DNA from: Apostichopus japonicus
Lineage: Eukaryota > Echinodermata > Holothuroidea > Aspidochirotida > Stichopodidae
Length of the DNA: 64,000 nt
NCBI RefSeq assembly: GCF_037975245.1
Contig: NC_092579.1
Span: 12,012,678-12,076,677, forward strand
Direction: 5' to 3'
This document shows positions 1-64,000 of the stretch, one piece after another (position 1 is the stretch's first letter; every line of letters starts with the position of its first letter). The notes beneath the pieces are model-generated. The model searched no databases, was not told the origin of the DNA, and saw only the letters and a list, made by a program, of their open reading frames with translations. The translations under genes were made by a program, and so were the position numbers.

Positions 1-3000
1 AAAAAAAAATGATATGATATGGCAATTGTGGTAGCACCACTGAAAAATCATTGAAACAAAATAATGTTCATTCTATTTATATAACATATTTACAAGTATA
101 CTTATATAGATATATATATGTATATCATATAGACAGGTAACAAGCGCCTACAGTGGAATTACGACCTTCCTTACCGGTTTTGAACCTCTGGACATACAAT
201 CAGCGTCCATAGCCTAGTGGTTAGGGTGGTTATAAAGTGGGAGGCCCGGGTTCGAATCCCAGTGGAGGCTGGAAGTTTTTTCACTGTTCTGGATTTTCCA
301 AATCATTACGATTTCAATTATATTCATTTGCCTTTGTCGTTTACCTCCATTTCATTAACAAAAGTCCGGTTAATGTATCTCTTTCGAGATCCGGCTTTAG
401 GAATCACAAATGATTTTGAGTTGGTTGGCATTATGTTTGATCTCTAGAGCAAGGCAAATACGTCACCAAAACAGAACTAGTACTGTTCGATACAGGTGAC
501 AAGCGCCTACAGTGGAATTACTACAACTATATATGGTTGCACCCATGGATAGTGTCGAAGCTGTACTTATGTTAAAGGTTGGATGTTAGTGCGCACTTCA
601 ACTGACACAGATAAGATTTAGAAGAATTACTGTGTTCAGATAACAGTTGCACAAGCCAAAGTGTCCTTCATGAACATTTGATTATGGTTTAATATTAATG
701 CCACATCTGCAGTCCGATGCAACTGAATGCTTGACAGAAATCACTGCCAAATTTGCATCCTTGCACTTACGTCACTAAAGCAAACACCACCGGTACGAGA
801 CACATGAGAAAGGTAACTATCAATAGGACCACAAAGAAGAAGGTGGATTGCGATGCCCTGGCCTCACGGCCCGAAGGTTGCATGTTGTGCAGCAGGCTGA
901 ACTTGCGAACGTAGAATAGAATGAAGAACTTCACCGTGGTGATCACCGGAAGGAAGGGGCAGAAAAACGCACCGATCCTGTAAGACAGAAGATAAAACTC
1001 ACATCAATTAGATACTGTAGCGGTTTCCTTGTTAGTTCTTCCCATTTAGGCGTTTACATATATTTATTTCTGTACAGTCAGCGGTTCTTTCTCAACATTC
1101 TACAGCAGATTACAAACAACAAGACCATCCTGGGGAGGGGGTCCCTCCCCTTTAAAAAAATGTTTTTGTTTAAATTTAATTTAATTTAATTTAGTCAAGA
1201 AAAGACCGGCAACTAGATTTCCTGTGGTCATTACATTATGACAATTATCGTTGTCATCATTGTTCTCTTGATGCTTGGAATGCTATACATTACTCTACAG
1301 ATAATGTAATAATCAGCATAGATTCTATTGAGAGGCAGCATTTTATGAAATCTTCTGAGAAACGAGATTACTCCCCGATAGCATTTTATACATCTTCTCT
1401 AATAATAATATCTATTTTCAGTTTTCAATCTTTAGAAAATAAAACATAAAACATCTATTTGTGAATATATGTACGTACCATGATATAGCTTGAGAATTCA
1501 CTAAATCCAGGACTTGGGATGACAACTCAAATTCAAGATTGCCAAGCCTTTTTGCCCACTTAAATTTCTTCGATAGGAATCTTTAGGTGGAAAAGAAAAG
1601 GGAAACGTTCACAAAATGATAATGCATGACACACCATTTGTCAAAAAAGTTTCTTGTACTCCGTCGAGACGGATTTAGATACCATGTGTGAAGCTCATCT
1701 GTCAAGTATTTGTCCACTTATTGTGTTTGCAATCAAAAGCACCCGACACATACATGCATGGATACATATGTGCTTACCTAATGCACATATGTACATACAA
1801 ACATGCATACATGCATACATACACCGAAACATACACACACACACACACACACCCACACACACCCTCGCAGGTGTGTTTTACATTCAGACCGAGGACCCCA
1901 TTGTTTTTTCCATTGTTCAAATCCACGTACCCTAACCTTAACAATACCCATAACAGTAGAATTATTTCGAGGACGTGATGATTCTCTAGAAATCACATTC
2001 GAGGACCTGGAATTCTTTTGTTCAAGTCCTCCGTCAGAATACAAAACAAGTGCACGCACACACACATACATGTTTGTTTGACATTCAGACCGAGGACCCC
2101 ATTGTATTTTCCATTGTTCAAATCCACGTACCCTAACCTTAACAATACCCCATACAATAGAATTCTTCCGAGGACGTGGTGATTCTCTAGAAATCACAAC
2201 CGAGGACGTGGAATTCTTTTGTTCAAGTCCTTGGTCAGAATACAAAACAAACGCACGCATACACACATACATACAAACGTTTAGTCATTCTGACTTTTTT
2301 TTAATGGACTATGACAAAGGAAAAATAAAGAAAACCAAGATGACTCACTTTCTTGGATATTCCCACGTATACACAGCAGCAACTTTGCTCAACAAATCCA
2401 CAACGGTCAGCTTGTAGAATTCCTGACCCACTACTGTCTCCCAGCACTGCAAAGACAATTGGAAAAGTAGCTTTCAAAGCATCCATACTTAGAGAAATTT
2501 TCTTGGAACTTTAATTAGCTATACTCAGCTGTTTTAATAAACTAATTGAGTGTTACGCTTAACACAGGGGCTTGGATTCGATCAAATTGTGACACATGAG
2601 CACTAATTAGTGACTGCTTCATGAGTCTTTGCTATTCTACAAAAAAATTGCCTCGTGGAGGCTAGTATTAAGTACAGGCAAAAATAATCTTAACTTTTCA
2701 AGGTATTTTCCTTTATTTATTTCAAAGATGATTTGTTAAGTCAACAAACTGTGTGTTGTTATGATCCACAAGCCGTAGGGCGTGACAACCAAAAAGTGGC
2801 TCATTGGTATCATTTCGGGTGGGTCACAAGATTATGTCAAAGAGTGTCACATTAGGTATTGAGAACCTTAGGCCTTCATGAGAGTGCAACAGTTGTGAGA
2901 TGAATGGCTGATTGAGAATTTCAGGAGCAAATTAAAGTAAAATGTACAAAACACTCTTCTTTTTTTTAGAAAAATCATACAATCACAATAATCAATCAGT

Positions 3001-6000
3001 AGGATGGTAAATTAAATTGACTTTCCATTCGCAGACAAATGCAACACATGAAAGAGAAAAATATTCCACACTCTTTAGTTCAAAACACATGTCGATATCA
3101 CGTTCCTAATTTCAGAAACAGGAATACCCCTTTAAAACCGGACTTGTGGTACTAGTGTTTTTTCGAGTACAAGTACAAGAAAAAACTCCACGAGGGAGAG
3201 AACGAGTACCATGCGGACAACTCGAATACAATATGAGTAGCAGAACAGAGTTACTACTACATGTCCGGTTAAATCTTGTAAAATTCATTCAATGCCTTGA
3301 TCATATTTTCCTGAAAGAATAAAAAACTTGCAACAGAACAAGCCAGCTGGTTGCTTCTTCGACAACTAATAAATAGTCCTTTAAACCTAATGCAACGTTC
3401 AACTCTATATTTACGTTTTTTATGCCACAAATATCGGAAGCATTAAGGTTGTTCAACTTACAGACAGTACCAGGGAGTCTGTAACACCACATGCGCCACA
3501 ACTATCCTTTTCACTTTCAGGACAGGAAATGTTGTTGTACAGAGAAAACAGCAGCACCAAAAGCGATGCTAATTTCAAAAAGCTGGTTCTGTAAGAAATT
3601 AAAAGTAATAACCACAGAAAATCAGAGAGACTTTCTCACAGTATTAGAGTCTGTTGCTTGCTGCTTGCAGAATTTTCCTTAAGAGCGAGAGAGAGTTTCT
3701 ACAAGCACTATGGGGAGCCATATCGTAATATCACATGCTATCTCATGATTATTTAAAGGGTGGAGGCAACGAGTGTGAATGAGCTAGACTATATGAGCAA
3801 GTTTGATCTGAAAATGATTTCTTTTCTTCTCTTCAAAGCACAACAAAAGATGCAGAGTTCCACCAACATTTGATTCTTCGACCACTAAATCGTCTTTCAA
3901 TTTCACGCACTGATCAACTCTACTTTTACATTTTGTGTCCACAAATACACAACCCTGAACATTCTCTCCCACTCATACTAAACAGCATGTTTGGACCTTC
4001 AATAACCATTATTGCAGCAAGATTATGTGACTTTTTTTTGTGTCCTATATATGCAAATCTTTATCCAAATTTACAAAGGAGAGTTTTTTCATCCTTTTTC
4101 TTCTTCTTTTTCTTCTTCTTCTTCTTCTTCTTCTTCTTCTTCTTTTTCGGAATACAGTATTTCAAATATTTTCATTTTAAAGAATGTATCACCTGATTAT
4201 ATTCATGTTGACTTCAAATGATGGAGTATACACCTCGTACTGCACGATTCTTGTAAATATATTTGGAAGGGCGTTGTTCAGTAAAACCAAAGTGATGGAA
4301 GGGAGCCATTCAAATCCTAACTCAGCAATGGACCTCAAGCCTTCACTCTCAATGTCCGTCTGTAACATAAACACAAATGCGTGAGAAATACAGTTAAAAC
4401 TAAATGGTTTTATCAACTTTCACCGCATGGAATGCTAATTCCAAATATTTTAGGTTTAAGCACTGAATAAAATATTTTTAACACCAAAATACAAAAGTAT
4501 GTACACAATTATACCAAACTAAAAACAAAACTGTTTCCTTTATCATTTGAGAATCTTCAACAATTTTAACCAAACCTATCAAATGGTCTGTTGCTCAAAA
4601 TAAGACTAAAATCTATCAAAATACCACAAAAGGTGTACAAAATACAAAAGTATGTACACAATTATACCAAACTAAAAACAAAACTGTTTCCTTTATCATT
4701 TGAGAATCTTCAACAATTTTAACCAAACCTATCAAATGGTCTGTTGCTCAAAATAAGACTAAAATCTATCAAAATACCACAAAAGGTGTATTTCAAGGGT
4801 TTACTTTCTGGTGTTTAAAGGACACCCAGGTAATGGTTTAATAAATACAAGGGGTGAGGTACTTTCAATGCCTTACAACATGTTGAACATTTTCTGATAG
4901 GGGTGGGGGGAATACTCTTAATGGCTGGGCTGCAGAGAGCTGCAGAAGTGGCACAGCTAACTGGTAGAGATTTGCAAGTATGAAAATGCAATTGCTCGTT
5001 TCACAAATTATTGGGAGGGGGGAGGGGGGAGGGGATTGAGGAAATACCCTCCCCTCTTACATCCTCAGTTGTTACACCCCTGTTACAGGAAGACTCAATG
5101 TTAAACCAGACACCACTCTGAACAGATTTCACACCCACAGGGTATTATTGTACAGCATTGCATAGTGTAATGTGGAACAAAGACTGTGGTTAGCCAGTGT
5201 CAACAGTCATACTACAGTATAAGAGCCTTACAGCAAGTTATAGTGTTAGCCAATGGTTACTGTGAACTGGGTTCAAGAGTAAGAGTAAGTTCATATAATT
5301 ATGCAGCCTCACAGCCAGCACCTGTTGTAACGGTACTTGAGAAATAGCGCCACCATCAATAGAGAGAGTTACAATATGGCTACCTCTCAATGTCATTTAT
5401 AACAGCACCCAATTGATATGAACCTATTTCTTACAAAATGTCACCATACAATATCGTTCATCCAGCAGTAACATATAGTGTGAAACAGAAGCAGTTAGCT
5501 GTAAAGATAAAGCCAGTTCCAGCATCTTACCTGGGAGATCTAAAACACTAAAAAATTGCAGAAGGTAGAGAACTTACTCTGACATTGAACTGTGTTGTAA
5601 AGTAAATCAGATAATAAGCACAAAGATTGGACAGTATCACCAGGAAATGAACCAACATCCTCACTCCATAAATTCCCAGCCGTTGCCCAATATGTTGACC
5701 TTCCTTCAGGACTTCCAGTCTTTGAACTTCAAGGGAAACCTAGAATATAACACAAAAAACAAACTAATCTTTTACACCCTTGGAAGATTTTCCATATCTC
5801 ATCACGAACACACTTCATGAAGAATTGACTATCGGCTCACATGTGAGCAAGCCGCTTCAAAAAGACTCACACCCTTCCATCTGTATTGTACACTTGGTAT
5901 TGCGCCAGTATCCATCCGAAGACGCTCATGGCGCAGTGCTTATAACCAACCGTCTATTAACATTCCATAACCGTTCTCAAGTCACTGTGGACTATACACC

Positions 6001-9000
6001 ATGAGCTGCCACAAAAGGCGCTAAATCGTATTTACCGGTCAGACACACATATTCCTCCACTCCATACTTATATGCTGAGCACCAAGCAAGATGGCAGTAG
6101 GTCCCATTTTTAAAGTCTTTGGTATGACTCAGCCCGGAGTCGAACCCCGAACCTTCCGGCTGATAAGCAGATGCTCTAACCACTAGGATAACCAGTCGGT
6201 ATACTGTGAACAACTTTTCAATGAAGCAAACAGAATTTGACCATCGTACTCGTACCAAAGGGAAATTCTAATCAGGTCCTAACTGTGACGACGAATAGCA
6301 GCAAGGAAGGGTCTCTCTAGCGAAGCTATCTCCATTCATAGGTGAAACTCACCTGAAATTCCAGAAGAAGATTCCTCTCTTTGTATTTCACTTTTTTCGG
6401 TTCACGAACACTGAAGTCCCATCCGGATAGAACTAGGGTGGAAAATTTCAGAGGTTCCTTACTCGAGGAGTACACCAATGATTTCTCGAGTAAACTCATA
6501 GCACTATGGAATTGGAAAAAAAGAAAGAAATTAAATAGGAAAGAAAGAAGGTGAAAATGGTGAATAGAACCAGTAAAAAAAATCTGGAAAAACAAAATGG
6601 TTTATGGTTCCATGGATGTTTGTCTATATTTCCTCATATCTGTTTGGATAAGAATTTGTAGTATAATTTTGACTCACTTGTTAATATTTATTTTTTGCTA
6701 ATAAAATATTAAACCAGATTCCAAATGATCCATTCATTAACTACTAAAATTGTAATCAATTAATCAATTGTCACACACTTTGCATGCACTTCCAACAGTA
6801 AACTAGTATGAAATGTTTGGCTTATGTGTGGATTGTTTGAGGATGGTTGAATCCAACTCCCAAGCAGGGGTGTCTGGGAGTCCTCCACAAGAGAGAAAAA
6901 AAAGTTGAATTTGTGACATCAGATATTGCATTCTGAGACATATTTACACTTTAAATTAGGTCTATAATTAAGTCTAAATGCAAGGGTGTGCTAATAAGTA
7001 CTTTGAAGTTTTTGTGCAAGGTTGAAAAGAGAGGGAAGCATGCCCTCCCCCTCCCCCCCCCTCGAGGACACACACATACTCCCTCCCCAGGATCTGTGCC
7101 TGCATGAGGTTGCATGAGGGGAAATATCATGGCGTATTTGAATACAACAACAGAAATAAAATCTGGCTTGATAGTAGTCTTACTATAAATAATCTACAAA
7201 ATAATCAAATCCCCTGGCTACATTCATACTGTAGGTCAAATACCACTCATGAGTGACATTCTTTTAACATCAAATCAAACATTTCTCCCCTGAAACTTAC
7301 TAGCGAAGCATAACGATAAGACAAAGAGTCAAGTAGATGACTGTCGTAGTGATGTAAGCGACCGGGCGGTTGTAGGACAGGATCAGACCTTGTACAGCTG
7401 TGCTGTTCTGACCGAGCAGGGCAGTGCTAGATAAATTGACTGCAACCATGTCAGGTATGAATGTACCATAGAATAGCAATGTCTCTTCCATCCAACCCTG
7501 TAAATAATGTCAACCAGGAAATCAGTTGGTATTGTGATTCCTTGCCATACAACTTGCTTAAAATTCCAAAAGGAACTGACTAATGTAGAGAGAGTTTAAT
7601 AAATACCAGAACAGATTCAGAGATTTTCTAGCTCCTTTTGTAGCTCACTCCCTTGTTGGCATCGACCATTTAATCCACTGGTAAGGATTTTACACAAAAA
7701 AAGTACTTACAGTCCATCAGTGGAGGGGAATAATAAAGACTTTAACACAACTACCTGCTGAGATGTACATCGCTGCTATGTACACTGTGTTGTGGGTATT
7801 GACCGTAGCTGTATGTATTGACTTTACACTAGTGTCTAATTACCGATGGTAGCAAGATGTGTGTGTATTTTCTGGGATCGATGGTGGTGTCTAACACTTC
7901 TGTTACACCTCACTCGAAACTAGGTCAGAGTACTGGCATCAGACAGTTCTTTGTGCGCGAGTCTTCACTCCCTTTAAGCCAGACAAGCCCAGTCTAATGC
8001 CATTCCAACAAGCAAGTAGTGAATAAGGTAGCCTACTCCTTATACGTTTCATATGAGGTTCTACAATGTTTGAATGGTTTTTTTTCTTCAGTAAAGGTGG
8101 CAAAATGCTACATAGGGGGTAAGTTTTGAGATATATGTTCCGATGTAGAACAAATTCGGGAAGGACATGACTAACCTCTTTCTGCCCCCCCAACCCCCCC
8201 CCTTCCATCTCACTTTGTTTCTGCCTCTGTCACCCCTCTTCTCGTAGCCCTCTTCCACCTTGTTTTCTCAACATTTTTTCTGCCTCTGTCCTTCTCTAGT
8301 TTACTCCCTACCCTCTTCCCTTAATCCTCTCTTTGTCCCTCCACATTTAATCTCCTACCTCTCCTCTTCCCCCTGTTGGTTTCTTTCTTTTCTCCATCCC
8401 TTGTCTACTAATCCTCTTACATCTATCTCTTTTGTGTTCACCCTGCTAATTAAACTGTCTGTATTCTGTGTGTGTATTTGTCCCTTCTGTTACTGTAACT
8501 TGTCATTCAGCCTCTGAAGAAGGTCCTGTTAGGATCAAAATGCCAGGCCCTCTTAATACTTTTACACATTCTCTTACACAGGCTCTTGAGTGGATAAGCA
8601 ATTTGCTAACAGTTTCCTTTTTATTTAGAAATAAATCCATCGTTTCACTTAGATTTTGAGAAGCATCAATGGTGGTGTGAGACCAGTTGTAACTGTTCAC
8701 AGTGTCAGACCATTTATTAAAACTTTTGGGGAGAATGATGCAATTTTACTGAAGTCAGAAATGAAATTAAAGGTTGATACATTACCTCTCCAGTCAAGAA
8801 GTTCTCCAAACAATGGCTAACGCTTCCATTGGTTATGCAGGTATCATCAATGGAGTCCACATATGCCAGGGCGCATTCTATAAAACCAAATGACAACGAT
8901 CGACTCACGTTAGAACTCTGTTACTCGTTTGGAGCACCTACAAACCATAGTTTATAATTCAGATACTAGATTTCATGGTTTAGAATATTCTTCAATGGTT

Positions 9001-12000
9001 CATCACAGTGAGAGCTAATTCCACTACAACACCCCCTTGCCCCCCCCCCACCCCAATAAAAAAAAAAAAATTGCTATCATTACAAAAGGGAGCACTATAA
9101 CAGTGCCTTTCATTCAACCCCCCCCCCCCTTCCCAATGAGTACAACTGTCATCAAATTTCTTTCAAAAATACACAGTACTATCTGTGATTTATTTTGCAA
9201 TGTCACAAAGTGCTGGAGTTTTCCAGGTGACAGGAAGCCTACAACTGCTACTCAAAAACTGCCAGCTGGTTAATGTTATTCTGCTTATAAAAGCCTGACA
9301 AGTACCTTTCAGAACATGATAGAATACTCAAGACCTGTGCATATTTTTCTGGAGGTCTCTTAACTGTAAAGAAGGGGGGAATAAAGGATTCAAGTAGTAA
9401 ACGTTTGAGTCTATCAGGCGTACGGCACTAACCATCCACTGCTATAACCCCTTCCCCCTCCCCCATTCCCTAACTCCCGACTCTTCTTTTTACCTTTTCT
9501 TATTGCTGTTGCTTTGAGCAATGCACTAATTGACTTACCATCATTTTGGACATTATAGTACTCCCTAACTGCATCACCATCGATGAAAAACTCTGGTAAA
9601 ATCACAAAGGTGAAGAGGAGGCAGGCAATAATCAGATTGAGAAAGAACAACCATCTTAAGAAGACAAAGTATGACACTATTGCTATCCCAAAGTTGCCTG
9701 CAATGGATAGAAAAGAAACAGATATATATGTTAACAAGTTGCTGAAACCTTTTCAAGTTGATGTAGTTTGCATTAAAGGACAATAATCAACCAAAAGTGA
9801 TTTTTCTTGACTAGATATTAGAAAGCAATAAAACAAATAAATAAGTTAAAAAAAACCTAAAGAGGAAAAAAAAAGAATGCAGGTTTATCCTCTTCACTGC
9901 ATTTTCTTTTTTGAAATATGTGTTAAAGATATGTTAGAGAATTTGCCATTGTAACAGAAGGCTATGGAGGGAGTGAGAAATATAGATGATTCTAGGAACA
10001 TCAGATTGAACCTAGCAAACAACTACCAAAAAAATATTAGTAAAGTTTAAAGCAGTTTGTGCAAATGCAACATTCTATTGATCATACTTTGTAGAAAACA
10101 GAGGTATTTGCAATTCAAAGAAGAGTATGATGATTGATTCACTCATATTAATTATAATCCAGAACGGAAATGAGATTTCTATTGCACTAGTTAGTTTATT
10201 ATTTCATTTCATTTATTTGTTTCCACATTCAAAATATATAACACAATAATAGAAGAAAATGCATGTGGCAAGTGGAGGAGGTCTGAGAAAGCCGAGGCTC
10301 TTACGAGGCAGACCCCCCGTACAAAGACAATAAGAAAAGAAAAAAATGAACAATGCATGCAATAAAACAAAAGTTGCACACACAAATAAACCATGTAACT
10401 GTACTTACATTGCATAAGAAAACAGTACACAATTGAAAGAATTATCATATATGTAATGACAAAAGAGAAAAGAAAAGAAGAAAAAGAAAAAGAGGAAAAG
10501 GAAAAAACCAAAAAAAATATGTAGTGCCTTAGCCAACTTAAACTTTTCAGTAATTGGATAATAGTAAATTCTTCAGATTTTTAGAAAAGATTGCAGGTGA
10601 TGGGACATTTTTAACCATGTTATCAAGATAATTCCATAACTGGGTACCTGAGAAACTGAAAGATTTTTTTTTAATGTTAGAGCGGATACTATACAAATGT
10701 AAATTACTCGAGTGTCTTGTAAAATGGTCATGGATGTCTGAGTTTAAGCTAAAGTGTCTGCATAGCAGGGAGGGCAGAAGGTTATTGTTAACTTTATACA
10801 TGAAAATACCTAGTTGAAATCTATGAATGTCAGACAAGGTGAGAATTTTTAAATCTTTAAAGAGGTGCGAAGTGTGAGCTCTATAGTCTGACAGTGTGAT
10901 TATAATTAAAGAAAATTTAAGTTAAGTATTAAAAAATATCACATAAGAAAAAGAGAATCAAAATCAAAATCAGGTGGGCTAATACACCTACCATACCTTC
11001 AACAGTCTTTATGGACGATCCCCAAAATACAAACTTTTGACCGAAATCCTTTACTTTAGATTTGAAGTTCTTCCAAACCTGTAATATAAATATTGAATAG
11101 AAGTTGTATGTAGGAAGGTATTTTACAAAGGATTTAAAACTTCATCAATTTACTGATATTACTTATTCAATTTATCTAAATATGAAAATTCATCAGATTG
11201 AAATGACGAAACATTCACCAACTAATGAATATTGTGTTAACTATTTGAAATCACTTTTATTTAAGTTATGCAATTGATAAGAGATGGAAAATCAAATATT
11301 ACAGCATATATATACTGTACAGTAGCTCTCCTTTTCTTTTCTGATTTATTAAAAATATATTTTCAATTATTCTTTCCATACCCTTTTCATAGTAAAGATA
11401 CAGGGTGCCACACATATGTATCTGCTTTGTTGTGCAACCTAAGGCATGTACAGTATATCTAATCTATAGTAAATGGTAGTAATAGTAGTGATATATACCA
11501 AAATGAAGACTAAATTATAGAATTTTGAAAGTTTACAGTCTTATTATCAAGGCCAAATTCTAACACTTCTTAACAACAATTAACCCCTGGTCATAGCTAA
11601 CTTGTCACACCCAAGTGTAAAGAATTCAAACAGTTGCTTCCAGGGGCACTGCAGTGGACTGCCTGTTTGTGTCCTCTGGGAGACTTCCCATTGGGTGCAA
11701 CTGCCACAAAGCAACACAAGCAACTATATATTTACAAAGTCCCCTTACTCACAGTCCCCCTACATTTTGAAATTATGAGCTATTATTATTAAAGAGAAAC
11801 TGGACAAGGAATGGTTTTGAAGCAACATTCCAAACAAGCATCTTGTGAGCAAAACACTGAGGAATACACTGGGAAACGTAAAAAAAATGGCTTTCTTTTA
11901 TTTGATCTACTACAATGGTGCACAACAACTTACTTGCTGGGTGCTTGGATATGTAAATTAATACATATATGGAAAGTGACATTATTTCTGTTCTTGTGTC

Positions 12001-15000
12001 TGCCGTAGTTGTGATTACATATTTTGCAACTATTCCAAACATGATTACCACAATTAAAACAGTAGGTGAATTTACCTTTCTCCAGTCTTCATTTTTGTCC
12101 TTGTAATTATTCGTATTCCCGACTCTCTGCTTCTGCAAGTATTTTGCCCTAAACAAGGATTTGGAAGTAGCAAACAATTAGACAAACTTATTTCATTTTT
12201 TCTTTCTTCAAAGCACTAGGTGCTAGTGAAAAAGGAAAAAGAGAAACAGGGAGGTATTAGTAATAATGTAGTATGTGAACCTGAAATGTGGCTGAATGCA
12301 TTCTATGCACTGCAAATGTGGAAATGTCTTATTCAATTCAATATAAATCCCAATTCAAAAGTTTGTGAACTGTTTTACTTTTAGGAGTGTGATGTGACGT
12401 CATAAGTCTAATTGTCATATAACCAATCACACTGTTATATTATAGGCCAATCAGATAAGATGCTGGTTAGCCAATTACATCCCATGTTATCTCATTAAGT
12501 ATGTGTATAAATACTCATGTACGCTACTGTAGTATCACCCTCCATGCCTGCTGCTCTTCCTTACAGATATACCCTACGCGTCATGTATATGGTTATTTAC
12601 GTTACGTGAAATGTATGTTCAAGAAACAAGAATGACATTTCCTTCATTATATTGACGTCTTCCGGAACATATAATATGACAGAGTGTGACTAGGCCCATC
12701 GCTGAGTTAAAAGCTATTTCTGTTTGGAATTGTCATCACCATTCCTGTATTTAATTTTCACATGGCCATACAGTACATATTTCTCCTTGATTTGCTGAGA
12801 TTTTACCAAAATAGTGGCCAATAGTACAACTCTGCGGAATTACTACTGTACGTATGTATCCACGTCAATGATCAATAGAACAGGTCAATGGAATTGTTGC
12901 AAGAACACAGATGATTATAAATTCACAGTTTAGAAATAAGAATTATATCATTTATGAGTCTTCAAACTTGCAATGATTATCTAGCATACGACTAATAATA
13001 GGTTAGGCTAAGAATAAGATATATGTATTTACAGTCGTTCCGAACGTAACTTGTAGTAAGCGCCTTAGCCACTGTTCAATGTACCACAACCCCACAACAT
13101 TGCGCCAGGGTGCAGCCCATGGTTGCAGTTGCTCCCTACTCCTCCTACTTCGAGTAGCTAGAGTCCACATGTGGGCAATATGATAACAGACTGCCATCCG
13201 TTTGTCACAAGTACCGTTCTTATCTGCTTCGTTCGATTATTATTCTAGTTCTTTACTTGATAAGTTTAAATGACGTAAAGCACACGTAAATCCGTTAGTA
13301 GGGCTTCTTATACAAACGTCCTAAGTACAAAATATTTCGCGCAAATAGACCTAACCAAACAAACAAGCAGGTGCTACACAACAATAACAAATTGCAACTA
13401 GGTTTGGATATGGTGGTATTACGGATGCAGCTAACCGGTGCAGGGAGTTGTTCCATATAACAATCGTTTGTACACTGTGCTGCGAGTATTGACCGCAGCT
13501 GTTATGTACTGACTGTACACTATACAGTGTCTAATTACCGACGGTAGCAAGTTGTGTGTGTATTTTTTGGGATCGATGGTGGTGTCTAACACTTCTGTAA
13601 AACCTAATTCGAAACTAGGTCAGATTACCGGCATTAGACGTTTCTTTTTGCGAGAGTCTGCACACCCTTTAAGAATTACCCCATTCCTTCATGGGTTCAG
13701 TGGCTCAATTTTCAGCATCAGATACCATAGTTACATGTATTGTACATTTATTTAAAATTGCCGACGGTAGCAGCACGGTTGCCGACGGTAGCAGCACAGT
13801 ACACTCGCAGCACAGTGTACAAACGATTGTTATATGGAACAACTCCCTGCACCGGTTAGCTGCATCCGTAATACCACCATATCCAAACCTAGTTGCAATT
13901 TGTTATTGTTGTGTAACCAAAAGTTTACATACAATCTAAATGGTGTGGAGTTACAGAAGGTCTCTGTTGAAAGAGACCTAGGTATCTACATTGACTCGTC
14001 TCTGCAACCTTCCAAACATTGTCTTGAAGCTGCTAAAAGAGGTAATAGGGTTTTAGGTATGATCAAGAGGAACTTCAGTTTTCTGAAAGAGGACATCGTA
14101 GTTAGGCTTTATAAGCAGTTGGTTAGGCCTCATCTGGAGTATGCTGTGCAGGCTTGGAACCCTTATTTTGCTAAGGATAAGGAAGTACTTGAAAAGGTCC
14201 AGAGGAGAGCTACTAGGATGATTAGTTCCTTAAAGAGGGTTCCTTATTATAGGCGGTTACAACTGTTGAATCTCACCACACTGGAGCTTAGGAGGTTACG
14301 TGGGGACTTGATCCAGGTTTTCAAGATTGTGTATGGTTTCGACAATTTATCCTTTACCGACTTTTTCATGTTTGCAAACAATAGTTGTACTAGAGGTCAT
14401 TGTCGTAAACTTCAAAAGTCGCATAGTAGGATTAATATTCGGCATAACTTTTTTTCTAATAGGGTTGTGAATGAGTGGAATAGTTTGCCTGAGAAAGTTG
14501 TACTTGCAAGTAGTGTCAATGGGTTTAAGAATGCTTTGCACAAGCACTTTAAGCATTGTAATCGGGTCTGAGTGTTTGTGTCTTCAGTTTTTTTCCCTCT
14601 CTTTATAGGGTCCTTGATGGGGACTTAAGTGTCCCTCCTGATCCTTTTTTCTACTAAACTACTAAACTATTGCAAACAGGCACGAAATTAGAGACTGGTA
14701 CAGTTGGCCTATATTGGTAGCAGAAAATGAAGTGGGAGGTATGGTAGCAAGAGAATCGGTTACCAGTAATGATGAGAATGACTACCAGATTTCAATCATT
14801 ATGCAACTAACAGGACCAAACTACAAGCACAAACGTCTAATGCCGGTAATCTGACCTATAGTTTCGAATGAGGTGTAACTGAAGTGTTAGACACCACCAT
14901 CGATCCCAGAAAATACACACACAGCTTGCTACCGTCGGTAATTAGACACTAGTGTAAAGTCAATACATACAGCTACGGTCAATACCCACAACACAGTGTA

Positions 15001-16681
15001 CATAGCAGCGTGGACATCTCAGGTCCAGATAAAAGATAACAAGGTATCACGTTTCATTACTGTCTGCATTTTGTAGCGACAAGAAGAAAACTTTCCGAGC
15101 AACGGAACTTGAAGTTAACTTTTTCAGAGCGCGGTTTGGGGCGAGTCTTTATGCCTTTAAAGAGAAACTCGAAACTTTATATGCAGTATTTCGCTGTTAG
15201 TGGTAATTAAGTTAACCCGTGATTATCTTCAAGTTCGGCTAACAAGTGGTCTGAAGAAATTGAAAATGTTAACACTGTAGGCTACCGTCTGGCTACGTAA
15301 TTAATATCATATTGGTAAATAGCAAAGTAGTAATTAGTTTTGAGAAGTTCAGAAGATTTTGTAAACTGAACAGTGTTTAACATGCTTAATGTGTTTCAAC
15401 CATACAAATTGATAATTTCTATGGTTTCAACTTAGCTCTTCTATATATTTGAATATATATAATACCCATGTGAGTTTTTATATTTAGTGCAGTCTTGAAA
15501 ATTGATATATGTCATGGTATCTGTTATGTGGCACTTCACGGAATTTCACAATTTTTTTCACAGTTAGCAACACAAAGTAAAACAAGACTTAACTTGAATA
15601 GCGCTAAGAAATCTCTAGTCAATTTGTCGAGCAGTGCATGTCCGTGAAGTAATAAGGTGATGCAGTTCAGTGCAAAACTGTCTGCACATGAGAGTCGCTA
15701 TCCGGTATAGCTATCTGTTTGTGTTTTTGATTGTTTATATTAGCGCAGCTGTTAATTGCTTGCGACCAACGAAAATAATGCAGAAATATCCCCCACATTA
15801 TTCTTGCATCTCCTTTCTTGTTGTATCTTAAATACTTGTATAACAACACGTTTGTATAACTTCTTAGAAACTGGATATGTGGATTTTCATAATATATGCA
15901 TTCCACTATATAGGGTACGTGGGTCGCGCAATATAGCACATACCACAACAACACTATACCATTATTGTCAAAAATACTTCCACAGGACTTGACCAGATTA
16001 TTATCACATTTTGTTGTTGCTGTGTTAAAACATGTTTAGCATCTGTATATGTAGGTGGGACTGCAGAAGTTAGATAACAATTTCAGGAATTGTTAATATG
16101 TAATGAATATGTAAATATGAATATGTTAATGAGTAACTTTATTCATGGTTTCGACCCCTTTGATGAACAATTTAAGTTAAACCCTACTTGTATTAGCAAC
16201 TTATATGGACATTTTGGAGTGGTCACTAACTGTAACGCGAGTCACCTTAACGCGAGTAACTAGTTATGTTGACATTGTTATGGAAATGATCGCAATGACA
16301 AAAAATTAGTATCCAAAATTCAGGTGTATTTGTACTGTATTACAAATATTTTACCATGAATAAGCTTTTATACTAACGTTCTTGCATGTCGTCGCGGATT
16401 CAATTGTTTCCATGGTTATATGCCAATGGTTTTCAATGGATTTGAACCCGGATTCATAGTACGGTTTTATAAATATTTTACCCATGCATAATCTGTTATA
16501 CTAACGTTCTTTCATGTCGTCGGATTCAATTGTTTCCATGGTTATATGCCAATGGTTTTCAATGGATTTGAACCCGGATTGTACTTGTCGACGCAATATA
16601 GATTCACTAAGAAATTTAGAATCGTACGAGTTGAGTCCTGTACAATTTCTTTATCAAAAGAGATATCTGAAATTCTATTTT

Positions 16682-16760
<79 letters not shown>

Positions 16761-17044
16761 TGCGTGAATGTATGATGTAGAGCTTAAGTATTATAATAAG
16801 ATTATCATTGTTATACGTATACTTACACAGTGCGTCTTTTCTTTGGTATCGACAGAGCAGAGTTACGGATGATATGTACATAGCGTTGTTCTTTAAGTGC
16901 ATCTGGTATCGTATCTTCCTTGGCGACCATATCCAGCTCAAGCTTACAAGCAATTTCAACATTTCTGGTACGGGATTCCAAGTTGAAATTTAACTGCGAA
17001 CCAACGTCACTACTAACACGTTGAGGTCTGAATGCAGCTGTCAT
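1..17044 (-). CDS. TMC (transmembrane channel-like) family protein, 3' end beyond the window
   Basis: Multi-pass membrane protein of the TMC family; members include hair-cell mechanotransduction channel subunits. Exons read on the minus strand, all with GT/AG ends and matching phases: 17044-16827 (start ATG), 12148-12076, 11078-10997, 9697-9539, 8877-8786, 7497-7301, 6503-6353, 5739-5578, 4359-4234, 3588-3462, 2446-2349, 1580-1479, 977-771. Family hallmarks are an EGNFG...SYFVFLRWLFFLN first membrane segment, SGWDF after the second membrane block, a Cys-rich loop before CWETVVGQEFYKL (the TMC signature), then WIGAFFCPFLP and KFFILFYVRK. About 597 residues are readable. One short exon (3n+2 bases, near an expected LIR-type sequence) between 3589 and 4233 was not found. 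The last exon ends mid-codon at 771, so the C-terminus lies to the left. The subfamily (TMC7/5/3-like) cannot be fixed by eye. Neighbour IFT56 is divergent. Confidence 0.88.
133..521 (+). repeat. tRNA-derived SINE-like sequence between 30-bp direct repeats
   Basis: Positions 203-270 look like a tRNA head, with an A-box-like TAGCCTAGTGGTTAG and a B box GGTTCGAATCC. A 30-base sequence (acaggtaacaagcgcc...) at 133-162 recurs at 492-521 with one difference and flanks the segment. It may be an unusually long target duplication or part of a repeated element. It lies in a TMC intron or 3' flank. Confidence 0.5.
1873..2275. repeat. Tandem duplication, 201-bp unit, two copies
   Basis: The block beginning cattcagaccgaggacccc at 1881 recurs at 2082 with few changes. 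Each unit ends in an imperfect inverted match to its start (caagtcctnngtcagaat), so the unit may be a small TIR element that duplicated. A CA-rich microsatellite (about 1828-1865) lies to its left. It lies in the TMC intron between the exons at 2349-2446 and 1479-1580. Confidence 0.75.
4081..4146. repeat. TTC microsatellite
   Basis: A near-pure (TTC)n run in the TMC intron just left of the exon at 4234-4359. Confidence 0.9.
4485..4790. repeat. Perfect 153-bp tandem duplication in a TMC intron
   Basis: Positions 4485-4637 and 4638-4790 read as the same sequence base for base by eye. The flanks do not continue the match. A recent slip or unequal exchange, or an assembly duplication, would explain it. 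Confidence 0.85.
6000..6204 (-). repeat. tRNA-derived SINE
   Basis: On the minus strand the head at 6204-6121 shows an A-box region (TGGTTATCCTAGTGGTTAGAG) and a B box GGTTCGACTCC, followed by a non-tRNA body. It is intronic in the TMC gene. The exact 3' end is uncertain. Confidence 0.55.
7770..7985 (+). repeat. Interspersed repeat, single copy of a family also at 13467 and 15012
   Basis: About 215 bp beginning tgtacactgtgttgtgggta and containing gggatcgatggtggtgtct. It matches 13467-13680 on the same strand and 15012-14818 in inverse orientation, at roughly 85-90% by eye. No coding content. A MITE end or solo repeat of unknown superfamily. Confidence 0.7.
8459..8625 (+). repeat. Interspersed repeat R8, copy 1
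   Basis: About 165 bp containing cagcctctgaagaaggtcct and ggctcttgagtggataagca. It matches 23040-23208 in IFT56 intron 2. The phrase 'gaagaaggtcctgttaggatcaaa' is the kind of 3' tail I associate with Penelope-like elements, but that assignment is tentative. Confidence 0.6.
10196..10905 (-). mobile_element. 5'-truncated LINE (CR1/Jockey-like), 3' end only
   Basis: On the minus strand 10837-10547 reads as the C-terminal end of a LINE reverse-transcriptase protein (FMYKVNNNLLPSLL, HFTRHSSNLHLY, GTQLWNYLDNMVKN). It is followed by a 3' UTR hairpin with GGTCTG/CAGACC arms and an AAATAAATGAAATGAAATAA tail. The RT active-site region is missing. Confidence 0.75.
12395..12545 (+). promoter_or_regulatory. 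Promoter-like cluster: CRE, three CCAAT boxes, TATA box
   Basis: TGACGTCA at 12395-12402, CCAAT at 12423, 12447 and 12471, and TATAAATA at 12506-12513, all in order on the plus strand and antisense within TMC intron 1. No gene starts downstream that I can recognise. A decayed element end is an alternative. Confidence 0.35.
13375..13915. repeat. Perfect 113-bp inverted repeat with 315-bp spacer
   Basis: Positions 13375-13487 are the exact reverse complement of 13803-13915. The spacer holds the interspersed repeat also seen at 7770. The right arm ends exactly where the CR1-like LINE sequence begins. Confidence 0.9.
13916..14680 (+). mobile_element. CR1-type LINE, 5'-truncated reverse transcriptase C-terminus
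   Basis: The frame is open to the stop at 14571 and shows CR1 hallmarks: ERDLGIYIDSSLQPSKHC, GMIKRNFSFLKEDIVVRLYK, LVRPHLEYAVQAWNPYFAKD, VQRRATRMI and RGDLIQVFKI. It covers only the thumb and C-terminal part after the RT core. A GGGGAC/GTCCC hairpin follows (about 14619-14635), then a short (actaaact) tail. Residues upstream of about 13916 in the same frame come from the inverted repeat, not the LINE. Confidence 0.9.
14818..15012 (-). repeat. Inverse copy of the 7770/13467 interspersed repeat
   Basis: The reverse complement matches 13467-13680 and 7770-7985. Together with 13467-13680 it forms inverted flanks around the CR1 insertion, so the pair may be the ends of one older TIR element that received the LINE. 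Confidence 0.65.
16351..16580. repeat. Tandem duplication of about 125 bp
   Basis: The sequence actaacgttcttgcatgtcg through gaacccggatt at 16371-16460 recurs at 16501-16580 with small indels. Confidence 0.75.
16683..16757. repeat. TA microsatellite
   Basis: About 75 bases of pure (TA)n, shortly downstream of TMC exon 1. Open frames through it are artefacts. Confidence 0.95.
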
Positions 17045-18700
17045 GTTGTGCTGTTGTTAAATGTTCACCTTTGGGAAAGAAATTATCGACAATTGTGTTG
17101 TTTTATATTTATATATTAACCATGGATTATTCCTTTTGTAAGTTGTTTATCTGTTGTGTATTTATGCCAGTCATTTAAGCAGAGGTCATGAACGACATGC
17201 AATACGGCTGGCATGGTGTCTCTAAATGCGACTGGGCAACTCCAAGTTTCCTTGGTCATTGGGAATGAATATTTATTGACTTTGGCTCATAATTTATCAG
17301 CTATTAAGATGAAAAACATGCAAATTCACAATTAATCTCTGTTACATGTATGCTTTCAAATCTTGAATGTCATATATTTGTATATGTTGGAAGCCTTTTT
17401 ATTATTTTTTTATTTTTTTTAACAAGTTCGCTGACCAATTTTTAAGCCTTGTTATATGCCCTTTAAGTTCATTGCTTCAGTGTATGTTTTAATGTACAAT
17501 TTTTCTTCAACTGATCAAAACCGGATACGATAATTAACTTACTTTAATTATATCGTAGAAGGTTATTTATCATCCAACATACCATACGAAAGAATGTAAT
17601 ATGACCAACTGAATGTCAACTTCTTGTTTGAGTCACATGACACGTCATAACAACATTACAGTATTCTTGCAGAAGAATATATCAGTATTTCACTTCTATA
17701 CTTACACAGTAATCCAAAAATATGATATTGTCAAGAAAACAGATGTATAAATATCTCCAAAGGCAATTGAAACACTATTTTGATGACTTGGCATGCCTCA
17801 ACCGCGTCCCCGGGGCTCTTGGCCGAGAGCAGGCTGCATATATGCAGGGACAAATATTGCTCACATCAAGACAGATTTTCTCAACTCACAAGCGTATAAA
17901 TAAAAGTGTTTCCAAACGACAACTCAGTGATAAAGTGGGTATGTGGTTCCTTCTTATTCTTCAAGATGCTTCTTTGGACAGACAGACTGTTGTGCAACAC
18001 GGTGTCAAAGACGAAAAGCATGCAGGGGAAAAAGCAAACAGAGGCTATATATTGGACATGCAGGGATCGAGTTGTTTGTATACACGGTATGAAAATCTTC
18101 TTCCTAACAGTATAGATACATACAGCCTCGATGGAATTCACACAAATGTTATCACTTCTAAGTTCGCGAGTATACAAGCTAAAAGTACTGTTTACTTTCC
18201 CAAATCGTAAATAAGATGTAATTGTACAGTATATATATATCCGTGGCCAAAATGCTCTGTCGTCAATAAGAAGATAAATACAACTTTGAATTGTTGTAAT
18301 AAAGCCAAATAAGACTGTTTTGAAAGAGTTCATCAACAAGCATTGATCTACTATATGATTTGTCAAGTCAGCACACCCAGTAAATAACAAAAACGTGGGT
18401 AATCGGCATGCCCATCGGCCTTGAAAGACAAAGAAGCCAGCGAAGCGTCCCTTTCGTCGTTTCAAGCATGCATATAGTGCAATAAAATTGGATATTCTTA
18501 CAAAAAAATTTGTTTGCAGTTAACCATAGACAGCATTTTCTCCATTAATATATCTTAGTAAACAGCCTGAAATTCACCGCACCCGCGTTATGGGTTACAG
18601 GATCTTCAATGACGTCATCACGTACGTGTTGAGTCAGTTGGAAGTGCTATATGGTGTTATATTATTAATAGCTTATATCTTAATAAACAGCCTGAAATTC
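17045..18700. other. Intergenic sequence upstream of TMC, no gene recognised
   Basis: AT-rich. Overlapping open frames exist on both strands (plus 17722-18210, 162 codons; minus 18465-17881, 194 codons) but neither resembles a known family and each is the other's antisense. The phrase cagcctgaaattcaccgcac occurs twice, near 18565 and 18690. The TMC promoter should lie here. Confidence 0.4.
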
Positions 18701-19019
18701 ACCGCACCCGCGTGTGACCCTGAGATCGTTGAATATAAAGTTGTAAGACGGTTAAAAGGTTAGGTTAGCAAAGTGCTAAAAAAAGAAAAGGTAAAACAAA
18801 AGATATTAAATGAAAATATTTAAGAGAAATAAGAATAAAAAATAAGTAACGGTAAGATCAACATTAAAATGAAATTAAGATTACAATAAAGAATATGAAT
18901 TACATATCAAAAACAATTTTAATGATACATATAAAAGATCATACAGGTTGTGTTTTTGTTCTTACATTAGCGTATAATTGAGTCTCACAGAAATTTGGTA
19001 GTGTTTCAAAAGTAGAAAG

Positions 19020-19105
19020 CATCCCTGACGGGACTCGAACCCGCAACCTTTGAATTTACTTCTGGATTAGAAGTCCAATGCGCTATCCGATTGCGCCACA
19101 GGGAC
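19020..19105 (-). tRNA. tRNA-Arg(TCT) with a 12-nt intron
   Basis: Acceptor GTCCCTG pairs with CAGGGAT. The A box is TGGCGCAATCGG and the B box GGTTCGAGTCC. The anticodon loop CTTCTA is interrupted after position 37 by ATCCAGAAGTAA before ATTCAA resumes, the same site as the intron of vertebrate tRNA-Arg(TCT). The spliced form has a paired TTGGA/TTCAA anticodon stem. Likely functional. Confidence 0.93.
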
Positions 19106-20050
19106 CTTAGCGGTATTTGGAGAAGCATGACACAAGATCATAAAAGTTAGAAAAACTGATGTCTCCAGCAAATACGTTTCACGCTTTTCAAACACTATAC
19201 GCAGTCAACGTGTTTACGGTACACAAAGGATGTTAATTACAATGGAACCGCGTAGTGTCGTCCAAATGACTTTCTTTCATCGAATTAACTCTGAAGTCAT
19301 CACGTATTAGATGAGTCTGTTGGGAGTGCTTTATGGTTATATATTTGAACCCCTATATTGTTCAATGGTCCTATATATAGGAGAGAAGGGGAGGAGGAGG
19401 TTGGAGGGGGGGGGGTGGTGTCAAAAGCTTCAGTACTTTGCGTATACTATGTGAGCACCACACTATTTATGTAGAAGGCAACATGGGTCCAAAGAATGTT
19501 ACCACAAAGCTCCTCCACGCTTGTATGTTAGATGGCAGATATATTACGTAATAATACAACGATGTATGTAAGTCAATGAGAAAATTATTCATATTCATAT
19601 ACAACTGAGTATAATGATAACTTGTTCTTGATAATTACCAGGACTCTAAAAACTACCACGATGTTAAAAAATGAATGGCAAGGTTTGAATTTCAAAAATG
19701 TAAGTAAATTGTACAGGGTTCTCGGGCGGATCCAGGATTTAAAAAATGTGACCCTGAGATCGTTGAATATAAAATTGTAAGGGTAAAAGACTAGGTTAGC
19801 AAAGTGCTAAATGAAAAAAAATGTAAAATAAAAGAAATTAAATGAAAATATTTAAGAGAAATAAGAATATAAAACATGTAACGGTAAAATCAACCATAAA
19901 ATTAAATTAAGATTACAATAAAAATATGAATTACATACCAAAAGCAATTTTAATGATACATATAAAAGATCATACAGGTTGTGTTTTTGTTCTTACATTA
20001 GCGTACAATTGGGTCTCACAGGAATTTGGTAGTGTTTCAAAAATAGAAAG

Positions 20051-20136
20051 CATCCCTGACGGGACTCGAACCCGCAACCTTTGAATTTACTTCTGGACTA
20101 GAAGTCCAATGCGCTATCCGATTGCGCCACAGGGAC
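20051..20136 (-). tRNA. tRNA-Arg(TCT) with a 12-nt intron, second copy
   Basis: Same body as the 19020 gene, with intron GTCCAGAAGTAA (one base different). It lies in the second half of the duplicated block. Acceptor, T arm and both internal promoter boxes are intact. Confidence 0.93.
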
Positions 20137-20397
20137 CTTAGCGGTATTTGGAGAAGCATGACACAAGATCATTAAAGTTAGAAAAAATGATATCTCCAGC
20201 AAATACGTTTCACGCTTTTCAAACACTATTCGCAGTCAACGTGTTTACGGTACACGAAGGATGTAATGACAATGGAACGGCAGTGTCGTCCAAATGACCT
20301 TTTTTTCATCGAAATAACTTTACCTAGTGCGTAAATATTATAGATCTAATCGATTGTACAAAGTATCGTTGCTTAAACACCGGAAGGGCAATGTAAA

Positions 20398-20667
20398 CAA
20401 AGTGGCTATTCTTACGACTAGTTGTAATAATAATGACCTTTTGCGCATGCGCAGTTGCTATTTTTACGACTAGGAGTACTATTTTTACAACCAGGAGTAA
20501 CAATAATTTCCGGTTAGGGTTAGGTTCAGGGTTAGGGTTGGATTGAGGGTTAGAGTTAGGGTTACCCCTACTACATGCGCAGTTGCTTTATTTACTTTGA
20601 ATTCGCCGATGTCGTAAGAATAGTTTATAAATAATTGTTACAACTAGTCGTAAGAATAGCCATGGCC
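20398..20667. mobile_element. 270-bp MITE with telomere-like internal repeats
   Basis: The ends share an inverted repeat, GGCTATTCTTACGACTAGTT, near 20404 and ending near 20660. A 9-bp target duplication CAATGTAAA lies at 20389-20397 and 20668-20676. The interior has several GGGTTAGGGTTAG-like repeats (about 20514-20567) and two copies of catgcgcagttgct. A 9-bp duplication would suit a Mutator-like element, but the superfamily is not proven. Confidence 0.75.
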
Positions 20668-21081
20668 CAATGTAAATCATTTTAAATTCAGCCTTATTTC
20701 ACCATGTAGAATTTTACATCGCATTGTCAAATTCAGAAAAGTCACTTTGGTAGTATTACAGAAATGGCTAATACTTAGTAAAATCACGCACCTAATATTT
20801 CTGTGTGTCAGACCGAAGAAGAGAGGGCGACAAACAGATTTATGAAATAAGTGTTATTCAGGTTATGAGTGATATATTTGTTAGATTCACCCTGCTATGA
20901 AATTCCTTCCATTGATTCATGTTCCAAGGGAACAGCTTACTGACGTCGGCTTAAAACATGAAATTATTGTAGTTCTTACGCCATATCGCCTGATAATATA
21001 CCAAATTCTGAATAGATATTCGCTTCAAGCTTCTTCGGACGAAGGTCTTAAGGTTAAGGGTTTCATTTCCTCACAGACAAG

Positions 21082-24000
21082 ATGGTAAGCGGGTTTTGCA
21101 GTGCCTAGCAACAGACGCCGTTGTTAAATTCTAGCCAGGCTTAAAGTAAACGTTAGGCCAACACAAGTTAAGTTAGGCCTAGCCTTGGGGCCTTGGCATA
21201 TTGTTATGATTGATTGTCGGTAAATTCGCGATAGTGATGGTTGTCTTATTGTTCCTTTCAAAGATAGCGGTAATGACGATCTCACTGATTCGCAAAATGC
21301 ATAGGCTAGTTCTATTCTTCAATTTTTTGGCTTCATCGATTATACGAGAATTGTAAGCTCAGGTTGAAGTTTTGAAGCTCAGGTTGAAGCTCAGGTGTTG
21401 AAGCTCAGGTTGAAGAAATTGTCAAACTGCTCGACGCAAAGAAAAAGCTCTCTAACTTCGCACATTCGCAAAGTGTTAAATAAGTTACCAAAATGTCTTA
21501 AATGCGAAATTGATGTTCCGTTGTTTCAGTCTACCAAGTTTGAGTTTGAAAGTTCTGTAAAAGCTCATGTAGATAAACTAAGTTAAAGTTGGTTAAAACT
21601 TCACTTATCAAAACAGCAACTACAGTGTCCATCAGTGCAGCATGTAGGCTATAACACTGTAGAGCCTGAGATGAAATAGGACTCCACACATTGGATGTTT
21701 GTGTCTATCAGATCTATATTTTGAACCAACCGTCGTGCATCAAAACAAAAAATAATAATATGTATTCCAGAGCACTTTACGCACTAAATACATTCCAAGT
21801 TAGGCCTACCATTGTGACGACATAATAATGGTTGCTGCAACATAGAACCCAAAATTTGGGGACACAAGAGTAACCTTAAACCAGCCTACCATCTCATCTC
21901 ACTGCCCTAGGCTAGGCCTATATAGGCTAGCAATAGGTTTATATATAGAAGAACTTCCAGTATAACAATGTATTACTCCACCGATTTGACTTTTATGGAG
22001 GCATGGTCGCATCAAACAAACTTAGCCTAGCCTATGCTCTATCATCACTGTGAGTGCAACTTTATACCTCCACACTAGCCTAGCATGGAGGCTCAGTCAG
22101 TGGACTTAGTTAGGCCTAAACATTCTTCATAGACATCATTAAATCATAATTGTCATTTGACTGGCAACTGCCCTCCACCCAACAGCTGAAGATCAGTAAA
22201 CTTAAGCATGTTTAAGAGGCACAGTGGATTTTGTCATTGTTATGAAAACTCCCACACAACATTGCATCAGTCACAAATAAAAGCAGATGTACTTTGTTTG
22301 CTTTAACTGAACCTTCTCATTTTGCAAAAGGTTTATTCCAACAGTGCTACATTAGCCTATTTCATATTTTTGTAATAATATTGTTTCTAGTTTAAAATTG
22401 CAAATGGAATGATTTAATAATAACTCAACCTTGAAACAATCTCTGTTGAACCTTCCACTTGTCTAGTGATTATTCTTCTTAACCCTAAATGCAACCATAA
22501 GCTCAGCTGGTGTTGTGTCTTTTGTTGAAGTTTTTGTAGTATTCAGAAGAATTATGGTTTATGACATGAAGTTATGTTTCATATTAATACCTTCAAATGC
22601 ATATAATCCAAACAATAGCAAAAATAGCAAAATTTTATCCATCTTTATACTATATCTTTTGTTAAATCTCCTCTAAGATGCTCTCAAGGCAAAAGCCTGC
22701 CACAGGGCCAGGCTCAAGCACCCCAGCACAGGAGGCTAAAAAGAAGAAACAAATGCCCAAGCTAGAAGACTTTCTGGACAGCAGAGATTACACAGGGGCA
22801 ATTGTATTAAGTGAGGTAAGGATTTTTTTCTATGCAGTAAGAAGATCTCTTTTTGTAAGAAGAAAAGAAGGATTTCAGTTTTAACACTTTATCATAACTA
22901 TGCAGTGTAACTTGACAATATTTTTCAGATTGGAACCTCGAATCCAAGTAAAGGACGTATTAATACTTTAGAACTTTTCATGCATAGAACGAAATCACTT
23001 TTCAAAGTGTATTTTGGTATTAGCAGTTTCAAACTGTCTGTCTACCTGTCTGTATGTGTAATTGTCCCTTCTGTTACTGTAACTTGCAGTTCAGCCTCTG
23101 AAGAAGATCCTGCTAGGATCAAATCATCAGGCCCTCTTACTTTTACACATTCTCTTACAGGGGCTCTTTAGTGGATAAGCAGTTTGCTGACAGTTTTGTT
23201 TTATTTTGATATTAATTTTAATTTCAAACTTGCAAGTTATTGAATCTATTTTGGAAACCATTATAGCCTGTTTGTTTAGCCAATGTACTATGGTACATTT
23301 CATTCACATGAATCATGATATATTGTTGCATTTTCTACAAACGAGTTTTGGTGCGCGGTCGTCAGCTATTAAAAATGATTGGTTTGTTTCAATTGTGTGT
23401 GATATTCTTGCTTCCATCGTTCAATGGCATGAACGGAAATTTGATTCAGTCAACACATTTGTGCTTTTAAAACCCTTGAGTGAAATTTATTATTAAACAT
23501 GACATTGACATAACAACTGTAGCAACACCCCCCCCCCCCCTCCAAATCCCACTTCATGAAACAAGAATATGGATGCCATTTGGGCTTGTGGCCTCTGCAT
23601 TCATGAGGGCAATTCCACATAAGATGTCTAAGCTGAAACGGTATTTACTCCATTTAAACTCCATGTAAGCTAAAACTGTATATTCTGCATTTGATGGAGG
23701 TGAACGTTCATGTCAGTTACGATGAAGCAGAGGAAGAAAGGATTACGGCCTTCACTGTACAATACTTGTTGTTGTGTGTGGGTTAAGGGTATTAAAGTAG
23801 AAAACTTTAGAATGCCTGAATATTCTCTGCCACTGTAATTCTTTTAGTACCAACGGAATAAAACCTACCCTTCACTTGATACCCCACACAGCTCCTCAAC
23901 CTCTGCATGTGTTTATTAATTCTTAATTTAATTGCAGTTCACCAGGAACAGTGGTAAAGGGAGTGAGGAGACCGACATGTGGGTTGCCTACTGTGCATTT

Positions 24001-27000
24001 CATCTGGGAGATCATAAACAAGCCATGGAGGAGTACGAGAAGATGACCAAGAGAGATAACTTCAACCCAGAGGTTTGGCTGAATCTCGCCTGCTGTTACT
24101 TCTTTCTTGGCATGTACAAGGAAGCTGATGAATCTGCTAGGAAAGGTAAAGATGGTGAAATCTCCTATTAGATATTGCAACAGAATGATGTAAAAAAATT
24201 GTATGACTTAAAAAGTGATTGTGAAATTGTCGGTGACATTGACAAAATACTATACTGACTTGACTTTGAAGAAGTTACATGAATCCACTACTGTGCAGGA
24301 AGCACGGGGAAGTCCTTTAATTCTTGCACCGACAATCAATGACAAATCATTACAAATGGCAAATCAAAAATTGTGTTTTCAAACTGTACACCGCATGATT
24401 TGCACAATTGACGATTGTACTTGTCTTTATTTTGATGTGATCTGAAAGAATGCTTCACATGCAGCCCTTAGCTGCTATCTTTCACTCATATTTTTTGTTT
24501 AACTTTTTCTCCTCAAAATAGATTTCTTTCGACCACAGACATTTCTGTAACAACAGATCTCTGTGAACTTATTTGTTTGCATCCTATTTCCAGAACATCT
24601 TCTTTTATCTTCTACTTTCAGCACCCAAGACAGATCTGCAGAATAGGCTTTTGTTTCATTTGTCTCAAAAGGTAAGCCTCGTACCAAGCGATTGTGAATT
24701 AGATGGCAGGTCTCCGACATTATGCCAAAAAATTGGACAATTTTGAAAATAAGGCACTAGTTGGTGTTGTGGCTTCCTCTTCTTCTCCTGTGTCCCTTAT
24801 ATGTCATAGTGCATTGTTTTTAGGGTTTCGAAGTAGAAATGTTTCAAAACTACATTTTTTTTTACTTAAGTTATTTTTTTTCTCCCCCTGCGTCAGTTTA
24901 ATGACGAGAAGCGATTGATGTCTTATCACCAAAACCTTCAAGATATGATCCCAGACCAGCTGAGCTTGGCATCTATACATTACCTTAGAAGTCACTACCA
25001 GGAAGCCATCGATATCTACAAGAGGATATTATTGGATAACAGGTTAGTTTGCGGTGTTCATAGTGCTATGGGTAGGGAAGGAGGGGGAGGGGAGAAGGAG
25101 GGGGGAGGGGAGTGATATATTGGGTCCATACTCATACTGGTATTCTAGCGTAGCTGCCTATAATCATAACCACCCTCATTCACTGTTACTTGTACTCTTT
25201 CTTGGAGCATATGTTGATCTACTGTACTCATCAAGACAAAGTGCTCCTACCTGCACTGAGTGCCCTGTACCATTACTTCCTTAAGTGAGGGCATGTCGGT
25301 CTATGCTAGTATTCATGCATACGTATTTAGTATTAATGCATACAATACATATAATACATATATACATACTAGTATTCATATATGTATTTAGTATTAATGG
25401 TGTTGTTCCTTACTCCCCTTAAGTGAGGGCATGTCGGTTTATACTAGTATTCATATTACTTAGTATTAATGCATACAATACATACATAAATACATACAAT
25501 ATATACACACATACTAGTATTCATATATGTATTTAGTATTAATGGTGTTGTTCCTTACTCCCCTTAAGTGAGGGCATGTCGGTTTATACTAGTATTCATA
25601 TTACTTAGTATTAATGCATACAATACATACATAAATACATACAATATATACACACATACTAGTATTCATATATGTATTTAGTAATAATGCTGCTGTTACT
25701 TACTCCCTTAAGTGAGGGCATTTCTGTTTGTACTAGTATTCATATATGTATTTAGTATTAATGCTGCCTTAAGTGAGGGCATGTCGATTTGTACTGTTAA
25801 CCATATATGTATTTAGTATTAATGCTGTTGTTTTCATGCTGAGTATTCGTGCTGTTGGTCTTACAAACTTGATGGACAGTATTGGGTGAAAAATGTTGAT
25901 GTCAGTGAGGTTGCTTTATGGCTGATGATGTGAAGGTGGGGGGGGGGGGTGGGGGAGCTTCAAAGGTGGTCATAAGTTTGCATCTCATGTGAACAGAAGG
26001 GTGGTGTTGCCTTACACCTAGACCTACCTTTCAAAATGGTGAGCATGATGGCAGTGAAACTCAGCAGAACAGCCAGAATACGTCTGGAGACATTATCCAG
26101 AAGGGTGCGCCAAACCTTTAGTATGTGGATAATAACATGGAATGGTTGTTTTCTTCTATCACTGTTTTCAGAGATTATCTGGCTCTCAATGTCTACGTGG
26201 CTCTCTGTTATTATAAGCTGGACTATTACGATGTCTCTCAGGAGGTTCTAGCCGTCTACTTACAGCATTTCCCAGACAGTGCCATTGCTCTGAATCTCAA
26301 AGCCTGTAATCACTTTAGACTCTACAATGGCAAAGCTGCAGAGGTAAGGTTTTCTGTATGCATTCGCAATGTTCATTAACCTGTACCCCCGCAGAGTATG
26401 TCATTGACTCAATTAACAAGGGAGGGTCCACCATAACTCCCCATTGTTACGTGACCGTTCTCAGACTTAATGTGGAGAACAGATCACGTGACATAAAAAG
26501 GAGAACACGAGGATGAAAGTAAGTTTAAAGCATTTAATAAGCTATTTACATGGCAGAACAAAGTATAAATATGAACATAATACATAACTATAGATTCTTA
26601 ATTCAATTAACGTCTTTCTGGACTTGGAGAACCGGGGGGGGGGAGAGTTTCTGCTTATTTCTTGAGTTACCTTATAGTGCTAGGCGGATAGTGTCCAGGT
26701 TTGCTTTAGAAGTAGTTCGGCTGGATGTAGATAAAGTTCAGATAGAGCGACGCGAATCCATTAGAGTGAGTAGGTCAGAGTTCCGACAAAAGTATAGAGT
26801 TAAATATATACTGTGTTTAAAATGGGCACAGTAATCAATGCCAAGGAACCATCAGAGGTGTGGCAACCTCTGAACGGAAAGAACGGAGAAAACGGAGAGG
26901 GCGCTCAATCGGGCGTCTGTGGCTTTTATCCCCGGAGTGTAAAGGAATGTTCCAGTAAGTTATGAATATTCATGAAGTCCGCAGAGACACTTTGTTGGCG

Positions 27001-30000
27001 AGTTCCAGTTATGTAGAATGCGTGAGCGCATCTGGGATCGTAACAATCGGAAGACTCGGAGACTTGAATGGTAGCTTATATTACGAAATAGGATAGATGA
27101 AATAAGTGGGTTACATAAAACCATCACCACAATGTCTCCTCTTCCCATTTTGCTCAATCACAGCCCATGTGTCTGCCCCTGGCTCCCAGAACTGTAGGGA
27201 GTCATAATATGACAAGATTAAATCGAATCATTGCCCAGTGATTTCATGACTCCATTTGTGTTGTTGACTGTACTGTAGAGTCACTTGTGTTATCTATACG
27301 GGGGTTGGGGGGGGGGGGTTTGACAAACTTGTTCAAGTTGCTTCACTTTAGAAATGTATTAACTTCGGTTCAAGACTCGTTATAAGTTACAACATTCAGG
27401 ATCCTAAGAGACACACAAAAGTGAACTAGCCAAGCAGCTCACAAGGGTATCCAAAAACAATCTAAAATTCTTCTGAATCTTTCTCAACAGGCTGAGCTAA
27501 AGAATCTTCAAGATTTAGCATCGCCGTCCTTTACGTTTGCACAAGACTTGATCAAGCATAATTTGGTGAGTATCACTGTCTTTGTCATATCAATAATATT
27601 TAGTTTTAATATATATTAATATTTATTGTTCTTGGTTTGTACTCAAGTTGGGTGTAAAAGCAGTACTTTTACTTCCTTCCCCTCTTCACAGCGACAAATT
27701 TTCTTGTAGTGAATCCCTCTTCTCGATACAAGTTTTTAGACATATATACGTGGCATCCCACCTGAATACTCAGATCAGTATCTAGTTGTACATTGTTACA
27801 TCGAAACTTGCAAATGACATTAACGTCGGTGACAATACTTGTTATTTTCACCAACCATAAAGATATCAGAAATATGAGAAATGAGTGGTATGCCAGCTAT
27901 AGCATCATACATTGACAAAATGGCAGTTTTGTCTCCAGGCATGAACTTTAGAACCATCATATGTATCTCAAATGGAAGGACGTTTCTGTTTTAGCTGTAT
28001 AGGAGAATTGATCGTATTATCGATTATTGATTTATGGACATTTTAATTTATAAATTTTACAATTCTTGAGATATTAAATTATTGTAAGTCAATAAACTAA
28101 CAGCATATTTCCTCCCCATATCATACACAGTACTTTTGTGATAATACAATATGTGTTGCCAAGACAACTGCTTTAATTTTTTTTGTTTTTGTGTTTTTTA
28201 TCTTTCCTTCTGCTCAGGTCGTTTTCAAGGGTGGAGAGGGAGCCCTTCAGGTACTACCTCCTCTAATCGATGTCATTCCTGAGGCTCGTCTTAACCTGGT
28301 CATCTATTACCTAAAGCAAGGTCAATAAAAACATTCTATTTATAGCTCCACAGGGAGAGGGGAGAATTCTTTGATTGCTGTTCATTTTTTCCACAAAATA
28401 TTGCTTGTTTTTGCTTTTGGTTTAGTTTATCTTATAACTTTCTAAACAGTTTGTGTATAATGTTGATCTCATGTGGAACAAGAAGAAAAATGACAAACCA
28501 ACTCAAATTGAGCTGGTATCCTTTGTAACAAATTGTATTTTGCCTTTGATTCGTTAATGACAACAACAAACATTCCCAAGAGGAGCATTGGTCAATGTTA
28601 TGGTTGAGCTGTGTTGAATTTCTCATATTTTGTTTAATTCCTTTTTGACCCTTTTTCACTTTTTTTGCGGTGTCTGTAGATGATGTTAACGAAGCATATA
28701 ACTTAATCAAAGACTTGGAACCCACGACACCGCAGGAGTACATCCTTAAAGGTGTGGTGAATGCTGCCCTCGGCCAGGAACAGGGTTCGGTATGTCAGTT
28801 GTGCATTTATCATCACTCAATAATACATGATAGTGTGTAGTTCACCTACCATTGGGGGGGGGGGGGGACGGCCACTAATGGCGTAGGTGTGACACTTCTA
28901 AACAGTAGAATACACCAGTCTCCCAATGTTAGTTGATTGATGAAAATCATTATTAACTCAGCTCACATCTCTGTTGACTAACTTGTAATAGACTTCAGAA
29001 AGTCCTGTGAACTACACGTCCTTCTGCCAACGGAACTATCCAGTCATATCATGTTGAAACGGTGAAATGACAAGTTAAAGACAAGCTTCTACAGGTCTTA
29101 GAAGAGCGTTGATCAGTCCGAAGTGAAACCCCTAGAGGAAGTGAAAAATAGTCTTAAGTAGATTTTAACAGATTGTTAGGTTTTGAACTGGAAATGCCAA
29201 AGTTAATAAAGAGTTTAGACTGACTGGGAAACGTCAACTTAAAGATAAATTGATACATACAAATATTGTTAAATCTTTCTCTTTTATTTTGTTCCTTTTT
29301 ATACTTTGAGCATATTCTCTTGCTTACAACTTTGAATACTTTTATATAAAGAATTGCTATTTTAGTCTCAAATAAATGCTTTTGTTTTGAAACTTATTCT
29401 TTTGGTATCGGAACTTTGGAACTACATTACTTGAATAGCTCCATCACATTAATTTAAATGGAATAATGGCAATCTTGTGTGCACAAACTCTTTGACATTT
29501 CACTTCATCTTTAAAATGACGCTCATATAAATATAGAGTTAAGAAGCTTTACCCGTTCTAAGTACTTTTAGCAGCAATGTTACTTCTTGCGTAGTTTAAG
29601 TACTAAACTCAATATAACTTTTTTCTTTTTTTTCTCTCTCACAGAGGGAACACTTGAAAATAGCTCAGCAATATTTTCAGCTTGTGGGTGGATCTGCAAG
29701 TGAATGTGGTGAGATTTTTTTTATTCATTTAGAATTTAGATTCATACAGAATGATGACAAACACTCTCCTTCGATAAAGGTGATAAGAATAATGCATGTA
29801 AACTCGCTTGGAGATATATATTTGTGAGAGGGAGTAAACAAATCTTGTAGACTATCAAAAGCATGTGGAAGTAAAGTGTTCAAAATAGTGTGTAAGTGAC
29901 CCTTACGTATCATCAGCCCAATCTTTTATCGAAATAAGGATCCTGTTTATGGCATTTTTTATCTCAATACATTACATGTATAGAGATATTGTAATGGTAA

Positions 30001-33000
30001 GTGGGACTCTCTTTTCTCTTAAAAAATTTTCAGCGTCTTCATACAAAGCTATTTTTCTCTGGAATTTCCAGAGCAAGAAAATATCATATAGACCAACAAA
30101 AGTTACTATTTTTTATTCAAGAATTTTATCTCATTCTATGACTTTTTGACCGATTTATGTCCAAATCGGGCCAAATCGGACTGGAAAACGATTGAAACAG
30201 AGTGTTTTTGCACACGCTCCGAAACTTGTTTGTAGGGAACTTTTGCCCACGTTTTCCTGCTTATTTGTTAATTATTATTCGATGTCTATGGTTTATAATG
30301 GGCACGTGACATATTACTTTTCAGCGATTGGTTTGTTATCTGCAGTTCTATGTTTTATGAAAGAGAATAGAATAAGATTGTCTTTTAACAGTGGTATCGT
30401 CTAAGATAGGGTCCTATTTATTATATTTTTTATTAACATTTTAAACTTCCATTTGTTTTTACAGGTAGGTATGAATAAAAATTTTACTAGCGGTAAATGA
30501 CATTTTATGGCTTTTATTTGCTTAATTTGATGTTTAAATGATTTTTCTTTCTTAAAACAACACTGAGCTGCCGCCCCTACTTTTATTAAAAAGGTCCGTT
30601 TTTGATGATTAAGCCCCGCCTCCAAGCATATTGGCTATGACTCATGGACAGCTACATGTTAGATATACGAAAATGGCTACACTCGCGACCAATTTTCTGT
30701 ACTGTAGTTAGGTACGCAAGGTCTTGTGTATTGCATGCTAAATGCATATACGCATTGTGTACTTTTGAATTTTGCGTAGTGCTTTTAATTAATATTAGGC
30801 CTTCGTTTTTGTAACATACATTTAAGGATAGTACTGGGGTTCAGGTAGCTTTTCAGAGCAAGGGCCATGATAAGTTTGTTTGATTGCCCTTCATGTATTT
30901 TTGTATAATTACGTTTTCACATCGTTGTACTTCTGAAGGCTACTTAGGCCTAATGCATTTAAAAAATATATATAGGCATAGCCTAGGCCTATTACTATTA
31001 TTAGGCTTTCAGTGATAGCCACATTAGCATTGTACTGGTGTTCAGACAGCTTTTCCTAGGAAGGACCAGGGTAAGTTTGTTTGATGGTTACGTATAAAAG
31101 AGGAGCCGCCCATAGCATCACAACTTTTATAACACTATAAAAATTGTATAAGGTTATGTTTTATTTCTAAGAATATAAATATGGTTATAAGAAGTATGTA
31201 GCTTTCTTTTGAACCTGTGATGTTTGACATAAAATGTACAAAGAATTAAAATAAAATAACAAAATGGAGAGGAACTGATGTGGCTATTAGGGGAGGAGGA
31301 GTCCACCCATCACTTTCAAAAAAAAAACTTGTAATCTTCTTTTACATTATTTTTTCCAAGTCATAAATCCATGAAATCTTCATGTCAGAAAAATTGAGAT
31401 GGAAAAACGTGGGTTGTTTTGATACTTGGAAGTGGACACAGTTTTGATGGTAGTCACCACTACAGTCTACAGTAACGTACAGTAGGTCAATAGGCCTAGC
31501 TCTCAAGGCGGGCGTCAAGAATATGGTCGAGTTCGCCTCTTCTAATTTGGCCGTTGTCAATGACATCAAACTATATGACCAAAAAGTCCAACAGAGTCTG
31601 ACCCAAGATGAAGGATACCACATAAAAAACAAGTTCTTAGGTATTCTATGACATTACTAAACCTTGCAACGTCGTTCTTTCGACAAACAGGCAATGAGCG
31701 CTAAAGGCAACACTAGCAGGATAAAGTGTAACCTGCAGAGACTATTTGTGGCAAAGTAGCTTAAATGCATGTTATATATATTTGTTGTACCATGATTGAT
31801 ATTGATAATTGTAGAGACAGAGCAAAGATTTGAAATTACGAATCAAAATTAAAAATTCCAGTATTGAGATACTGCGTCATTGATGCTCTTGTTTAATACT
31901 GTCTAGATCTTTAACGGGACGTTAAGCCCCAAACTGGTTTCTTCTGGCATCTGTTAAGCACTAGTCCTACCAGGATTGCTGGCTGTTTGCAGGATCTTTA
32001 ACAAAAGTAAAGATTCTGTTACCATGGAAACATGATAGCAGACAATGGCTTTCAGACTGCTGCTTCTTGGATTCCCTCTATGATAAAATGTATTTTCATG
32101 TTCTTTAAATTCAAATTTATTTTCTCATCTGTACACAAAAGTCAGTACAGGGTGTTTGGAATACTAAATTACAGTACACTAGAAAGGACAACATAAAGGG
32201 GATTAATCAAGTGTAATGGCTGTGAGTAAAACATACAGGAAGAAAGAGAAAGATACACTTTTAAGAAAAACAAGGAAAATGTAGAACACAGGGATACATG
32301 AAAAACACTGTGAGAGCTTTGTGTCAAACTATTTACAAGATAAGATTTTCCTAATATTTTTGGGAACTCCTGATAGTATCAGCGCTCATTTTTATTCAAT
32401 AACAATTTTTTATCAATAATTTGGTACTGCATGAGCAATGGTAGTATTTTTAAAACTTTTACTATTCTCTAAAAGTTTAGTTTAGTATCTATTGTTTTGG
32501 CCACGTAAACGATGTTATCGTCATTTCATTTCCATTTGAAAACAAGACCCAATTTATAGTTAATTGTTATTATGGTATTTGATCCCCTTCTTTTGACAGA
32601 TACTATCCCTGGAAGGCAGTGTATGGCATCCTGTTTCTTCATCTTAAAGCAGTTTGAAGATGTTTTAATTTATCTTAATTCCATCAAGGTAGGTTTGGTT
32701 GTCATATTAATTCAACTTCTTCAGTCATATAGTTTATGTTAATTGCCAAAAAGGATTGTTTTAGAAAGGTTCAAACTTTTTATTTGATAAGGGTTGATTA
32801 TAATATTAATAAAACAGTCAACTATAAGGTGTGAAAGACAGATGATGGTTTGAAAGTATGAAACATTAATGCTTAATTTTAATATGCTATAACAAATTAC
32901 TTCTTGCTTACAACCCTGCGGTTATTTGTTGACTCCAGTAATCTTACCAGAAATTTTCAGAAAAAAAATTGTTGAGCCATGAGGTATACTTAAGTGAAGT

Positions 33001-35068
33001 TAGTACTAATATAATAGAGGAATATGTGTGTAATACATCTATTTCATCTGTTACAATTTGTATTAATTTTTGTTTTCTTTCTTTTTTCCCCTGTAGAGTT
33101 ATTTTTACAATGATGATTCCTTCAACTTCAACTATGCCCAGGCTAAAGCGACAGCAGGAAACTTCAAGGAAGCTGAGGAGGTAAACTGTTTATAAAATTA
33201 TAGAACAAACATAGAGGATGGTAGCGGCAATCTTCTTGACCTAACTGGTTTAAATTGATATTTTACAACTACATTGATTTTTATATACATGTGCTATTCT
33301 GGTCGGCTAAAAATTTCTTTTTTTGGTAACTTAAGTTTCTCTATTTTGTCTTCCCACTGCCTTGTTTAGATTTTGCTGTTAATTCAAAGAGAGAAACTTA
33401 AGGTTGACTACACCTACCTGAGCCTGATGGCTCGCTGCTGTAAGTAACGCAGAGATTTAATGTGTAACCAAGGAACTGTTGATTGTCTTAGAAGAAGAAT
33501 AAGTGGGAAGGAAATGACTCCTCATTGGTGGTTTTCTTTTCTTTGTAGTCATGTGCAACATACAACAGTTAGAAGTATGGTCTAGATATGAAGGTTTGAT
33601 GATTGCATGGCACCTTGGCATACTGAAAGTTATATTAACTTTTTCCATCCCTTCCAATTCCCCCTCCCCTCCCCCCCCAGGGTTGCATCCTTTGCTTGCA
33701 ATAGACCCTCATACAAGTTTATATGGAAGAACCAGCCAATCTATTGTGGGACCAGGTTGTTCACCCCAATACCACTCAACGCCTTTTCAACTAACCTGCT
33801 TAGTAAAGATACAACATCCCTCCCCAGCCCCCTTTATAAATGTTTTCTGAGAACTATGCCATGGTTCTGTAAGCACTTTTGAAATGATTATTCACACCTT
33901 TCCCGCATACTTTGCGGACGATTGTTTTCTTGACAGTAATAATGAACCGTAAACCACGGTTGGCTTGGGAGGTTTACCTCAAGATGGAGACATCGGGGGA
34001 GTCTTTCAGTCTGTTACAACTGATAGCGAATGACTGCTATAAGGTAAATGCTTTATCAACATTTGACAGGTTTCTGGCTGCTGCACAGAGGTAGCTGACA
34101 GTCTGTGTTATTTCAAACAGGTTGATATCAGTAAAGAGAAACTAGAAGGGCTTACTTTAAAAAAAACAAAGCAAATTTTGACAAGAAAACTATTTCATAT
34201 TTAATAGAAATTAACTTTGATTGCATGAATGGTCTTCGGCAGTCAAGCAAGATAAGAGGCTTATCTTGAAGATCTCCATCCCCTTCACAGAAACAGTATT
34301 GCTAGACTGCTAATTGCATTCAACCTAAGATGTAATTTTTCTTGGCCAACTACATATCATCGTTTGGGACACCTTCACAGGCACATGCAATAACTCTTTA
34401 AGCCATTGTTTCTGTCCTTTAACTTTTTGTACATGTACCAATACTGCTAGTCACAGTTTTAAATTTAGCTGTTATCGCTCAACCCTGTTTGAATATTCTT
34501 CTTCCTCCTTTCCAGATGGGACAGTTTTACTATGCTGCCAAGGCCTTTGATGTGTTAGAGAGGTTGGATCCTAATCCAGAATATTGGGAAGGCAAGAGAG
34601 GGGCCTGTGTTGGAGTCTTTCAGCAAATCATAGCAGGTCATGAACCAAGGTCAGAACAGAATTTTTTTTGTATTATTTGTTACATTTGAAGCAGGTAGTT
34701 GTTTTTGCAAGCTTATGTATGTTTACGAATCTATCAAAGCGAATACAAAGAACGGACGACAATGCTAGAATTAGACTATGGACTCACTGCAACTTTGGTC
34801 TCCAGAGGGAGGGACTGGGCCTTTCTCTTTGACCTTTCTAATTATGTTTGACACTAAGGGAACTGATATACCCTAAGGCTCTTCCATTTTCTTGGAATGG
34901 CTCATACGACCTCCAATTTCTTTCATTTTGTTTTTTGCTCTACATTTCGGCAGGGAGACACTAAGAGATATTCTACAGATCCTTCGGAACACAGGAAACC
35001 CGCAGGTCGAGTACATCATCAGGGTAATGAAGAAGTGGGCCAAGGACAACCGAGTACCCGTTTCATAG
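21082..35068 (+). CDS. IFT56: IFT56/TTC26 (DYF-13), intraflagellar transport complex B subunit
   Basis: TPR-repeat adaptor of the ciliary IFT-B complex that carries a subset of motility cargo along the axoneme. Exons: 21082-21084 (initiator only, inferred), 22678-22815, 23938-24145, 24622-24671, 24897-25042, 26172-26343, 27491-27565, 28218-28320, 28680-28789, 29645-29708, 32600-32688, 33097-33180, 33370-33439, 33937-34043, 34516-34649, 34954-35068 (stop TAG). All join in phase to 555 residues; human TTC26, as I recall it, has 554. The N-terminus is MLSRQKP with a Lys-rich stretch. Diagnostic blocks are [39 protein letters not shown]...[100 protein letters not shown] and a C-terminal [13 protein letters not shown]. 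The donor after 28320 (GTCAAT) is weak but needed. Introns 4, 5 and 9 carry repeats. No frame break was seen. Confidence 0.96.
21355..21415. repeat. Short tandem repeat (aagctcaggttg)n
   Basis: Four imperfect copies of aagctcaggttgaag in IFT56 intron 1. Confidence 0.8.
23040..23208 (+). repeat. Interspersed repeat R8, copy 2
   Basis: Second copy of the 8459-8625 repeat, in an IFT56 intron, including gaagaagatcctgctaggat and the same terminal gtttt(a)tt stretch. Family uncertain. Confidence 0.6.
25264..25805. repeat. Tandem array in an IFT56 intron, about 140-bp unit, five copies
   Basis: The landmark ttaagtgagggcatgtcgg occurs at 25281, 25419, 25564, 25708 and 25769. The last unit is shortened to about 61 bp. 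Units also share actagtattcatatatgtat. Confidence 0.85.
26445..27045 (-). mobile_element. Possible solo LTR (fossil), LTR retroelement
   Basis: A 601-bp segment bounded by TGTTACG and CGTAACA, with a TATA-like GGGGATAAAAGCC on the minus strand. No coding region is attached. Flanking target duplications are not clear, so it would be old if real. It sits in an IFT56 intron. Confidence 0.35.
29709..32599 (+). other. Long IFT56 intron (2.9 kb), little recognisable
   Basis: A partial duplication links about 30780-30890 and 31000-31095 (shared cagcttttc...gtaagtttgtttgat). No ORF with family resemblance was seen. Confidence 0.4.
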
Positions 35069-36755
35069 TACCTTTTACCAAACTGCCGGTAACCCTGATG
35101 ATGGATTAACTTTTCTCGGCTCTAGATTGTAAACTATTTTCGAAAAGGGAAAGATTTTCATTTTCGTATTGTCTCTCAAGGAATAAGTCGTATTAGAGGG
35201 TCCCTTGGTTCTACTGCACTTGTTTAATATGGATATATATATATGTTGGAAATGAGTTGCTGAAAAGTGAGCGACGGATACCTAAGTGAGTACCAGAGTC
35301 ATATCACAATCACTGGTAGGGTTTCATTTACCAGCAATTTTCTGAAATTATCCATTGCAAGATAAACTTGGCTGTTTTTTCATAAGTGGTTGTAGCAACA
35401 CTTAAGCAATGTTTATAGTAGGTAAATGCTGACCTAGCATATATACCATAAGGCAGTGGTGGTGATAACATTGGCTCAGTCATTTAGGTCTGTCATGAAG
35501 CAAACTTGAAAACAGGATGGTATTTGAATCCAACCTGGTTTGGTAGAAACGTTGTCTGAAATGTTGAAAATCCTTTGGAATTTTCTTTGTCTCTTCAAGT
35601 AACCAGCCTCCTCTATGTTAGTCCATTCACTAATTTTACTCATCTATGCAACCTAAGTGAGACAAACATCCTATAAATTAACAATACAATGCTAGATATC
35701 ACATCTAGTCTGTTCTGTGTGTACACACCCGTTACCACCAGGTCCCACATTAACATCCTCAAAGACCCCTCAGCATCCCACAAAAAAAAACTGCAGATTT
35801 CCATAGGATACAGTGCAAAGTCTAACAAAGATACAGGAGTTTCAAACATATTCCGCTAATCTATGAACTGAGCACCAAGATTGTATTATATCTAAGGATT
35901 GTGTATCACTCCAGATTTATTTCTGGCCACTACTACTCAGTCCTCTGTTTTTCCTTTACCATTCTCTCTCCACCTCTCTCTCTCTCATATACTATTGGCG
36001 TTTTTTTTATGGGACATCATCAGCTTTATTAATGAGTCCGGATGCATTTTAAGAAAGCCAATCAAATCAATCACACATCACTAGAAACCACACTGACCAG
36101 TGACTGCCATTCCCATGCTTGACCCCCCTGATATCCCCTCCCTCCCTCCCCATGCATAACTGGTGAAGTAAACCTTTTCTACAAAGTCAAATTTTCATTT
36201 AAATATATACTTTTTAATAAACTTAACAAATTAAATAGAAAATCCTAAATCTACACACTGGATCACCTTGAAGGAGTTTTTTTTTATGTTTTTTTTTTTT
36301 AAAGTTTGTTTCTGAATTGTGGATATACCAAGAAGCAAATATATATTTTATTTCTAGCATACCTATTTAATGTTATTTTGAGTTTGTGTTTGCGAAGAAA
36401 TGGTCTCCTTTAAAGGTTGTCAAAACCAGATGGTTTTCGGAACCTGATATTACTGAACTGGCAAGTTAAGACCGTACTTACTTAAAGTCACACATGAAGG
36501 TTAACAAATATTTTTGTTTTTATATTTATGCCTAGTATGTGACAATTGATTTGACTAAGGTGTACTATGTGCTTCCTGTGAACCACGTTGATGTATTTTA
36601 AAGAAGATATATCAGAGAATAGCACGACAATATCTTGCTCAGCTTATTCTCTTGTTAATGTGTCCGACCTAGCCTGTACATAAATGGAATAGTACCATTA
36701 AATTGTATACATTTATAATATTGTTGTAGAAAATAAAAAAGAAGTAACATTTTAT
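35069..36755 (+). other. IFT56 3' untranslated region
   Basis: AT-rich sequence with no convincing ORF follows the IFT56 stop. An AATAAA polyadenylation signal lies at 36732-36737 and a second one near 36817. The end point is inferred from the first signal. Confidence 0.5.
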
Positions 36756-37120
36756 GAAAACAAATCTGTTATTTTCATTGTCTCTTCTCTTGTGTCTCTT
36801 CTCTTGCCTTTATTTGAATAAAACAACATATGTGTTATTATGCAGTATCCGATTCCTAGACACCTATACCTGACTCTATGTCAACCATTACCAGTAACAT
36901 GCATGTAGGGACGATATTGCTCCGCCGACTTGAAATTTTAAAGAAACGCCACACTTTGCAACTTTTACCGTATTATTTATAGTGTTAGTATTCTGGTGAA
37001 AATTAAACAGCACAGACAAGCAACATCATGTCCAAAGATATGTTCGTGATATGAAGTTATTTGTCGAAATGATTTTGTCTTCATTAATCTATTTTCAAGA
37101 TGATATGTCCAATGATGTGC

Positions 37121-37917
37121 AAGCGATCTCTAGTACAAAAACCAAGTGTACCCCTGACGGGTCTCGGAACCCGCAACCTTTGAATTTGAAGTCAATTGAT
37201 GTGTAAGCGATCTCTAGTACAAAAACCAAGTGTACCCCTGACGGGTCTCGGAACCCGCAACCTTTGAATTTGAAGTCAATTGATGTGTAAGCGATCTCTA
37301 GTACAAAAACCAAGTGTACCCCTGACGGGTCTCGGAACCCGCAACCTTTGAATTTGAAGTCAATTGATGTGTAAGCGATCTCTAGTACAAAAACCAAGTG
37401 TACCCCTGACGGGTCTCGGAACCCGCAACCTTTGAATTTGAAGTCAATTGATGTGTAAGCGATCTCTAGTACAAAAACCAAGTGTACCCCTGACGGGTCT
37501 CGGAACCCGCAACCTTTGAATTTGAAGTCAATTGATGTGTAAGCGATCTCTAGTACAAAAACCAAGTGTACCCCTGACGGGTCTCGGAACCCGCAACCTT
37601 TGAATTAGAAGTCCATTGATGGGCAAGCGATCTCTAGTACAAAAACCAAGTGTACCCCTGACGGGTCTCGGAACACGCAACCTTTGAATTAGAAGTCCAA
37701 TGATGTGCAAGCGATCTCTAGTACAAAACCAAGTGTACCCCTGACGGGTCTCGGAACCCGCAACCTTTGAATTAGAAGTCCATTGATGTGCAAGCGATCT
37801 CTAGTACAAAAACCAAGTGTACCCCTGACGGGTCTCGGAACCCGCAACCTTTGAATTAGAAGTCCAATGATGTGCAAGCGATCCCTAGTACAAAACCAAG
37901 TGTACCCCTGACGGGTG
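37121..37917 (-). repeat. 84-bp tandem array of a tRNA-Arg 3' half, ten copies
   Basis: Unit starts (aagcgat) fall at 37121, 37205, 37289, 37373, 37457, 37541, 37625, 37709, 37792 and 37876. Each unit holds, on the minus strand, the anticodon-to-acceptor half of tRNA-Arg(TCT) with an extra base in the T loop (GGTTCCGAGACCC), plus about 40 bp of 3' flank. No unit has a D arm. Because 84 is 3x28, a repetitive open frame runs through it on the minus strand; that frame is not a gene. Confidence 0.93.
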
Positions 37918-38240
37918 TTCTTATACCTCTTGCTTCCATTAGGATCCTTAACTATTAGAAAACCAGCATTATTTCTCAACAGAAACCGTGGCGCAACGGT
38001 CAGCGCACTGTACCTGAAGAGCAAGACTCACTTTTTCTCTCGGGTTCAAATCCCAGTGAGGGCAGTTTGCTTTTGCTGTTCTTATACCTCTAGCTTCCAT
38101 TAGGAACCTTAAATATTAAAACGAGCTTCTCAACAGATACAGTGTCGCAACGGTTAGCGCTCTGTACCTGATGAGCAAGACAAACTTTTTCTCTCGGGTT
38201 CGATCCCCAGTGAAGGCAGTTTGCTTTTGCTGTGCTGTTC
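37918..38240 (+). repeat. Two tandem tRNA-like SINE units of about 160 bp
   Basis: Both contain a GTGGCGCAACGG-type A box (about 37989, and a GTGTCGCAACGG variant at about 38142), an insertion in the middle, and GGTTCAAATCC or GGTTCGATCCC as B box, then ggcagtttgcttttgctg. The anticodon arm does not fold as a tRNA. Confidence 0.6.
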
Positions 38241-38337
38241 TTATATCTATTGCTTCCGTTGGGAAAATCGTTAGTAACAATGTTCACGGTGAACTTTGAA
38301 CCATCACACAATAGATTAGCAAGATTCTTCGAGTTTT

Positions 38338-39090
38338 TAGGTCGCTAATAGAGAAAATCCTTACGTAATAATGGTCAGAGGTCCGTCTTTGAGCCATCGT
38401 ACTATATAATTGTGCTGTAGAAAGGGCGCCACCCACTAGCCAGTCGCTAATAGCGCATATCCTTATGTAAGAGTGGTCAGCCAAACGGTTCAACAATAGA
38501 TATGTGATGTTGCCATGGTGCGTCTCGTTAGCTAATAGGGAAAATCGTAACGTAATAATGGTCAGAAGTCCGTCTTTGAGGCTTCATACTATATATTTGT
38601 GCCGTAGAAAGGGCGCCGCCTTCTAGCCGGTCGCCAATAGCGCACAGTATCCTTATATAAGAGTGGTCAGCCAAACGTTTCACCAATAGATTTGTTATGT
38701 TGCCATTGTGCGTCTCGTTAGCTAATAGGGAAAATCGTTACGTAATAATGGTCAGAGGTCCGTCTTTGAGCCAACATACTTTATATTTGTGCTGTAGAAA
38801 TGGCGCCACCTTCTAGCTGGTCGCTAATAGTGCATATCCTTATGTAAGAGTGGTCAGCCAAACTTTTCAAGAATAGATTTGTTATGTTGCCATTGTGCGT
38901 CTCGTTAGCTAATAGGGAAAATCGTTACGTTATAATGGTCAGAGGTCCGTCTTTGAGCCAACATACTTTATATTTGTGCTGTAGAAATGGCGCCACCTTC
39001 TAGCCGGTCGATAATAGTGCATATCCTTATGTAAGAGTGGTCAGCCAAACTTTTCAACAATAGATTTGTTATTTTGCCATTGTGCGTGTC
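38338..39090. repeat. Tandem array of about 188-bp units, four copies
   Basis: The landmark atggtcaga occurs at 38371, 38558, 38748 and 38935. Shared text includes ggtccgtctttgagccaaca and agagtggtcagccaaac. No coding potential or known family. Confidence 0.85.
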
Positions 39091-39235
39091 GTTGGCATTC
39101 TAAGTTACACGACATGCCTCTACACGTGCTTTATATAAGGCCGATCTCACCATGTCCCGTTATCCAAAGTTTGATTACTTTCCAGTGGCTGTAAAAGATG
39201 AGCCATGTTAGAGGACCCAGTCAGCGTAAAAAGCA

Positions 39236-39372
39236 ATTATACTTCTGGCTGGACTCGAACCGACAACATTTGAATTAGGAGTGAGATGATTTGCATTGTT
39301 TAAGCGGTCCCAAGTGCAAACGAATTGTACCTCTGACGGGACTCGAACCCGCAACCGTTGAATTAGGAGTGC
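39236..39372 (-). pseudogene. Two tRNA-Arg 3'-half remnants
   Basis: Positions 39236-39278 and about 39328-39372 carry T-arm and anticodon-side sequence only, with changed bases (gaattaggagtg instead of gaattagaagtcc). Similar halves precede most intact genes, near 46984, 48108, 48970, 51730, 53193, 54330 and 58018. Confidence 0.75.
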
Positions 39373-39415
39373 GATGATATGCATTTTGTAAGCGGTCCCA
39401 AGTGCAAAAGAATTG

Positions 39416-39489
39416 TACCCCTGGCGGGACTCGAACCCGCAACCTTTGAATTAGAAGTCCAATGCGCTTTCCGATTGCGCCACAGAGGC
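39416..39489 (-). tRNA. tRNA-Arg(TCT), intronless
   Basis: Full 74-nt cloverleaf with acceptor GCCTCTG/CAGGGGT and discriminator A. The anticodon loop is CTTCTAA with no intron, and A and B boxes are canonical. A TTTT run follows about 6 nt downstream on the minus strand, as expected for Pol III termination. Confidence 0.9.
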
Positions 39490-39734
39490 GGCACACTTAA
39501 AATCATGAATTTATGCAAGACCATATTCTTAATATGGTATATAGTCTTAAGCACAAGAACAGCTCTAGTGCAAGTAACTGAGAGTCAAAAGTGAAAAGTG
39601 GTATCGAATACAAGCTGGACTGACAAACTTTATATCAATAACAACGACACATAAAGTGAAAAACACTCAGTTAGTAAACGACGAAAACGCTTATAGGCTG
39701 TTGAATTTTTTACTATTATTATTATTATTTTCAG

Positions 39735-41316
39735 TTTGATTTGATTTGATTTATTTATTTGTTTTTCACGTGTAAATTTACAATGTGAAGGAAGTCTTCC
39801 AAAAAGCGTACAACAGCTTAACAAAGTAGAAGACTCCCTGTATTAAGGAAAGAAGAAAAGTATTTACATAACAATACAAAATAGAATAATTCGACAATCA
39901 ATGAATACTATATATGGTGATAATATTTACGATAATGATTTGTTATCGTGCAAATGAATGGGTGACTTATTAATATCTGGATATAGCGTCTTTGGTCAGA
40001 TGCTTTTTGAATATTTTACTGGATACTTTGGTTTTGAAGCTCTCTGTTATGGAATTCCATGTCTTTATTGCACGATTTCTAAGACGAAGCCTCCCAATTG
40101 ATGTTTTATAAGAAAAGTAATGTGCATTATCAGCATTCCGTGTGTTGTGGTGATGTATCACACTGTTACTAGTTAAAAAATCATGAAATGTGTTTGGCAA
40201 TAAACCATTCCATGCCTTATATGCAAACGTGGCAAGATTTACACGAAAAATGTCGGTAACTTTTAATAAGTTGAGATTCTTGAAAAGTTGATTTGTGTGT
40301 TCACGAGGTGCAACACGTGAAATGTGGCGCATGGCTTTCTTTTGGATAATAATAAGAGGATGAAGATTGGTTTCTGGCGTGCCAGACCAGATAATTGAAC
40401 AATATGAGATGTGTGGAACGACCAAAGTTTGGTAGAGAGTCTTTAATATGCGCTCTGGTAGGAGAAATTTCAACTTTGATAAAATCCCAACGCTTTTCGC
40501 TGCTTTCCTGCATACTGTAGAAATGTGCTCATGCCACGAAAGCTTATGATCAATATATACACCTAAAAACTTAGTAGTATAAACTTGTTTTAGAATTATA
40601 CCACCCATGGTGATATCTTTATCCCAGCTAAAATTTCTGGAAGTATTAAACGCAATATAATTAGTTTTGCCAATATTAAGTGATAGTTTATTGGCAGAAA
40701 ACCAGTTATTAAATTTACTTAGTTCATTAGAAATTTGAATATGGAATGAATTTGCATTTATATCTGAATCGAAGAAAATACTCGTATCATCAGCAAATAA
40801 TGTAATGTTTGCAAATTTAGAAATTTGGCAGATGTCATTGACATATAAAATGAACAGCAATGGGCCTAAAATTGAACCCTGTGGGACACCGCATTGAATT
40901 TCTGCAATACGAGAAGTAGAGCTTTTGTAAGAGGTATATTGATAACGATTTGTAATATAACTGTCTATCCAATTCAGTGTTGTTCCTCTAATACCGTAGT
41001 GGTGCAATTTACTCATTAAGATCACGTGATCAATAGTGTCGAAAGCCTTTGAGAGGTCTAGAAATACACCAATGCAAGTTTTATTGTTATCTAAGCTGCT
41101 GGATAATTTGTCAATAGCATCTGCCAATGCAAGTTCAGTAGAGTGATCTGCTCTAAAACCATATTGCTGATTACATAGAATATCATGCTTGTTAAGAAAA
41201 TTAAAAATACGATTAAACATAAGCCTTTCAATTATTTTAGAAAAGCACGACAACAATGATATAGGCCGGTAATTTTCGTAATTATCTTTGTCACCCTTTT
41301 TATACACCGGTATAAC
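39735..41316 (-). mobile_element. LINE-A, 3' part (CR1/Jockey superfamily)
   Basis: Reverse transcriptase on the minus strand, about 41310-39970. It has NYRPISLLSCFSKIIERLMFNR, YGFRADHSTELALADA, FLDLSKAFDTIDH, GVPQGSILGPLLF and the FADDT active site, then the C-terminal thumb (KTWNSITESFK) and a 3' UTR hairpin at 39789-39840 with a (AAATC)n-like tail. The frame is open from the RT core to the stop. The 5' side is cut by a TIR element at 41317; the LINE resumes at 44068-44127. No endonuclease domain is present. Confidence 0.92.
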
Positions 41317-41362
41317 CATAGGCGTACGAGGCGGGGGGCAGGGGGGCAGACTGCCCCCCCAA

Positions 41363-41524
41363 ATTTCCAGAGGACAAGAAATTCGGGCAAAAGTCCTGAA
41401 ATATTCGGGCAGCCTAAGAGGAGAAAAAAAAATATATACATATATATATAGCCTATATATTTTTTTTCTAGGCTGCCCGAATTTTTCAGGACTTTTGCCC
41501 GAATTTCTTGTCATCTGGAAATAT
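41363..41524. repeat. Long imperfect hairpin inside TE1
   Basis: About 75 bp (atttccagaggacaagaaat ... gcagcctaagaggagaaa) recurs inverted at 41450-41524 after an AT-rich loop. A shorter GGGGGGCAG/CTGCCCCCC palindrome sits at 41341-41360. Confidence 0.8.
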
Positions 41525-41706
41525 ATATATATATAAATATGCAGTAGCTTGCCCGAATCTTTTTCAAATTTTTGCCCGACAATCCCATGATTTTCTTTAT
41601 TTAGCATCATGATGCCCGAATATTTCCGTGTAACACCACCGTAAGCGCAGTTCATCTGAGCTACCACGCTTTTTGCACGATCATTTTTTTTCTAACTAGT
41701 CAATTG

Positions 41707-42871
41707 CAGGTGCGTATCCAGGGGGGGGGGGGCGTTGGGGGCGCGCGCCCCCCGGGTAAGAAAAAGAGGAGAGAAAAAACTTTTACATTAGTTATGGCGA
41801 ATTAGGGGCTGCACCACCGCCGCGCAGTGGCGGAGCGTCCATACGGTCAGGGGGGGGGGCGGATGGACTGCTGGCGCCTTTTTCAGCTCTTGACCACTTT
41901 TTACTTATTCTAGATTATTGACTTTTTTATTGCGCTCTCATCTACTTATTGACATTTGTCACATTTTGTTGGTGTAATTTGGCGATGACACCTTACTCTT
42001 CGTTTATCTGCATATTAGCCAGGCCCGGAAAGGGTCATTTCCGGCGATCTAGGGAGTATCTTTACTCAAAAATTTCCTGTACGCTACGCGCCAACTAGTG
42101 GTGGCGCTCCGCTTAGATAGTGTCGAAAGCGCCCCTACAGACCATTCTCGCACTCCTGACCAATACCCCTAGCTCCGCAACTGCCGCCGCGCCTCCTACG
42201 CCTATGTGTGTAGTTTCGGTTTCGGAAATATCTGCTATTTTTTCATTTCCTTCAACCAAGTTTTATAATAGCCGTTATAAGAGGTTTTAATATTTGTACA
42301 TCAATAAATTAACTGTGTCTGAATTTTCGAAAATTTCTGACCAACATTCTGCATCACACTTCCCTCTACTCGTGCAATTTTGACCAGTCTGTTAGGGGTT
42401 GAAGGAAGTTTTTCTGTATTGGTTGTCCATAGATGAAATTTTGTACAACATTATGGGTATGTTTTGAAGTGAGTTTATTCACGAGAAATGTGAATTTTCA
42501 AATTCTGAACAAATACGGGGCTTAAATCCTTGAAAAGTGGGGCTGACGGGTATTGTGGGCCGCGACGTAGAATCACCTACAAAAGCAAAGACCCACAGGA
42601 GATGCGATCAGGTCGAACATGATGTGTGCCGGCTTGACAATCTTCAAAAAGGTTATGGATGGAAAAAAAAACTATTAGGAAATACTTGGTTCTCAGGCAA
42701 TAAGTGTACATCTGGTTGGTCATTTCAAGACCGAGAAGTGCCGTTTCCGGTGATCTGGGGGGGGTTTCAAAACAAGAAATTTTCTTGTACGCTGCGCGCC
42801 AACCGATGGTGGCGCTCCGCTTAGATAGTAATTCGCGCCCCCCGGGTTTGAAAATCCTGGATACGCGCCTG
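41707..42871. mobile_element. TE2: nested TIR element
   Basis: Ends CAGGTGCGTATCCAGG and, inverted at the right, CAGGCGCGTATCCAGG. AATTG lies on both sides, so the target duplication is at least 5 bp. It carries TE3 (41825-42183) and one module copy at about 42733-42830. No ORF of known family. Confidence 0.7.
41825..42183. mobile_element. TE3: 359-bp MITE nested in TE2
   Basis: Terminal CAGTGGCGGAGCGTCC and, inverted at the right, CAGTTGCGGAGCTAG. The target duplication CCGCCGCG is perfect (41817-41824, 42184-42191). The interior matches the 59876-60278 element in opposite orientation. It has one module copy at about 42022-42118. Confidence 0.88.
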
Positions 42872-42887
42872 AATTGTATACCTGGAC

Positions 42888-43529
42888 CAAGGGCGGCGGA
42901 ACCGGGGGGGGGGACGTACCCCCCCACCTTTCCTCAGGTTAAAAATGTGCCTTTTTTCTACATAAAAATTGAGGTGCCTCAAGTTAGCAAGAGGCCAGGG
43001 AACCAGAATGAACACTCGGGAAGGGCCGTTTCCGGCCATCTGAGGGGTTTGTAAAACCAAAAATTTTATAGTACGCTCCGCGCCAACCGATGGTGGCGCT
43101 CCGCTCAGATAGTCGTGCATACAACTTTGCAAATCCTGACTAACCCCGTGACATTTAATGAATTTCTGTGGGTCAAACTCAAAGCTATTTCGAATGGAAA
43201 AAATTTGTTAAGATATTAACCAGAAAAAAATCTAATTCGGAAGATTCCTACATTAGCAACTAGCATGATTTCACCTCATTTTGTCTCAAAAGAAAACTTG
43301 TTCCTTGTTTCCCAATTTGCGCATTGGATATTGCAGTGATAGTATGCATATTTTCCTTTTGGGGGGGGGGGGGGGGCGTTGATGGAGTGATGTGTATACA
43401 CAAGTAAGATAATACAATAAGAGTTATAAAGGGTACTAAATATAAGGCTGCATAAGTCCAATCGAATTTCTGCAAAGTGCCCTTTGATGTTGGTGCCCCC
43501 CCAGATTAAAAGTGCTTCCGCCGCCCTTG
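42888..43529. mobile_element. TE5: 642-bp TIR element with perfect 8-bp target duplication
   Basis: The ends are CAAGGGCGGCGGAA and its exact inverse. Target duplication ACCTGGAC at 42880-42887 and 43530-43537. One module copy at about 43018-43118. Non-autonomous. Confidence 0.9.
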
Positions 43530-44067
43530 ACCTGGACATCCCCAACATGAGTTGGTGTGGGGGGGGGGAGGGTGCCCGCAAGCCTAGAAGTACAGGTTTA
43601 TCGTATTCTTTGTGATGTTTTATACTTTTTTGTGAGACAAATTGCAGTCTCACCCGACACAGCTTCATTATCCCGCCTACTGTCGTTTAACAATGTATGT
43701 TTTTATGGAGGTAGCTGAGTACTGTGTTAAAATAATAAATAAGGTAACTAAATATGAGCTTAAAAATTATACTGTCCCATTTTTCCCCTTCAAAGTGATG
43801 TTACCATTTTTTCTTCTTCTAATTTACCAAATTTTTGGGGAAGTGTAAATTTCTAAAACGTGAGATTATAAAATAAAGAATGTTTAGATGCAACTTGCAA
43901 GGCCTCTGAAGTGCCGTTTCCGGCAATCTGAGAGGCATTGTGTGCCAAAAATTTTCTTGTACGCTACGCGCCAACCGATGGTGGCGCTCCGCTTAGATAG
44001 TGTCACGGGAACTTTCGGGCACAAAAAGTTCTGCCCCCCCAAACTGAAATGGTCCCGTACGCCTATG

Positions 44068-44127
44068 GGTATAACTTTTGAAACTTTTAATTTATCTGGA
44101 AACGTGCCAGTTTGAAAAGACAAATTG
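44068..44127 (-). mobile_element. LINE-A, 5' continuation beyond TE1
   Basis: Matches the sequence that precedes the RT start in the plus-strand LINE-A copy at about 45060-45112. It ends at gacaaattgc, a 5' truncation. The junction is followed by two copies of ggatcatgcatgcagatta (44138-44180). Confidence 0.8.
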
Positions 44128-44319
44128 CATGATCTTAGGATCATGCATGCAGATTAGGATCATGCATGCAGATTAGGATCTTAGGAATGAATGAAGTGCC
44201 TTTTAGGATGTCTGATATCCTGGAATAGTTTACTCTGAAGATAATGATTTTACGCAGAACTACTGCAACCAAACTTTCAGGAGATCAGCTGTGTTAGCGA
44301 TTCCAATAGCAAAGAAATG

Positions 44320-44386
44320 TACTTCAGACGGGACTCGATCCCGCAACCTTTGAATTAGAAGCGCTTTCCGATTGCGCCACAGAGGC
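44320..44386 (-). pseudogene. tRNA-Arg(TCT) pseudogene
   Basis: Lacks six bases of the anticodon stem (gaagcgctttcc instead of gaagtccaatgcgctttcc) and has a weakened acceptor 3' side (acttcag). Confidence 0.85.
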
Positions 44387-44558
44387 GGTACACTTACGTT
44401 GAGCCAATATTTTACCTCTAGACAGTACGCCCCCCCCCCAAAAAAAAAGAAGAATAAATGAAAACAAATAAAAACTATAGTAAATAACACACACAGCTAG
44501 GAATTTCTATTTGTGTTGATTTAGACTGGAGTTGATATCACCGAGTACAAAACAGTGA

Positions 44559-44632
44559 CACCCCTGACGGGACTCGAACCCGCAACCTTTGAATTAGAAG
44601 TCCAATGCGCTTTCCGATTGCGCCACAGGGGC
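44559..44632 (-). tRNA. tRNA-Arg(TCT), intronless, GCCCCTG type
   Basis: Acceptor GCCCCTG/CAGGGGT with only a terminal G-U pair; discriminator G. Boxes are intact and a TTTT run follows downstream (from gtacaaaac). Confidence 0.92.
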
Positions 44633-44985
44633 GACACGCTGTACTAACAAGCCATTGATATATAACACAAAATGACTCATCCAAGCTGTTATTAAAATTA
44701 AAAGGTGTTACGTCTCTGTTTTTTATCTTTTATTTGTGATAGAAGCTGATGTTGGCATTCTAAGTTACGCCAATTGGTACAAAATATTCACACATGCCTC
44801 TACACGTGCTTTATATAAGGCCGATCTCACCATGTCCCGTTTACCCAACCCTTCTTCCCCTGAAGCTAAAGCTTCGGCCTCGAAAAAAAATACGTTCTGA
44901 CACGGTATAAAAGTTTGATTACTTTCCAGTGGCTGAAAAAGATGAGCCATGTAAGAGGACCCAATCAGCCTAAAATACATTTATA

Positions 44986-46673
44986 CATTATTATTAGAAT
45001 ACATTATTAAGCATATTATCCCTTTTATTACAAAACCACTGGCCCATATTTGCAATTTGTCATTTCAAACTGGCACTTTTCCAGATAAATTAAAAGTTTC
45101 AAAAGTTATACCGGTGTATAAAAAGGGTGACAAAGATAATGACCGGCCTATATCATTGTTGTCATGCTTTTCTAAATAATTGAAAGGCTTATGTTCAATC
45201 GTGTTTTTAATTTTCTTAACAAGCATGATATTCTATGTGATCAGCAGTATGGTTTTAGAGCATATCACTCTACTGAACTTGCATTGGCAGATGCTGATTG
45301 ACAAATTATACAACAGCTTAGATAACAATAAAACTTGCATTGTTGTATTTCTTGACCTTTCAAAGGCTTTCGACACTATTGATCATGTTATCTTAATGAG
45401 TAAATTGCACCACTACGGTATTAGAGGAACAGCACTGAATTGGATAGACAGTTATATTACAAATCCTCTTCAATATGCCTCTTACAAAAACACTATACTT
45501 CTCATATTGCAGAAATTCAATGCGGTGTCCCACAGGGTTCAATTTTAGGCCCATTGCTTTTCATTTTATATGTCAATGACATCTGCCAAATTTCTAAATT
45601 TGCAAACATAACATTATTTGCCGATGATAGGCCTACAAGCATTTTCTTCGAATCAGATGTAGATGCAAATTCATTTCCATATTAAAATTTCTAATGAACT
45701 AAGTAAATTTAATAACTGGTTTGCTGCCAATAAACTATCACTCAATATTGACAAAACTAATTATATTGAGTTTAATACTTCCAGAAATTTTAGCTGGGAT
45801 AAAGATATCACCATGGGTGGTATAATCCTAAAACAAGTTTATACTACTAAGTTTTTAGGTGTATAAGCTTTCGTGGCATCAGCACATTTTTACAGTATGC
45901 AGGAAAGCAGCGAAAAGCGTTGGGATTTTATCAAAATTGAAATTTCTCCTACCAGAGCGCATATTAAAGACCCTCTACCAAACTTTGGTCGTTCCACACA
46001 TCTCAAATTGTTCAATTATTTGGTCTGGCACGCCAGAAACAAATCTTTATCCGCTTATTATTCTCCAAAAGAAAGCCATGCGCCATATTTCACGTGTTGC
46101 ATCTCGTGAACACACAAATCAACTTTTCAAGAAGCTCAACTTATTAAAAGTTACCGACATGCATTATTCGTGTAAATCTTGCCACGCTTGCATATAAGGC
46201 ATGGAATGGATTATTGCCTAACACATTTCATGATTTTTTAACTAGTAACAGTGTGATACATCACAACACACGGAATGCTGATAATGCACATTACTTTCCT
46301 TATTAAACATCAATTGGGAGGCTTCGTCTTAGAAATCGTGCAATAAAGACATGGAATTCCATAACAGAGAGCTTCAAAACCAAAGTATTCAGTAAAATAT
46401 TCAAAAAGCATCTAACCAAAGACGTAATATCCATTTATTAATAAGCCATCCATTCATTGGCACGATAACAAATTATTATTGTAAATATTATCATCATTTA
46501 GTATTCATTGATCGTCAAATTATTCTATTTTGTATTTATATGTAAATACTTTTCTTCTTTTCTTTATACAGGGAGTCTTCTACTTTGTTAAGCTGTTGTA
46601 CGCTTTTTGGAAGACTTCCTTCACATTGTAAATTTACACGTGAAAAACAAATAAATCAAATCAAATCAAATCA
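44986..46673 (+). mobile_element. LINE-A, second copy, frame-broken
   Basis: The RT is readable in several frames: FLDLSKAFDTIDH at about 45348, CGVPQGSILGPLLF at about 45520, FADD near 45618 with a short insertion right after, then thumb segments to about 46430. The 3' UTR hairpin is at 46571-46619 and the tail is (TCAAA)n. At least three frameshifts or internal stops, so inactive. It is inserted in block S/tRNA sequence: a tRNA remnant (46675-46710) follows directly. Confidence 0.9.
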
Positions 46674-46674
46674 A

Positions 46675-46710
46675 GCTCGCAACCTCGCTTTCCAAATGCG
46701 CCACAGGGGC
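46675..46710 (-). pseudogene. tRNA-Arg remnant at a LINE-A 3' junction
   Basis: Only the D arm and acceptor 5' side remain (gcgccacaggggc read in plus orientation), with a piece of T-arm sequence fused to it. Confidence 0.65.
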
Positions 46711-47075
46711 GACAGGCTGATATTAAAATGAAGAAGTGTTAAGTCGTTGTTTTTGTTTTCTATAGAAGCGGATGTTTGCATTCTAAGTTACACGACATGC
46801 CTCTACACGTGCTTTATATAAGGCCGATCTCACCATGTCCCATTTATCCAACCCTTCTTCCCTCGGAAGCGAAAGCTTCGGCCTCGAAAAAGTTTACGCT
46901 CTGACACGGTCTAAAAGTTTGATTACTTTCCAGTGGCTGAAAAAGATGAGCCATGTAAGAGGACCCAGTCAACCTAAAAAACCATTATACTTCTGACGGG
47001 ACTCGAACCCGCAACATTTGAATTAGGAGTGAGATGATTTGCATTGTGTAAGCGGTCCCAAGTGCAAAAGAATTG

Positions 47076-47149
47076 TACCCCTGACGGGACTCGAACCCGC
47101 AACCTTTGAATTAGAAGTCCAATGCGCTATCCGATTGCGCCACAGAGGC
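47076..47149 (-). tRNA. tRNA-Arg(TCT), intronless
   Basis: 74 nt, acceptor GCCTCTG/CAGGGGT. The D loop reads GGATAGC (plus ctatcc) rather than the ggaaagc of most copies, which matches the two intron-bearing genes. TTTT run downstream. Confidence 0.92.
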
Positions 47150-47742
47150 GGCACACTTACAATCATGATTTTATACAAGACCATATTCTTTATATGGTAT
47201 AGTCTTAAGCCCAAGAACAGCTCTAGTGAAAGTAACTGAGGGTGAAAGGTGAAAAGTGGTATCGAATACAAAACTGGACTAACCAATTTTATATCAATAA
47301 CAACGACACATAAAGTGAAAAACACACAGTTAGTAAACGACGAAAACGCTCATAAGCTGTTGATTTTTTTGCTATTATTATCATTTTCAGTTATGATCTT
47401 AGGAATGAATGAAGTGCCTTTTAGGATGTCTGACATCCTGGAATGGTTTACTCTTAAGATAATGATTTTACGCAGAACTTAATTCTTTATACGCTAGAGT
47501 GAATGATGCCCCCCCCTTCTTTCAGTTAAAAGGCAATCCATTCTACAAAACAGTAATAAGTAAACAAAAGTATACAACATATAAACAACATTTACATAGT
47601 GGAAATAAATAGGAAATGCGTTTTACGGAGCTCGAGAAATACTTTCCCCTCGTCTTTCAAATTTATTGCAGTTAACACGAGGGCCTGCAACCAAACTTGC
47701 AGGAGATCAGCTGTGTTAGCGATCCCAAGTGCAAAAGAATTG

Positions 47743-47816
47743 TACCCCTGACGGGACTCGAACCCGCAACCTTTGAATTAGAAGTCCAATGCGCTATCCG
47801 ATTGCGCCACAGAGGC
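47743..47816 (-). tRNA. tRNA-Arg(TCT), intronless
   Basis: Same sequence as the 47076 gene, including the GGATAGC D loop; TTTT run in the caaaagaattg 3' flank. Confidence 0.92.
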
Positions 47817-48211
47817 GGCACACTTTACAATCATTTATGCAAGACCATATCTTTTATTTGTGATAGAAGCTGATGTTGGCATTCTAAGTTGCGCCAATTG
47901 GTACCAAATACTTCCCACATGCCTCTACACGTGCAAGGCCGATCTCACCATGTCCCGTTTATCCAACCCTTCTTCTCCCGTAAGCGAAAGCTTCGGCCTC
48001 GAAAATTTACGTTCTGATACGGTCTAAAAGTTTGATTACTTTCCAGTGGCTGAAAAAAATGAGCCACGTAAGAGGACCCAATCAACCTAAAAAAACATTT
48101 ATACTACTGTCGGATCTGGAATCCGGAACCGTTGAATTAGACCGTGATATGATTTGCCTTGAACGTTTCAAGAGATGAGCCGTGTAAGCGATCCCAGGTG
48201 CAAAAGAATTG

Positions 48212-48285
48212 TACCCCTGGCGGGACTCGAACCCGCAACCTTTGAATTAGAAGTCCAATGCGCTTTCCGATTGCGCCACAGAGGC
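48212..48285 (-). tRNA. tRNA-Arg(TCT), intronless
   Basis: GCCTCTG type with a C-G closed T stem (GCGGG/CCCGC). TTTT run follows. Confidence 0.9.
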
Positions 48286-48462
48286 GGTACACTTACGTTG
48301 AGTCAATATCTTATCTCTAAACCCCTCGCCTACGCCCCATAAAAGAATAAATGAAAACAAATAAAAACCAGCAAATATCAAAATGTGCAACACACACAGC
48401 TAGGAATTTCTATTTTTTGTTGATTTAGACTGGAGTTGATATCACCGAGTACAAAATATTTA

Positions 48463-48618
48463 CACCCCTGGCGGGAATCGAACCCGCAATCTTTGAATGA
48501 GAAATCCAGTGCGTTTTTTTTTCTTTTATTGGGAGATAAGCCCACTGGCTCATCCATGCTCAAATGTATTTACAAGAAATGCGCTTTCCAATGCGCGTTC
48601 CGATTGCGCCACAGGGGC
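48463..48618 (-). pseudogene. tRNA-Arg(TCT) split by a short retroposon
   Basis: The T-arm half (48463-48513) and acceptor/D half (about 48589-48618) are separated by about 75 bp ending in T-rich sequence. On the minus strand the insert carries GAGCCAGTGGGCT, AATAAAA and an A tail. It disrupts the anticodon stem. Confidence 0.85.
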
Positions 48619-49079
48619 GACACGCTGTACTAACAATCCATAGATATATCATAGAAAATGACTCATCCAAGCTTTTATTAAAATTAATAGGTGTTACGTG
48701 TCTGTTTTTTAATCTTTTATTTGTGATAGAAGCTGATGTTGGCATTCTAAGTTACGCCAATTGGTACAAAATAATTACACATGCCTCTACACATGCTTTA
48801 TATAAGGCCGATCTTACCATGTCCCGTTTATCCAACCCTTCTTCTCCCGTAAGCGAAAGCTTCGGCCTCGAAAGTTTACGTTCTGATACGGTCTAAAAGT
48901 TTGATTACTTTCCAGTGGCCGCAAAAGATGAGCCATGTAAGAGGACCCAATCAGCCTAAAATACATTTATACTACTGTCGGATCTCGAATCCGCAACCGT
49001 TGAATTAGACCGTGAGATGATTTGCCTTGAACGTTTCAAGAGATGAACCGTGTTAGCGATCCCAGGTGCAAAAGAATTG

Positions 49080-49152
49080 TACCCTGGCGGGACTCGAACC
49101 CGCAACCTTTGAATTAGAAGTCCAATGCGCTTTCCGATTTCGCCAGAGAGGC
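49080..49152 (-). pseudogene. tRNA-Arg(TCT), decayed
   Basis: The acceptor 3' side has lost one C, the A box is TGGCGAAATCGG, and the 5' acceptor is changed (gccagagaggc in plus). Probably not folded. Confidence 0.7.
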
Positions 49153-49329
49153 GGTACACTTACGTGGAGTCAATATCCTATCTCTAGACCCCTCGCCTAC
49201 GCAACATAAAAGAATAAATGAAAACAAATAAAAACCAGCAAATATCAAAATGTGCAACACATACAGCTAGGAATTTCTAATTTCTGTTGATTAAGACTGG
49301 AGTTGATATCACCGAGTACAAAACATTTA

Positions 49330-49492
49330 CACCCCTGGCGGGAATCGAACCCGCAACCTTTGAATGAGAAATCCAATGCGGTTTTTTTTCCCCTCTCTTT
49401 TATTGGAATATGAGCCCACTGGCTCACCCATGCTCAAATGTATTTACAAGAAATGCGCTTTCCAATGCGCGTTCCGATTGCGCCACAGGGGC
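49330..49492 (-). pseudogene. tRNA-Arg(TCT) split by a short retroposon
   Basis: Same insertion point and insert type as the 48463 copy (gatgagcccactggctca-like core, CT-rich left end). Confidence 0.85.
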
Positions 49493-49605
49493 GACACGCT
49501 GTACTAACAATCCATAGATATATCATAGAAAATGACTCATCCAAGCTTTTATTAAAATAAATAGGTGTTACGTGTCTTTTTTTATCTTTTATTTGTGATA
49601 GAAGC

Positions 49606-51494
49606 CCCATAAGGGTCGTAAACAATCATCGTATCCCTCTTCTTTCAAGGATGGTGACAAACAGATTAACACCGACCATGACATTGCTAATAAATTTATG
49701 ACCTTTTCGTCAATCTGGGGCCATCACTGGCAAGTAAAATCAACCACAAAAGTAAATCACAGGAATCTGTGAACATTGATGCTAACACTCATTCCATGTT
49801 TGCTCATCCTGTTAGTGAGGAGGAGTTGTTAAAAAAACAGACACCTCTTGCATGAAACCATGCAATAAATCAGCTGGATGCGATGATTTTAAGCCTGGTA
49901 TTGTTAGGCAAGTTATCCCATTTATTACCAAACCATTAACCCATATTTGCAATTTGTCGTTTAATACCGGTATATTTTCTGATATGCTAAAGATTGCCAA
50001 GGTCATCCCTGTCTTTAAGAAAGGGGATTCAGAAAACTTTGAAAATTATCACTATTATCATGTTTTTCCAAAATAGTTGAAAGGCTTATGTATAATCGTA
50101 TTTTTAACTTTATTTCAAGTATAACATTTTATGCCATGAACAGTATGGATTCCGTCCTGAACACTCCACTGAGCTAGCACTAGCTGATGCTATTGACAAT
50201 TTATATAGTAATCTTGACAAGAATAGTACCTGTGTCGGGGTTTTCCTGGACCTCTCAAAGGCATTTGACACAATAGACCACACAATTCTGCTGAATAAAT
50301 TACACCATTACGGCATCAGAGGAACCCCTCTTAATTGGATCGACAGTTACTTAGCAAACCGCTACCAATATACATCCAACAAAAGTGCTCATTCCCAACC
50401 GGAGAGAATTCAATGTGGTGTGCCACAAGGCTCTATTCTTGGTCCATTGTTTTTCATCCTTTATGTCAATGACATTACCAATGTTTCTGATAAAGTTAAA
50501 GTTGTTTTGTTTGCTGACGACACAAATATCTTCTTCGTATCACAATCGAGTACTTTATTTCATATTGAAGTATCAACTGAATTAGACAAGTTCAGCGACT
50601 GGTTTGCTGGCAACAAATTATCATTGCATATTGATAAACAAACTATATAGTTTTTAATACTTCTAACAATTTTACATGGAATGCTGATATAACTATGGGC
50701 GGATAACGACTACAACAAGTCAAAAGTACTAGATTTTTAGGCGTTTATATAGATCATAAACTTAAATGGTGTGACCACATTACAATTGTCTGTAAAAAGG
50801 TTGAAAAAAAAACACCGGTGTTTTAGCTAAGCTTAAGCATTATCTGCCACAACACATATTAAAGATTCTCTATCAGACATTAGTCCTGTCACATATTACG
50901 TATTGTTGTAACATATGGTCTGGTACTAGATAAACCAATCTGAATCCCATTTATATCACACAGAAGAGAGCAGTCCGCCATATATAACACATGCCAAACC
51001 ACGGGACCACACAAATCCTCTTTTTAAGCGTTCTAGGTTGTTAAAAACTGATGACATTATTAGGGTTAATCTTGCTACATTTGCTTATAAGGCATGGAAT
51101 GGACTGTTACCAAATGCTTTTAATGACTACTTAATAAGTAACAGTGATATACATCATTACAATACCAGATTTTCAGGCAATGCACATTATAACAGGTATA
51201 ATTCTCCAATGGGGATGTTATCACTAAGGGCACGCACAATCAAAACATGGAATTCTCTATCAGACGATATTACAAATAAACCCTCTGCAAAATCATTCAG
51301 AAGAAACTTTATTCAAAAAATTATTGCATCTTATAAATCGAGCATGTTCATATTTTCTTATACATTTTGTTTTCTTTTTCCTTTTCTTTACAGGGAGTCC
51401 TCTACTTTGTTAAGCCATCTGAAGGTTTTTTAGAGGACTTCCTATCACATTGTATATATTCACGTGATGAAACAAAATAATCAATCAATCAATC
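49606..51494 (+). mobile_element. LINE-B (CR1/Jockey superfamily), frame-broken
   Basis: Related to LINE-A and LINE-C. The pre-RT segment is SAGCDDFKPGIVRQVIPFI; FLDLSKAFDTIDH is near 50250, CGVPQGSILGPLFFILYVND from 50413, and FADD at 50508-50522. The C-terminal frame is 51038-51345. The 3' UTR hairpin is at 51393-51442 and the tail (AATC)n. Several frame breaks. Inserted within block S, which resumes at 51494. Confidence 0.9.
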
Positions 51495-51841
51495 AAAGTT
51501 GATGCTGGCATTCTAAGTTACGCCAATTGGTACCAAATACTTCCCACATGCCTCTACACGTGCAAGGCCGATCTTACCATGTCCCGTTTATCTAACCCAT
51601 CTTCTCCCGTAAGCGAAAGCTTCGGCCTCGAAAAATTTACGTTCTGATACGGTCTAAAAGTTTGATTACTTACCAGGGGCTGAAAAAAGATGAGCCACGT
51701 AAGAGGACCCAGTCAACCTAAAAAACATTTATACTACTGTCGGATCTGGAATCCGGAACCGTTGAATTAGACCGTGAGATGATTTGCCTTGAACGTTTCA
51801 AGAGATGAGCCGTGTAAGCGATCCCAAGTGCAAAAGGATTG

Positions 51842-51915
51842 TACCCCTGGCGGGACTCGAACCCGCAACCTTTGAATTAGAAGTCCAATGCGCTTTCCGA
51901 TTGCGCCACAGAGGC
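51842..51915 (-). tRNA. tRNA-Arg(TCT), intronless
   Basis: GCCTCTG type, intact; TTTT run in caaaaggattg downstream. Confidence 0.9.
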
Positions 51916-52092
51916 GGTACACTTACGTTGAGTCAATATCTTATCTCTAGACCCCTCGCCTACGCAACATAAAAGAATAAATGAAAACAAATAAAAACCA
52001 GTAAATATCAAAATGTACAACACACACAGCTAGGAATTTCTATTTTTTGTTGATTTAGACTGGAGTTGATATCACCGAGTACAAAACAGTTA

Positions 52093-52250
52093 CACCCCTG
52101 ACGGGAATCGAACCCGCAACCTTTGAATTAGAAATCCAGTGCGCTTTTTTTTTTCTTTTATTGAGAGATGAGCCCACTGGCTCACCCATGCTCAAATGTA
52201 TTTACAAGAAATGCGCTTTCCAATGCGCGTTCCGATTGCGCCACAGGGGC
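52093..52250 (-). pseudogene. tRNA-Arg(TCT) split by a short retroposon
   Basis: Insert from about 52145 to 52220 at the same anticodon-stem position as in the 48463 and 49330 copies. The T-arm half retains the B box. Confidence 0.85.
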
Positions 52251-52605
52251 GACACGCTGTACTAACAATCCATAGATATATCATAGAAAATGACTAATCC
52301 AAGCTTTTATTAAAATAAAAAGGTGTTACGTCTCTGTTTTTTAATCTTTTATTTGTGATAGAAGCTGATGTTGGCATTCTAAGTTACGCCAATTGGTACC
52401 AAATACTTCCCACATGCCTCTACACGTGCTTTATACAAAGCCAATATCACAGTGTCCCGTTTTTCCAACCCTTCCTCCCCCGTAAGCGAAAGCTTCTGCC
52501 TCGAACATTATCTCTGACACGGTCTAAAAGTTTGATTACTTTCCAGTAACTGAAAAAGATGAGCCATGTAAGAGGACCCAATCAGCCTAAAATACATTTA
52601 TACTA

Positions 52606-53191
52606 AAGATTCAAAAGATTAAACTTATTGAAACTAAATGATATTATAAGAGTCCAGCTTGCAACATTTGCATATAAAACATGGAATAGATTGCTACCCG
52701 AGGCTTTTAAAGATTTTATATATAGTAATAGACTAATCCACAACCATCAAACACGCCATTGTAATAACGCACATGTTTTATCTCAACGAAGTACTTTAAG
52801 TTCTTTTAACCCTCGTATTCGTGCTATAAAAACGTGGAATAATCTCCAGGATAATGTTAAGAATAAGCCTTCTTACTCTGTATTCAAAAGGAATCTCCAA
52901 ACTGTAATTATTTCTCACTATTGATGGATTTATTCTTGTGTGTGTTTGCGATTAAGATCATTATAAAGATTGTTAGGATTGTTTATTAACATAACTAATT
53001 TCAATTAGTGTCAATTCGATTATTTCATCATTGTAGATGCTACTATTAACTTTTCTTTTTCTATTCTTAAGTTTTTCTTTCTTTTTTTCTTTTTGGGGAG
53101 TCTCCACTTTGTTCAGCCTTGCATGCTTTATAGGAGACTTCCCGTCACACTGTAAATTGTGATGAAACAAATAAATATACAAATATACAAA
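52606..53191 (+). mobile_element. LINE-C, 5'-truncated 3' fragment
   Basis: The C-terminal frame 52628-52921 ends in NVKNKPSYSVFKRNLQTVI. The 3' UTR hairpin is at 53095-53142 and the tail is AAATAAATATACAAATATAC. It is inserted between block S and the tRNA half, with TACTA on both sides. Confidence 0.9.
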
Positions 53192-53301
53192 TACTACTGC
53201 CGGATCTGGAATCCGGAACCGTTGAATTAGACCGTGAGATGATTTGCCTTGAACGTTTCAAGAGATGAGCCGTGTAAGCGATCCCAAGTGCAAATGGATT
53301 G

Positions 53302-53375
53302 TACCCCTGGCGGGACTCGAACCCGCAACCTTTGAATTAGAAGTCCAATGCGCTTTCCGATTGCGCCACAGAGGC
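53302..53375 (-). tRNA. tRNA-Arg(TCT), intronless, weak terminator
   Basis: Body intact, GCCTCTG type. The usual TTTT run is reduced to TTT here (caaatgg in plus), so termination may be inefficient. Confidence 0.87.
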
Positions 53376-53552
53376 GGTACACTTACGTTGAGTCAATATC
53401 CTATCTCTAGACCCCTCGCCTACGCAACATAAAAGAATAAATGAAAACAAATAAAAACCAGTAAATATCAAACTGTGCAACACACACAGCTAGGAATTTC
53501 TACATTTTGTTGATTTAGACTGGAGTTGATATCACTGAGTACAAAACATTTA

Positions 53553-53977
53553 CACCCCTGACGGGACTCGAACCCGCAACCTTTGAATTAGAAGTCCAAT
53601 GCGCTTTTTTCTCTCTTTTATTTATTTATTTTATTTATTTTATTTATTGAAAGAATTTATTTATTTATTGAAAGATGAGCCCACTGGCTCACCCATTTGA
53701 TGCATAATTATATACAATTTATAACAGTAGTACTGTGTAAACGCAATAAAATATGTTGTGTATGCTTTTGGAGCATTAAGCATTAAATAGTTGAGTGTAA
53801 TCAAATTTAATTTAATTACATGAAGGTTATTACAATACAGCCACACAAAATGAATGTATACATGCACCGCCTAAATAATCCAATATTACACTTGAATAAC
53901 GAAGACATCTGAACGATGACGTGAAAACTGTCGAAATTAATAACGTCCAATGCGTTTTCCGATTGCGCCACAGGGGC
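53553..53977 (-). pseudogene. tRNA-Arg(TCT) split by a 340-bp retroposon with target duplication
   Basis: The tRNA sequence gtccaatgcgcttt (53594-53607) is repeated at 53945-53958 with one change. On the minus strand the insert between them ends in GGGTGAGCCAGTGGGCTCATC and an (AATA)n/A-rich tail, so it is a retroposed element. The gene would otherwise be canonical. Confidence 0.88.
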
Positions 53978-54440
53978 GACACGCTGTACTAACAATCCAT
54001 TGACATATCATAGAAAATGACTCATCCAAGCTTTTACTAAAATAAAAAGGTGTTACGTCTCTGTTTTTTTAATCTTTTATTTGTGATAGAAGCTGATGTT
54101 GGCATTCTAAGTTACGCCAATTGGTACAAAATAATTACACATGCCTCTACACATGCTTTATATAAGGCCGATCTTACCATGTCCCGTTTATCCAACCCTT
54201 CTTCCCCCGTAAGCGAAAGCTTCGGCCTCGAAAAAAATTACGTTCTGACACGGTCTAAAAGTTTGATTACTTTCCAGTGGCTAAAAAGACGAGCCATGTA
54301 AGAGGACCCAGTCAGACTAAAATACATTAATGCTACTGTCGGATCTTGAATCCACAACCGTTGAATTAGACCGTGATATGATTTGCCTTGAACGTTTCAA
54401 GAGATGAGCCGTGTAAGCGATCCCAAGTGCAAAAGAATTG

Positions 54441-54514
54441 TACCCCTGGCGGGACTCGAACCCGCAACCTTTGAATTAGAAGTCCAATGCGCTTTCCGAT
54501 TGCGCCACAGAGGC
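54441..54514 (-). tRNA. tRNA-Arg(TCT), intronless
   Basis: GCCTCTG type, intact; TTTT run downstream. Confidence 0.9.
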
Positions 54515-54604
54515 GGTACACTTATAAAGTAATGATTTTATGTAAACCAAAATTCTTAATTTGCTATAATTCAAAGCAAACTAAAAAAATATTGAACGAT
54601 AGTA

Positions 54605-54750
54605 ATTTGATTTGATTTATTTGTTTTATCACGTGAATATATGCATTGCGAAAGGAAGTCTAAAAAACCTATTTTGGTTTAACAAAGTAGAAGACTCCCT
54701 GAAAAAGGAAAGAAAAAGAAAAGGAAATGAAAATATTACAGTTCACAAAA
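54605..54750 (-). mobile_element. LINE-A/B-type 3' UTR fragment
   Basis: Only the terminal hairpin (54653-54702) and the (AAATC)-type tail remain. No coding sequence. Confidence 0.7.
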
Positions 54751-55527
54751 AAAAATCAATAGTAGTATGATGTTTCTATGGTTGTTCCCTCTTTCATTTG
54801 AACCTGTTTTAATATATGATACATCCCGTGAATGATGACTTAACTGATGATGATATCAGCTCCTCATAGCGGGCCTAAATGTTAATGTTAATCAATCCAT
54901 TGTTTGAGAAATAACTCGAATGTTTTTGCAAACTTCATATAGACAACAGTGCACCACTGGAGGGCATTCAACATCATTTGTCCTTTACGATATTGTACTT
55001 CTGTGGAACTTTGTACTTCTGTGGAAAAACAAATAAATAAATAAAAAGGAAAATGAAATGATTTGTAAACACGTCATTAGAGGCCATAAATGTATGTTAT
55101 CGAATTAAATATTGTGTTACTTCTGAGGGTACCTGTACATTATTCTAAGTATAGGTTTGTTAAACCATGTATAGGTTTTCACATTGTATTTTTTGTGAGA
55201 AAACCAATAAATCAAATACTAAGTATAGTGGGGCCTCTATCATTGATGAGTCTCATATTTTTAAAGGGTCGTTTCTCAAAAATTAAAGTGGTACCGAAGT
55301 AAAACCTGGAATAACAAACTTTATAAAAATAATAAAATAAATAAATAAAGTGAAAAAAAACCCAAATGAGAAACAACGAAACTTGTTATCCATTTCTTTA
55401 TTAATTGTGATTTTGGGAGTGAATGTAGTGCCTTTTGCAATATCTGAATATTCATTCCTTAACATGATAGCCTGGAATCATTGTGTTAACTTGAATCAGC
55501 TTTAAACCAGCGTACAAAAGAATTGTA

Positions 55528-55601
55528 TACCCCTGACGGGACTCGAACCCGTAACCTTTGAATTAGAAGTCCAATGCGCTTTCCGATTGCGCCACAGGGG
55601 C
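55528..55601 (-). tRNA. tRNA-Arg(TCT), intronless, fully paired T stem
   Basis: GCCCCTG acceptor. The T stem is ACGGG/CCCGT, where the other cctgacggg copies have a G-U pair at this place. TTTT run in gtacaaaag downstream. Confidence 0.92.
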
Positions 55602-55822
55602 GTCACACTTGAACCTCAATCCGTTATGCCATATCCAGCCTCCCCTAACCCCCCCTCCGCTACAAAAACAATAAATAATAAACGGTGTAAATAAGTCATA
55701 AGAAGCATTCGCAGAAATAAAACGAAGCCCAACATCTTGAAGGTTTCGAGTACATCGTTTAGTCTTTATTGGAACTGTAACAATGGGAGAATGGCGTTGT
55801 CGGTGGCTGAATAATTTTCCTT

Positions 55823-57229
55823 CAGTTTAATCGATCACAAATCAATTTAATCAGTTTAATCAGTTAATCAGTTTAATCAGTTTAATCAGTCTAATCGATC
55901 ACAAAATATTACTAAGTAAATTATTTTTTTATGGTATCAGAGGAACAACCCTAAATTGGCTAGATAGTTTATCTTTCAAATAGATACCAGTACACTTTAT
56001 ATAAAAATTCTAAATCTGAACTTGCTAAAATCGCTTGCGGAGTTCCTCAGGGTTCTATACTAGGTCCATTACTATTTATAATTTATGTCAATGATATCGT
56101 TAATGACTCCGATATTGCTAAAACAATATTATTTGCCGACGACACAAATATTTTCTTCGATTCCCAAGATCTACTCTCATCACATAAAACTGTTTCTACT
56201 GAACTAACTAAATTTTCCAGCTGGTTTGCAGCAAACAAATTATCTCTTAATATAGAAAAAACTAATTATATGGTGTTTAATACTAGTCACTCATTCAGAT
56301 GGGATCACAGTATTACCATGAATGATAAAATTATTAATCGGGTTAACACTACTAAGTTCTTGGGTGTACACATAGACAATAAACTTTCGTGGCGTGATCA
56401 CATATCAGCAGTCTGTAACAGAGTGGCTAGAAATACTGGTATTTTATGCAAATTAAAACATTATTTACGTCCAAATATACTCAGAACACTCTATATAACT
56501 CTGATTTTACCCCAATTAACTTATTGCACGACTATTTGGTCAGGAACCTATTCTACAAATCTTAATCACCTATGTGTCCTCCAGAAGAGAGCTATCCGCC
56601 ATATATCACATGCTGCACCACGTGATCATACTAGCCCATTATACAAAAGATTAAATTTATTAAAACTAAATGATATTATAAGAGTCCAGCTTGCAACATT
56701 TGCATATAAAGCATGGAATGGATTGCTACCCGAGGCTGTTAAAGATTTTATATATAGTAATAGACTAATCCACAACCATCAAACACGCCATTGTAATAAC
56801 GCCCATGTTTTATCCCAACGAAGTACTTTAAGTTCTTTTAATCCTCGTATTCGTGCTATTAAAACGTGGAATAATCTCCAGGATAATGTTAAGAATAAGC
56901 CTCCTTACTCTGTATTCAAAAGGAATCTCCAAACTGTAATTATTTCTCACTATTGATGGATTTATTCTTGTGTGTGTTGTGATTAAGATCATTATAAAGA
57001 TTGTTAGGATTGCTTATTAACATTATTAATTTCAAGTAGAGTCAATTCGATTATTTCATCATTGTAGATGCTACTACAGGTATTAACTTTTCTTTTTCTA
57101 TTCTTAAGTTTTTCTTTCTTTTTTTCTTTTTGGGGAGTCTCCTACTTTGTTAAGCCTTACAGGCTTTATATGAGACTTCCCGTCACACTGTAAATTGTGA
57201 TGAAACAAATAAATATACAAATACAAATA
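55823..57229 (+). mobile_element. LINE-C, 5'-truncated copy with filler at its 5' junction
   Basis: The RT starts inside the TIDHKILLSK region at about 55892. CGVPQGSILGPLLF is near 56036 and FADDT at 56132. The frame 56270-56953 covers the thumb and C-terminus. One frame break near 55975. The hairpin is at 57132-57181 and the tail AAATAAATATACAAATACAAATA. Six or so (aatcagttt) copies fill 55840-55890 at the 5' junction. Confidence 0.9.
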
Positions 57230-57592
57230 ATTGACAAGTTCATTGTACGAAACAGTTTAGTAAATATACAAAATAATACAATAAATACACAACATTTACA
57301 TAGAAGAAATAAATAGAAAAGCAAATTTTATGTTCATTTTACTTAAACTTGGCATCACACGCAGAACAAATTGTGTGCAACAAGAAGAAATTTCATCTTT
57401 CTTTCAGTATTTTTACAATTTCATTGTAGTAAACATTTATAAATAAACACATTATACAAAATATTTAATATTAACAGCCTGGAATAAACAGAAAAGTAAC
57501 TTCGACGGTGTCTAAATAATATGAAATGGAACGATTTGCATCGCACGTTTCAAGAGATGAGCCGTGTTACTTGAGCTACGTACAAAAATGTG

Positions 57593-57666
57593 TACCCCTG
57601 ACGGGACTCGGACCCGCAACCTTTGAATTAGAAGTCCAATGCGCTTTCCGATTGCGCCACAGGGGC
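57593..57666 (-). tRNA. tRNA-Arg(TCT), intronless, altered T loop
   Basis: GCCCCTG type. The B box reads GGTCCGAGTCC, a change of the conserved T55, which may lower transcription and folding. Confidence 0.75.
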
Positions 57667-58126
57667 GAAACGCTGTACTAACAACCCATTGATATATAAT
57701 AGAAAATGACTAATCATTTTATTGAAATGAATAGGTGTTACGTCTCTGTTTTTTTTTTAAATCTTTTATTTGTGATAGAAGCTGATGTTGGCATTCTCAG
57801 TTACGCCAATTGGTACAAAATACTCCCCACATGCCTCTACACGTGCTTTATACAAAGCCAATATCACCATCTCCCGTTTACCCAACCCTTCTCCCCCCGG
57901 AGGCGAAAGCTTCGGCCTCGAAAATTAGCTCTGACCCGGTATAAATATTGATTACTTTCCAGTGGCCGCAAAAGATGAGCCGTGTAAGAGGACCGAATCA
58001 GCCTAAAATACATTTATACTACTGTCGGATCTTGAATCCGGAACCGTTGAATTAGACCGTGATATGATTTGCCTTGAACGTTTCAAGAGATGAGCCGTGT
58101 AAGCGATCCCAGGTGCAAAAGAATTG

Positions 58127-58200
58127 TACCCCTGGCGGGACTCGAACCCGCAACCTTTGAATTAGAAGTCCAATGCGCTTTCCGATTGCGCCACAAGGGC
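58127..58200 (-). tRNA. tRNA-Arg(TCT), intronless
   Basis: Acceptor GCCCTTG/CAGGGGT (one internal G-U); otherwise canonical. TTTT run downstream. Confidence 0.88.
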
Positions 58201-58383
58201 ACGCTTGATTACCACTTCCGTTGAGCCATTATGTTATGTCAAGACCCCTCGCCTATGCCCCTAAAAAAAATTAAACTGAAAGTGAAAACAAGTAAATATA
58301 AAAATGTGCAATACAAAGAGCTATGAATTTCTATTTTTTGTTGATTTAGACTGGAGTTGATATCACCGAGTACAAAACATTTA

Positions 58384-58457
58384 CACCCCTGACGGGACTC
58401 GAACCCGCAACCTTTGAATTAGAATTCCAATGCGCTTTCCGATTGCGCCACAGGGAC
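58384..58457 (-). tRNA. tRNA-Arg(TCT), intronless, position 32 changed
   Basis: The acceptor 5' side is GTCCCTG, like the intron-bearing genes. The anticodon loop is ATTCTAA (C32 to A) and the anticodon is unchanged. TTTT run in gtacaaaac downstream. Last copy of the array. Confidence 0.85.
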
Positions 58458-58459
58458 AC

Positions 58460-59346
58460 GTTGTATTTTCACTGAAATAAACATAATAAGCAATTTGAAC
58501 CGGGAGTTTTGTTTCAGTAGAGCCCTTCATCTTATCAGATTTTGATTAAGAATAAGTTTAAGTTCAACTTTGCTAAGGAGGAGCCTAGTGAGAAATAGCG
58601 TCCGGTCCGTGATTGATATCTCTTTGGTTTTAGCACGCCACATGATTATAAAGGATTACAACTCCTGAACACAGGAAGAATAAATAAACAGAGGGCAGTT
58701 TAAAAACTTTGTTCAGTCAGAATCATCAGTATCTAGTCCCAAATATGTCACCGTATACATAAAAAAAAATGGATATTACCTCTTTGACCTCTCTCCATGA
58801 CACAGAGAATGTTTCATCACAGCGAAGCATGATTTTACCAATTCATGAGCAAAGTTTCGAAGGAGGTAGACCATTCAATAAAGTTTTAAAAAGTTGAAGC
58901 AATTAAATCACGTTCAAATTTGGAGACAGAACTAACAATTATTTCACTACAGGCATTTGTTTTGAGATTATATAATACTTCCCGTTTAGAAGAGTAAGAC
59001 ATTAGGCCTCCCCTACCTGCTGGGATGACATAATGCGCGGGAAAACATATTATATGCATGCAGCTAATGTCTCAAAGCTGGCCCGGGTCACAGTTGTTAC
59101 GCCCATTTAATGTCTATTTATCGGCTTGCTAGACGCCAGAGCCTGACTCGCCACATGCATGAACACCATAAGAAAGAGAAATGTCAGCCTTCGGTTTAAC
59201 AGACGGTCCGGTATAGGAGGCAAGGTAGAGATGTGATAGTGATGTTTTAGTAGGACTTAATATTCATGTGTTATTTACGACCGATTTGGCTGGTAATATA
59301 GTTACCGAGAGATTCTATGAGTAGGGTAAGTATGTGACCTCATCTG
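58460..59346. other. Unassigned sequence right of the tRNA array
   Basis: AT-rich, no family-like ORF, no tRNA, no repeat matched within the window. Confidence 0.4.
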
Positions 59347-59562
59347 TATTTGTATTTGTATATTTATTTGTTTCATCACAATTTACAGTGTGACGGGAAG
59401 TCTCCTATAAAGCCTGTAAGGCTTAACAAAGTAGGAGACTCCCCAAAAAGAAAAAAGAAAGAAAAACTTAAGAATAGAAAAAGAAAAGTTAATAGTAGCA
59501 TCTACAATGATGAAATAATCGAATTGACGCTAATTGAAATTAATAATGTTAATAATCAATCC

Positions 59563-60651
59563 CAGGCGCGGCGGAACGGAAAAATTATTGGGGGGGGGGG
59601 GGCTAATGTGTGGAGACTATCTAAGCGGAGCGCCACCATCGGTTGGCGCGGAGCGTCCAAGAAAATTTTGGGTTTTTTCAAACCCCCAGATGGCCGGAAA
59701 CGGCACTTCCCGAGTGTTTTATGCTGCGAATACCTAGCCCTAAAATATGGGTCTCAAGCCTGCAATTTCTCAGATTGCACGTAAAAACATTGTAATTTGT
59801 ATATTCGATGGTGTTTTAAGAGAGTAGCTATTACTCGTAGTGTACTCGCAAAGACGTTTTTGAGTGTAGTAAGGGCAGTGGCGGAGCTAGGGGCATTGGT
59901 CAGGGGGTGCAAGAATGGTCTGTAGGGGCGCTTTCGACACCATCTAAGCGGAGCGCCACCACAGGTTGGCGCGGAGCATACAGAAATTTTTTGAGCAAAG
60001 TTACTCCCTAGATTTGCAGGATATGACCCTTTCCGGGCCTTGCTAATTTGCAGATAAACGGAGAACAAATAGGTGTCGTCGCCATTTTGTCGGAAAATTA
60101 CACCAACAGAATATGACAAATGTCAATAGGTATATGAGAGCGCAATAAAATAGTCAATAATCGCGAATAAGTTAAAAGTAGTGAAAAGCTGAAAAGGGCG
60201 CCAGCAGTCCATTTGAGTCCGTCAGGAGGGGGGGGGGGGATCCGCCCCCTGACTGTATATATGGACGCTCCGCCACTAAGTAAGGGGATGTTGGAGAACT
60301 GGCTGAAATGAGGCAAGTCATTGGCCTAAGACGAAGTTGTGTTACGCTTACCGGTACTTACACTAACTGCTTCCACTTTTCACGGGGCGTGAAGACGCGG
60401 TTGGGGTGACAATGTGGTCTATAGCCAGGGGACGGGCCGAGGGACCAGGGTCCCCCAGCAATTACTAAAATTATTACACCTATATAGTATACGTGTGCAT
60501 CGGACAGATCGACAAGTATGCATTGAAAAATGGGCAGATGCACGTTTCGGAGCCTTGGTAAATATTGGGGGGGCTTATCATGCATTTGCCCCCTCAACTT
60601 TTTCATTGGGGGGCTGAGCCCCCCCAAGCCCCCCCGGTTCCGCCGCCACTG
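59563..60651. mobile_element. TE4: 1,089-bp TIR element inside LINE-C
   Basis: Ends CAGGCGCGGCGGAAC and, inverted, CAGTGGCGGCGGAAC. Target duplication ATCAATCC at 59555-59562 and 60652-60659; the undisturbed site is seen in the LINE-C copy at 55823-57229. One inverse module copy at about 59610-59716. Contains TE6. Non-autonomous. Confidence 0.92.
59876..60278. mobile_element. TE6: 403-bp MITE nested in TE4
   Basis: Same family as TE3 (41825-42183), opposite orientation. Target duplication AGTAAGGG at 59868-59875 and 60279-60286. One module copy at about 59943-60048. Confidence 0.88.
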
Positions 60652-63029
60652 ATCAATCCTAACAATCTTTATAATGATCTTAATCACAAACACACACAAG
60701 AATAAATCCATCAATAGTGAGAAATAATTACAGTTTGGAGATTCCTTTTGAATACAGAGTAAGAAGGCTTATTCTTAACATTATCCTGGAGATTATTCCA
60801 CGTTTTTATAGCACGAATACGAGGGTTAAAAGAACTTAAAGTACTTCGTTTGGGATAAAACATGGGCGTTATTACAATGGCGTGTTTGATGGTTGTGGAT
60901 TAGTCTATTACTATATATAAAATCTTTAAAAGCCTCGGGTAGCAATCTATTCCATGCTTTATATGCAAATGTTGCAAGCTGGACTCTTATAATATCATTT
61001 AGTTTTAATAAATTTAATCTTTTGAATAATGGGCTAGTATGATCACGTGGTGCAGCATGTGAAATATGGCGGATAGCTCTCTTCTGGAGGACACATAGGT
61101 GATTAAGATTTGTAGAATAGGTTCCTGACCAAATAGTCGTGCAATAAGTTAATTGGGGTAAAATCAGAGTTATATAGAGTGTTCTGAGTATATTTGGAGG
61201 TAAATAATGTTTTAATTTGCATATAATACCAGTATTTCTAGCCACTCTGTTACAGACTGCTGATATATGATCACGCCACGAAAGTGTATTGTCTATTTGT
61301 ACACCCAAGAACTTAGTAGTGTTAACCCGATTAATAATTTTATCATTCATGGTAATATTGTGATCCCATCTGAATGAGTGACTAGCATTAAACACCATAT
61401 AATTAGTTTTTTCTATATTAAGAGATAATTTGTTTGCTGCAAACCAGCTGGAAAATTTAGTTAGTTCAGTAGAAACAGTTTTATGTGATGAGAGTAGATT
61501 TTGGGAATCGAAGAAAATATTTGTGTCGTCGGCAAATAATATTGTTTTAGCAATATCGGAGTCATTAACGATATCATTGACATAAATTATAAATAGTAAT
61601 GGACCTAGTATAGAACCCTGAGGAACTCCGCAAGCGATTTTAGCAAGTTCAGATTTAGAATTTTTATATAAAGTGTACTGGTATCTATTTGAAAGATAAC
61701 TATCTAGCCAATTTAGGGTTGTTCCTCTGATACCATAAAAAAATAATTTACTTAGTAATATTTTGTGATCGATGGTGTCAAAAGCTTTGGATAGGTCGAG
61801 AAATACGCCTACACAGGTATTATTCTTATCAAGACTATTATAAATATTGTTGACTGCATCTGCTAAAGCTAATTCTGTAGAATGGTCAGGACGAAATCCG
61901 TACTGCTCGTTATTAAGAACATTATATTTACATAGAAAACTGTATATACGATTAAACATTAATCGTTCAATGATTTTTGAAAAGACTGACAATAAAGATA
62001 TAGGGCGGTAATTCTCAAAATGACTGGGGTCTCCTTTTTTAAAGATTGGTTTTACCTTTGCTATTTTAAGCTTATCCGGAAAAATGCCGGTGTTAAAAGA
62101 AATATTGCAGAGATGAGTTAAAGGCTTTACAATGTATGGGATAACTTGTTTGATAATACCTGGCTTAAAGTCATCATAGCCTGCTGCTTTGTTTGGTTTC
62201 ACATTTGTGTGAGCAACTTTTAAAACTTCTTCTACTGTTACTGGATATTTAAATATGGAATGGCATACCTTGTCATTATTATGTAAAAAATTTTCCGCTT
62301 TTAGTTTAATATTAATCTTACTAGCGAGGCTATAACCAAGATTTACAAAGTATTTGTTAAAGTTGCTAGCGATGTCATTATCATTGCTAATTTCGCAATC
62401 ATCATTTTTAAATGTTGCTGGATATGATAAGTCTTTACCGTTTTTATTGAGAATTTCATTAATTGTACTCCAAGTACTGTTTACGTTGTTTCTACTCTGC
62501 TTGAATTTATCATAAAAGTATAATCGTTTGGAATATCGTATAACATGGTTTAATTTATTACGGTACATTTTGTAAATAGACTTAGTATGTTCAGTAGGAT
62601 TCTTTAAATAACGTCTAAATAATATGTTCTTCCTTTTGATTGATTTTAAAATGCCCTTAGTGATCCAGGGATGTTTTTTAGTACGTTTCTTTTTTTGGAT
62701 TGAACACTTGAGTAGGAAAGCAATTATTATACGTAGTATTGAAATAATAGTAAAATGTATTATAAGCAGTATTCAACATCTGGTTCGTTTAGGACATTGT
62801 CCCACGTAGTTTTCCCAATTTCAGAAGTGAAAAGTTTTATATTATTATCACTGTAATTACGTGCATAGATGGGATTATTTTGTCGGCGATTAGTCTCGAG
62901 GGCATTGACAAACACTGGAAAGTGATCAGTGATATCTTTTACAAAAATACCTGATGAAAGTTTAGAATTACTATTAGTTATATTACTATTAGTTATCTTA
63001 CTATTAGTTATCTGTTCCCACACACACAT

Positions 63030-64000
63030 ACAGTATACATACAGACGAGCAAGTAAAAGCCGACGGTCAAATTTCTTCTACCGCCAGCGGTTTCAAAGCA
63101 AAGGAGAACATGTATCTTTGGGGGGGGGGGGGGGGGTTCTGTATTAGTGCCATTGCAGTGTGTATGATAGTAAATTTCAGCATAACAATTGGACAGTGCT
63201 TCAATTGTAAAACTGTATACCTAAATAGTTGGCTATGTGTTTGTCACGTGAGTCGGGGTACAGCCTTTAGTGTTGCGCCACCGAGGATTAGGTAAAATTA
63301 GTTCTAACATTAATAATGATTATCAAATATATCATAAAATGTTATTATTAAATTATACGTATTGGTAGTACACGACATGAAACATTGATGGTAAGTTGTT
63401 TGTCTGCCACTCCTTCGGCTAATACAAGTGACGCAGCTGAAAGATTAAGCACTTCTGCGGAGTACAGTTTTAGTTGAAAATGGTGAGGGAGTAGCAAGAT
63501 AGCCCTTCACTCTCTTTTAAAGTGGACTTTTTGGGGTGGGGGAGGGGGGACGGGGAGGAAGGCCCCTCTGACCCCGATCCTATGCCTATGAATACTCTAA
63601 CCCGACCTTTTGGATATGTATTCGTACTCGAAAGCATTCTAAGGGCAATTTGAAAATCCAGTATAGATACTAAAGTGACCAACTTAACTCGAATACTCGC
63701 TCATATAGCCTTGTACTCTTACTCGTATACTCATGCTATTTTACTCGACCGACAGATGGTGAGGTAGAAGATAATTATCAACAAGTTCGCTACCGGACCT
63801 TCGGTCTGATATAGGCATGACTGCATTACAGGCTCGTGCCAATCGCTTCAGTTATTCCAGTATTCAAGCTCTCCGAGCTCTTTACAAAAGACACTTTCAA
63901 AGAGAATGCCTTCGTGTCGGGATTTAAAGCTGTGATTCATATAATATTGTTCTCATGAACACCAGGAATGTCTTTGATTCTGAAATGAAATCGGTTTTGC
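63030..64000. other. Unassigned right-hand sequence
   Basis: A long G-run at about 63120-63137 and another at 63541. No ORF with family resemblance, no RNA gene seen. Confidence 0.4.

Follow-up and report, generated by a model that had tools for sequence, protein, structure and literature searches.

The tRNA-Arg(TCT) locus described here is interpreted as a birth-and-death cluster of nuclear genes, enlarged by local DNA duplication and used as a landing site by a Mutsu-like group of non-LTR retrotransposons; a probability of about 0.8 can be given to this reading. The window, that is the whole stretch of DNA which was analysed, comprises 64,000 nt of the sea cucumber Apostichopus japonicus (assembly GCF_037975245.1, NC_092579.1, positions 12,012,678-12,076,677 of the forward strand).

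In the window ARAGORN recognised 14 tRNA-Arg(TCT) genes, each with a TCT cloverleaf and every one on the minus strand, and the same 14 were recovered by Infernal/Rfam with scores of 56.6-70.6 bits. Two of them, located at 19020..19105 (59.5 bits) and 20051..20136 (56.6 bits), carry 12 extra nucleotides between positions 37 and 38 of the anticodon loop, and the 12-nt intron after position 37 which a sequence-only reading of this DNA had proposed for both was confirmed. Intronless genes, 12 in number, span the region from 39416 to 58384 and were found at 39416..39489, 44559..44632, 47076..47149 and 47743..47816 (these two with a GGATAGC D loop), 48212..48285, 51842..51915, 53302..53375, 54441..54514, 55528..55601, 57593..57666, 58127..58200 and 58384..58457. 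The same reading had counted 12 intact intronless genes from 39416 onward; the number and the absence of the intron hold, but the word intact is generous for gene 57593, whose B box has C in place of T55, and for gene 58384 (58.9 bits), with C32 changed to A and wobbles in the acceptor stem (position numbers as assigned in this analysis). The intact members of the intronless set probably function as ordinary Arg-UCU tRNAs. Absent from the first reading were an additional degenerate intronless copy (49080..49152, 44.1 bits in Infernal/Rfam and no call by ARAGORN), tandem repeats of tRNA-Arg 3' halves, and four copies interrupted by a retrotransposon, all of them again on the minus strand. The tandem repeats consist of an 84-bp unit repeated 9.6 times (37113..37916), made of the 3' half with its 3' flank, and of an 88-bp unit repeated 2.6 times (39229..39458), which overlaps gene 39416. 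In a Pfam scan of 10 ORFs from the window, reverse transcriptase was found in two and the repetitive 37-kb ORF gave weak matches.

The surroundings of gene 20051 repeat those of gene 19020 at a distance of 1.03 kb (92.9% identity over 580 bp), and within the array the segment 47849-48974 is repeated as 51496-52605 with 94.5% identity. The bit scores, together with flanks common over hundreds of bases, exclude a chance origin of the tRNA-Arg matches. None of the 14 genes has CCA 3' of the discriminator base, which, along with the flanks of hundreds of bp common to the copies, bears out the earlier claim that duplication took place at the DNA level and not through retroposition of a mature tRNA. 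Further tandem tRNA arrays are present in the A. japonicus genome, so the tRNA side of the locus can be considered ordinary.

A single intron loss followed by duplication, as the sequence-only reading had proposed, is a possible origin of the array, and there is about an even chance that the intronless array goes back to one precise loss in a gene resembling the introned pair at 19-20 kb. Outside the intron the introned and array genes are alike, sharing TCGGA and the T arm, in which the intronless gene at C11:19113612 differs, and a degenerate relative on C20 has an intron-like insert and belongs to the GTCCCTG/TCGGATA type, hence introned genes are probably old. The C11 gene, an intronless gene of another lineage, speaks against such a loss, as does the introned pair having no long flank in common with the array beyond the gene itself. 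Since intronless (C11) and intron-like (C20) forms both exist outside the array, gene conversion from an intronless relative is another possibility. Another intronless gene beyond the window, at C9:6029813, is identical to the array type; its 5' flank aligned with that of gene 44559 with a score of 53 (best of 200 shuffles 34), indicating homology, and with that of gene 57593 with a score of 45 (shuffles 37), while in seven comparisons of the 3' flank no score exceeded the shuffles. The acceptor GCCCCTG is found in the C9, 44559, 55528 and 57593 copies. Genes 47076 and 47743 had been suggested as perhaps nearest to the founder, which is not supported: the T4 acceptor which they carry recurs in several genes, 39416 and 48212 among them, and a 419-bp alignment of 47076 with 39416 shows 91.6% similarity. 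As for the literature, the accessible part of a report on a sea cucumber (PMC8580430) gives counts of Arg genes and contains nothing on Arg-TCT introns, and the accessible part of a paper on human Arg-UCU genes (PMC10791582) does not settle their intron status.

In four tRNA-Arg copies of the array the gene is interrupted by a non-LTR retrotransposon 3' end. In the first (48463..48618) the insert 48514-48577 separates the 5' half 48578-48618 from the 3' half 48463-48513; in the second (49330..49492) the halves are 49452-49492 and 49330-49380, and in the third (52093..52250), where the insert is A-tailed, they are 52210-52250 and 52093-52144. The fourth (53553..53977) holds a longer insert of the same retrotransposon group (53605-53944) between the 5' half 53945-53977 and the 3' half 53553-53604. 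The same point of tRNA-Arg(TCT) was entered by two insertions of different subfamilies, one of which was then duplicated with the array. A target-site duplication (TSD) is a mark of target-primed reverse transcription; a likely one of 9 bp, AAGCGCA(T/C)T, with one mismatch, borders the third insert, and one of 13 bp, also with one mismatch, borders the fourth. Among the junction pairs compared, TSDs of 9-15 bp (0-2 mismatches, several with 1-2) were seen in 8 of 9, the exception being a copy in tRNA-like2 with a TSD of at most 3 nt.

A copy of the element responsible, referred to as the splitter, is ~5.6 kb long (about 5.57 kb) and encodes ORF1, an apurinic-type endonuclease (APE) and a reverse transcriptase (RT). 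In ORF2 of one copy Pfam recognised Exo_endo_phos (2.1e-11) and RVT_1 (4.9e-32), and its best PDB match was human L1 ORF2p (3e-69); the Pfam scan of the element found RT and APE and gave no match to a DDE transposase. ORF1, of 408 aa, shows Cys/His motifs by eye and has no match in Pfam. CCHC zinc knuckles in ORF1 are a feature of the Tx1 clade and of Mutsu. The element thus has the features of APE-type non-LTR retrotransposons of the L1/Tx1 group, namely an ORF2 with APE and RT, an A tail and TSDs, and it resembles zebrafish Mutsu, a putative relative, but has more targets.

The pattern of the splitter 3' tail matched the genome at 59 sites (the reversed control at none), and the 3' flanks were examined for all of them. 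In 56/59 the tail, usually A-rich, runs directly into a Pol III-type gene body, that is tRNA-Arg, -Gly, -Ser, 5S rRNA or a tRNA-like repeat (55 by the junction script and one, L050, by reading). By target, the 59 tails fall to tRNA-like1 (42), 5S (5), Arg (3), tRNA-like2 (3), Gly (3), Ser (1), tRNA-Thr (1) and other (1). The three without a gene body lie in another retrotransposon (L092), in an array spacer (L088) and 21 nt upstream of a tRNA-Thr (L078), the last identified by ARAGORN as tRNA-Thr(AGT); another tRNA-Thr is contained in L147, upstream of the Thr copy. All of 19 further relatives, hand-picked from 83 ORF2 matches, lie inside Pol III-type genes: by reading, 8 are in 5S, 9 in tRNA-like1 and 2 in tRNA-like2 (18 of the 19 junctions were also placed by script, L115 by reading). 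The 59 and 19 copies are not independent events, as array copies were partly multiplied with their array; examples are the Gly copies, three in a span of 21 kb, and the pair L106/L108, which has one flank in common. Insertions in 5S rRNA genes make up 13 of the 78 copies surveyed. The insertion point in tRNA-Arg, -Gly and -Ser is approximately nt 21/22, immediately 5' of the 3' strand of the D stem; 5S genes are entered at one other site, and in tRNA-like repeats the point shifts by a few nucleotides. Rfam placed the flanks of L074 and L075 above the gathering threshold as 5S, and Gly(TCC) genes found by ARAGORN adjoin the Gly insertion. Two 5S copies (L101/L144 and L045/L146), with no 5S sequence found on the 5' side, are known by their 3' junctions only. 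Neither ARAGORN nor Rfam identified the tRNA-like repeats, the commonest target, as tRNA, even when given intact units, and transcription of these repeats is putative.

As to how targets are chosen, it is proposed tentatively, at a little under even odds, that Pol III genes (tRNAs, 5S rRNA, tRNA-like repeats) are recognised collectively, not through one sequence, by a single non-LTR lineage whose insertions go into the transcribed parts, with the Pol III machinery as the most likely guide. The APE endonuclease of ORF2 would nick within the target gene, and the Pol III transcription complex or its chromatin, not the site sequence alone, would probably aid the choice, because the tRNA-Gly, 5S and tRNA-like genes occupied by near-identical copies differ in site sequence; residence in multicopy genes may spare the host. 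Sequence-specific targeting in the strict sense, in which every subfamily has evolved towards a single target and mixed targets within a subfamily are rare off-target events, is possible, at odds rather below even. Most of the examined subfamilies have one main target, fetched ORF2 relatives at 42-48% identity lie in 5S and those at 52-54% in tRNA-like1 or tRNA-like2, and Mutsu, in the accessible part of the source, is named for 5S rRNA genes (PMC3706591). Against this, the copies in tRNA-Gly and tRNA-like2 agree over 1631 bp with 99.6% identity, both are 96.3-96.7% identical to the 5S copy, and identities of 89-92% connect the Arg insert with copies in tRNA-like1 and 5S.

For comparison, 20 elements of a second non-LTR family served as a control, and none of their junctions was found inside a Pol III gene, whereas five lie in spacers of Pol III arrays, so that the control family too shows a preference for such arrays; 15 of the 20 control 3' flanks contain none of the six gene types of the control library, the other five junctions were read by eye, and ARAGORN found no tRNA in the 20 flanks. 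The L2/CR1-like elements of the cluster, considered at first as tRNA-targeting, were rejected, the family being dispersed and none of its 20 sampled junctions being found inside a gene of the six library types. That the array is simply tRNA genes amplified by unequal exchange, with incidental inserts in a repeat-rich locus, is very improbable: dispersed non-LTR fragments do litter the cluster (near 39733, 45105, 49853, 52609, 54605, 55894, 59346 and 60654), their family has 7953 first-look candidates genome-wide and array spacers do house control copies, but these fragments sit between genes, whereas the splitter tail meets gene bodies in the proportions given above and two different subfamilies used an identical point of tRNA-Arg.

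The splitter is of a kind already known, a Mutsu-like non-LTR retrotransposon targeted to small-RNA genes, and what is new is its wider target range. NeSL relatives possess a restriction-like endonuclease. According to the accessible parts of the papers cited in this paragraph, zebrafish Mutsu, inserted in 5S rRNA genes, is likewise about 5.5 kb long with two ORFs and UTRs (PMC3706591, PMC11202950), but in the putatively related group described here close relatives also occupy tRNA-like genes and the genes for tRNA-Arg, -Gly and -Ser. Zebrafish Dewa and Keno are also non-LTR elements with small-RNA-gene targets, the tRNA-Leu spacer and U2 snRNA genes respectively (PMC3706591), unlike the bodies of several Pol III-type genes entered here. 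LIN15_SM (tRNA-Arg), LIN25_SM (tRNA-Glu) and NeSL-1_TV (tRNA-Pro), grouped with NeSL relatives, are tRNA-gene-specific non-LTR elements as well (PMC4640811), but each uses one tRNA species, in contrast to the APE endonuclease and several genes found here. Dictyostelium TRE5 and TRE3, listed as L1 clade, recognise Pol III genes too (TRE5 also near 5S), but from outside the gene, 40-54 bp upstream and 40-150 bp downstream respectively (PMC5911963). Dada DNA transposons share the insertion at fixed sites within tRNA genes but have a DDE transposase and 6-7 bp TSDs (PMC3706591), in place of the RT, A tail and mostly 9-15 bp TSDs of the splitter. Among the titles of the matches listed, with subscription papers and Repbase reports mostly outside the scope, no report of a non-LTR element inside echinoderm tRNA genes was found.

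For the tRNA gene family the locus illustrates one route of decay, in which a copy is first broken by an insertion and the damaged version is then multiplied by local duplication. The target-specific non-LTR elements compared, as far as the accessible parts of the sources describe them, use one small-RNA gene each or insert outside their target gene. Near-identical copies in tRNA-Gly, 5S and tRNA-like genes, with relatives in tRNA-Arg and -Ser, allow asking whether DNA sequence or the transcription complex decides target choice, and open the question of how targets switch. If true, class-wide Pol III targeting would give animals a counterpart to the TREs of Dictyostelium, but one which disrupts its targets.

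The expansion of tRNA-Arg(TCT) genes is real and ordinary in kind. In the window (contig C19, positions 12012678-12076677, of the 671.6-Mb, 35-contig host assembly G000) 14 such genes were found, every one on the minus strand. Two of them (19020 and 20051, minus strand) carry a 12-nt insert at 37/38 whose bases can pair with those around the anticodon (ACTTCT/AGAAGT), a usual property of tRNA introns, and 12 are intronless (39416, 44559, 47076, 47743, 48212, 51842, 53302, 54441, 55528, 57593, 58127 and 58384, all minus). Both the numbers and the lack of an encoded CCA, which the sequence-only reading had described, were borne out, the former by ARAGORN and Infernal and the latter for all 14 genes. 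Infernal also detected a degenerate tRNA-Arg copy at 49080. Tandem repeats of tRNA-Arg 3' halves occupy 37113-37916 and 39229-39458, and a 187-bp repeat in four tandem copies (38344-39093) lies between the 3'-half repeats and the array. Two weak matches, at 203-270 (plus strand, 34.0 bits) and 44320-44386 (minus strand, 31.8 bits), are probably decayed tRNA copies.

An exact Arg-TCT core pattern, with the intron allowed or not, was matched at 17 places genome-wide. C19 accounts for 15 of them (two introned, 13 intronless), every one inside the window, and contigs C9 and C11 for one each. Two of the 13 are non-intact genes (49080 and the split copy at 53.6 kb), and gene 58384 is outside the 17, its core being altered. 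The introned pair sits in a 580-bp repeat (92.9% identity, spacing 1.03 kb). The array expanded through larger duplications, 47849-48974 corresponding to 51496-52605 with 94.5% identity and 47849-48733 to 48712-49605 with 93.5%. The C9 gene is identical to the array type (74/74 nt) and has its 5' flank in common with 44559 (score 53 versus 34 for the best of 200 shuffles), while no score exceeding the shuffles was obtained for its 3' flank. The intronless C11 gene is 88% alike to the array type, differing in D loop and T stem, and contig C20 holds a degenerate tRNA-Arg copy with an intron-like insert of different sequence; therefore both forms are present outside the array. Of the proposal that a single intron loss was followed by segmental amplification, the second part agrees with the segments duplicated at 93.5-94.5%, and the first, a single loss within the lineage of the array, is plausible but not proven. 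Further tandem tRNA arrays are found for Lys(TTT) on C3 (17760905-17776764; large, spacings of about 170 bp, blocks on both strands), Arg(CCT) on C18 (near 13.57-13.67 Mb; 10 genes in the 5.5 kb examined) and Gly(TCC) on C15.

Four tRNA-Arg copies, read on the minus strand, are broken after the A box (48463-48618, 49330-49492, 52093-52250 and 53553-53977). At their ends the inserts carry a motif resembling GGTGAGCCAGTGGGCTC (altered in the 48-kb copy), followed by CAATAAA and a run of A, after which the tRNA-Arg continues from about nt 22; its first base is missing in the 48- and 49-kb copies. The same short form is present in three of the four, and these were multiplied along with the array. 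The long insert (53.6 kb) and the short one match each other only in the last 29 nt, and the short one also matches a tRNA-Ser copy of the element over 36 nt. The two are taken here as independent insertions at one point.

The tail pattern of this Mutsu-like element, searched with at most 3 mismatches, occurs at 59 places, the reversed pattern at none. The 3' flanks of all 59, by reading or tally, were 42 tRNA-like1, five 5S, three Arg-TCT (window), three tRNA-like2, three Gly-TCC, one Ser-GCT, one tRNA-Thr and one unclassified; Gly(TCC) and Thr(AGT) were assigned by ARAGORN, Ser(GCT) by reading of the anticodon arm. A stricter junction script found the tail abutting a gene of the six-gene library in 55/59, to which L050, a diverged tRNA-like2, was added by reading. 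Exceptions are L092 (inside a dispersed-type retrotransposon), L088 (tRNA-like1 array spacer) and L078 (tail 21 nt upstream of tRNA-Thr(AGT)); L085 lacks the A tail, and in L069 a rearrangement follows slightly further on. Searching at the protein level with the C-terminal part of ORF2 brought up 83 matches, and of 19 further 3' flanks hand-picked from them 8 were read as 5S, 9 as tRNA-like1 and 2 as tRNA-like2, the script agreeing for 18/19 (L115 by reading alone). The names tRNA-like1 (about 165 bp) and tRNA-like2 (about 155 bp) were coined here for tandem repeats that contain T runs and motifs resembling the A box and B box; neither ARAGORN nor Rfam gave these repeats a name. The former, seen at L042, L043, L044 and L098 and elsewhere on many contigs, is the commonest landing site; a two-copy 154-bp repeat with tRNA-like A-box/B-box motifs at 37916-38233 of the window is similar to tRNA-like2 targets.

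Nine junction pairs were compared for target-site duplications. These measured 13 bp (long tRNA-Arg insert, 53.6 kb), 9 bp (short insert, 52 kb) and 9 bp (tRNA-Ser) with one mismatch each, 14 bp without mismatch (tRNA-Gly), and 15, 10 and 13 bp with 0, 0 and 2 mismatches (three tRNA-like1 copies). A 5S copy (L145 and L105, treated as one on coordinates, both ends being read without the middle) gave 11 bp with one mismatch, and in the full-length copy in tRNA-like2 the duplication is no longer than 3 bp; two further 5S copies had no 5S on the 5' side. The tail joins at about nt 21/22 in tRNA-Arg, -Gly and -Ser and shifts by a few nt in tRNA-like1, and in 5S it joins CCGGTTCTCG, differing from the tRNA site.

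Insertion into such arrays is not in itself peculiar to the element. Twenty copies of a dispersed L2/CR1-like family, also present throughout the tRNA cluster, served as control; library genes lay within 711 bp in 5/20, these five junctions falling by eye in array spacers, and ARAGORN found no tRNA in the 20 flanks. The same library matched 49/52 tail-family flanks and 19/19 relatives. Pol III arrays generally tolerate insertions; what sets the targeted group apart is its internal site. About eight dispersed non-LTR fragments, their L2/CR1-like label being a guess, lie in both orientations in or beside the tRNA array (39733-62201).

Contig C35 is mitochondrial (COX1 by Pfam) and reads with the echinoderm code. 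Its order, COX1-ND4L-COX2-ATP8-ATP6-COX3-ND3-ND4-ND5-(ND6)-CYTB, with ND1, ND2 and 16S on the COX1 strand and genes other than COX1 named by eye from translations, is an echinoid or holothuroid arrangement. The 31-kb contig C29 has five partial COX1 matches and is perhaps broken or repeated mitochondrial DNA.

The C11 copy of the element, about 5.57 kb long, extends from roughly 67455 to 73028. In its 408-aa ORF1 Cys/His motifs are visible by eye and Pfam gives no match. ORF2, in a 1308-aa open frame, has APE endonuclease, RT and, toward the C-terminus, zf-RVT. The sequence would fit the L1/Tx1 group, since the closest solved structure, human L1 ORF2p, is matched far better than R2 (3e-69 vs 8.6e-16). 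Among known elements, zebrafish Mutsu targets 5S, Keno U2 and Dewa the spacer of tRNA-Leu, and Dada DNA transposons insert inside tRNA genes (PMC3706591). NeSL-1_TV inserts in tRNA-Pro, LIN15_SM in tRNA-Arg and LIN25_SM in tRNA-Glu (PMC4640811), and the TREs of Dictyostelium insert in the neighbourhood of Pol III genes (PMC5911963); Mutsu is described as having two ORFs and a length of about 5,500 bp (PMC11202950). The present group behaves as Mutsu does but differs in using several Pol III-type genes, from inside, and among the literature matches listed there was no report of a non-LTR group doing so.

The tRNA-Gly (C15) and tRNA-like2 (C11) copies are 99.6% identical over 1631 bp, and a 5S copy (C17) has 96.3% and 96.7% identity with these two. 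The insert in tRNA-Arg shares 90.7-92.2% identity with tRNA-like1 copies and 89.2% with one 5S copy, both 5S copies compared here having the 3' junction alone in 5S. Near-identical copies in different targets are the main surprise, and the retrotransposon splitting tRNA-Arg is the part worth keeping.
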